From the NCBI RefSeq assembly GCF_965363235.1, contig NC_134847.1, positions 59,180,439 to 59,244,438 of the forward strand: a stretch of 64,000 nt of DNA, in the 5' to 3' direction. The position numbers and the translations under genes are program-made. Below, one piece after another: positions 1-64,000 of this stretch (its first letter is position 1; the number at the start of each line of letters is the position of its first letter). Source of the DNA: Mytilus galloprovincialis. Taxonomy: Eukaryota > Mollusca > Bivalvia > Mytilida > Mytilidae. The notes under the pieces were generated by a model, which worked only from the letters and a program-made list of their open reading frames with translations, made no database searches and had not been told where the DNA came from.

Positions 1-5
1 GTAAA

Positions 6-978
6 TTATAAAGCCAAACAAGTACAAAGTTGAAGAACATTGAGGATCCAAAATTCCAAAAGGTTGTGCCAAATACGGCTAAGGTAATCTATTCCTGGGA
101 CATGAAAATCCTTAGTTTTTCGAAAAATTCAAAGTTTTGTAAACAGAAAATTTATTAAAATGACCACATAATTGATATTCATGTCAACACTGAAGTGCTG
201 ACTACTGGGCTGGTGATACCCTTGGGGACGAAACGTCCACCAGCAGTGGCATCGACCCAGTGGTGTAAATAGTTATCAAAAGGACCAGGATTATAATTTA
301 GTACACCAGACGCGCGTTGCATCTACACAAGACTCCTCAGTGACGCTCATATCAAAAAAGTTATAAAGCCAAACAAGTACATAGTTGAAGAGCATTGAGG
401 ATCCAAAATTCCAAAAAGTTGTGCCAAATACGGTTAAGGTAATCTATTCCTGGGACAAGAAAATCCTTTGTTTTTCGAAAAATTCTAAGTTTTGTAAACA
501 GAAAATTTAAAATGACCACATAATTGATATTCATGTCAACACCGAAGTGCTGACTACTGTGATGGTTAAACCCTCGGGGACGAAACGTCCACCAGCAATG
601 GCATCAACCCAGTGATACAAATAGTTATCAAAGGTACCAGGATTATAATTAAGTACGCCAGACGCATGTTTCGTCTACACAAGACTCCTCAGTGACGCTC
701 ATATCAAAAAATTTATAAAGCCAAACAAGTACAAAGTTGATGAGCATTGAGGATCCAAAATTCCAAAAAGTTGTGCCAAATAATGCGAAGGTTATCTATG
801 TGTGGGATAAGAAAATCCTTAGTTTTTCCAAAAATTCAAAGTTTAATAAACAGGAAATTTATAAAAATGACAGAATTATTGATATTCATGTCAACACCGA
901 AGTGTTGACTACTGGGCTGGTGATACCCTCGTGAACGAAACCTCCACCAGCAGTGGCATCGACCCAGTGGTGTTGACC
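6..978 (+). repeat. Tandem ~353-bp interspersed repeat, three units
   Basis: Three head-to-tail copies start at 6, 361 and 713, each opening with TTATAAAGCCAAACAAGTAC. The first two are 355 and 352 bp; the third breaks off after the CGACCCAGTGG motif near 975. Each complete unit carries a GC-rich core (CAGACGCGCGTT), a GACTCCTCAGTGACGCT motif and a CCACCAGCAGTGGCATC motif, in otherwise AT-rich DNA. The same family recurs at 3764-4328 (+), 6928-7290 (-) and, diverged, at 7530-7790. I recognise it from memory as very common in Mytilus genomes; its transposon class is not clear. A partly open frame in the third unit (737-934) is not treated as a gene. Confidence 0.85.
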
Positions 979-986
979 TATTTCTG

Positions 987-1165
987 TATAGTGGGTTATT
1001 TTCGCTGGTGAGAAATTTCTCCATTTTCATTGAATTGGTTATGTGAAATATTTTGGCGGATTAAAAAAAAATATCAATACCTTTGCATCCACACTTTAAA
1101 ATTGGCAGAATTTATTTTGGCGATTTTTTTCTATTTGTGAAAATAATCGAAAATAACCCACTGTA
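987..1165. mobile_element. 179-bp MITE with 18-bp terminal inverted repeats
   Basis: The left end TATAGTGGGTTATTTTCG (987-1004) is the reverse complement of the right end CGAAAATAACCCACTGTA (1148-1165) with one mismatch. The interior is AT-rich and has no coding capacity, the form of a miniature inverted-repeat transposable element. The TA at each tip would fit a TA target duplication, but no empty site is available to prove it. It sits just after the truncated third unit of the preceding tandem repeat. The sequence resembles a MITE I recall as frequent in mussel genomes. Confidence 0.8.
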
Positions 1166-1296
1166 CGGTATGTGTATTGACCAAGGAACAGACCACATTT
1201 TGAAAACTTTACGATTTGAGCATGAGATCAAAAGCAAGTGACAATGACTGACTGAGAAGGTCTCCGCTTTGATAACATCCATATACACTTCTTAAT

Positions 1297-1894
1297 AAAA
1301 TTGAGAATGGAAATGGGGAATGTGCCAAAGAGACAACAACCCGACCATAGAAAAAAAAACAACAATCTAGATGAAAGAATTGATAGCTATTTAATAGTCA
1401 GTTCGAATTTTGTGATGTGCTGCAATAAGTGAAATGTGTTAAAATGGTAAAACCAGTGTGATAACATTTTATAACCACCTATTCAAAATATGATGGAGCC
1501 ATTCAATTGCTTCTTAAAGTATGTCCATGAGTGTTTGACAAAAAAGTAAAATCACAAAAATACTGAACTCCGAGGAAAATTCAAACAGAAAGGCCCGAAA
1601 CAAACGGCAAAATAAAAAGAAAAAACAATGTTCTCAATGATGTGCTACAATTTATAAAAAAACAACCTTGATTTGCAGTAGTGTTTTATATACAGTTAAA
1701 AATTTGTGCCTTTAGGAATGTCACTTTCAAGGCTTCTGTAAGATGGAAAGAAAACTATACAGGGGCCAAATGAAGGACGCCTCCGGGTGCGGGAATTTCT
1801 CGCTGCATTGAAGACCTATTGGTGACCTTCTGCTGTCTGTTCTGTGGTCGGGTTGTTGTCTCTTTGACACATTCCCCATTTCCATTCTCAATTG
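1297..1894. mobile_element. 0.6-kb element with ~53-bp inverted ends
   Basis: 1297-1350 (AAAATTGAGAATGGAAATGG onward to CCGACCATAG) is the reverse complement of 1842-1894 with only a few differences, so the ~600-bp interval is bounded by inverted arms. The right arm continues inward into a longer mussel-type repeat (about 1738-1894, with GACGCCTCCGGGTGCGGGAA). Inside, 1545-1630 is a reverse-oriented copy of another dispersed repeat seen at 2275-2365 and 11265-11345. This may be a non-autonomous DNA element or two opposed copies of one repeat; the unequal inner extension favours the latter. No protein-coding potential is visible. Confidence 0.65.
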
Positions 1895-3429
1895 TATTCG
1901 ATAGGATGAGATGAGACAAATATATTTAAAAATCCAAAAATATTACAAATAACATCCATTAGATGTTCAACTGAAATTAGTCTTCACATTTGTATTTATT
2001 TTTGAAAGTTTTATTCAATATTTCCAAAAGAGCTTAAAAACTTCTCTAATTAGTGTAAAACTACATACACAGCGAAAATAGCTATTTAATGTACAAATTT
2101 TCAGAATAGTTTGTATATGGAATATTTATTTTTTACTCAATGAGTGCTTGGAAATGTTTGTTATATAATTAAGCTATATAAACTAGGGTTTCATTTCATT
2201 GAATATCCAGTAAATTTTAACATAACTCTGTTAAAAGTCTCCCATTCCAGAAGCACTGACACTATATTAGTTTCATGTGTTTGAGCTTTTGATTTTGCCA
2301 CTTGATTAGGAACTTTCCTTTTTGAATTTTCCTCAGAGTTCAGTAATTTTGCGATTTTACTCTTTTCAAAGACACACAATCTAATCACAGATCTCAGGAT
2401 TATCATTTTACACCATACAGGAACATCACCTATTTCAAAAGATTCATAAATGTACACTTTGAGAATTCTTCAGTGCTTCATCGATATTTTGATCGGAATC
2501 ACAGTAACAAAACTTAGAGATTTTGATTTCAATATGAGTAATAGTTCTAGAGGAGAAATGTTTTGAAAATTAGACCTATCGACTCCTTTTATGCCCTTCG
2601 ATGCCTTACTGAACTTTTATCAAGACTAAAGTAACAACAATTGACAAGTATATTATAAGGAATTTCAGCATGGTTTGATTTGATTTCACTTTTAGTTTAT
2701 CTGTTCTTTAATACAAAAGTCAAAACTTATTTCTAATAGTTTTTCAATGTTTTTGGCCTCCGCTGGCAGTAATTCTAAATTTGGATCAACAACATTTAAA
2801 ACAATCTTCCACAGAAACATATCTATCATGTTAGGTTGCAATTGTTTCAGTGGTATTTGAGAAGTGCTTTGGAAATCAGACCAATTGAAGAATTTTGAAA
2901 CCCCTTGTAGATATATTTGACTTTCATTAAGACTAACGTTACAACACGTGGTAAATACTATCTAAGCATCTTTGCAAAATTTAAAAATATCTAAGAAGTT
3001 TTGCGTCACATCCAGGCAATATTTTGTTTTAACAGAACCAAAGCAACAATACTTGGTCAATACCTTCTAAGGAACGTACCTTCTAGATTTGCTTCAATCT
3101 CAATTCATCTGTTCTATTTAATAAAACATACACGATTCCCATTAGGTATGAATATAAGCTGTGACTTTCACTGCTGGCAGTTTTGAATACCAGTATCTGA
3201 TCAGGATCCAGTTACAATTTTGCTAAGGACCTGTACAGAAACATGTCTCTCAATATTGGTTCAGCATTATTTATGAAGTTTGTTCAGCCGATCAGAAATT
3301 AAAAAAGGTCATGGTGACCATGGTTTTAACAAAATGAAATTATAATGAATGCACCAGTGGTCCTTATGAAAAATTAATTAATTGATTTTTTTTGTGTTAA
3401 ACGCAAGTTTCAACACTTTTTACTATTTC
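1895..3429. other. AT-rich intergenic DNA with diverged repeat fragments
   Basis: No credible gene is seen. 2275-2365 holds a copy of the short dispersed repeat also present at 1545-1630 (inverted) and 11265-11345. 2600-3330 contains two loosely similar blocks (each with a TTTCACTTT/ATCTGTTC segment followed by a CAGAAACAT segment) that resemble blocks at 8370-8510 and 9510-10000, suggesting an old degenerate repeat family. Confidence 0.5.
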
Positions 3430-3763
3430 ATAGCTACCCTTTGTGTTGGTGGAGGTAGCCACAATTCCCAGCGATTTCTCTAACCTCACCAGGAAAACGT
3501 GTATTCCACTAAATATATATAAATTGGAGTCTGCCACGTGCTATATACGGGGTTTCAATGTCAATTGTTATGTAGTTGACCGTTAAGTAGCAGACACATG
3601 TGCAACATGTGGTGCAGGATCTGCCTACCTTTTCGGAGCACCTATGATATCCCCAGTTTTCGGTGGGATCCGTGTTGCGATTCTTTAGTTTTCTATGTTA
3701 TAGAAATGTCATGTACCTAGTCAGGAATATGGCAGCTGTTATCAAAAAGTTCGTTTCTATGTA
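3430..3763 (+). repeat. Dispersed mussel-type repeat, plus orientation
   Basis: The stretch from about 3590 to 3700 (ACATGTGGTGCAGGATCTGC, then TTTTCGGTGGGATCCGTGTT and TTCTTTAGTTTTCTATGTT) is closely matched in reverse complement at 8930-9040. It is a non-coding interspersed repeat, and the two opposed copies flank the NHL-like gene region at a distance. 3430-3590 also looks repeat-like, but I cannot pair it within this window. Confidence 0.65.
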
Positions 3764-4328
3764 TGTAAATAAACTCATCATAGATACCAGGACTGAAATT
3801 TTATATTTACGTCAGACGCGCGTTTCGTTTACAAAAGACTCATCAGTGACGCTTGAATCAAAAAATGTTAAAAAGGCCAAATAGAGTACGAAGTGAAGAG
3901 CATTGAGGACCAAACATTTCTAAAGGTTTTGCCAAATACAGCTAAGGTAATCTATTCCTGAGGTAGAAAAGCCTTAGTATTTCAAATATTGAAAGTTTTG
4001 TTAACATAAATTTATAATTATAAACATATCGATGATAATTCATTTCAGCACAGAAGAGCTGACTACTGGGCTGGTGATACCCTCGGGGAATTAAAACACC
4101 GCCAGCAGTGGCATCGACCAAGTGGTTGTAAATAATCTCATCATAGATACCAGGGCTGACATTTTATATCTACGCCAGACGCGCGTTTCGTCTACAAAAG
4201 ACTCATCAGTGACGCTTGAATCAAAAAATGTTAAAAAGGCCAAATAGAGTACGAAGTTAAGGAGCATTGAGGACCAAAAATTCGTAAACGTTTTGCCAAA
4301 TACAGCTAAGGTAATCTATTTCTGAGGT
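3764..4328 (+). repeat. Two tandem units of the ~360-bp CAGACGCGCG repeat
   Basis: Units begin at 3764 and 4127 (period 363) with TGTAAATAA(A/T)CTCATCATAG. The second is cut off at about 4328. Both hold CAGACGCGCGTTTCGT(C/T)TAC and GACTCATCAGTGACGCTTGA. Same family as 6-978 but a different subfamily: it differs at diagnostic bases and reads GGACCAAA where that one has GGATCCAAA. Confidence 0.8.
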
Positions 4329-4740
4329 TGCGAATTTTTATTGTAATTCTGATCGGATATTTTTTTGTGTCTTCAGTTTGTGGTAATGATTCTCTTTTTT
4401 CTTTTCTATTCGACGTATGTAAAGGTATAAATAATCAATCACCAAGTTTATTTGTATGATTTTAGTTTAAAGCACCTATATGTGCACAGGATTTATTTGT
4501 TTGATTTGGAAGAAAGGCCGACATACTTAGTTGCACATGTACTAACACAATTATATATATCAATATTATTTATGTAGCGTTGATACATTCGTGGGCAGAC
4601 ACACAGTTCGAATTACTATAATTAAGCTTTTTTTTTGTACTGTCCTAAATTAATTTTAGTTATTCGTTGTTATTCAATCTGTAGTTAATGTGTCGAAATG
4701 TACTATTATATTATTTATATATGAATTTCTCATTTAGGGA
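4329..4740. other. AT-rich intergenic DNA, nothing recognised
   Basis: No open frame of note, repeat pair or RNA gene is visible in this stretch. Confidence 0.4.
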
Positions 4741-4747
4741 GTTCTTT

Positions 4748-4837
4748 CATTTATTTGTACTATATTCCCTTCATGTACATTTATTTGTACTATATTCCCT
4801 TCATGTACATTTTTTTGTACTATATTCCCTTCATGTA
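4748..4837 (+). repeat. 30-bp minisatellite, three copies
   Basis: CATTTATTTGTACTATATTC followed by CCTTCATGTA is repeated at 4748, 4778 and 4808 with one substitution (TTT for TTA) in the third. A single counterpart unit is present at 12058-12086, so the expansion is local to this copy of the surrounding repeat. Confidence 0.9.
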
Positions 4838-5170
4838 ATGTTGTCATTTTAGCGGTGTACTTAACCTTGCCATAAAGCGCAAGGTTTGGCTAGCCACAAA
4901 ACAATGTTCAGCCTTCCATTTTTCTTAAAATGTCCTGTACCAAAGTCAGCAATATGACAGTTGTTATCTAATAGTTCGTTTCTATGTATATTGCATTATC
5001 GTTTGTTTTTTTGTTGCACTTTGGTGTTCTGTTCCGTTGTTCTCCTCTTAAAGATGATGTGTTTCCCTCGATTTTAGTTTGTAACCCAGATTTATTTTCT
5101 CTCAATCGATTTATGACTTTTGAACAGCGGTATACCGCTGTTGCTTTAATCTACAGATATTGACAACAAC
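4838..5170 (+). repeat. Dispersed ~350-bp repeat with 20-bp palindrome
   Basis: This segment is collinear with 12087-12400: ATGTCATTTTAGCGG, CCATAAAGCGC, AGGTTTGGCTAGCCA, AATATGACAGTTGTTAT, GATGTGTTTCCCTCG and CTCAATCGATTTATGACTTT occur in the same order in both. At 5123-5142 it contains the perfect palindrome AACAGCGGTATACCGCTGTT, which is decayed in the other copy. It is a mussel-type interspersed repeat of unknown class. It has no coding sequence that I believe. Confidence 0.8.
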
Positions 5171-5235
5171 AATGAGATAGATCCAGAAACTTAAATTATA
5201 ACAAATGATTAAACTTGATTTTCCCATTGTGAACA

Positions 5236-5241
5236 TTTATT
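5236..5241 (-). terminator. Candidate polyadenylation signal for the NHL-like gene
   Basis: TTTATT on the plus strand reads AATAAA on the minus strand, about 115 nt downstream of the stop codon of the NHL-like gene. The placement is plausible, but the hexamer is common by chance in such AT-rich DNA. Confidence 0.4.
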
Positions 5242-5354
5242 GCCTCATCTTAAGTGTTCTGTGTGATGCTTTTTGACAAATTCCAGCTTACTCTGTATAT
5301 GATCACTGATAATTATTGTATCAAGTCATTATAATATATACATAGGTAGTAACT

Positions 5355-6296
5355 TCATTTTGCAGATTCCAAACTGAGTTGAAATTTATATATTCGGGCT
5401 TTTGTATTTGAGTCATCAAAGAAGTCACCATTTCCCATATAAAGAATATGATGCTGTTCTGTTGTGGTTATAGCAAGAGTAGTAGGGTATGATATACCTA
5501 TCATGATCGTGTCCAAATATGTCAATAGTTGACCGCTCTTATTCAGCAAATGCAGGGCATGTCCATGGAAATCTGAAACAATAACACTCTCAGAAGCTGT
5601 AGATGCTATATGATAAGGCGTAAAGAGCAACTTACTGATATCTGGATTGCCAGTGTATTTGGCTTTTACACTTTTATCAGAATCAAGTATAACAACTCTT
5701 CCTCCAACTGCTTTACACAACAAATCTGCACAAAAAATGGTATCATTGCAGGTAGTAATATGACGAGGATAAATGAACAATGGTTTATTGACATCATCGC
5801 TTTCTATAACATCTAGGTGATTTCCATCAATATCCATAATAAATATTGCTCTCCTTCCAATAAAACTGGAAAGATCTGGTACGCTCATATTATAAAAATC
5901 AATAATCACATCTTCAACAGCACCTATCAGAACTTTGTTGTCAGTTGTAAAATGGACGCAGAGTGGCATCAGAGGTTCAACACAGTATTTTGAGTCTGAT
6001 ATCTTCCTAGAACCGTGCATTACTTGTTTCAACCTTGATGTGTTTGAAACAATTAACAGATCGTTGAATGGAGATATAGCAGTTTCCTTCACTTCAAGGT
6101 TAAATCCATCTGTGACCTTTATCTTGTTCCCCTTCAATTTCACTTTCTGTAAAGCCTTTGACGTGGCAAAAAAATTAGCAAATAAACCTTTGTGTACTTT
6201 CCCCGATCCTATCCATAGTGAATCATCAGTACCAACTGACAAACTATTAACTCTGCAGAATGTTGTTAAATACTCTTCCGAAACGGTTAACTCCAT
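5355..6296 (-). CDS. NHL-type beta-propeller protein (TRIM C-terminal-like)
   Basis: An uninterrupted 313-residue frame in AT-rich DNA, so it is unlikely to be chance. The protein is a run of beta-strand-rich blocks of about 40 residues that look like NHL/beta-propeller blades: residues ~20-60 (SLWIGSG), ~66-110 (ISPFNDLLIVSN), ~110-160, ~176-215 (YPRHITTCNDTIFCADL, GGRVVILDSD), ~226-262 (FTPYHIASTASESVIVSDF, HALHLLNKSGQ) and ~268-306. This resembles the C-terminal substrate- or RNA-binding propeller of TRIM2/3/56/71-like proteins, a family greatly expanded in bivalves. There is no RING, B-box or coiled coil, and no signal peptide or membrane segment. The start is the ATG at 6296, with an in-frame TAG four codons upstream, so any N-terminal domains would need a separate upstream exon; I found none. 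It could be a stand-alone propeller gene, a last exon, or a retained fragment of a TRIM gene. No frameshift is seen. Confidence 0.78.
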   Translation of the reverse strand: MELTVSEEYLTTFCRVNSLSVGTDDSLWIGSGKVHKGLFANFFATSKALQKVKLKGNKIKVTDGFNLEVKETAISPFNDLLIVSNTSRLKQVMHGSRKISDSKYCVEPLMPLCVHFTTDNKVLIGAVEDVIIDFYNMSVPDLSSFIGRRAIFIMDIDGNHLDVIESDDVNKPLFIYPRHITTCNDTIFCADLLCKAVGGRVVILDSDKSVKAKYTGNPDISKLLFTPYHIASTASESVIVSDFHGHALHLLNKSGQLLTYLDTIMIGISYPTTLAITTTEQHHILYMGNGDFFDDSNTKARIYKFQLSLESAK

Positions 6297-6927
6297 ATAA
6301 ATCTATAATAGTTGCTTACAGTTTGCTCAAATATACAGTACTAGTAACCATACCATTTTATCATCATAACAAGTATCTAGTTATGTTTGTATAGACGTTA
6401 TTTCTGTAGCAGGAGGTGTATGTAAATGACATACCAAGTAAAAAATACTTCACCGTTCTGCTTAACTGACATTCAGAAAAATCAATGAGACGTGAAATGA
6501 AGAAAATAATATAATGTAGCAAATCAGCTACACATTATTGACGTCAGAATCATGTATTGATTCATTCACAGAAACAGTTCATGAATTGATCGATAAAATT
6601 GAGTTAAATTGAACACCAATGGAACCTTAAGTTATTATTCAAATACCGAAGACCTTTTGAAATATTTGAAATAAAAAAAGTTATATTCTGTGTTTTTTGT
6701 GTGTTTGTCTTTTTCTATTTCAGTCGTGGCGTTGTCAGTTTATTTTTCAGACAATATTTTTTAATAAATCAAATTCAAATTGTGCATGTATGATTCCAAA
6801 GAAACAACAGTCAACAAAGGAACAAAATGGTATCGAGGTAATTTCCAAGGTATTCAAAACCTACCAAAAACTATTATGTTTAGTTAGCAATAAAAGATTA
6901 CATATTATACCGTATAAAACAATTTAA
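6297..6927. other. Upstream flank of the NHL-like gene
   Basis: AT-rich and without a recognisable exon. About 6690-6760 (TGTGTTTGTCTTTTTC, then CGTGGCGTTGTCAGTTT) is a fragment of a common mussel repeat; a related segment lies in reverse at 8880-8920. No clear TATA box was assigned. Confidence 0.4.
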
Positions 6928-7290
6928 CCACTGGGTCGATGCCACTGCTGGTGGAGTTTTAATTACCCGAGGGTATCACCAGCCCAGTAGTCAGCTCTTC
7001 TGTGCTGAAATGAATTATCATCGATATGGTAATAATTATAAATTAACTGTTTACAAAACGTTTGAATGTTTTGAAATACTAAGGATTTTTTGTACCTAAG
7101 GAATAGATTACCTTAGCTGTATTTGGCAAAACTTTTAGGAATTTTGGTCCTCAATGGTTTTCAACCTCGTACTTTATTTGGCCTTTTAAACTTTTTTGGA
7201 TTCGAACGTCACTGATGAGTATTTTGTAGACGAAACGCGCGTCTGTCGTAATTTCAAAATTAAATCCTGGTATCTATGGTGAATTTATTT
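6928..7290 (-). repeat. CAGACGCGCG-family repeat, minus orientation
   Basis: From CCACTGGGTCGATGCCACTG to CCTGGTATCTATGGTGAAT this is the reverse complement of one unit of the family at 3764-4328, including GACGAAACGCGCGTCTG and CACTGATGAGT. Together with the plus-strand units at 3764-4328 it brackets the NHL-like gene as an inverted pair about 2.6 kb apart. Confidence 0.8.
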
Positions 7291-8879
7291 ATTAACAGAG
7301 AAAATCAGAAGCCTTATTTACCCTGTCGATCGTCTTTTCTTATACATGCGATTGTCGTTTGATACCTCGATTTGCTATTTTTTGGATCAATTTGCAATTC
7401 GAAAATCAGTTAACTACTGCAACCTAATTTTAAGTCAATAATCAACAACGAAAAATGACCAACAACAACCAATGAAATCCTGACATAATAAGCTCCCTCT
7501 TTTCTGTTGCAGTAAATTTTAAAGTCATCAAAGATCCAGGCCTATAATTTGGTACGCTTACCCGCGTTACGTCTACACAAGACTGAGATTATCATTAGTG
7601 ACGATCGAAACAGTTTAGAAACCTAAACAAATATGAAAAGGAAGATATTTGAAAATATATATTTATAGAAAATCAAGGAAGGCGTCCGAAATACGACTAA
7701 GGCAGTATATGTATATGTCTGGGTTAAAAAAACCTTAGTGCCGAAGGACTCAACTATCAACCTGTTGGCGGATTATTTAATACTATTTAGATACATACCT
7801 ATACGAAAAACTGATCAAATCAACTGAACGTAAAAATTATTTTTTCAAATACTAGTATGCATATCCTTAATTGCTGGTATTCTATCATTAGTTACAGATG
7901 AACAGATTATGATAACTGCCTTCCTCATATCACAAATATTAGCAGAACATGACATAGCCATGTTAAATCATGGTTACGGGAAGACGGGATGGAAAAAGGT
8001 TAAAAAAGAATATTCTGCAATTGGTAAAATATCATAAATCGCTAATATGATACATGTATAAAACACAAAATAAGAAACCAGGACCAGTTCATTTGTATAA
8101 AATCGTAGAACATGTTAATAAACTTATCATAGATATCAGGCTCGAAATGTTGGCAGACGCGAATTTGTCTACAAAGAGCGCACTCAGAATTAGAATATTA
8201 GGAATTTTACTATAAAAACTGTCCGTCAAAGTTACTGCACAGAAATAATAAGAAAAAAAATACTGTCGAAAATACAACAAAAAAATATTATCAAAACGTG
8301 TCGATAACAAGTGCAATGATTTAGAAAAGAAACGTTGTTACTTTAAAAAGACCAATTGATCAATATTTCTTATTCGTTCTTATTTCACTTTATCTGTTCA
8401 TTAACCCAAAGCAAAATATATAATTTCTCATATGGTTTTTAATGAAGTTGACATCAGCTGTGACCATTTCCCATCAGCATCTGATAAACACTTGTCTAGG
8501 AAAATATCCCGGAATTTTGGCAGCAAATTGTTAAGTTGTTCAAGAGAAAAATCGTTGAACAACTGACAACTTGAAAGTATAAAGAAACTAAGGTTTCAAC
8601 TCCCTCAGGCAAAGTTGACCTTAGATGAATTTGGCTATTTGTTTTATGTATTTTGGTCATATAGCTCTTCAACTGTTTCGGTACTTATACATCTCTCAGA
8701 TTTAAAATGTTTGGCTCTGAGCTTTCCTGATGAAGATCAATCCACAAAAAAAAAAACGCTACGGACGCGTGAAATTATTAAGGTAGCACAATACAAAGAT
8801 TTTTTACTTCCAATCACTAACCTTTAAAATACTGTAACTTTCTTATGAATGCAAAGAAAATAATAAAAGAGGTATATAA
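7291..8879. other. Intergenic DNA with decayed repeat copies
   Basis: 7530-7790 is a strongly diverged plus-strand copy of the ~353-bp family (GTCTACACAAGACT, ATACGACTAAGGCAGTATAT, AAACCTTAGT in the expected order). 8110-8210 is a further fragment (AATAAACTTATCATAGATAT, CAGACGCGAATTTGTCTAC). 8370-8510 resembles the degenerate blocks at 2690-2850. No gene is seen. Confidence 0.5.
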
Positions 8880-9065
8880 ACGCCATGGCTAAAAATGAAA
8901 AAGACAAACAGAAAAACAATAGTAAACATGACACAACATAGAAAACTAAAGAATAAACAATACGAACCCCACCAAAAACTAGGGGTGATCTCAGGTGCTC
9001 CGGAAGGGTAAGCAGATCCTGCTCCACATGTGGCCCCCGTCGTGTTGCTTATGTGATTACAAAAT
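8880..9065 (-). repeat. Dispersed mussel-type repeat, minus orientation
   Basis: The central part (AACCCCACCAAAAACTAGGG, GGTGCTCCGGAAGGGTAAGC, AGATCCTGCTCCACATGTGG) is the reverse complement of 3600-3700. The 5' part (CCATGGCTAAAAATGAAAAA) matches the family segment seen in part at 6690-6760. Non-coding. Confidence 0.7.
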
Positions 9066-9975
9066 TTTAATCCGGTAAATAGTCTATTTCGGTAAGTCAC
9101 CATCATGAAAGGGAAGGGAATTGTAGTGACGACGTAAGGAACATATCCGATATCATTTGTGAAACGGTTATTCCATAACGGTCAACCAACTCGTGATGGC
9201 GTCCGTAAAATTGACGAAGGGATGATTTCAACTTCAGTAATTGTTGCATAATACTAACATTCCATTTATGTGAAAGAGTAATCTGTTAGCTATCCAAAAC
9301 TACCACTTTTATAAATATTCAAGCACTATTAAGAAAGTTACAGCATTTTAAAACTTGGGAGTTGGAGTTATAAAATCTTTGTATTGTGCTACCTTAAACG
9401 TGTTGTTTTCCATTTTAGACCCTTTTTGAGGCTCCTTAAAGTCTTACTAGTTTTGTACTTTCATCAACAATTTCTTGGTATATACAATATACCGAACATT
9501 TCTGCATGTTTTGTTTTATTTCATTTTATCTTTTTTTTTTAAAGAAAAGCAAAATATACCTCATGATGTGTTTTGCACTTTGACATCAATTGGGAGCCAC
9601 ACTGAATTTTCAATCTCCATCAAAGTAACAACACTTGTAGTAGTCATTCGCAGAAACATATCTGGAAAATTAAAATTTATTTTCTACAGGCGTTCTTAAG
9701 ATGACAAATTGGACACTTAATCCTTGGACGAGGCATTTGACTTTTAATTTGGTCTAAAGTACCAATACTTGATTAGTTTCTTCGAATGGGCATTTATGAA
9801 TGGTTTGTTTTCATTTCACTTTATGTAAAAAAAAAACCGCAAAGGTTAAAAGGAATTCCCATCAGGTTTAAATATAACTTTGACATCCACAGGTGGCCAT
9901 TTTGAATTGCTGATCAGCGCCAAAGTAAAGAAACATATTGAAGACTTTCACATAAACATACCTGTCGAGTTTAAT
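9066..9975. other. Intergenic DNA with degenerate repeat blocks
   Basis: No gene is visible. 9340-9410 contains AAAATCTTTGTATTGTGCTACCTTAA (split here only for description), the reverse complement of 8778-8803, so 8778-9400 is framed by a short inverted pair. 9510-9700 and 9800-9975 repeat the pattern TTTCA(C)TTTAT, AAAGCAAAATAT or similar, a GACATC motif, then CAGAAACAT or CATAAACAT, matching old blocks at 2690-3330. Confidence 0.45.
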
Positions 9976-10792
9976 TTTAATTATTGCGAACCCTATGATA
10001 GTTTTCCATAGATTCACCTGCAAGTTACCTGTCGATTTAAACTTTTGTAAGTTCTATTGTCCCATCTTACAAATACAACAGGTATAATTCTCTGTATAGT
10101 TCATTCAACAGGACCTTTAAATTTCTTCTAGGAGAAATATATCACTCATTGATTAATTTACCTGACCAAAAAATTATCTTTTTTTTTATTGAAATACTTC
10201 TATAAACTCACATAAACTGTATGCAATATTGTATTTATTCAATATATCATTAATATATTTTCAATCTGTTCAATATGAAATCTGATTTAATAATAAAAAG
10301 TTTATTTTAGACATATTTTTTTAGTATTTTTCAGTGAATTTGCATGTTTTTGTTGTTAATTTATAGACTATGTTTATGAAGACCTTAATTTAAAAATAAT
10401 AATCTTCAAATTTTTATTTATCAAACACACAAAAATATTGAATATTTGATCAGAAATCAACTTTTAATTTTTAAATCAGTATTAATATTGAACACATTAA
10501 AAACGAGTTTTTGATATTGAATAAACACAACACCACATGCAGTTTTGTGAGTCCTTTCTTAGTATTGGTATTTTTTCATCATTGGCAGTTCAATTTTTTG
10601 TTCAGGTAAATTAATCAATGAGTGATAGATTTCTCTTGGAAGAAATTTAAAGGTCTGAGTGAATAAACTATACAGAGAACAATACCTGTTGTATTTGTGA
10701 GATGGGACAATAGAACTGCCAAAAGTTTAAATCGACAGGTAACTTGCAGGTGAATCCATGGAAAACTATCATAGGGTTCGCTATAATTGAAC
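9976..10792. repeat. Long imperfect palindrome (foldback-type), ~815 bp
   Basis: The arm 9976-10176 is the reverse complement of 10592-10792 with scattered mismatches. Examples are GCGAACCCTATGATAGTTTTCC against GGAAAACTATCATAGGGTTCGC, and ATCACTCATTGATTAATTTACC against GGTAAATTAATCAATGAGTGAT. The ~415-bp middle is AT-rich and itself weakly symmetrical about position ~10384 (TGTATTTATTCAATAT against ATATTGAATAAACACA). It could fold into one long hairpin. It may be a foldback or MITE-like element, or a fused inverted duplication. No coding content. Confidence 0.85.
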
Positions 10793-11346
10793 CTTTTTTT
10801 CGAGCTAATTGGATATTGAACAAGAGGCCCTTATGAGCCTGAATCATTTTTTGCAAGTCTGGCATCAATGATTATTTTGCTGTTTAATTTATATAAATTT
10901 GTGTCCATCTATCATAGTTTCTGCAAAATAAACCCCAAACATTTGATAAAAATCTTTTTTCAAGGGCAATAGATACGATTAGGAATCAGTTCACTTTCTG
11001 TTATGTGGACTTATTTGTAAGTCTTACTTTCCCGAACATTTTTGTATTTGAAATTTTCTTTCTATGTGTTCTAGTTATTGCAAAACACTGAATAAAAGGG
11101 TTTAGCATTCTAAATTAGGCAACAGTAGTAAACTCGCTTGGAAAATGTCCAATATTCTTGAACATGACAACTGCCATTTTCCTGACATCTTAAAGGGATG
11201 AATTGGCAGATTGATCAAGGTTGAATTATGTGTACCAAGTCCGGAATATGACTGTTTGGTGTTTTTGAGCTTATGATTTTGCCATTTGATTAGGGACTTT
11301 TCGTTTGAATTTTCCTCGGAGTTCAGTATTTTTGTGATTTCACATT
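10793..11346. other. Intergenic DNA with repeat fragments
   Basis: About 10813-10850 (AACAAGAGGCCCTTATGAGC) resembles the end of a bivalve interspersed repeat I know from memory. 11265-11345 is another copy of the short repeat at 2275-2365 (TTTTGCCA(T/C)TTGATTAGG, TTTTCCTC(G/A)GAGTTCAGTA). Nothing else is recognised. Confidence 0.5.
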
Positions 11347-12045
11347 TTTAGCTCACCCTGGCCCGAAAGGCCAAGTGAACTTTTCTCATCACTTGGCGTC
11401 CATCGTCCGTCGTCGTCGTCGTCCGTCCGTCGTCGTTAACTTTTACAAAAATCTTCTCCTTTGAAACTACTGGGCCAAATTTAACCATACTTGGCCACAA
11501 TCATCATTGGGCTAACTAGTTTAAAAAATGTGTCCAGTGACCCGGCCAACTAACCAAGATTGCCGCCATGGCTAAAAATTGAACATAGGGGTATTGGCTT
11601 ATATCTCTGAAACCAAAGCATTTAGAGCAAATCTGACATGAGGTACAATTGATAATCAGGTCAAGACCTATCTGCCCTGAAATTTTCAAATGAATCTGAC
11701 AACCCGTTGTTGGGTTGCTGCCCCTGAATACCCAACATAATCAAAATGGTCAAATGACCTCTTAAAGAGTTATTGCTCTTTATAGTAAATTTTTAACAAT
11801 TTTCATAAATTTTGTAGTTTTTGTAAATTTTTACAAAAGAATTTAACTACTGGGATAGATTCATAGGCTCATTAGATAGCGATACTTGTAAGCAGCAAGA
11901 ATGTTCACTAAGGTAATATCTACAAACACATCACCATCACCAAAGCACAATTTTGTCATGAATTCATCTGTGTCTTTCGTTTATGATATGTGCAAAGACC
12001 AAGGTGAGCAACACGTACAGGCTCTTTAGAGCCTCTAGTTTTATG
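11347..12045 (+). repeat. ~0.7-kb bivalve AGCTCACC interspersed element
   Basis: It runs from TTTAGCTCACCCTGGCCCGA to GGCTCTTTAGAGCCTCTAGT. I recognise the start, the CACTTGGCGTCCATCGTCCG region, the CTACTGGGCCAAATTTAACC region and the GAGCCTCTAG end from memory as a repeat shared by many bivalves. It is non-coding here. A partial copy of its starting end lies in opposite orientation at 12680-12745 (TGATGGCAATAGCTCACATG). Confidence 0.75.
11398..11437 (+). repeat. CGT/CCGT microsatellite
   Basis: A run of CGTC, CGT and CCGT units (CGTCGTCGTCGTCGTCCGTC core) inside the AGCTCACC element. It is a strong local GC-rich island in AT-rich surroundings. Confidence 0.85.
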
Positions 12046-12400
12046 TTTTATTTTATTTGTTTATTTGTACTGCATTCTCGTCATGTAATGATGTCATTTT
12101 AGCGGTAATTTAACATTACCATAAAGCGCGGAGGTTTGGCTAGCCATAAAACCAGGTTCAACAAACCATTTATTCTTAAAGTGTCCTGTACAAAGTAAGG
12201 AATATGACAGTTGTTATTTAATAGTTCATTTCTATTTATGTTGCATTGTCGTTTGTTTTTGTTGCACTTGTTCTGTTGTTTCTTTGGTTTCCTCTTGTAG
12301 TTGATGTGTTTCCCTCGGTTTTAGTTTGTAACCGGTATTTGTTTTCTCTCAATCGATTTATGACTTTTGGACAGCGGTATACTACTGTTGCCTGTGTTTA
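12046..12400 (+). repeat. Second copy of the ~350-bp repeat at 4748-5170
   Basis: Collinear with 4800-5150: one 30-bp unit (TTTGTACTGCATTCTCGTCA), then ATGTCATTTTAGCGG, CATAAAGCGC, GGTTTGGCTAGCCATAAAA, TTGCATTGTCGTTTG and TCAATCGATTTATGACTTTT. The palindrome of the other copy reads ACAGCGGTATACTACTGTTG here. A 107-residue frame at 12246-12569 runs through it but is repeat-derived. Confidence 0.8.
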
Positions 12401-12952
12401 CTTATATGATTTTTTTTTATTTGAAGTTTCTGTCTATATATTAAAAGTTCTGATATTTTCATTTTTATATAGAAATAGTATTCAAAAGGGGAAAAACTCT
12501 TATAAGGGGTCCATCAATCTATCAATGACTGTGACTCCTGTACAGCAAAAAAAAAACCACCAAACCTGACCTCCGTTTTGTCCCTGTTATTAACATATTA
12601 AAGTTTGATGGGCATTGGTTGAATGGTTCATAAGCTATAAGTTTTACAAGTTTTAAAGGAGATCTTTGAAAATTTACGACAACGTTGGATGCCAAATGAT
12701 GGCAATAGCTCACATGGTCCCTTAGTCCAGGAAAGCTTAATAGGTCATGGTGAGGTTTGACATTTTAAAGCTACTCACCTCTTAATTAATAAGAGGACCT
12801 TGCAATAAACATATCTGCAAAAATTGGTGTTCATTGGTTTTTAAGAAGAAAATCAGAAAAACAAATGTGATACTGTTATCAATATGCTTTGTTGTAGATG
12901 AACATGATGGGCAAAATCCAATAAAAAGTTATCTCACATGGTACCAGTTCTC
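12401..12952. other. Intergenic DNA with a reversed AGCTCACC fragment
   Basis: About 12680-12745 is a partial minus-strand copy of the start of the 11347-12045 element. The rest is AT-rich with no gene recognised. Confidence 0.45.
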
Positions 12953-13200
12953 CAATCTTACACATTATTCTAAATCCAAGATCCCAGTCCACAATAAGAT
13001 ATGTCAATCCAACCTTAATCATTGTTCTAAATCCAAGGTTCCAATCCTCAGGTGAATATGTCAATCCAATCCTCAAGGGAATATGTCAATCCAATCTCAC
13101 CCATTATTTCAACTTCGAGGTACCAATACCCAAAAAGATATGCCAATCCAACCTTATACTTTGTTCTAACTCCAAGGTATCAGTTCTCAGCAAGTTACTG
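12953..13200 (+). repeat. 57-bp tandem repeat, ~4.5 units
   Basis: Units beginning CAATCCAA(C/T)C start at 13005, 13062, 13087 and 13144, with a diverged unit before 13005. The 13005-13061 and 13087-13143 units are exactly 57 bp; the 13062 unit is shortened to 25 bp by an internal deletion. The consensus contains CATTGTTCTAAATCCAAGG and ends in ATATGT. A solitary related segment occurs at 13392-13430 (GTTAATCCAACCTAACACAT), so the array was once longer or the unit is dispersed. Confidence 0.85.
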
Positions 13201-14530
13201 TAATCGCACTAATATTCAAGAAACATTTTTTTTCACAGCTTTCGTGAGTAATGAAATTACACGAAAAAATAAATAATCATTAATAAGTGAAACTTAAATC
13301 ATTCCTTATTCTACTGCTTCAAATACATTAATTAAATTGCCACGAAAAGGAATAGAAAGGGTTAAAGTCAAAATGAAGTTGGCTTACAGTATGTTAATCC
13401 AACCTAACACATTGTTCTAGATCCAAGGTGACCAGGCTTTGTAGGTAAAAGGTGAATACCAAATTGTTTTTGCTTTGAAAAAACTGACGATAATATTTAA
13501 AGCCCATTATCTCCCACACTTGTTAGAGACAGTCATACTGTAATGCATTCAGCATAACTAGCTAAAAACAGATAAATTACTTCAAAAGACCAAAACAATA
13601 AAAAGTTCAATTTTTAATATAGATGAATCAAAATATTTTATACAATAAAAAATCATGGCACATATATAAGAAATCTCCTTTAACAAATTCCAACAAGCAT
13701 AAACAATATTAACAGCAACATTATAACACAACAATAAAATAAATCCATTATAAAGTTTATAGTATAAACATAAGTAAATGTTGTTCTTAAATGATCATAT
13801 TTTCTCACTAGGAATTGTGACTCTAATATTTATATCACTTTAAAAGATTTTATATGTAAAAAAATACAGAAGATACCAAAAGGATAATCAAATCAAAGTG
13901 CTTGTAAGCACTGTGGGTAAAGATTGCATTAATTGAATATCTTGAGTGTATATCACATTGATAAATTTCTTGAAATGTTCATGGATAGGATGAAGAGAAT
14001 GTTATGATCAATGTACTACATTTTGTCTTTCAAAAAGGTAGGGATAAGCCTTTGAAGATTTATATATCAAGTCAGTATCATGCAATCTCTACCATAAAAC
14101 AAATGTTGAGGATAAACAGAATGATTCAGAGTAATTTACAAAAGTATCTCATATTATCTCAAAATCTCAAAAACTATATTTATCATGAGATATGGCTTGA
14201 TATCCAAGTGTGTTGTGCCACATTTAAAGGTGGTGGAAAACCACTCTTAAATAGCCTAGGTGACCACTGGGTTTTTGATATACTGATCATCAATAATGCA
14301 GATTTCCCTAAACAAATGTTTGTGAACAGTATAATTTTTCGTCTGTTTTTAGCAATGTTAATCAATAAGTTAAACAAAGAAATAAAATATTATGCAATTT
14401 GTCATGGTTTATATTTTAATTATTATGATAATTAAATGTAATAATATTAAATAATGATAAAGCTTAGTTTGTATTTAAAATTGTCTCTATGAATAATTAG
14501 TTTAAATTACTACAGAATCAAAGTCTGCTA
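13201..14530. other. AT-rich DNA, no supported gene
   Basis: Low-complexity AT-rich sequence. A 143-residue open frame at 14004-14435 (+) has no recognisable domain and a composition expected of translated AT-rich DNA; see rejected items. No RNA gene or repeat pair is seen apart from the 13392-13430 fragment. Confidence 0.4.
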
Positions 14531-14671
14531 TATCACTAAGAGTAGTTTTACTTTTGTTCAGTGTACTTTTAAGTTTGTTCAGTGTTTTACTATTGTTGGT
14601 TATAGTTCTACTATGGTTGGTTATAGTTCTACTATTGTTGGTTATAGTTCTACTATTGTTCAGTATAGTTG
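14531..14671 (-). repeat. 21-bp minisatellite that keeps a reading frame
   Basis: The core GTTGGTTATAGTTCTACTAT recurs at 14595, 14616 and 14637, with diverged units on both sides (14658, and 14531-14590). On the minus strand a frame (14502-14759) reads through all of it as a 7-residue repeat of the form T-N-N-S-R-T-I. The period is a multiple of three, so the frame stays open by construction; there is no other sign of a gene. Confidence 0.85.
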
Positions 14672-14680
14672 AACTTTTAC

Positions 14681-15005
14681 TTATAAAAAAAGAAGATGTG
14701 GTATGATTGTCAATGAGACAACTCTCCACAAGAGACCAAAATGACACTGAAATTAACAACTATAGGTCACTAAAAGGCCTTCAACAATGAGCAAAGCACA
14801 TACCGCATAGTCAGCTATAAAAGGCCCTGAAATAACAGTGTAAAACAATTCAAACGAGAAAACTAACGGCCAAATTTAGATACAAAAAATGAACGAAAAA
14901 ACAAATATGTAACACATAAACAAACTACAACCACTGAATTACAGGCTCCTGACTTGGGACAGGCACATTCATACAGAATGTGGCGGGGTTAAACATGTTA
15001 GTTTG
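14681..15005 (+). repeat. Common mussel interspersed repeat
   Basis: From AAGAAGATGTGGTATGATTG through GAGACAACTCTCCACAAGAG, CCTTCAACAATGAGCAAAGC and CAGGCTCCTGACTTGGGACA to TGTGGCGGGGTTAAACATGT. I know this from memory as an abundant bivalve repeat, often found in gene flanks and introns. A related element lies in opposite orientation in intron 1 of the LANCL3-like gene (22085-22445). Confidence 0.8.
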
Positions 15006-15337
15006 TTTAAAAAAAAAAAGACTACTCCAAAAGTGTAAAAACTAATTAAATATCTTTGTTGTTTGTTAATAAAATAAAATATATAAGATTGGTGAGACAA
15101 AAAAAGGACAAATGAACCACCCTTGCAATACCCTCATGTGTAAGATAAATGAATAAAGCAAGTTGTCATGATTCTAATCTACGAGTGATTGGTTGTTGTT
15201 TGCTTAATATCCAGTGGCAAACATTTTTCAGGAAGACTTTATCCTATAAGCATTCATTTGTTATAAATAAAAAAAAAAATGAAAATTATTCATTTCTATT
15301 GAACATAAAATGTGTCAAATCATTTGTAGATTAACTA
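15006..15337. other. AT-rich intergenic stretch
   Basis: No gene is seen. About 15198-15235 (GTTTGCTTAATATCCAGTGGCAAACATTTTTC, described in part) is similar to 17978-18010 (TTGCCTAATGTCCAGTGGCA), a small dispersed repeat. Confidence 0.4.
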
Positions 15338-16425
15338 GAGTGCACACATTGAAATGTCTCCCCTTCTTTAATTATCATTGATATTATGTTGATAGTCCTT
15401 AACATAAAGCTTTATTACAACTGTCAAATAAACTTAACATTAACCAAGAAAACTAAACATTGACAAATAAACGATGAAAATGAGGTCAAGGTCAGACGGA
15501 CCATGCCAGGCAGACATGTACAGCTAACAATTCTTCGAATTCCATACAACAAATATAGTTGACCTATTGCTTATGGTTTAAGAAAAAGAGACTAAAACAC
15601 AAAAACTTAACACTGAGCATTGAACCGTGAAAATGAGGTCAAGGTCAAATAAAAACTGTGCAACTGACATATAAATCATAAAATATTTCCATATAACAAA
15701 TATAGATGATCTATAACATATAGTATCAGAAAAAAAGACCAAAACTAAAAAACTTAACTATAACCACTGAACCATGAAAATAAGGTCAAGGTCAGATGAC
15801 AACTGCCAGCTAGACATGAACACCTTACAATCATTCCATACATAAAATATAGTAGACCTATCGCATACAGTATAAGAAAAACAGACCCAAAACACAAAAA
15901 CTTAACTATAACCACTGAACCATGAAAATGAGGTCAAGGTCAGATGACTCCTGCCAGTTGGACATGTACACCTTACAATCCTTCCATACATCGAATATAC
16001 TTTCCTATTGCTTATGGTATCTGAGATACGGACTTGACCACCAAAACTTAACCTTGTTTACTGATCCATGAATTGAGGTTGAGGTCAAGTGAAAACTGTC
16101 TAACAGGCATGAGGACTTTGCATAGTACACACATACCAAATATAGTTATCCTATTACTTATAATAAGAGAGAATTTAACATTACAAAAAATCTTAACTTT
16201 TTTTTCAAGTAGTCACTGAACCATGAAAATGAGGTCAAGGACATTTGACATGTGACAGCTGGAAACTTCTTAACATGATGCATCTATTTACAAAGTATGA
16301 AGCATCCAGGTCTTCCACCTTCAAAAAAATAAAGCTTTTAAGAAGTTAGCTAACGCCGCCGCCGGATCACTATCCCTATGTGGAGCTTTCTGCGACAAAA
16401 GTTGCAGGCTCGACAATAAAAAACT
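15338..16425 (+). repeat. ~1.1-kb composite repeat with ~148-bp core units
   Basis: It opens with AGAGTGCACACATTGAAATG and closes with GCCGCCGCCGGATCACTATC and GCAGGCTCGACAATAAAA. Between them lie about six imperfect tandem units marked by CCATGAAAATGAGGTCAAGG. The marker motif AGGTCAAGGTCA begins at 15483, 15636, 15783 and 15931 (perfect) and at 16076 and 16232 (altered), giving spacings of 153, 147, 148, 145 and 156 bp. The layout of unique head, tandem core and unique tail recalls bivalve non-autonomous elements of the pearl/HINE type, but this assignment is inference. Non-coding. Confidence 0.75.
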
Positions 16426-18602
16426 GTAAATCAATTGAATCTAATTGGGAGCAGTAATATTGGTTAATACTCTCCTGGCTTCAGAAAACATTTAAAAATT
16501 TAACTTATGAAAGTATGAATCAAATGTTACTTGTTAGTTTTTCAATGATTAAGTTTTTAATGCCCTCTTTTACTATGTTATATTTAAGACATAATCACAA
16601 AAATGGCATTGCATGAAACAAACCTCATATGAGACCAAATTAAAATACTAATTGACTGTTCAAATTAAGCCATACCCTGTAAAGTCATACATTTTTATTT
16701 TCTTACTTTTATGACCTCAAGTTCATTAAAAAATAATATCAAATATGTCAATGTCATGAATTTTAAACAACAATTTAATAACAAAGATTTAAAATAAGAG
16801 TCTCTTAAGATCCTGTATATTCAATGCATAAGTTCAGCAGCAATAACTTTTTGAAAAGGATGATACAGTTCCAATAGTTTCAAAGGTGTAGATTTTGTAA
16901 AAATACACTTAAAACAGATGATTGATGCTCAAAGTGATAGTAAAGATCTGTAGCCCTTTGAACTAGATTGCTAAGAAGGGTCTAATAATATAAAAGATCT
17001 TGTCAATGATTTTAAAATTCTGTGAATAACTCAAAGAAAAGAAACACATTTGAACTATGTCTCCGTGTAAGAGGTTTATGTCGAACAATGTACCACTAAC
17101 ATCAAAAGTGATTATCAAAATAAATTCATTATGCAGTGATTTATAGCTGGAATATGTATGAAATCATGAGTTCCACTAGCAATCTTTAGTAGAGGTAGGT
17201 AAATAGATACTTGTATTTGATTATTTGTTACAGTAAAATCAAGATATATGTAAGCAAAGCTTAAATACCGTGCATGCATCTATACAACCTAATAATATAC
17301 AAAATACATTTTCCTTTATATGGTTGATTCAAATATAGTTATATAGAAATCCCGCAAAAGCAGTTACCCATTTTCAGAAATGACTTATAAACTTAAAAGA
17401 AGCCATATGACATCAAATGAACACTTTTAGTGTATAACATTAATACATCACACTTTATTGGCTATAAGATTTCAATGACAACAATAAAATATGGCCAAAA
17501 AAATATTACAAAAAGAAAATCCTATATACATATTCAATATGGTACTTGTTATCTGAAGTGAACTTGAATGCTTTAACAATAATTCATGAACATACCAGTT
17601 TAATGAAACGTAAATATTATAATCATACATGAGTATTTCTGTCTAAAATTTACCCAGATATCTTTTTAATAAGATGTGCCAGTCTTATATAAATGGAGAT
17701 GTGTTCCATATTTCGTCTCCAAATAATATATCATGAAAAGGCTAATACACTGTTTTGGTATGGAAAAAAAAACAAAAATTACTTAGATTGAAAAGTAAAA
17801 TAGCAGGTGCACCACTGCATGTCCTGTAAAAAAACCTGTCCATAGTTGGTTGAAATCTGTCATGTTGTTTCCAAGCATTAAAAGATTAATATATAGATAT
17901 TTTAAGTAATGGGTAAGTCAGATTTAAAATTTAAGTATTCACAAGCTTGGTTGAATTTTGTAAAGCTGTTTTAAAGGATTGCCTAATGTCCAGTGGCAAA
18001 TGTTTCATGCATGTTCAGGATGAACATGAACTACAAAAAAGATAATAATGATGATGCCAGACAACACAAATTAAATTTATATGCTGATAGTGAAACTTGG
18101 GACAAGTCTCATAATATTTGATTTTTAAACTAAACATGCTTAAGAATCAATTTAATCAATGTCTTTATATTTCCTCCAAAAATTGATATGGCCCCTTTTA
18201 CTAACACTTTTAAAATACGGCACTACAAAAATGTATAAAAATGTCATAAAATCAGATTAATATTCAGTTATCAATGAATAACATTTGGCACTAATATAAT
18301 TGAATGGGACCTTCAACCATAATAACAATATTAATACAGAACAATTCGTTATTTGACTAAAACAAACAAGTCAATTCCCTTTTAGTAATACACCTAATCG
18401 CTATTTGTTGCCATTACTGGACATCACAAAAGTTCCCATAAAATTTTGACATCAAAATAGAAAATATCTGACACCACAATGCAAAAATGATTATTGTATG
18501 ATGTCAAAAGATCAAACAGGAAAGATTTCCAAAATAGCCATAAGGTGTATAGTTTACAAATACAGGTATGAGTATGCAATTAAAAAAGATAATACTTTTG
18601 TC
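16426..18602. other. Downstream flank of the LANCL3-like gene
   Basis: AT-rich sequence without a recognisable exon or RNA gene. It may include an extended 3' UTR if the proximal polyadenylation signal is not used. 17978-18027 holds a small dispersed repeat (AATGTCCAGTGGCAAATGTT). Confidence 0.4.
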
Positions 18603-18608
18603 TTTATT
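18603..18608 (-). terminator. Candidate polyadenylation signal for LANCL3-like gene
   Basis: TTTATT on the plus strand gives AATAAA on the minus strand about 103 nt downstream of the stop codon. It is the first such hexamer after the stop and is a reasonable proximal cleavage signal, but alternatives exist further downstream. Confidence 0.45.
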
Positions 18609-18710
18609 TCTGTCTACATATTTTACAGAAATCAAGTAATTTCTGAAGCTCAATTGTTGACACTTTCTTTGTTATTCAATTGCAATATCAAATAGAAAAC
18701 TATCTATTCT

Positions 18711-23095
<4,385 letters not shown>

Positions 23096-23204
23096 TGTGC
23101 ATGCCAAATCTTCTAACAGTTGGTATGCAGTGTTTACTTGTAAACAGGTCTATTTGGTTATTTTGCGCTTTACAATTAATGCGGAACAGGTGTCCGTCAA
23201 CCGA

Positions 23205-23211
23205 TTTTATA
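23205..23211 (-). promoter_or_regulatory. Possible TATA box of the LANCL3-like gene
   Basis: TTTTATA on the plus strand reads TATAAAA on the minus strand, 110 nt upstream of the start codon, which would give a 5' UTR of about 80 nt. The 339-bp interval 23096-23434 between start codon and satellite array must hold the proximal promoter unless an upstream non-coding exon exists. No other motif was assigned. Confidence 0.3.
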
Positions 23212-23437
23212 CTATCTTAATCAAACAAACGTTTTCCTTCTTTACTGTATTATTTGTTAAATTCAGCACTTACTTCGCCCTCAATTTCTAACTCAGAAAT
23301 TTCCCATTCATGACATTAATCTGAAATGCCTTTAGTTATTTAAGATATCAATGAATTGGATGCAAATACATATTTTTTTCTCAAGCATCAAATAGACATT
23401 GACCAAATCGGAAGTTGGATTCAGCAGCTGAGCTTAA

Positions 23438-23890
23438 TAGGCCCAAGACCACAATTAATGACCCCGCTTTTCGTTGTTCACGAATATAGTTCCCTTTAAT
23501 TATAGTGTATTTTTTCTTTATTTTTTTTCTTTCCCTTTCTCATTCATTTCTTAGCTTTTCTGGGGTGGGCATGAAAGAAGAGAGCTGAAATAAACTTTTG
23601 GATGTTTTATTTTAACTGATTTTAATAAGGAAAGAGTGATTAGGCCAGGTGCAAAAAGGTTATATTTACACTTTTCGGAACATCTCTTGACTTGCCTATA
23701 GGGGTATGGATGTGTATTGGCCAAATTTGTATGATGTAAACATGCAATTTTTTTGAAAATTGCATATGTTTTGGGACTTGAACTGTACATTACTCACACA
23801 AAAAAGTATACAAAAAGAACAATTGAATTTTTTTTAATGCGACAAAACGTTATAAAGAAATGATAGAAGAATTAATTGTGGTCTCGGGCC
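23438..23890. mobile_element. 453-bp TIR-bounded cassette inside each full monomer
   Basis: First of many identical copies. The left end TAGGCCCAAGACCACAAT (then TAAT; 23438-23459) is the reverse complement of 23871-23892 with one mismatch (A against G at the eighth base). TAA stands on both sides (23435-23437 and 23891-23893; the TA of the right repeat overlaps the second). In three short monomers the flanks are joined as GGCCCCTAAGAGGTGC, with a single TAA and no cassette. This is the structure of a non-autonomous DNA transposon with a TAA target duplication. A TAA target and GGCC-type ends would suit PIF/Harbinger-like MITEs, but the extra TA at the left tip leaves the family open. The interior has one 79-residue minus-strand frame (23551-23790) that resembles nothing I know. 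Confidence 0.75.
23742..23765. repeat. Perfect 10-bp-stem hairpin inside the cassette
   Basis: ATGCAATTTT, loop TTTG, AAAATTGCAT. It is present in every full monomer. The sequence after the N gap (40926) resumes inside the right arm of this hairpin, so it may have hindered read-through or assembly there. Confidence 0.85.
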
Positions 23891-26800
23891 TAAGAGGTGC
23901 ATTTCAGCAAATTTTGAATTTATACTTTGACAACTTCTCTGAATGATCTATTGGTATTTATTTGTCAAACTATGTGAGAAGAAATGGTTTCCACTTTTAT
24001 TTGATAGAAATTTGTAAAAAAAGTCACTTTTCAGCTAATATGCCCAAAAAGTAGCTTTTTCACTTTTTTCAATATTTTTGCAAAAGCAGCATTCTTAATT
24101 TTTCTCTGACATTTTTTTTCTGATATCTATTTGTGTTTGTGGTATTTATTTCATGTGTTTTACTCATTTGTGAACTCTGAACACAAAGAAAGGTGGATAA
24201 AAGCATAAAAAGAGTGCAAAATGTGCTGTTTTAATAGTCTAGGTCTAGCGGTCCGTACGAAGCAAGTGAAATATGAAGTTCTATGCACTTAAAAATTGTA
24301 TTTCTTTAAACAGATTGCACTGAATCTATATCAAAAGTACTTATTACTGGTTGTTTAAACTTGTCTGTTTCACAGAATACCTTTATTTTCTTCTTTTGGA
24401 TGGCTGGTGGTTAAAATATTGGCATTTTAAGACTGAAATTTCATGCAGGTTTTAAACAGTAAATTGAAAAAACTTTGCATCAGACCATACTGTCTACATA
24501 TATAGTTAAAAGCAACAGTCTTGTTACATCCAGGCTTCATATTTGATCATATCTTAGCAAGGATTTGGGCAAAAAGAAGCATATTTCCATCTCCAATATC
24601 ATTTATATGCAATTATATATGGAAATACAGGGAATGGCCTAAATTGACAACTTGTTATTTTAAGCTTGACATTGCTTAAGACCAAGTAAAACTCATGTGT
24701 TATACTATTTGAAACTTATATTTACATGAAAAGAATATTTATGATATGTTAAATGTTTTGTTTTAACTTAATAACTTCAGAAAATTGTTGTAAGTGGAAA
24801 ATATGACATTTCATATAAGGCCTCGCTTCATTTGAAAACCTCTATTTTTTGGCATAGGCACATATAAAATTAACTTTTGTCAATTTTTTATAAGTCTCAT
24901 ACATTAAGTATGCTATCCTTTACTTTGAATAGATAATATCTTATACATTGAGACATAAAAAAGGGCAATTTGGTGTTTTGGGGGGATTTTTGAAGCCAAA
25001 ATTTGAAAGTTGAAATTTTTCTATCTATACGTCACAATTCAGCAACCAAAGTTGAGATATAAAAAATGCCACATTTTCTAAAATATATATCATATGGCTA
25101 TGAAACTTTGTAAACTGACTTATAAAACACTAAGCTTAAATCATGCCAAGTTTTATTGGAATTGGTCAAGTTTTTGGCCCCTAATAGGCCCAAGACCACA
25201 ATTAATGACCCCGCTTTTCGTTGTTCACGAATATAGTTCCCTTTAATTATAGTGTATTTTTTCTTTATTTTTTTTCTTTCCCTTTCTCATTCATTTCTTA
25301 GCTTTTCTGGGGTGGGCATGAAAGAAGAGAGCTGAAATAAACTTTTGGATGTTTTATTTTAACTGATTTTAATAAGGAAAGAGTGATTAGGCCAGGTGCA
25401 AAAAGGTTATATTTACACTTTTCGGAACATCTCTTGACTTGCCTATAGGGGTATGGATGTGTATTGGCCAAATTTGTATGATGTAAACATGCAATTTTTT
25501 TGAAAATTGCATATGTTTTGGGACTTGAACTGTACATTACTCACACAAAAAAGTATACAAAAAGAACAATTGAATTTTTTTTAATGCGACAAAACGTTAT
25601 AAAGAAATGATAGAAGAATTAATTGTGGTCTCGGGCCTAAGAGGTGCATTTCAGCAAATTTTGAATTTATACTTTGACAACTTCTCTGAATGATCTATTG
25701 GTATTTATTTGTCAAACTATGTGAGAAGAAATGGTTTCCACTTTTATTTGATAGAAATTTGTAAAAAAAGTCACTTTTCAGCTAATATGCCCAAAAAGTA
25801 GCTTTTTCACTTTTTTCAATATTTTTGCAAAAGCAGCATTCTTAATTTTTCTCTGACATTTTTTTTCTGATATCTATTTGTGTTTGTGGTATTTATTTCA
25901 TGTGTTTTACTCATTTGTGAACTCTGAACACAAAGAAAGGTGGATAAAAGCATAAAAAGAGTGCAAAATGTGCTGTTTTAATAGTCTAGGTCTAGCGGTC
26001 CGTACGAAGCAAGTGAAATATGAAGTTCTATGCACTTAAAAATTGTATTTCTTTAAACAGATTGCACTGAATCTATATCAAAAGTACTTATTACTGGTTG
26101 TTTAAACTTGTCTGTTTCACAGAATACCTTTATTTTCTTCTTTTGGATGGCTGGTGGTTAAAATATTGGCATTTTAAGACTGAAATTTCATGCAGGTTTT
26201 AAACAGTAAATTGAAAAAACTTTGCATCAGACCATACTGTCTACATATATAGTTAAAAGCAACAGTCTTGTTACATCCAGGCTTCATATTTGATCATATC
26301 TTAGCAAGGATTTGGGCAAAAAGAAGCATATTTCCATCTCCAATATCATTTATATGCAATTATATATGGAAATACAGGGAATGGCCTAAATTGACAACTT
26401 GTTATTTTAAGCTTGACATTGCTTAAGACCAAGTAAAACTCATGTGTTATACTATTTGAAACTTATATTTACATGAAAAGAATATTTATGATATGTTAAA
26501 TGTTTTGTTTTAACTTAATAACTTCAGAAAATTGTTGTAAGTGGAAAATATGACATTTCATATAAGGCCTCGCTTCATTTGAAAACCTCTATTTTTTGGC
26601 ATAGGCACATATAAAATTAACTTTTGTCAATTTTTTATAAGTCTCATACATTAAGTATGCTATCCTTTACTTTGAATAGATAATATCTTATACATTGAGA
26701 CATAAAAAAGGGCAATTTGGTGTTTTGGGGGGATTTTTGAAGCCAAAATTTGAAAGTTGAAATTTTTCTATCTATACGTCACAATTCAGCAACCAAAGTT

Positions 26801-29800
26801 GAGATATAAAAAATGCCACATTTTCTAAAATATATATCATATGGCTATGAAACTTTGTAAACTGACTTATAAAACACTAAGCTTAAATCATGCCAAGTTT
26901 TATTGGAATTGGTCAAGTTTTTGGCCCCTAATAGGCCCAAGACCACAATTAATGACCCCGCTTTTCGTTGTTCACGAATATAGTTCCCTTTAATTATAGT
27001 GTATTTTTTCTTTATTTTTTTTCTTTCCCTTTCTCATTCATTTCTTAGCTTTTCTGGGGTGGGCATGAAAGAAGAGAGCTGAAATAAACTTTTGGATGTT
27101 TTATTTTAACTGATTTTAATAAGGAAAGAGTGATTAGGCCAGGTGCAAAAAGGTTATATTTACACTTTTCGGAACATCTCTTGACTTGCCTATAGGGGTA
27201 TGGATGTGTATTGGCCAAATTTGTATGATGTAAACATGCAATTTTTTTGAAAATTGCATATGTTTTGGGACTTGAACTGTACATTACTCACACAAAAAAG
27301 TATACAAAAAGAACAATTGAATTTTTTTTAATGCGACAAAACGTTATAAAGAAATGATAGAAGAATTAATTGTGGTCTCGGGCCTAAGAGGTGCATTTCA
27401 GCAAATTTTGAATTTATACTTTGACAACTTCTCTGAATGATCTATTGGTATTTATTTGTCAAACTATGTGAGAAGAAATGGTTTCCACTTTTATTTGATA
27501 GAAATTTGTAAAAAAAGTCACTTTTCAGCTAATATGCCCAAAAAGTAGCTTTTTCACTTTTTTCAATATTTTTGCAAAAGCAGCATTCTTAATTTTTCTC
27601 TGACATTTTTTTTCTGATATCTATTTGTGTTTGTGGTATTTATTTCATGTGTTTTACTCATTTGTGAACTCTGAACACAAAGAAAGGTGGATAAAAGCAT
27701 AAAAAGAGTGCAAAATGTGCTGTTTTAATAGTCTAGGTCTAGCGGTCCGTACGAAGCAAGTGAAATATGAAGTTCTATGCACTTAAAAATTGTATTTCTT
27801 TAAACAGATTGCACTGAATCTATATCAAAAGTACTTATTACTGGTTGTTTAAACTTGTCTGTTTCACAGAATACCTTTATTTTCTTCTTTTGGATGGCTG
27901 GTGGTTAAAATATTGGCATTTTAAGACTGAAATTTCATGCAGGTTTTAAACAGTAAATTGAAAAAACTTTGCATCAGACCATACTGTCTACATATATAGT
28001 TAAAAGCAACAGTCTTGTTACATCCAGGCTTCATATTTGATCATATCTTAGCAAGGATTTGGGCAAAAAGAAGCATATTTCCATCTCCAATATCATTTAT
28101 ATGCAATTATATATGGAAATACAGGGAATGGCCTAAATTGACAACTTGTTATTTTAAGCTTGACATTGCTTAAGACCAAGTAAAACTCATGTGTTATACT
28201 ATTTGAAACTTATATTTACATGAAAAGAATATTTATGATATGTTAAATGTTTTGTTTTAACTTAATAACTTCAGAAAATTGTTGTAAGTGGAAAATATGA
28301 CATTTCATATAAGGCCTCGCTTCATTTGAAAACCTCTATTTTTTGGCATAGGCACATATAAAATTAACTTTTGTCAATTTTTTATAAGTCTCATACATTA
28401 AGTATGCTATCCTTTACTTTGAATAGATAATATCTTATACATTGAGACATAAAAAAGGGCAATTTGGTGTTTTGGGGGGATTTTTGAAGCCAAAATTTGA
28501 AAGTTGAAATTTTTCTATCTATACGTCACAATTCAGCAACCAAAGTTGAGATATAAAAAATGCCACATTTTCTAAAATATATATCATATGGCTATGAAAC
28601 TTTGTAAACTGACTTATAAAACACTAAGCTTAAATCATGCCAAGTTTTATTGGAATTGGTCAAGTTTTTGGCCCCTAATAGGCCCAAGACCACAATTAAT
28701 GACCCCGCTTTTCGTTGTTCACGAATATAGTTCCCTTTAATTATAGTGTATTTTTTCTTTATTTTTTTTCTTTCCCTTTCTCATTCATTTCTTAGCTTTT
28801 CTGGGGTGGGCATGAAAGAAGAGAGCTGAAATAAACTTTTGGATGTTTTATTTTAACTGATTTTAATAAGGAAAGAGTGATTAGGCCAGGTGCAAAAAGG
28901 TTATATTTACACTTTTCGGAACATCTCTTGACTTGCCTATAGGGGTATGGATGTGTATTGGCCAAATTTGTATGATGTAAACATGCAATTTTTTTGAAAA
29001 TTGCATATGTTTTGGGACTTGAACTGTACATTACTCACACAAAAAAGTATACAAAAAGAACAATTGAATTTTTTTTAATGCGACAAAACGTTATAAAGAA
29101 ATGATAGAAGAATTAATTGTGGTCTCGGGCCTAAGAGGTGCATTTCAGCAAATTTTGAATTTATACTTTGACAACTTCTCTGAATGATCTATTGGTATTT
29201 ATTTGTCAAACTATGTGAGAAGAAATGGTTTCCACTTTTATTTGATAGAAATTTGTAAAAAAAGTCACTTTTCAGCTAATATGCCCAAAAAGTAGCTTTT
29301 TCACTTTTTTCAATATTTTTGCAAAAGCAGCATTCTTAATTTTTCTCTGACATTTTTTTTCTGATATCTATTTGTGTTTGTGGTATTTATTTCATGTGTT
29401 TTACTCATTTGTGAACTCTGAACACAAAGAAAGGTGGATAAAAGCATAAAAAGAGTGCAAAATGTGCTGTTTTAATAGTCTAGGTCTAGCGGTCCGTACG
29501 AAGCAAGTGAAATATGAAGTTCTATGCACTTAAAAATTGTATTTCTTTAAACAGATTGCACTGAATCTATATCAAAAGTACTTATTACTGGTTGTTTAAA
29601 CTTGTCTGTTTCACAGAATACCTTTATTTTCTTCTTTTGGATGGCTGGTGGTTAAAATATTGGCATTTTAAGACTGAAATTTCATGCAGGTTTTAAACAG
29701 TAAATTGAAAAAACTTTGCATCAGACCATACTGTCTACATATATAGTTAAAAGCAACAGTCTTGTTACATCCAGGCTTCATATTTGATCATATCTTAGCA

Positions 29801-32800
29801 AGGATTTGGGCAAAAAGAAGCATATTTCCATCTCCAATATCATTTATATGCAATTATATATGGAAATACAGGGAATGGCCTAAATTGACAACTTGTTATT
29901 TTAAGCTTGACATTGCTTAAGACCAAGTAAAACTCATGTGTTATACTATTTGAAACTTATATTTACATGAAAAGAATATTTATGATATGTTAAATGTTTT
30001 GTTTTAACTTAATAACTTCAGAAAATTGTTGTAAGTGGAAAATATGACATTTCATATAAGGCCTCGCTTCATTTGAAAACCTCTATTTTTTGGCATAGGC
30101 ACATATAAAATTAACTTTTGTCAATTTTTTATAAGTCTCATACATTAAGTATGCTATCCTTTACTTTGAATAGATAATATCTTATACATTGAGACATAAA
30201 AAAGGGCAATTTGGTGTTTTGGGGGGATTTTTGAAGCCAAAATTTGAAAGTTGAAATTTTTCTATCTATACGTCACAATTCAGCAACCAAAGTTGAGATA
30301 TAAAAAATGCCACATTTTCTAAAATATATATCATATGGCTATGAAACTTTGTAAACTGACTTATAAAACACTAAGCTTAAATCATGCCAAGTTTTATTGG
30401 AATTGGTCAAGTTTTTGGCCCCTAATAGGCCCAAGACCACAATTAATGACCCCGCTTTTCGTTGTTCACGAATATAGTTCCCTTTAATTATAGTGTATTT
30501 TTTCTTTATTTTTTTTCTTTCCCTTTCTCATTCATTTCTTAGCTTTTCTGGGGTGGGCATGAAAGAAGAGAGCTGAAATAAACTTTTGGATGTTTTATTT
30601 TAACTGATTTTAATAAGGAAAGAGTGATTAGGCCAGGTGCAAAAAGGTTATATTTACACTTTTCGGAACATCTCTTGACTTGCCTATAGGGGTATGGATG
30701 TGTATTGGCCAAATTTGTATGATGTAAACATGCAATTTTTTTGAAAATTGCATATGTTTTGGGACTTGAACTGTACATTACTCACACAAAAAAGTATACA
30801 AAAAGAACAATTGAATTTTTTTTAATGCGACAAAACGTTATAAAGAAATGATAGAAGAATTAATTGTGGTCTCGGGCCTAAGAGGTGCATTTCAGCAAAT
30901 TTTGAATTTATACTTTGACAACTTCTCTGAATGATCTATTGGTATTTATTTGTCAAACTATGTGAGAAGAAATGGTTTCCACTTTTATTTGATAGAAATT
31001 TGTAAAAAAAGTCACTTTTCAGCTAATATGCCCAAAAAGTAGCTTTTTCACTTTTTTCAATATTTTTGCAAAAGCAGCATTCTTAATTTTTCTCTGACAT
31101 TTTTTTTCTGATATCTATTTGTGTTTGTGGTATTTATTTCATGTGTTTTACTCATTTGTGAACTCTGAACACAAAGAAAGGTGGATAAAAGCATAAAAAG
31201 AGTGCAAAATGTGCTGTTTTAATAGTCTAGGTCTAGCGGTCCGTACGAAGCAAGTGAAATATGAAGTTCTATGCACTTAAAAATTGTATTTCTTTAAACA
31301 GATTGCACTGAATCTATATCAAAAGTACTTATTACTGGTTGTTTAAACTTGTCTGTTTCACAGAATACCTTTATTTTCTTCTTTTGGATGGCTGGTGGTT
31401 AAAATATTGGCATTTTAAGACTGAAATTTCATGCAGGTTTTAAACAGTAAATTGAAAAAACTTTGCATCAGACCATACTGTCTACATATATAGTTAAAAG
31501 CAACAGTCTTGTTACATCCAGGCTTCATATTTGATCATATCTTAGCAAGGATTTGGGCAAAAAGAAGCATATTTCCATCTCCAATATCATTTATATGCAA
31601 TTATATATGGAAATACAGGGAATGGCCTAAATTGACAACTTGTTATTTTAAGCTTGACATTGCTTAAGACCAAGTAAAACTCATGTGTTATACTATTTGA
31701 AACTTATATTTACATGAAAAGAATATTTATGATATGTTAAATGTTTTGTTTTAACTTAATAACTTCAGAAAATTGTTGTAAGTGGAAAATATGACATTTC
31801 ATATAAGGCCTCGCTTCATTTGAAAACCTCTATTTTTTGGCATAGGCACATATAAAATTAACTTTTGTCAATTTTTTATAAGTCTCATACATTAAGTATG
31901 CTATCCTTTACTTTGAATAGATAATATCTTATACATTGAGACATAAAAAAGGGCAATTTGGTGTTTTGGGGGGATTTTTGAAGCCAAAATTTGAAAGTTG
32001 AAATTTTTCTATCTATACGTCACAATTCAGCAACCAAAGTTGAGATATAAAAAATGCCACATTTTCTAAAATATATATCATATGGCTATGAAACTTTGTA
32101 AACTGACTTATAAAACACTAAGCTTAAATCATGCCAAGTTTTATTGGAATTGGTCAAGTTTTTGGCCCCTAATAGGCCCAAGACCACAATTAATGACCCC
32201 GCTTTTCGTTGTTCACGAATATAGTTCCCTTTAATTATAGTGTATTTTTTCTTTATTTTTTTTCTTTCCCTTTCTCATTCATTTCTTAGCTTTTCTGGGG
32301 TGGGCATGAAAGAAGAGAGCTGAAATAAACTTTTGGATGTTTTATTTTAACTGATTTTAATAAGGAAAGAGTGATTAGGCCAGGTGCAAAAAGGTTATAT
32401 TTACACTTTTCGGAACATCTCTTGACTTGCCTATAGGGGTATGGATGTGTATTGGCCAAATTTGTATGATGTAAACATGCAATTTTTTTGAAAATTGCAT
32501 ATGTTTTGGGACTTGAACTGTACATTACTCACACAAAAAAGTATACAAAAAGAACAATTGAATTTTTTTTAATGCGACAAAACGTTATAAAGAAATGATA
32601 GAAGAATTAATTGTGGTCTCGGGCCTAAGAGGTGCATTTCAGCAAATTTTGAATTTATACTTTGACAACTTCTCTGAATGATCTATTGGTATTTATTTGT
32701 CAAACTATGTGAGAAGAAATGGTTTCCACTTTTATTTGATAGAAATTTGTAAAAAAAGTCACTTTTCAGCTAATATGCCCAAAAAGTAGCTTTTTCACTT

Positions 32801-35800
32801 TTTTCAATATTTTTGCAAAAGCAGCATTCTTAATTTTTCTCTGACATTTTTTTTCTGATATCTATTTGTGTTTGTGGTATTTATTTCATGTGTTTTACTC
32901 ATTTGTGAACTCTGAACACAAAGAAAGGTGGATAAAAGCATAAAAAGAGTGCAAAATGTGCTGTTTTAATAGTCTAGGTCTAGCGGTCCGTACGAAGCAA
33001 GTGAAATATGAAGTTCTATGCACTTAAAAATTGTATTTCTTTAAACAGATTGCACTGAATCTATATCAAAAGTACTTATTACTGGTTGTTTAAACTTGTC
33101 TGTTTCACAGAATACCTTTATTTTCTTCTTTTGGATGGCTGGTGGTTAAAATATTGGCATTTTAAGACTGAAATTTCATGCAGGTTTTAAACAGTAAATT
33201 GAAAAAACTTTGCATCAGACCATACTGTCTACATATATAGTTAAAAGCAACAGTCTTGTTACATCCAGGCTTCATATTTGATCATATCTTAGCAAGGATT
33301 TGGGCAAAAAGAAGCATATTTCCATCTCCAATATCATTTATATGCAATTATATATGGAAATACAGGGAATGGCCTAAATTGACAACTTGTTATTTTAAGC
33401 TTGACATTGCTTAAGACCAAGTAAAACTCATGTGTTATACTATTTGAAACTTATATTTACATGAAAAGAATATTTATGATATGTTAAATGTTTTGTTTTA
33501 ACTTAATAACTTCAGAAAATTGTTGTAAGTGGAAAATATGACATTTCATATAAGGCCTCGCTTCATTTGAAAACCTCTATTTTTTGGCATAGGCACATAT
33601 AAAATTAACTTTTGTCAATTTTTTATAAGTCTCATACATTAAGTATGCTATCCTTTACTTTGAATAGATAATATCTTATACATTGAGACATAAAAAAGGG
33701 CAATTTGGTGTTTTGGGGGGATTTTTGAAGCCAAAATTTGAAAGTTGAAATTTTTCTATCTATACGTCACAATTCAGCAACCAAAGTTGAGATATAAAAA
33801 ATGCCACATTTTCTAAAATATATATCATATGGCTATGAAACTTTGTAAACTGACTTATAAAACACTAAGCTTAAATCATGCCAAGTTTTATTGGAATTGG
33901 TCAAGTTTTTGGCCCCTAATAGGCCCAAGACCACAATTAATGACCCCGCTTTTCGTTGTTCACGAATATAGTTCCCTTTAATTATAGTGTATTTTTTCTT
34001 TATTTTTTTTCTTTCCCTTTCTCATTCATTTCTTAGCTTTTCTGGGGTGGGCATGAAAGAAGAGAGCTGAAATAAACTTTTGGATGTTTTATTTTAACTG
34101 ATTTTAATAAGGAAAGAGTGATTAGGCCAGGTGCAAAAAGGTTATATTTACACTTTTCGGAACATCTCTTGACTTGCCTATAGGGGTATGGATGTGTATT
34201 GGCCAAATTTGTATGATGTAAACATGCAATTTTTTTGAAAATTGCATATGTTTTGGGACTTGAACTGTACATTACTCACACAAAAAAGTATACAAAAAGA
34301 ACAATTGAATTTTTTTTAATGCGACAAAACGTTATAAAGAAATGATAGAAGAATTAATTGTGGTCTCGGGCCTAAGAGGTGCATTTCAGCAAATTTTGAA
34401 TTTATACTTTGACAACTTCTCTGAATGATCTATTGGTATTTATTTGTCAAACTATGTGAGAAGAAATGGTTTCCACTTTTATTTGATAGAAATTTGTAAA
34501 AAAAGTCACTTTTCAGCTAATATGCCCAAAAAGTAGCTTTTTCACTTTTTTCAATATTTTTGCAAAAGCAGCATTCTTAATTTTTCTCTGACATTTTTTT
34601 TCTGATATCTATTTGTGTTTGTGGTATTTATTTCATGTGTTTTACTCATTTGTGAACTCTGAACACAAAGAAAGGTGGATAAAAGCATAAAAAGAGTGCA
34701 AAATGTGCTGTTTTAATAGTCTAGGTCTAGCGGTCCGTACGAAGCAAGTGAAATATGAAGTTCTATGCACTTAAAAATTGTATTTCTTTAAACAGATTGC
34801 ACTGAATCTATATCAAAAGTACTTATTACTGGTTGTTTAAACTTGTCTGTTTCACAGAATACCTTTATTTTCTTCTTTTGGATGGCTGGTGGTTAAAATA
34901 TTGGCATTTTAAGACTGAAATTTCATGCAGGTTTTAAACAGTAAATTGAAAAAACTTTGCATCAGACCATACTGTCTACATATATAGTTAAAAGCAACAG
35001 TCTTGTTACATCCAGGCTTCATATTTGATCATATCTTAGCAAGGATTTGGGCAAAAAGAAGCATATTTCCATCTCCAATATCATTTATATGCAATTATAT
35101 ATGGAAATACAGGGAATGGCCTAAATTGACAACTTGTTATTTTAAGCTTGACATTGCTTAAGACCAAGTAAAACTCATGTGTTATACTATTTGAAACTTA
35201 TATTTACATGAAAAGAATATTTATGATATGTTAAATGTTTTGTTTTAACTTAATAACTTCAGAAAATTGTTGTAAGTGGAAAATATGACATTTCATATAA
35301 GGCCTCGCTTCATTTGAAAACCTCTATTTTTTGGCATAGGCACATATAAAATTAACTTTTGTCAATTTTTTATAAGTCTCATACATTAAGTATGCTATCC
35401 TTTACTTTGAATAGATAATATCTTATACATTGAGACATAAAAAAGGGCAATTTGGTGTTTTGGGGGGATTTTTGAAGCCAAAATTTGAAAGTTGAAATTT
35501 TTCTATCTATACGTCACAATTCAGCAACCAAAGTTGAGATATAAAAAATGCCACATTTTCTAAAATATATATCATATGGCTATGAAACTTTGTAAACTGA
35601 CTTATAAAACACTAAGCTTAAATCATGCCAAGTTTTATTGGAATTGGTCAAGTTTTTGGCCCCTAATAGGCCCAAGACCACAATTAATGACCCCGCTTTT
35701 CGTTGTTCACGAATATAGTTCCCTTTAATTATAGTGTATTTTTTCTTTATTTTTTTTCTTTCCCTTTCTCATTCATTTCTTAGCTTTTCTGGGGTGGGCA

Positions 35801-38800
35801 TGAAAGAAGAGAGCTGAAATAAACTTTTGGATGTTTTATTTTAACTGATTTTAATAAGGAAAGAGTGATTAGGCCAGGTGCAAAAAGGTTATATTTACAC
35901 TTTTCGGAACATCTCTTGACTTGCCTATAGGGGTATGGATGTGTATTGGCCAAATTTGTATGATGTAAACATGCAATTTTTTTGAAAATTGCATATGTTT
36001 TGGGACTTGAACTGTACATTACTCACACAAAAAAGTATACAAAAAGAACAATTGAATTTTTTTTAATGCGACAAAACGTTATAAAGAAATGATAGAAGAA
36101 TTAATTGTGGTCTCGGGCCTAAGAGGTGCATTTCAGCAAATTTTGAATTTATACTTTGACAACTTCTCTGAATGATCTATTGGTATTTATTTGTCAAACT
36201 ATGTGAGAAGAAATGGTTTCCACTTTTATTTGATAGAAATTTGTAAAAAAAGTCACTTTTCAGCTAATATGCCCAAAAAGTAGCTTTTTCACTTTTTTCA
36301 ATATTTTTGCAAAAGCAGCATTCTTAATTTTTCTCTGACATTTTTTTTCTGATATCTATTTGTGTTTGTGGTATTTATTTCATGTGTTTTACTCATTTGT
36401 GAACTCTGAACACAAAGAAAGGTGGATAAAAGCATAAAAAGAGTGCAAAATGTGCTGTTTTAATAGTCTAGGTCTAGCGGTCCGTACGAAGCAAGTGAAA
36501 TATGAAGTTCTATGCACTTAAAAATTGTATTTCTTTAAACAGATTGCACTGAATCTATATCAAAAGTACTTATTACTGGTTGTTTAAACTTGTCTGTTTC
36601 ACAGAATACCTTTATTTTCTTCTTTTGGATGGCTGGTGGTTAAAATATTGGCATTTTAAGACTGAAATTTCATGCAGGTTTTAAACAGTAAATTGAAAAA
36701 ACTTTGCATCAGACCATACTGTCTACATATATAGTTAAAAGCAACAGTCTTGTTACATCCAGGCTTCATATTTGATCATATCTTAGCAAGGATTTGGGCA
36801 AAAAGAAGCATATTTCCATCTCCAATATCATTTATATGCAATTATATATGGAAATACAGGGAATGGCCTAAATTGACAACTTGTTATTTTAAGCTTGACA
36901 TTGCTTAAGACCAAGTAAAACTCATGTGTTATACTATTTGAAACTTATATTTACATGAAAAGAATATTTATGATATGTTAAATGTTTTGTTTTAACTTAA
37001 TAACTTCAGAAAATTGTTGTAAGTGGAAAATATGACATTTCATATAAGGCCTCGCTTCATTTGAAAACCTCTATTTTTTGGCATAGGCACATATAAAATT
37101 AACTTTTGTCAATTTTTTATAAGTCTCATACATTAAGTATGCTATCCTTTACTTTGAATAGATAATATCTTATACATTGAGACATAAAAAAGGGCAATTT
37201 GGTGTTTTGGGGGGATTTTTGAAGCCAAAATTTGAAAGTTGAAATTTTTCTATCTATACGTCACAATTCAGCAACCAAAGTTGAGATATAAAAAATGCCA
37301 CATTTTCTAAAATATATATCATATGGCTATGAAACTTTGTAAACTGACTTATAAAACACTAAGCTTAAATCATGCCAAGTTTTATTGGAATTGGTCAAGT
37401 TTTTGGCCCCTAATAGGCCCAAGACCACAATTAATGACCCCGCTTTTCGTTGTTCACGAATATAGTTCCCTTTAATTATAGTGTATTTTTTCTTTATTTT
37501 TTTTCTTTCCCTTTCTCATTCATTTCTTAGCTTTTCTGGGGTGGGCATGAAAGAAGAGAGCTGAAATAAACTTTTGGATGTTTTATTTTAACTGATTTTA
37601 ATAAGGAAAGAGTGATTAGGCCAGGTGCAAAAAGGTTATATTTACACTTTTCGGAACATCTCTTGACTTGCCTATAGGGGTATGGATGTGTATTGGCCAA
37701 ATTTGTATGATGTAAACATGCAATTTTTTTGAAAATTGCATATGTTTTGGGACTTGAACTGTACATTACTCACACAAAAAAGTATACAAAAAGAACAATT
37801 GAATTTTTTTTAATGCGACAAAACGTTATAAAGAAATGATAGAAGAATTAATTGTGGTCTCGGGCCTAAGAGGTGCATTTCAGCAAATTTTGAATTTATA
37901 CTTTGACAACTTCTCTGAATGATCTATTGGTATTTATTTGTCAAACTATGTGAGAAGAAATGGTTTCCACTTTTATTTGATAGAAATTTGTAAAAAAAGT
38001 CACTTTTCAGCTAATATGCCCAAAAAGTAGCTTTTTCACTTTTTTCAATATTTTTGCAAAAGCAGCATTCTTAATTTTTCTCTGACATTTTTTTTCTGAT
38101 ATCTATTTGTGTTTGTGGTATTTATTTCATGTGTTTTACTCATTTGTGAACTCTGAACACAAAGAAAGGTGGATAAAAGCATAAAAAGAGTGCAAAATGT
38201 GCTGTTTTAATAGTCTAGGTCTAGCGGTCCGTACGAAGCAAGTGAAATATGAAGTTCTATGCACTTAAAAATTGTATTTCTTTAAACAGATTGCACTGAA
38301 TCTATATCAAAAGTACTTATTACTGGTTGTTTAAACTTGTCTGTTTCACAGAATACCTTTATTTTCTTCTTTTGGATGGCTGGTGGTTAAAATATTGGCA
38401 TTTTAAGACTGAAATTTCATGCAGGTTTTAAACAGTAAATTGAAAAAACTTTGCATCAGACCATACTGTCTACATATATAGTTAAAAGCAACAGTCTTGT
38501 TACATCCAGGCTTCATATTTGATCATATCTTAGCAAGGATTTGGGCAAAAAGAAGCATATTTCCATCTCCAATATCATTTATATGCAATTATATATGGAA
38601 ATACAGGGAATGGCCTAAATTGACAACTTGTTATTTTAAGCTTGACATTGCTTAAGACCAAGTAAAACTCATGTGTTATACTATTTGAAACTTATATTTA
38701 CATGAAAAGAATATTTATGATATGTTAAATGTTTTGTTTTAACTTAATAACTTCAGAAAATTGTTGTAAGTGGAAAATATGACATTTCATATAAGGCCTC

Positions 38801-40825
38801 GCTTCATTTGAAAACCTCTATTTTTTGGCATAGGCACATATAAAATTAACTTTTGTCAATTTTTTATAAGTCTCATACATTAAGTATGCTATCCTTTACT
38901 TTGAATAGATAATATCTTATACATTGAGACATAAAAAAGGGCAATTTGGTGTTTTGGGGGGATTTTTGAAGCCAAAATTTGAAAGTTGAAATTTTTCTAT
39001 CTATACGTCACAATTCAGCAACCAAAGTTGAGATATAAAAAATGCCACATTTTCTAAAATATATATCATATGGCTATGAAACTTTGTAAACTGACTTATA
39101 AAACACTAAGCTTAAATCATGCCAAGTTTTATTGGAATTGGTCAAGTTTTTGGCCCCTAATAGGCCCAAGACCACAATTAATGACCCCGCTTTTCGTTGT
39201 TCACGAATATAGTTCCCTTTAATTATAGTGTATTTTTTCTTTATTTTTTTTCTTTCCCTTTCTCATTCATTTCTTAGCTTTTCTGGGGTGGGCATGAAAG
39301 AAGAGAGCTGAAATAAACTTTTGGATGTTTTATTTTAACTGATTTTAATAAGGAAAGAGTGATTAGGCCAGGTGCAAAAAGGTTATATTTACACTTTTCG
39401 GAACATCTCTTGACTTGCCTATAGGGGTATGGATGTGTATTGGCCAAATTTGTATGATGTAAACATGCAATTTTTTTGAAAATTGCATATGTTTTGGGAC
39501 TTGAACTGTACATTACTCACACAAAAAAGTATACAAAAAGAACAATTGAATTTTTTTTAATGCGACAAAACGTTATAAAGAAATGATAGAAGAATTAATT
39601 GTGGTCTCGGGCCTAAGAGGTGCATTTCAGCAAATTTTGAATTTATACTTTGACAACTTCTCTGAATGATCTATTGGTATTTATTTGTCAAACTATGTGA
39701 GAAGAAATGGTTTCCACTTTTATTTGATAGAAATTTGTAAAAAAAGTCACTTTTCAGCTAATATGCCCAAAAAGTAGCTTTTTCACTTTTTTCAATATTT
39801 TTGCAAAAGCAGCATTCTTAATTTTTCTCTGACATTTTTTTTCTGATATCTATTTGTGTTTGTGGTATTTATTTCATGTGTTTTACTCATTTGTGAACTC
39901 TGAACACAAAGAAAGGTGGATAAAAGCATAAAAAGAGTGCAAAATGTGCTGTTTTAATAGTCTAGGTCTAGCGGTCCGTACGAAGCAAGTGAAATATGAA
40001 GTTCTATGCACTTAAAAATTGTATTTCTTTAAACAGATTGCACTGAATCTATATCAAAAGTACTTATTACTGGTTGTTTAAACTTGTCTGTTTCACAGAA
40101 TACCTTTATTTTCTTCTTTTGGATGGCTGGTGGTTAAAATATTGGCATTTTAAGACTGAAATTTCATGCAGGTTTTAAACAGTAAATTGAAAAAACTTTG
40201 CATCAGACCATACTGTCTACATATATAGTTAAAAGCAACAGTCTTGTTACATCCAGGCTTCATATTTGATCATATCTTAGCAAGGATTTGGGCAAAAAGA
40301 AGCATATTTCCATCTCCAATATCATTTATATGCAATTATATATGGAAATACAGGGAATGGCCTAAATTGACAACTTGTTATTTTAAGCTTGACATTGCTT
40401 AAGACCAAGTAAAACTCATGTGTTATACTATTTGAAACTTATATTTACATGAAAAGAATATTTATGATATGTTAAATGTTTTGTTTTAACTTAATAACTT
40501 CAGAAAATTGTTGTAAGTGGAAAATATGACATTTCATATAAGGCCTCGCTTCATTTGAAAACCTCTATTTTTTGGCATAGGCACATATAAAATTAACTTT
40601 TGTCAATTTTTTATAAGTCTCATACATTAAGTATGCTATCCTTTACTTTGAATAGATAATATCTTATACATTGAGACATAAAAAAGGGCAATTTGGTGTT
40701 TTGGGGGGATTTTTGAAGCCAAAATTTGAAAGTTGAAATTTTTCTATCTATACGTCACAATTCAGCAACCAAAGTTGAGATATAAAAAATGCCACATTTT
40801 CTAAAATATATATCATATGGCTATG

Positions 40826-40925
40826 NNNNNNNNNNNNNNNNNNNNNNNNNNNNNNNNNNNNNNNNNNNNNNNNNNNNNNNNNNNNNNNNNNNNNNNNNNN
40901 NNNNNNNNNNNNNNNNNNNNNNNNN
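40826..40925. other. Assembly gap of 100 N within the array
   Basis: The base before the gap is monomer offset 1667 (0-based from the TAATAGG start) and the base after is offset 327. Keeping the array in phase requires 406 bp plus a whole number of 1747-bp units, not 100. The N run is therefore a placeholder and an unknown number of monomers may be missing. Confidence 0.97.
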
Positions 40926-43900
40926 GCATATGTTTTGGGACTTGAACTGTACATTACTCACACAAAAAAGTATACAAAAAGAACAATTGAATTTTTTTTA
41001 ATGCGACAAAACGTTATAAAGAAATGATAGAAGAATTAATTGTGGTCTCGGGCCTAAGAGGTGCATTTCAGCAAATTTTGAATTTATACTTTGACAACTT
41101 CTCTGAATGATCTATTGGTATTTATTTGTCAAACTATGTGAGAAGAAATGGTTTCCACTTTTATTTGATAGAAATTTGTAAAAAAAGTCACTTTTCAGCT
41201 AATATGCCCAAAAAGTAGCTTTTTCACTTTTTTCAATATTTTTGCAAAAGCAGCATTCTTAATTTTTCTCTGACATTTTTTTTCTGATATCTATTTGTGT
41301 TTGTGGTATTTATTTCATGTGTTTTACTCATTTGTGAACTCTGAACACAAAGAAAGGTGGATAAAAGCATAAAAAGAGTGCAAAATGTGCTGTTTTAATA
41401 GTCTAGGTCTAGCGGTCCGTACGAAGCAAGTGAAATATGAAGTTCTATGCACTTAAAAATTGTATTTCTTTAAACAGATTGCACTGAATCTATATCAAAA
41501 GTACTTATTACTGGTTGTTTAAACTTGTCTGTTTCACAGAATACCTTTATTTTCTTCTTTTGGATGGCTGGTGGTTAAAATATTGGCATTTTAAGACTGA
41601 AATTTCATGCAGGTTTTAAACAGTAAATTGAAAAAACTTTGCATCAGACCATACTGTCTACATATATAGTTAAAAGCAACAGTCTTGTTACATCCAGGCT
41701 TCATATTTGATCATATCTTAGCAAGGATTTGGGCAAAAAGAAGCATATTTCCATCTCCAATATCATTTATATGCAATTATATATGGAAATACAGGGAATG
41801 GCCTAAATTGACAACTTGTTATTTTAAGCTTGACATTGCTTAAGACCAAGTAAAACTCATGTGTTATACTATTTGAAACTTATATTTACATGAAAAGAAT
41901 ATTTATGATATGTTAAATGTTTTGTTTTAACTTAATAACTTCAGAAAATTGTTGTAAGTGGAAAATATGACATTTCATATAAGGCCTCGCTTCATTTGAA
42001 AACCTCTATTTTTTGGCATAGGCACATATAAAATTAACTTTTGTCAATTTTTTATAAGTCTCATACATTAAGTATGCTATCCTTTACTTTGAATAGATAA
42101 TATCTTATACATTGAGACATAAAAAAGGGCAATTTGGTGTTTTGGGGGGATTTTTGAAGCCAAAATTTGAAAGTTGAAATTTTTCTATCTATACGTCACA
42201 ATTCAGCAACCAAAGTTGAGATATAAAAAATGCCACATTTTCTAAAATATATATCATATGGCTATGAAACTTTGTAAACTGACTTATAAAACACTAAGCT
42301 TAAATCATGCCAAGTTTTATTGGAATTGGTCAAGTTTTTGGCCCCTAATAGGCCCAAGACCACAATTAATGACCCCGCTTTTCGTTGTTCACGAATATAG
42401 TTCCCTTTAATTATAGTGTATTTTTTCTTTATTTTTTTTCTTTCCCTTTCTCATTCATTTCTTAGCTTTTCTGGGGTGGGCATGAAAGAAGAGAGCTGAA
42501 ATAAACTTTTGGATGTTTTATTTTAACTGATTTTAATAAGGAAAGAGTGATTAGGCCAGGTGCAAAAAGGTTATATTTACACTTTTCGGAACATCTCTTG
42601 ACTTGCCTATAGGGGTATGGATGTGTATTGGCCAAATTTGTATGATGTAAACATGCAATTTTTTTGAAAATTGCATATGTTTTGGGACTTGAACTGTACA
42701 TTACTCACACAAAAAAGTATACAAAAAGAACAATTGAATTTTTTTTAATGCGACAAAACGTTATAAAGAAATGATAGAAGAATTAATTGTGGTCTCGGGC
42801 CTAAGAGGTGCATTTCAGCAAATTTTGAATTTATACTTTGACAACTTCTCTGAATGATCTATTGGTATTTATTTGTCAAACTATGTGAGAAGAAATGGTT
42901 TCCACTTTTATTTGATAGAAATTTGTAAAAAAAGTCACTTTTCAGCTAATATGCCCAAAAAGTAGCTTTTTCACTTTTTTCAATATTTTTGCAAAAGCAG
43001 CATTCTTAATTTTTCTCTGACATTTTTTTTCTGATATCTATTTGTGTTTGTGGTATTTATTTCATGTGTTTTACTCATTTGTGAACTCTGAACACAAAGA
43101 AAGGTGGATAAAAGCATAAAAAGAGTGCAAAATGTGCTGTTTTAATAGTCTAGGTCTAGCGGTCCGTACGAAGCAAGTGAAATATGAAGTTCTATGCACT
43201 TAAAAATTGTATTTCTTTAAACAGATTGCACTGAATCTATATCAAAAGTACTTATTACTGGTTGTTTAAACTTGTCTGTTTCACAGAATACCTTTATTTT
43301 CTTCTTTTGGATGGCTGGTGGTTAAAATATTGGCATTTTAAGACTGAAATTTCATGCAGGTTTTAAACAGTAAATTGAAAAAACTTTGCATCAGACCATA
43401 CTGTCTACATATATAGTTAAAAGCAACAGTCTTGTTACATCCAGGCTTCATATTTGATCATATCTTAGCAAGGATTTGGGCAAAAAGAAGCATATTTCCA
43501 TCTCCAATATCATTTATATGCAATTATATATGGAAATACAGGGAATGGCCTAAATTGACAACTTGTTATTTTAAGCTTGACATTGCTTAAGACCAAGTAA
43601 AACTCATGTGTTATACTATTTGAAACTTATATTTACATGAAAAGAATATTTATGATATGTTAAATGTTTTGTTTTAACTTAATAACTTCAGAAAATTGTT
43701 GTAAGTGGAAAATATGACATTTCATATAAGGCCTCGCTTCATTTGAAAACCTCTATTTTTTGGCATAGGCACATATAAAATTAACTTTTGTCAATTTTTT
43801 ATAAGTCTCATACATTAAGTATGCTATCCTTTACTTTGAATAGATAATATCTTATACATTGAGACATAAAAAAGGGCAATTTGGTGTTTTGGGGGGATTT

Positions 43901-46900
43901 TTGAAGCCAAAATTTGAAAGTTGAAATTTTTCTATCTATACGTCACAATTCAGCAACCAAAGTTGAGATATAAAAAATGCCACATTTTCTAAAATATATA
44001 TCATATGGCTATGAAACTTTGTAAACTGACTTATAAAACACTAAGCTTAAATCATGCCAAGTTTTATTGGAATTGGTCAAGTTTTTGGCCCCTAATAGGC
44101 CCAAGACCACAATTAATGACCCCGCTTTTCGTTGTTCACGAATATAGTTCCCTTTAATTATAGTGTATTTTTTCTTTATTTTTTTTCTTTCCCTTTCTCA
44201 TTCATTTCTTAGCTTTTCTGGGGTGGGCATGAAAGAAGAGAGCTGAAATAAACTTTTGGATGTTTTATTTTAACTGATTTTAATAAGGAAAGAGTGATTA
44301 GGCCAGGTGCAAAAAGGTTATATTTACACTTTTCGGAACATCTCTTGACTTGCCTATAGGGGTATGGATGTGTATTGGCCAAATTTGTATGATGTAAACA
44401 TGCAATTTTTTTGAAAATTGCATATGTTTTGGGACTTGAACTGTACATTACTCACACAAAAAAGTATACAAAAAGAACAATTGAATTTTTTTTAATGCGA
44501 CAAAACGTTATAAAGAAATGATAGAAGAATTAATTGTGGTCTCGGGCCTAAGAGGTGCATTTCAGCAAATTTTGAATTTATACTTTGACAACTTCTCTGA
44601 ATGATCTATTGGTATTTATTTGTCAAACTATGTGAGAAGAAATGGTTTCCACTTTTATTTGATAGAAATTTGTAAAAAAAGTCACTTTTCAGCTAATATG
44701 CCCAAAAAGTAGCTTTTTCACTTTTTTCAATATTTTTGCAAAAGCAGCATTCTTAATTTTTCTCTGACATTTTTTTTCTGATATCTATTTGTGTTTGTGG
44801 TATTTATTTCATGTGTTTTACTCATTTGTGAACTCTGAACACAAAGAAAGGTGGATAAAAGCATAAAAAGAGTGCAAAATGTGCTGTTTTAATAGTCTAG
44901 GTCTAGCGGTCCGTACGAAGCAAGTGAAATATGAAGTTCTATGCACTTAAAAATTGTATTTCTTTAAACAGATTGCACTGAATCTATATCAAAAGTACTT
45001 ATTACTGGTTGTTTAAACTTGTCTGTTTCACAGAATACCTTTATTTTCTTCTTTTGGATGGCTGGTGGTTAAAATATTGGCATTTTAAGACTGAAATTTC
45101 ATGCAGGTTTTAAACAGTAAATTGAAAAAACTTTGCATCAGACCATACTGTCTACATATATAGTTAAAAGCAACAGTCTTGTTACATCCAGGCTTCATAT
45201 TTGATCATATCTTAGCAAGGATTTGGGCAAAAAGAAGCATATTTCCATCTCCAATATCATTTATATGCAATTATATATGGAAATACAGGGAATGGCCTAA
45301 ATTGACAACTTGTTATTTTAAGCTTGACATTGCTTAAGACCAAGTAAAACTCATGTGTTATACTATTTGAAACTTATATTTACATGAAAAGAATATTTAT
45401 GATATGTTAAATGTTTTGTTTTAACTTAATAACTTCAGAAAATTGTTGTAAGTGGAAAATATGACATTTCATATAAGGCCTCGCTTCATTTGAAAACCTC
45501 TATTTTTTGGCATAGGCACATATAAAATTAACTTTTGTCAATTTTTTATAAGTCTCATACATTAAGTATGCTATCCTTTACTTTGAATAGATAATATCTT
45601 ATACATTGAGACATAAAAAAGGGCAATTTGGTGTTTTGGGGGGATTTTTGAAGCCAAAATTTGAAAGTTGAAATTTTTCTATCTATACGTCACAATTCAG
45701 CAACCAAAGTTGAGATATAAAAAATGCCACATTTTCTAAAATATATATCATATGGCTATGAAACTTTGTAAACTGACTTATAAAACACTAAGCTTAAATC
45801 ATGCCAAGTTTTATTGGAATTGGTCAAGTTTTTGGCCCCTAATAGGCCCAAGACCACAATTAATGACCCCGCTTTTCGTTGTTCACGAATATAGTTCCCT
45901 TTAATTATAGTGTATTTTTTCTTTATTTTTTTTCTTTCCCTTTCTCATTCATTTCTTAGCTTTTCTGGGGTGGGCATGAAAGAAGAGAGCTGAAATAAAC
46001 TTTTGGATGTTTTATTTTAACTGATTTTAATAAGGAAAGAGTGATTAGGCCAGGTGCAAAAAGGTTATATTTACACTTTTCGGAACATCTCTTGACTTGC
46101 CTATAGGGGTATGGATGTGTATTGGCCAAATTTGTATGATGTAAACATGCAATTTTTTTGAAAATTGCATATGTTTTGGGACTTGAACTGTACATTACTC
46201 ACACAAAAAAGTATACAAAAAGAACAATTGAATTTTTTTTAATGCGACAAAACGTTATAAAGAAATGATAGAAGAATTAATTGTGGTCTCGGGCCTAAGA
46301 GGTGCATTTCAGCAAATTTTGAATTTATACTTTGACAACTTCTCTGAATGATCTATTGGTATTTATTTGTCAAACTATGTGAGAAGAAATGGTTTCCACT
46401 TTTATTTGATAGAAATTTGTAAAAAAAGTCACTTTTCAGCTAATATGCCCAAAAAGTAGCTTTTTCACTTTTTTCAATATTTTTGCAAAAGCAGCATTCT
46501 TAATTTTTCTCTGACATTTTTTTTCTGATATCTATTTGTGTTTGTGGTATTTATTTCATGTGTTTTACTCATTTGTGAACTCTGAACACAAAGAAAGGTG
46601 GATAAAAGCATAAAAAGAGTGCAAAATGTGCTGTTTTAATAGTCTAGGTCTAGCGGTCCGTACGAAGCAAGTGAAATATGAAGTTCTATGCACTTAAAAA
46701 TTGTATTTCTTTAAACAGATTGCACTGAATCTATATCAAAAGTACTTATTACTGGTTGTTTAAACTTGTCTGTTTCACAGAATACCTTTATTTTCTTCTT
46801 TTGGATGGCTGGTGGTTAAAATATTGGCATTTTAAGACTGAAATTTCATGCAGGTTTTAAACAGTAAATTGAAAAAACTTTGCATCAGACCATACTGTCT

Positions 46901-49900
46901 ACATATATAGTTAAAAGCAACAGTCTTGTTACATCCAGGCTTCATATTTGATCATATCTTAGCAAGGATTTGGGCAAAAAGAAGCATATTTCCATCTCCA
47001 ATATCATTTATATGCAATTATATATGGAAATACAGGGAATGGCCTAAATTGACAACTTGTTATTTTAAGCTTGACATTGCTTAAGACCAAGTAAAACTCA
47101 TGTGTTATACTATTTGAAACTTATATTTACATGAAAAGAATATTTATGATATGTTAAATGTTTTGTTTTAACTTAATAACTTCAGAAAATTGTTGTAAGT
47201 GGAAAATATGACATTTCATATAAGGCCTCGCTTCATTTGAAAACCTCTATTTTTTGGCATAGGCACATATAAAATTAACTTTTGTCAATTTTTTATAAGT
47301 CTCATACATTAAGTATGCTATCCTTTACTTTGAATAGATAATATCTTATACATTGAGACATAAAAAAGGGCAATTTGGTGTTTTGGGGGGATTTTTGAAG
47401 CCAAAATTTGAAAGTTGAAATTTTTCTATCTATACGTCACAATTCAGCAACCAAAGTTGAGATATAAAAAATGCCACATTTTCTAAAATATATATCATAT
47501 GGCTATGAAACTTTGTAAACTGACTTATAAAACACTAAGCTTAAATCATGCCAAGTTTTATTGGAATTGGTCAAGTTTTTGGCCCCTAATAGGCCCAAGA
47601 CCACAATTAATGACCCCGCTTTTCGTTGTTCACGAATATAGTTCCCTTTAATTATAGTGTATTTTTTCTTTATTTTTTTTCTTTCCCTTTCTCATTCATT
47701 TCTTAGCTTTTCTGGGGTGGGCATGAAAGAAGAGAGCTGAAATAAACTTTTGGATGTTTTATTTTAACTGATTTTAATAAGGAAAGAGTGATTAGGCCAG
47801 GTGCAAAAAGGTTATATTTACACTTTTCGGAACATCTCTTGACTTGCCTATAGGGGTATGGATGTGTATTGGCCAAATTTGTATGATGTAAACATGCAAT
47901 TTTTTTGAAAATTGCATATGTTTTGGGACTTGAACTGTACATTACTCACACAAAAAAGTATACAAAAAGAACAATTGAATTTTTTTTAATGCGACAAAAC
48001 GTTATAAAGAAATGATAGAAGAATTAATTGTGGTCTCGGGCCTAAGAGGTGCATTTCAGCAAATTTTGAATTTATACTTTGACAACTTCTCTGAATGATC
48101 TATTGGTATTTATTTGTCAAACTATGTGAGAAGAAATGGTTTCCACTTTTATTTGATAGAAATTTGTAAAAAAAGTCACTTTTCAGCTAATATGCCCAAA
48201 AAGTAGCTTTTTCACTTTTTTCAATATTTTTGCAAAAGCAGCATTCTTAATTTTTCTCTGACATTTTTTTTCTGATATCTATTTGTGTTTGTGGTATTTA
48301 TTTCATGTGTTTTACTCATTTGTGAACTCTGAACACAAAGAAAGGTGGATAAAAGCATAAAAAGAGTGCAAAATGTGCTGTTTTAATAGTCTAGGTCTAG
48401 CGGTCCGTACGAAGCAAGTGAAATATGAAGTTCTATGCACTTAAAAATTGTATTTCTTTAAACAGATTGCACTGAATCTATATCAAAAGTACTTATTACT
48501 GGTTGTTTAAACTTGTCTGTTTCACAGAATACCTTTATTTTCTTCTTTTGGATGGCTGGTGGTTAAAATATTGGCATTTTAAGACTGAAATTTCATGCAG
48601 GTTTTAAACAGTAAATTGAAAAAACTTTGCATCAGACCATACTGTCTACATATATAGTTAAAAGCAACAGTCTTGTTACATCCAGGCTTCATATTTGATC
48701 ATATCTTAGCAAGGATTTGGGCAAAAAGAAGCATATTTCCATCTCCAATATCATTTATATGCAATTATATATGGAAATACAGGGAATGGCCTAAATTGAC
48801 AACTTGTTATTTTAAGCTTGACATTGCTTAAGACCAAGTAAAACTCATGTGTTATACTATTTGAAACTTATATTTACATGAAAAGAATATTTATGATATG
48901 TTAAATGTTTTGTTTTAACTTAATAACTTCAGAAAATTGTTGTAAGTGGAAAATATGACATTTCATATAAGGCCTCGCTTCATTTGAAAACCTCTATTTT
49001 TTGGCATAGGCACATATAAAATTAACTTTTGTCAATTTTTTATAAGTCTCATACATTAAGTATGCTATCCTTTACTTTGAATAGATAATATCTTATACAT
49101 TGAGACATAAAAAAGGGCAATTTGGTGTTTTGGGGGGATTTTTGAAGCCAAAATTTGAAAGTTGAAATTTTTCTATCTATACGTCACAATTCAGCAACCA
49201 AAGTTGAGATATAAAAAATGCCACATTTTCTAAAATATATATCATATGGCTATGAAACTTTGTAAACTGACTTATAAAACACTAAGCTTAAATCATGCCA
49301 AGTTTTATTGGAATTGGTCAAGTTTTTGGCCCCTAATAGGCCCAAGACCACAATTAATGACCCCGCTTTTCGTTGTTCACGAATATAGTTCCCTTTAATT
49401 ATAGTGTATTTTTTCTTTATTTTTTTTCTTTCCCTTTCTCATTCATTTCTTAGCTTTTCTGGGGTGGGCATGAAAGAAGAGAGCTGAAATAAACTTTTGG
49501 ATGTTTTATTTTAACTGATTTTAATAAGGAAAGAGTGATTAGGCCAGGTGCAAAAAGGTTATATTTACACTTTTCGGAACATCTCTTGACTTGCCTATAG
49601 GGGTATGGATGTGTATTGGCCAAATTTGTATGATGTAAACATGCAATTTTTTTGAAAATTGCATATGTTTTGGGACTTGAACTGTACATTACTCACACAA
49701 AAAAGTATACAAAAAGAACAATTGAATTTTTTTTAATGCGACAAAACGTTATAAAGAAATGATAGAAGAATTAATTGTGGTCTCGGGCCTAAGAGGTGCA
49801 TTTCAGCAAATTTTGAATTTATACTTTGACAACTTCTCTGAATGATCTATTGGTATTTATTTGTCAAACTATGTGAGAAGAAATGGTTTCCACTTTTATT

Positions 49901-52900
49901 TGATAGAAATTTGTAAAAAAAGTCACTTTTCAGCTAATATGCCCAAAAAGTAGCTTTTTCACTTTTTTCAATATTTTTGCAAAAGCAGCATTCTTAATTT
50001 TTCTCTGACATTTTTTTTCTGATATCTATTTGTGTTTGTGGTATTTATTTCATGTGTTTTACTCATTTGTGAACTCTGAACACAAAGAAAGGTGGATAAA
50101 AGCATAAAAAGAGTGCAAAATGTGCTGTTTTAATAGTCTAGGTCTAGCGGTCCGTACGAAGCAAGTGAAATATGAAGTTCTATGCACTTAAAAATTGTAT
50201 TTCTTTAAACAGATTGCACTGAATCTATATCAAAAGTACTTATTACTGGTTGTTTAAACTTGTCTGTTTCACAGAATACCTTTATTTTCTTCTTTTGGAT
50301 GGCTGGTGGTTAAAATATTGGCATTTTAAGACTGAAATTTCATGCAGGTTTTAAACAGTAAATTGAAAAAACTTTGCATCAGACCATACTGTCTACATAT
50401 ATAGTTAAAAGCAACAGTCTTGTTACATCCAGGCTTCATATTTGATCATATCTTAGCAAGGATTTGGGCAAAAAGAAGCATATTTCCATCTCCAATATCA
50501 TTTATATGCAATTATATATGGAAATACAGGGAATGGCCTAAATTGACAACTTGTTATTTTAAGCTTGACATTGCTTAAGACCAAGTAAAACTCATGTGTT
50601 ATACTATTTGAAACTTATATTTACATGAAAAGAATATTTATGATATGTTAAATGTTTTGTTTTAACTTAATAACTTCAGAAAATTGTTGTAAGTGGAAAA
50701 TATGACATTTCATATAAGGCCTCGCTTCATTTGAAAACCTCTATTTTTTGGCATAGGCACATATAAAATTAACTTTTGTCAATTTTTTATAAGTCTCATA
50801 CATTAAGTATGCTATCCTTTACTTTGAATAGATAATATCTTATACATTGAGACATAAAAAAGGGCAATTTGGTGTTTTGGGGGGATTTTTGAAGCCAAAA
50901 TTTGAAAGTTGAAATTTTTCTATCTATACGTCACAATTCAGCAACCAAAGTTGAGATATAAAAAATGCCACATTTTCTAAAATATATATCATATGGCTAT
51001 GAAACTTTGTAAACTGACTTATAAAACACTAAGCTTAAATCATGCCAAGTTTTATTGGAATTGGTCAAGTTTTTGGCCCCTAATAGGCCCAAGACCACAA
51101 TTAATGACCCCGCTTTTCGTTGTTCACGAATATAGTTCCCTTTAATTATAGTGTATTTTTTCTTTATTTTTTTTCTTTCCCTTTCTCATTCATTTCTTAG
51201 CTTTTCTGGGGTGGGCATGAAAGAAGAGAGCTGAAATAAACTTTTGGATGTTTTATTTTAACTGATTTTAATAAGGAAAGAGTGATTAGGCCAGGTGCAA
51301 AAAGGTTATATTTACACTTTTCGGAACATCTCTTGACTTGCCTATAGGGGTATGGATGTGTATTGGCCAAATTTGTATGATGTAAACATGCAATTTTTTT
51401 GAAAATTGCATATGTTTTGGGACTTGAACTGTACATTACTCACACAAAAAAGTATACAAAAAGAACAATTGAATTTTTTTTAATGCGACAAAACGTTATA
51501 AAGAAATGATAGAAGAATTAATTGTGGTCTCGGGCCTAAGAGGTGCATTTCAGCAAATTTTGAATTTATACTTTGACAACTTCTCTGAATGATCTATTGG
51601 TATTTATTTGTCAAACTATGTGAGAAGAAATGGTTTCCACTTTTATTTGATAGAAATTTGTAAAAAAAGTCACTTTTCAGCTAATATGCCCAAAAAGTAG
51701 CTTTTTCACTTTTTTCAATATTTTTGCAAAAGCAGCATTCTTAATTTTTCTCTGACATTTTTTTTCTGATATCTATTTGTGTTTGTGGTATTTATTTCAT
51801 GTGTTTTACTCATTTGTGAACTCTGAACACAAAGAAAGGTGGATAAAAGCATAAAAAGAGTGCAAAATGTGCTGTTTTAATAGTCTAGGTCTAGCGGTCC
51901 GTACGAAGCAAGTGAAATATGAAGTTCTATGCACTTAAAAATTGTATTTCTTTAAACAGATTGCACTGAATCTATATCAAAAGTACTTATTACTGGTTGT
52001 TTAAACTTGTCTGTTTCACAGAATACCTTTATTTTCTTCTTTTGGATGGCTGGTGGTTAAAATATTGGCATTTTAAGACTGAAATTTCATGCAGGTTTTA
52101 AACAGTAAATTGAAAAAACTTTGCATCAGACCATACTGTCTACATATATAGTTAAAAGCAACAGTCTTGTTACATCCAGGCTTCATATTTGATCATATCT
52201 TAGCAAGGATTTGGGCAAAAAGAAGCATATTTCCATCTCCAATATCATTTATATGCAATTATATATGGAAATACAGGGAATGGCCTAAATTGACAACTTG
52301 TTATTTTAAGCTTGACATTGCTTAAGACCAAGTAAAACTCATGTGTTATACTATTTGAAACTTATATTTACATGAAAAGAATATTTATGATATGTTAAAT
52401 GTTTTGTTTTAACTTAATAACTTCAGAAAATTGTTGTAAGTGGAAAATATGACATTTCATATAAGGCCTCGCTTCATTTGAAAACCTCTATTTTTTGGCA
52501 TAGGCACATATAAAATTAACTTTTGTCAATTTTTTATAAGTCTCATACATTAAGTATGCTATCCTTTACTTTGAATAGATAATATCTTATACATTGAGAC
52601 ATAAAAAAGGGCAATTTGGTGTTTTGGGGGGATTTTTGAAGCCAAAATTTGAAAGTTGAAATTTTTCTATCTATACGTCACAATTCAGCAACCAAAGTTG
52701 AGATATAAAAAATGCCACATTTTCTAAAATATATATCATATGGCTATGAAACTTTGTAAACTGACTTATAAAACACTAAGCTTAAATCATGCCAAGTTTT
52801 ATTGGAATTGGTCAAGTTTTTGGCCCCTAATAGGCCCAAGACCACAATTAATGACCCCGCTTTTCGTTGTTCACGAATATAGTTCCCTTTAATTATAGTG

Positions 52901-55900
52901 TATTTTTTCTTTATTTTTTTTCTTTCCCTTTCTCATTCATTTCTTAGCTTTTCTGGGGTGGGCATGAAAGAAGAGAGCTGAAATAAACTTTTGGATGTTT
53001 TATTTTAACTGATTTTAATAAGGAAAGAGTGATTAGGCCAGGTGCAAAAAGGTTATATTTACACTTTTCGGAACATCTCTTGACTTGCCTATAGGGGTAT
53101 GGATGTGTATTGGCCAAATTTGTATGATGTAAACATGCAATTTTTTTGAAAATTGCATATGTTTTGGGACTTGAACTGTACATTACTCACACAAAAAAGT
53201 ATACAAAAAGAACAATTGAATTTTTTTTAATGCGACAAAACGTTATAAAGAAATGATAGAAGAATTAATTGTGGTCTCGGGCCTAAGAGGTGCATTTCAG
53301 CAAATTTTGAATTTATACTTTGACAACTTCTCTGAATGATCTATTGGTATTTATTTGTCAAACTATGTGAGAAGAAATGGTTTCCACTTTTATTTGATAG
53401 AAATTTGTAAAAAAAGTCACTTTTCAGCTAATATGCCCAAAAAGTAGCTTTTTCACTTTTTTCAATATTTTTGCAAAAGCAGCATTCTTAATTTTTCTCT
53501 GACATTTTTTTTCTGATATCTATTTGTGTTTGTGGTATTTATTTCATGTGTTTTACTCATTTGTGAACTCTGAACACAAAGAAAGGTGGATAAAAGCATA
53601 AAAAGAGTGCAAAATGTGCTGTTTTAATAGTCTAGGTCTAGCGGTCCGTACGAAGCAAGTGAAATATGAAGTTCTATGCACTTAAAAATTGTATTTCTTT
53701 AAACAGATTGCACTGAATCTATATCAAAAGTACTTATTACTGGTTGTTTAAACTTGTCTGTTTCACAGAATACCTTTATTTTCTTCTTTTGGATGGCTGG
53801 TGGTTAAAATATTGGCATTTTAAGACTGAAATTTCATGCAGGTTTTAAACAGTAAATTGAAAAAACTTTGCATCAGACCATACTGTCTACATATATAGTT
53901 AAAAGCAACAGTCTTGTTACATCCAGGCTTCATATTTGATCATATCTTAGCAAGGATTTGGGCAAAAAGAAGCATATTTCCATCTCCAATATCATTTATA
54001 TGCAATTATATATGGAAATACAGGGAATGGCCTAAATTGACAACTTGTTATTTTAAGCTTGACATTGCTTAAGACCAAGTAAAACTCATGTGTTATACTA
54101 TTTGAAACTTATATTTACATGAAAAGAATATTTATGATATGTTAAATGTTTTGTTTTAACTTAATAACTTCAGAAAATTGTTGTAAGTGGAAAATATGAC
54201 ATTTCATATAAGGCCTCGCTTCATTTGAAAACCTCTATTTTTTGGCATAGGCACATATAAAATTAACTTTTGTCAATTTTTTATAAGTCTCATACATTAA
54301 GTATGCTATCCTTTACTTTGAATAGATAATATCTTATACATTGAGACATAAAAAAGGGCAATTTGGTGTTTTGGGGGGATTTTTGAAGCCAAAATTTGAA
54401 AGTTGAAATTTTTCTATCTATACGTCACAATTCAGCAACCAAAGTTGAGATATAAAAAATGCCACATTTTCTAAAATATATATCATATGGCTATGAAACT
54501 TTGTAAACTGACTTATAAAACACTAAGCTTAAATCATGCCAAGTTTTATTGGAATTGGTCAAGTTTTTGGCCCCTAATAGGCCCAAGACCACAATTAATG
54601 ACCCCGCTTTTCGTTGTTCACGAATATAGTTCCCTTTAATTATAGTGTATTTTTTCTTTATTTTTTTTCTTTCCCTTTCTCATTCATTTCTTAGCTTTTC
54701 TGGGGTGGGCATGAAAGAAGAGAGCTGAAATAAACTTTTGGATGTTTTATTTTAACTGATTTTAATAAGGAAAGAGTGATTAGGCCAGGTGCAAAAAGGT
54801 TATATTTACACTTTTCGGAACATCTCTTGACTTGCCTATAGGGGTATGGATGTGTATTGGCCAAATTTGTATGATGTAAACATGCAATTTTTTTGAAAAT
54901 TGCATATGTTTTGGGACTTGAACTGTACATTACTCACACAAAAAAGTATACAAAAAGAACAATTGAATTTTTTTTAATGCGACAAAACGTTATAAAGAAA
55001 TGATAGAAGAATTAATTGTGGTCTCGGGCCTAAGAGGTGCATTTCAGCAAATTTTGAATTTATACTTTGACAACTTCTCTGAATGATCTATTGGTATTTA
55101 TTTGTCAAACTATGTGAGAAGAAATGGTTTCCACTTTTATTTGATAGAAATTTGTAAAAAAAGTCACTTTTCAGCTAATATGCCCAAAAAGTAGCTTTTT
55201 CACTTTTTTCAATATTTTTGCAAAAGCAGCATTCTTAATTTTTCTCTGACATTTTTTTTCTGATATCTATTTGTGTTTGTGGTATTTATTTCATGTGTTT
55301 TACTCATTTGTGAACTCTGAACACAAAGAAAGGTGGATAAAAGCATAAAAAGAGTGCAAAATGTGCTGTTTTAATAGTCTAGGTCTAGCGGTCCGTACGA
55401 AGCAAGTGAAATATGAAGTTCTATGCACTTAAAAATTGTATTTCTTTAAACAGATTGCACTGAATCTATATCAAAAGTACTTATTACTGGTTGTTTAAAC
55501 TTGTCTGTTTCACAGAATACCTTTATTTTCTTCTTTTGGATGGCTGGTGGTTAAAATATTGGCATTTTAAGACTGAAATTTCATGCAGGTTTTAAACAGT
55601 AAATTGAAAAAACTTTGCATCAGACCATACTGTCTACATATATAGTTAAAAGCAACAGTCTTGTTACATCCAGGCTTCATATTTGATCATATCTTAGCAA
55701 GGATTTGGGCAAAAAGAAGCATATTTCCATCTCCAATATCATTTATATGCAATTATATATGGAAATACAGGGAATGGCCTAAATTGACAACTTGTTATTT
55801 TAAGCTTGACATTGCTTAAGACCAAGTAAAACTCATGTGTTATACTATTTGAAACTTATATTTACATGAAAAGAATATTTATGATATGTTAAATGTTTTG

Positions 55901-56321
55901 TTTTAACTTAATAACTTCAGAAAATTGTTGTAAGTGGAAAATATGACATTTCATATAAGGCCTCGCTTCATTTGAAAACCTCTATTTTTTGGCATAGGCA
56001 CATATAAAATTAACTTTTGTCAATTTTTTATAAGTCTCATACATTAAGTATGCTATCCTTTACTTTGAATAGATAATATCTTATACATTGAGACATAAAA
56101 AAGGGCAATTTGGTGTTTTGGGGGGATTTTTGAAGCCAAAATTTGAAAGTTGAAATTTTTCTATCTATACGTCACAATTCAGCAACCAAAGTTGAGATAT
56201 AAAAAATGCCACATTTTCTAAAATATATATCATATGGCTATGAAACTTTGTAAACTGACTTATAAAACACTAAGCTTAAATCATGCCAAGTTTTATTGGA
56301 ATTGGTCAAGTTTTTGGCCCC

Positions 56322-58067
56322 TAATAGGCCCAAGACCACAATTAATGACCCCGCTTTTCGTTGTTCACGAATATAGTTCCCTTTAATTATAGTGTATTTT
56401 TTCTTTATTTTTTTTCTTTCCCTTTCTCATTCATTTCTTAGCTTTTCTGGGGTGGGCATGAAAGAAGAGAGCTGAAATAAACTTTTGGATGTTTTATTTT
56501 AACTGATTTTAATAAGGAAAGAGTGATTAGGCCAGGTGCAAAAAGGTTATATTTACACTTTTCGGAACATCTCTTGACTTGCCTATAGGGGTATGGATGT
56601 GTATTGGCCAAATTTGTATGATGTAAACATGCAATTTTTTTGAAAATTGCATATGTTTTGGGACTTGAACTGTACATTACTCACACAAAAAAGTATACAA
56701 AAAGAACAATTGAATTTTTTTTAATGCGACAAAACGTTATAAAGAAATGATAGAAGAATTAATTGTGGTCTCGGGCCTAAGAGGTGCATTTCAGCAAATT
56801 TTGAATTTATACTTTGACAACTTCTCTGAATGATCTATTGGTATTTATTTGTCAAACTATGTGAGAAGAAATGGTTTCCACTTTTATTTGATAGAAATTT
56901 GTAAAAAAAGTCACTTTTCAGCTAATATGCCCAAAAAGTAGCTTTTTCACTTTTTTCAATATTTTTGCAAAAGCAGCATTCTTAATTTTTCTCTGACATT
57001 TTTTTTCTGATATCTATTTGTGTTTGTGGTATTTATTTCATGTGTTTTACTCATTTGTGAACTCTGAACACAAAGAAAGGTGGATAAAAGCATAAAAAGA
57101 GTGCAAAATGTGCTGTTTTAATAGTCTAGGTCTAGCGGTCCGTACGAAGCAAGTGAAATATGAAGTTCTATGCACTTAAAAATTGTATTTCTTTAAACAG
57201 ATTGCACTGAATCTATATCAAAAGTACTTATTACTGGTTGTTTAAACTTGTCTGTTTCACAGAATACCTTTATTTTCTTCTTTTGGATGGCTGGTGGTTA
57301 AAATATTGGCATTTTAAGACTGAAATTTCATGCAGGTTTTAAACAGTAAATTGAAAAAACTTTGCATCAGACCATACTGTCTACATATATAGTTAAAAGC
57401 AACAGTCTTGTTACATCCAGGCTTCATATTTGATCATATCTTAGCAAGGATTTGGGCAAAAAGAAGCATATTTCCATCTCCAATATCATTTATATGCAAT
57501 TATATATGGAAATACAGGGAATGGCCTAAATTGACAACTTGTTATTTTAAGCTTGACATTGCTTAAGACCAAGTAAAACTCATGTGTTATACTATTTGAA
57601 ACTTATATTTACATGAAAAGAATATTTATGATATGTTAAATGTTTTGTTTTAACTTAATAACTTCAGAAAATTGTTGTAAGTGGAAAATATGACATTTCA
57701 TATAAGGCCTCGCTTCATTTGAAAACCTCTATTTTTTGGCATAGGCACATATAAAATTAACTTTTGTCAATTTTTATAAGTCTCATACATTAAGTATGCT
57801 ATCCTTTACTTTGAATAGATAATATCTTATACATTGAGACATAAAAAAGGGCAATTTGGTGTTTTGGGGGGATTTTTGAAGCCAAAATTTGAAAGTTGAA
57901 ATTTTTCTATCTATACGTCACAATTCAGCAACCAAAGTTGAGATATAAAAAATGCCACATTTTCTAAAATATATATCATATGGCTATGAAACTTTGTAAA
58001 CTGACTTATAAAACACTAAGCTTAAATCATGCCAAGTTTTATTGGAATTGGTCAAGTTTTTGGCCCC
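56322..58067 (+). repeat. 1746-bp monomer with single-T deletion
   Basis: Identical to the standard unit except that the T6 tract before ATAAGTCTC is T5 (57771-57775). It still contains the 453-bp cassette. It directly precedes the short units, the first of which shares the same deletion. Confidence 0.9.
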
Positions 58068-59357
58068 TAAGAGGTGCATTTCAGCAAATTTTGAATTTAT
58101 ACTTTGACAACTTCTCTGAATGATCTATTGGTATTTATTTGTCAAACTATGTGAGAAGAAATGGTTTCCACTTTTATTTGATAGAAATTTGTAAAAAAAG
58201 TCACTTTTCAGCTAATATGCCCAAAAAGTAGCTTTTTCACTTTTTTCAATATTTTTGCAAAAGCAGCATTCTTAATTTTTCTCTGACATTTTTTTTCTGA
58301 TATCTATTTGTGTTTGTGGTATTTATTTCATGTGTTTTACTCATTTGTGAACTCTGAACACAAAGAAAGGTGGATAAAAGCATAAAAAGAGTGCAAAATG
58401 TGCTGTTTTAATAGTCTAGGTCTAGCGGTCCGTACGAAGCAAGTGAAATATGAAGTTCTATGCACTTAAAAATTGTATTTCTTTAAACAGATTGCACTGA
58501 ATCTATATCAAAAGTACTTATTACTGGTTGTTTAAACTTGTCTGTTTCACAGAATACCTTTATTTTCTTCTTTTGGATGGCTGGTGGTTAAAATATTGGC
58601 ATTTTAAGACTGAAATTTCATGCAGGTTTTAAACAGTAAATTGAAAAAACTTTGCATCAGACCATACTGTCTACATATATAGTTAAAAGCAACAGTCTTG
58701 TTACATCCAGGCTTCATATTTGATCATATCTTAGCAAGGATTTGGGCAAAAAGAAGCATATTTCCATCTCCAATATCATTTATATGCAATTATATATGGA
58801 AATACAGGGAATGGCCTAAATTGACAACTTGTTATTTTAAGCTTGACATTGCTTAAGACCAAGTAAAACTCATGTGTTATACTATTTGAAACTTATATTT
58901 ACATGAAAAGAATATTTATGATATGTTAAATGTTTTGTTTTAACTTAATAACTTCAGAAAATTGTTGTAAGTGGAAAATATGACATTTCATATAAGGCCT
59001 CGCTTCATTTGAAAACCTCTATTTTTTGGCATAGGCACATATAAAATTAACTTTTGTCAATTTTTATAAGTCTCATACATTAAGTATGCTATCCTTTACT
59101 TTGAATAGATAATATCTTATACATTGAGACATAAAAAAGGGCAATTTGGTGTTTTGGGGGGATTTTTGAAGCCAAAATTTGAAAGTTGAAATTTTTCTAT
59201 CTATACGTCACAATTCAGCAACCAAAGTTGAGATATAAAAAATGCCACATTTTCTAAAATATATATCATATGGCTATGAAACTTTGTAAACTGACTTATA
59301 AAACACTAAGCTTAAATCATGCCAAGTTTTATTGGAATTGGTCAAGTTTTTGGCCCC
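58068..59357 (+). repeat. Short monomer 1 (1290 bp, lacks cassette, T5 variant)
   Basis: It begins TAAGAGGTGCATTTCAGC directly after GGCCCC, i.e. the 456 bp of cassette plus one TAA are absent. It carries the T5 variant at 59061-59065 that otherwise occurs only in the preceding full unit. Confidence 0.92.
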
Positions 59358-60648
59358 TAAGAGGTGCATTTCAGCAAATTTTGAATTTATACTTTGACAA
59401 CTTCTCTGAATGATCTATTGGTATTTATTTGTCAAACTATGTGAGAAGAAATGGTTTCCACTTTTATTTGATAGAAATTTGTAAAAAAAGTCACTTTTCA
59501 GCTAATATGCCCAAAAAGTAGCTTTTTCACTTTTTTCAATATTTTTGCAAAAGCAGCATTCTTAATTTTTCTCTGACATTTTTTTTCTGATATCTATTTG
59601 TGTTTGTGGTATTTATTTCATGTGTTTTACTCATTTGTGAACTCTGAACACAAAGAAAGGTGGATAAAAGCATAAAAAGAGTGCAAAATGTGCTGTTTTA
59701 ATAGTCTAGGTCTAGCGGTCCGTACGAAGCAAGTGAAATATGAAGTTCTATGCACTTAAAAATTGTATTTCTTTAAACAGATTGCACTGAATCTATATCA
59801 AAAGTACTTATTACTGGTTGTTTAAACTTGTCTGTTTCACAGAATACCTTTATTTTCTTCTTTTGGATGGCTGGTGGTTAAAATATTGGCATTTTAAGAC
59901 TGAAATTTCATGCAGGTTTTAAACAGTAAATTGAAAAAACTTTGCATCAGACCATACTGTCTACATATATAGTTAAAAGCAACAGTCTTGTTACATCCAG
60001 GCTTCATATTTGATCATATCTTAGCAAGGATTTGGGCAAAAAGAAGCATATTTCCATCTCCAATATCATTTATATGCAATTATATATGGAAATACAGGGA
60101 ATGGCCTAAATTGACAACTTGTTATTTTAAGCTTGACATTGCTTAAGACCAAGTAAAACTCATGTGTTATACTATTTGAAACTTATATTTACATGAAAAG
60201 AATATTTATGATATGTTAAATGTTTTGTTTTAACTTAATAACTTCAGAAAATTGTTGTAAGTGGAAAATATGACATTTCATATAAGGCCTCGCTTCATTT
60301 GAAAACCTCTATTTTTTGGCATAGGCACATATAAAATTAACTTTTGTCAATTTTTTATAAGTCTCATACATTAAGTATGCTATCCTTTACTTTGAATAGA
60401 TAATATCTTATACATTGAGACATAAAAAAGGGCAATTTGGTGTTTTGGGGGGATTTTTGAAGCCAAAATTTGAAAGTTGAAATTTTTCTATCTATACGTC
60501 ACAATTCAGCAACCAAAGTTGAGATATAAAAAATGCCACATTTTCTAAAATATATATCATATGGCTATGAAACTTTGTAAACTGACTTATAAAACACTAA
60601 GCTTAAATCATGCCAAGTTTTATTGGAATTGGTCAAGTTTTTGGCCCC
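59358..60648 (+). repeat. Short monomer 2 (1291 bp, lacks cassette)
   Basis: Same cassette-free junction as the previous unit, with the normal T6 tract. Confidence 0.92.
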
Positions 60649-61939
60649 TAAGAGGTGCATTTCAGCAAATTTTGAATTTATACTTTGACAACTTCTCTGA
60701 ATGATCTATTGGTATTTATTTGTCAAACTATGTGAGAAGAAATGGTTTCCACTTTTATTTGATAGAAATTTGTAAAAAAAGTCACTTTTCAGCTAATATG
60801 CCCAAAAAGTAGCTTTTTCACTTTTTTCAATATTTTTGCAAAAGCAGCATTCTTAATTTTTCTCTGACATTTTTTTTCTGATATCTATTTGTGTTTGTGG
60901 TATTTATTTCATGTGTTTTACTCATTTGTGAACTCTGAACACAAAGAAAGGTGGATAAAAGCATAAAAAGAGTGCAAAATGTGCTGTTTTAATAGTCTAG
61001 GTCTAGCGGTCCGTACGAAGCAAGTGAAATATGAAGTTCTATGCACTTAAAAATTGTATTTCTTTAAACAGATTGCACTGAATCTATATCAAAAGTACTT
61101 ATTACTGGTTGTTTAAACTTGTCTGTTTCACAGAATACCTTTATTTTCTTCTTTTGGATGGCTGGTGGTTAAAATATTGGCATTTTAAGACTGAAATTTC
61201 ATGCAGGTTTTAAACAGTAAATTGAAAAAACTTTGCATCAGACCATACTGTCTACATATATAGTTAAAAGCAACAGTCTTGTTACATCCAGGCTTCATAT
61301 TTGATCATATCTTAGCAAGGATTTGGGCAAAAAGAAGCATATTTCCATCTCCAATATCATTTATATGCAATTATATATGGAAATACAGGGAATGGCCTAA
61401 ATTGACAACTTGTTATTTTAAGCTTGACATTGCTTAAGACCAAGTAAAACTCATGTGTTATACTATTTGAAACTTATATTTACATGAAAAGAATATTTAT
61501 GATATGTTAAATGTTTTGTTTTAACTTAATAACTTCAGAAAATTGTTGTAAGTGGAAAATATGACATTTCATATAAGGCCTCGCTTCATTTGAAAACCTC
61601 TATTTTTTGGCATAGGCACATATAAAATTAACTTTTGTCAATTTTTTATAAGTCTCATACATTAAGTATGCTATCCTTTACTTTGAATAGATAATATCTT
61701 ATACATTGAGACATAAAAAAGGGCAATTTGGTGTTTTGGGGGGATTTTTGAAGCCAAAATTTGAAAGTTGAAATTTTTCTATCTATACGTCACAATTCAG
61801 CAACCAAAGTTGAGATATAAAAAATGCCACATTTTCTAAAATATATATCATATGGCTATGAAACTTTGTAAACTGACTTATAAAACACTAAGCTTAAATC
61901 ATGCCAAGTTTTATTGGAATTGGTCAAGTTTTTGGCCCC
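60649..61939 (+). repeat. Short monomer 3 (1291 bp, lacks cassette)
   Basis: Same cassette-free junction, normal T6 tract. It is followed at 61940 by a standard cassette-bearing 1747-bp unit. Confidence 0.92.
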
Positions 61940-64000
61940 TAATAGGCCCAAGACCACAATTAATGACCCCGCTTTTCGTTGTTCACGAATATAGTTCCCT
62001 TTAATTATAGTGTATTTTTTCTTTATTTTTTTTCTTTCCCTTTCTCATTCATTTCTTAGCTTTTCTGGGGTGGGCATGAAAGAAGAGAGCTGAAATAAAC
62101 TTTTGGATGTTTTATTTTAACTGATTTTAATAAGGAAAGAGTGATTAGGCCAGGTGCAAAAAGGTTATATTTACACTTTTCGGAACATCTCTTGACTTGC
62201 CTATAGGGGTATGGATGTGTATTGGCCAAATTTGTATGATGTAAACATGCAATTTTTTTGAAAATTGCATATGTTTTGGGACTTGAACTGTACATTACTC
62301 ACACAAAAAAGTATACAAAAAGAACAATTGAATTTTTTTTAATGCGACAAAACGTTATAAAGAAATGATAGAAGAATTAATTGTGGTCTCGGGCCTAAGA
62401 GGTGCATTTCAGCAAATTTTGAATTTATACTTTGACAACTTCTCTGAATGATCTATTGGTATTTATTTGTCAAACTATGTGAGAAGAAATGGTTTCCACT
62501 TTTATTTGATAGAAATTTGTAAAAAAAGTCACTTTTCAGCTAATATGCCCAAAAAGTAGCTTTTTCACTTTTTTCAATATTTTTGCAAAAGCAGCATTCT
62601 TAATTTTTCTCTGACATTTTTTTTCTGATATCTATTTGTGTTTGTGGTATTTATTTCATGTGTTTTACTCATTTGTGAACTCTGAACACAAAGAAAGGTG
62701 GATAAAAGCATAAAAAGAGTGCAAAATGTGCTGTTTTAATAGTCTAGGTCTAGCGGTCCGTACGAAGCAAGTGAAATATGAAGTTCTATGCACTTAAAAA
62801 TTGTATTTCTTTAAACAGATTGCACTGAATCTATATCAAAAGTACTTATTACTGGTTGTTTAAACTTGTCTGTTTCACAGAATACCTTTATTTTCTTCTT
62901 TTGGATGGCTGGTGGTTAAAATATTGGCATTTTAAGACTGAAATTTCATGCAGGTTTTAAACAGTAAATTGAAAAAACTTTGCATCAGACCATACTGTCT
63001 ACATATATAGTTAAAAGCAACAGTCTTGTTACATCCAGGCTTCATATTTGATCATATCTTAGCAAGGATTTGGGCAAAAAGAAGCATATTTCCATCTCCA
63101 ATATCATTTATATGCAATTATATATGGAAATACAGGGAATGGCCTAAATTGACAACTTGTTATTTTAAGCTTGACATTGCTTAAGACCAAGTAAAACTCA
63201 TGTGTTATACTATTTGAAACTTATATTTACATGAAAAGAATATTTATGATATGTTAAATGTTTTGTTTTAACTTAATAACTTCAGAAAATTGTTGTAAGT
63301 GGAAAATATGACATTTCATATAAGGCCTCGCTTCATTTGAAAACCTCTATTTTTTGGCATAGGCACATATAAAATTAACTTTTGTCAATTTTTTATAAGT
63401 CTCATACATTAAGTATGCTATCCTTTACTTTGAATAGATAATATCTTATACATTGAGACATAAAAAAGGGCAATTTGGTGTTTTGGGGGGATTTTTGAAG
63501 CCAAAATTTGAAAGTTGAAATTTTTCTATCTATACGTCACAATTCAGCAACCAAAGTTGAGATATAAAAAATGCCACATTTTCTAAAATATATATCATAT
63601 GGCTATGAAACTTTGTAAACTGACTTATAAAACACTAAGCTTAAATCATGCCAAGTTTTATTGGAATTGGTCAAGTTTTTGGCCCCTAATAGGCCCAAGA
63701 CCACAATTAATGACCCCGCTTTTCGTTGTTCACGAATATAGTTCCCTTTAATTATAGTGTATTTTTTCTTTATTTTTTTTCTTTCCCTTTCTCATTCATT
63801 TCTTAGCTTTTCTGGGGTGGGCATGAAAGAAGAGAGCTGAAATAAACTTTTGGATGTTTTATTTTAACTGATTTTAATAAGGAAAGAGTGATTAGGCCAG
63901 GTGCAAAAAGGTTATATTTACACTTTTCGGAACATCTCTTGACTTGCCTATAGGGGTATGGATGTGTATTGGCCAAATTTGTATGATGTAAACATGCAAT

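Follow-up and report, generated by a model that had tools for sequence, protein, structure and literature searches.

How a short transposon-like cassette came to be carried by the units of a mussel tandem array, and how three consecutive units came to lack it exactly, is the question raised by this locus. To answer it, the composition of the repeat, its left edge, its cassette-free units and its relatives on other public contigs were analyzed together.

Architecture of the array

Within the window, i.e., the whole 64,000-nucleotide stretch analyzed here, head-to-tail units composed of a 1291-bp core, a TAA and a 453-bp cassette extend from position 23438 to the window end. Since the array continues beyond 64000, its right edge falls outside the window.

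23438–64000, plus strand: tandem array, cassette-bearing (loaded) unit of 1747 bp, running on past the window
40826–40925, no strand: 100-N gap within the array
23891–25181, plus strand: first core unit, 1291 bp, TAAGAGGTGC through GGCCCC
25182–25184, plus strand: TAA duplication preceding the second cassette (25185–25637)

Core-start-to-core-start intervals (n = 23) measured 1747 bp in 19 cases, the others being 1441, 1290, 1290 and 1291 bp; the single 1441-bp interval results from interruption by the N gap. All 19 complete 1747-bp units are identical. The first-pass annotation had resolved the unit into a 1291-bp core and a 453-bp element with 22-bp inverted ends and a TAA duplication, which is confirmed here. 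Unit and cassette counts refer to the window only and, with the array interrupted by the gap, do not represent true copy number. No ORFs of at least 100 aa were found in the array, and an Rfam search returned 0 matches. As in satellite DNA, near-identical non-coding units are thus arranged head to tail.

The cassette and its probable transposon superfamily

The cassette reads TAGGCCC...GGGCC over 453 bp, or 456 bp with the duplicated TAA, and its longest ORF found is 79 aa. The window contains 20 complete copies and 2 partial ones, one at the gap and one at the window end.

23438–23890, plus strand: first complete cassette, MITE-like and non-coding, same sequence as in the 19 complete units
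23438–23459, plus strand: left terminal inverted repeat (TIR), 22 bp, TAGGCCCAAGACCACAATTAAT
23871–23892, minus strand: right TIR, 21/22 match, last 2 bases overlapping the next TAA

TIR matches in the window number 42 (21 left and 21 right) against 0.04 expected at ≤3 mismatches, and a chance origin was rejected. TAA flanks the cassette on both sides within the array, the right side being read in one context only. The junction slides across the 5-bp CCTAA, which the first-pass annotation had already described as common to both junction copies. The ends are asymmetrical, with two extra bases on the left (TAA-TA-GGCCC) compared with the right (GGGCC-TAA); judging from these letters, a TA duplication instead of TAA is conceivable at the left end.

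An alternation of cassettes and cores is also the layout of LTR–internal–LTR–internal arrays, as in the Cassandra terminal-repeat retroelements (PMC7215508); were the cassette the LTR of such a small retroelement (TRIM), an array start exactly at the LTR would be expected as well. The cassette, however, has no TG...CA ends, no TGG occurs in the first 25 bases after it, and no polypurine tract precedes it, the longest purine run being 4 in the last 40 bases. LTR–LTR recombination leaves solo LTRs; neither 22-bp inverted ends nor clean cassette-free junctions would be expected from it. The retroelement reading was rejected for want of TG...CA ends, primer site and polypurine tract, and we regard it as extremely improbable.

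We favor an old MITE insertion for the cassette, of a superfamily that we infer to be PIF/Harbinger. PIF/Harbinger elements and Tourist MITEs are described as producing 3-bp target site duplications (TSDs), usually TAA for mPing, and as excising in a generally precise manner aided by TSD homology (PMC4561436, PMC2836001); the extended target is given as 9 bp in plants and 15 bp in vertebrates (PMC2836001). The 3-bp TWA duplication typical of the superfamily is seen here as TAA on both sides of the cassette, TAA at the left-edge flank and one TAA in the empty junction, and 453 bp lies within the 100–500 bp of a short non-coding element. When the cassette TIR was compared with that of mPing (GGCCAGTCACAATGG), the one plant member compared, the similarity was not significant, as shuffled sequences scored as well in 340 and 556 of 5000 cases. 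The motifs GGCC and CACAAT occur in both TIRs. The empty site fits a plant-derived PIF target motif at 8/9 positions; the left 23.4 kb contains 1430 TAA/TTA sites, of which 8 score 8 or 9.

The left edge beside LANCL3

The array start at 23438 coincides with the exact first base of a complete cassette, a left edge that the first-pass annotation had missed.

18711–23095, minus strand: LANCL3 gene; the A of its start codon is at 23095 and lies 343 bp from the array edge
23435–23437, plus strand: TAA separating the unique LANCL3 flank from the first cassette, i.e., the left array edge

The LANCL3 product matches a Mytilus edulis protein at 99%. The left flank ends in GAGCT-TAA and has only the TAA (3 bp) in common with the context across the duplication; the left edge is a second TAA context of the cassette, in an unrelated flank. 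For a random edge, the chance of falling at this phase is 1 in 1747. The earlier reading of the cassette as a satellite passenger bounded by TIRs and a TAA duplication is strengthened by this same end standing beside TAA in a second flank. A search of the left flank for cassette or core copies gave weak matches only (best E 0.011), and the 537 bp preceding the array scored 24 and 29 against the core on the two strands (50 shuffles: mean 20.8, max 29), revealing nothing clear.

Such an edge could have arisen if a cassette–core–cassette block moved to the TAA beside LANCL3 as a composite transposon, or if a loaded circle recombined with a resident solo cassette, with subsequent growth in place. 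The position of the edge exactly at the TIR, the TAA in unrelated sequence and the presence of loaded junctions on other contigs all agree with this. On the other hand, the half-site in the left flank is a poor match to the plant target motif (6/9 for the flank joined to the core start), a 1291-bp segment already present at the locus with a MITE on either side would make block movement unnecessary, and the left edge alone is in view. We consider this origin possible but doubtful. A bolder version would be a transposase-mobilized satellite, in which the array beside LANCL3 is a cassette-to-cassette block inserted at a TAA and cassettes are still excised precisely, leaving clean empty units. Because every loaded unit has a pair of transposon ends, any cassette-to-cassette block would be a legal transposon; even so, we judge this scenario improbable.

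Cassette-free units and related copies

Three consecutive units have the junction GGCCCC-TAA-GAGGTGC, from which the cassette and one TAA are missing, as reported in the first-pass annotation and confirmed here at 58062, 59352 and 60643. Each junction is exact at the TAA.

56776–60646, plus strand: three cores without a cassette after them, 1290, 1290 and 1291 bp
58062–58077, plus strand: empty junction 1, GGCCCC-TAA-GAGGTGC
59352–59367, plus strand: empty junction 2
60643–60658, plus strand: empty junction 3

Compared with the loaded core, the cores of the empty units show 0–1 differences in 1291 bp: the cores at 56776 and 58066 both miss one T from a T6 run, and the core at 59356 equals the loaded core. 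This base difference, the only one among the compared cores, falls inside the empty block.

Among non-coding ORFs in a public protein set, loaded junctions at this site but with diverged sequence were identified on 2 other contigs. In the first (P0121, representing a cluster of 5 sequences), 3/30 core residues and 0/20 cassette residues differ; in the second (P0122, a weak match with E 0.43), 14/48 cassette residues and 0/18 core residues differ. Cassette pieces were present on two further contigs (P0123 and P0124). TAA-flanked cassettes outside the array had been proposed in the first-pass annotation as a check on transposition: the left edge supplies one such context, whereas the P0123 and P0124 copies come without readable flanks. 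No empty-junction ORFs were found in the public protein set, a weak negative, as the window's own empty-junction ORF is not listed there either. Pattern searches of viral_contigs with P0124 and P0121 gave 9 and 34 stretches fitting the pattern, none of them confirmed; two DNA-pattern searches of the same collection gave 0 and 0 matches, and a further DNA-pattern match (L001), alone in a 13327-base locus, was taken as chance. A DNA-pattern search of genome_contigs gave two matches, both in bacterial MAGs, roughly as many as we estimate chance would produce.

An assembly artifact, caused by collapse, repeat consensus or haplotype mixing, might account for the empty units or for the extended identity of the array, as the 100-N gap inside the array, the total identity across 19 units and the homopolymer nature of the empty-core deletion would allow. 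Random misassembly, however, would not favor an empty junction exact at TAA three times, and both loaded junctions occur on other public contigs, though the empty junction was seen in the window only; an assembly origin appears distinctly improbable to us.

Two histories had been put forward in the first-pass annotation, insertion into an older 1291-bp satellite and precise loss of the cassette. Under the former, a single unit received the MITE, unequal exchange then spread the loaded form, and what survives of the old array is the block of empty units, its similarity kept by gene conversion. The empty junction is exactly what a pre-insertion site would look like, with its 8/9 fit to the plant PIF motif, and the sole core difference sits in the empty block. 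Yet this history leaves the coincidence of the array edge with a cassette end unexplained, and the empty cores stand 0–1 base from the loaded core while loaded copies on other contigs have diverged. We would assign it a minor share of the probability. Because diverged loaded junctions share the site whereas empty cores are nearly unchanged, the insertion appears, from sequence comparison, to predate the split of the window and P0121/P0122 copies, and the empty units appear to nest within the lineage of the window array. Our analysis thus leans to precise loss over insertion into an older satellite. It is a lean rather than proof, since gene conversion of cores, acting across loaded and empty units, could obscure the signal and give old empty cores a young appearance.

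Proposed history and significance

Together, we favor an old MITE insertion, a recent MITE-bounded amplification of the loaded unit and a secondary precise loss of the cassette, a history to which we give about an even chance of being correct. It draws on the identity of all 19 complete loaded units, the array edge at the TIR and the near-unchanged empty cores. The likelihoods given for it and for the competing explanations overlap one another and should not be summed. A 453-bp non-autonomous DNA transposon, most likely PIF/Harbinger-type, would have inserted at a TAA within a Mytilus sequence of 1291 bp, and the loaded 1747-bp unit would be the older form of the repeat family. Very recent amplification upstream of LANCL3 may then have proceeded through MITE-bounded recombination, with the left-edge MITE as its breakpoint; identical MITEs 1291 bp apart would supply homologous sequence on which unequal exchange could act. 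In the three empty units, the cassette and one TAA would have been lost precisely at a later stage, through either transposase excision with TSD-guided repair or a deletion at microhomology; probably a single loss occurred and was then duplicated locally. Both the amplification mechanism and the direction of change between empty and loaded units are what we infer from this arrangement.

Transposons within tandem repeats are already known. Here, loaded and exactly empty units adjoin in a very young array whose edge lies on a transposon end, which makes the order of insertion, amplification and loss readable, and the array illustrates how mobile elements and satellites can each give rise to the other. 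Should transposase prove to have produced both the edge and the empty sites, satellites would have a direct means of moving and of changing the length of their units, and shifts in copy number beside LANCL3 could be tracked in mussel populations.

Comparison with known systems

In Su(Ste) of Drosophila, a DNA transposon, 1360/Hoppel, has also been amplified as a passenger of tandem repeats, and most Su(Ste) repeats carry it. The mussel array differs in its identical units, the lack of a long ORF, the precise cassette-free units and an edge formed by a transposon end. Su(Ste) is described in PMC10567549 as tandem repeats in which transcription starts within the 1360/Hoppel insertion.

Tourist-like MITEs of PIF/Harbinger such as mPing are, like the cassette, short and non-coding, with inverted ends and a 3-bp TAA duplication, and precise excision of the mPing type leaving one TSD copy would yield exactly the mussel empty junction (PMC4561436, PMC2836001). 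The mussel cassette differs in that its TIR is not significantly similar to that of mPing, that it has an extra TA at its left end and that it multiplies inside a tandem unit. Literature on bivalve and mussel satellites and MITEs contained no description of this repeat in the titles or abstract beginnings of the matches listed, and a search for composite elements gave 0 matches.

In maize, reversed-ends transposition of Ac/Ds or NAHR likewise creates direct duplications in which two neighboring transposons contribute their ends and TSDs mark the breakpoints, according to the abstract of PMC3744419. The corresponding feature of MITE-bounded tandem duplication, an array edge at a transposon end with a TSD, is present at the left edge, the only edge in the window. 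Ac/Ds, however, are hAT elements with 8-bp TSDs, and the mussel array comprises >20 units that presumably grew by unequal exchange. Cassandra TRIM arrays alternate terminal repeats with internal segments, a layout like that in the mussel (PMC7215508), whereas the mussel array is without their retroelement hallmarks. A close tie between transposon and satellite is also seen in the TE-linked satellites of bivalves and other organisms, including Helentron arrays and MITEs with internal tandem repeats (PMC12628747); in those, the tandem repeats lie inside the element, whereas in the mussel the element lies inside each tandem unit.

Array structure and cassette-free units

A head-to-tail array of cassette-bearing ("loaded") units occupies the right part of the window, with the following features:

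23438 to window end: head-to-tail array, whose first element, at 23438, is a complete cassette
40826-40925: 100-N gap interrupting one further loaded unit
58062, 59352 and 60643: three consecutive junctions missing the cassette and one TAA
56776 and 58066: starts of the first two cores without a following cassette, with a common one-base T deletion
~57771 and ~59061: the missing T, in a T6 run of these two adjacent empty-unit cores
59356: start of the third core without a following cassette, identical to the loaded core

In the 1747-bp loaded unit, a core of 1291 bp is followed by a TAA and then by a 453-bp cassette whose inverted ends match at 21 of 22 positions; within the window, the 19 complete loaded units show no differences from one another. 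Because the gap breaks one unit, the number of units counted here need not equal the true copy number. The first-pass annotation had described both this division into core and TIR cassette with TAA and the three consecutive units lacking the cassette and one TAA, and both were borne out, by the unit measurements and at the three junctions. The common T deletion could mark a lineage that arose by local duplication, or it could be an error in the homopolymer.

Left edge of the array

The LANCL3 gene lies left of the array on the minus strand, its start codon 343 bp from the array edge. Its product shares 99% identity with a protein of Mytilus edulis across 411 residues, placing the window in a Mytilus mussel, and Pfam LANC_like matches three exon pieces of the gene. 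Though any of the 1747 bp positions was possible, the left edge coincides with a cassette end, a feature that the first-pass annotation had not used. The first cassette is preceded by GAGCT-TAA, which has only the TAA in common with the internal context. The cassette end thus acts as a natural boundary twice, each time beside TAA and in a context unrelated to the other. Even with the empty units left aside, this is evidence for a genuine mobile element, and it suggests a role for that element in forming the edge. Unequal exchange could have drawn its homology from identical MITEs 1291 bp apart. A local segment between two same-family MITEs, followed by NAHR or reversed-ends transposition (a process described in PMC3744419), may have produced an array starting at a MITE. 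An inserted cassette-core-cassette block would leave an identical left edge, as would a circle that recombined with a solo MITE; the observed edge fits all three routes alike, and the right edge lies outside the window.

Farther left, other repeats and an ORF were observed:

1-973, 3764-4328 and 6926-7303: short tandem runs of a 352-364-bp repeat, with inverted similarity at 6926-7303
1294-1898: MITE-like element with ends AATAMAATTGAGAATGG; its inverted arms span 68 nt and are 90% complementary
4810-5160 and 12060-12407: two direct copies of a segment a few hundred bases long, offset by ~7250 bp, with 81-90% similarity piece by piece
5355-6296, minus strand: 313-aa ORF, no Pfam match at E 0.001
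8778-9397: MITE-like element, 97-nt inverted arms, 78% complementary, both ends starting TTAAGGTAGCACAATAC
9976-10791: foldback-like element whose two inverted arms, 200 nt each and 92% complementary, flank 416 nt; no clear target duplication was found
15430-16263: ~147-bp tandem repeat, copies diverged

Related copies and the order of events

Further copies were sought by searching short non-coding ORFs of the unit in a large protein set. The ORF across the empty junction returned two candidates only, both from other contigs. P0121 (E 2.5e-13; cluster of 5 sequences; 5484-bp contig) runs from core end to cassette start, with the junction exactly as in the window's loaded units, and differs at 3 of 30 core and 0 of 20 cassette residues. 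P0122, a weak match (E 0.43; 1856-bp contig), runs from cassette end to core start and, aligned with the loaded unit, shows changes at 14 of 48 cassette residues and at none of the 18 in the core. The 20 residues ahead of its junction are identical to the window and the cassette interior has diverged; this unevenness within one copy (Fisher p 0.007) could conceivably reflect exchange between cassettes. The cassette ORF matched P0123 (97%) and P0124 (86%). An ORF with the empty junction was not found in this set, a negative of little weight since the window's own is likewise not listed. The contigs behind these four proteins may represent the same locus in other animals.

Had the empty units survived from an older satellite that predated the MITE insertion, they would be expected to be no closer to the window's loaded units than P0121 is, because P0121 is already loaded. 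Their cores differ from the loaded core by 0 or 1 base in 1291. Being so close, unlike P0121, they make secondary loss of the cassette the simpler reading of the sequence comparison. Survival from before the insertion is less likely but keeps an appreciable probability, as loaded and empty neighbours may have exchanged core sequence by gene conversion, which would yield the same picture.

Secondary loss could have come about by precise excision. PIF/Harbinger elements and their Tourist MITEs are described as having TSDs of 3 bp (for mPing, usually TAA) and as excising generally precisely, with TSD homology helping repair (PMC4561436, PMC2836001). Such excision would remove the cassette and one TAA exactly, as at the empty junctions. 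As the first-pass annotation had recognized, a plain microhomology deletion gives the same product and fits equally, because the empty/loaded junction slides over the 5 bp CCTAA. One loss followed by local duplication would suffice for three adjacent empty units, without three separate events.

Family assignment and comparison with known systems

The cassette is probably of PIF/Harbinger type and is not filed here as a member. Its TAA duplication, size and non-coding nature fit a Tourist-like MITE; the extra TA at its left end counts against PIF/Harbinger, and similarity of its TIR to mPing was not significant. The PIF target motif used for comparison is plant-derived, whereas vertebrate PIF/Harbinger members are described as preferring a 15-bp target (PMC2836001), a further point against the assignment. 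An LTR/TRIM array was ruled out by a check of LTR hallmarks (TG...CA ends, primer site, polypurine tract). A curated bivalve transposon library is reported to hold 58 PIF-Harbinger elements (PMC10294476).

Together, these results describe a young, transposon-loaded tandem array in which some units lack the cassette exactly and one edge falls on a transposon end. Transposon passengers in tandem repeats are already known, and the array is a variant of these; Su(Ste) with 1360/Hoppel, as described in PMC10567549, likewise carries a transposon passenger in tandem repeats.
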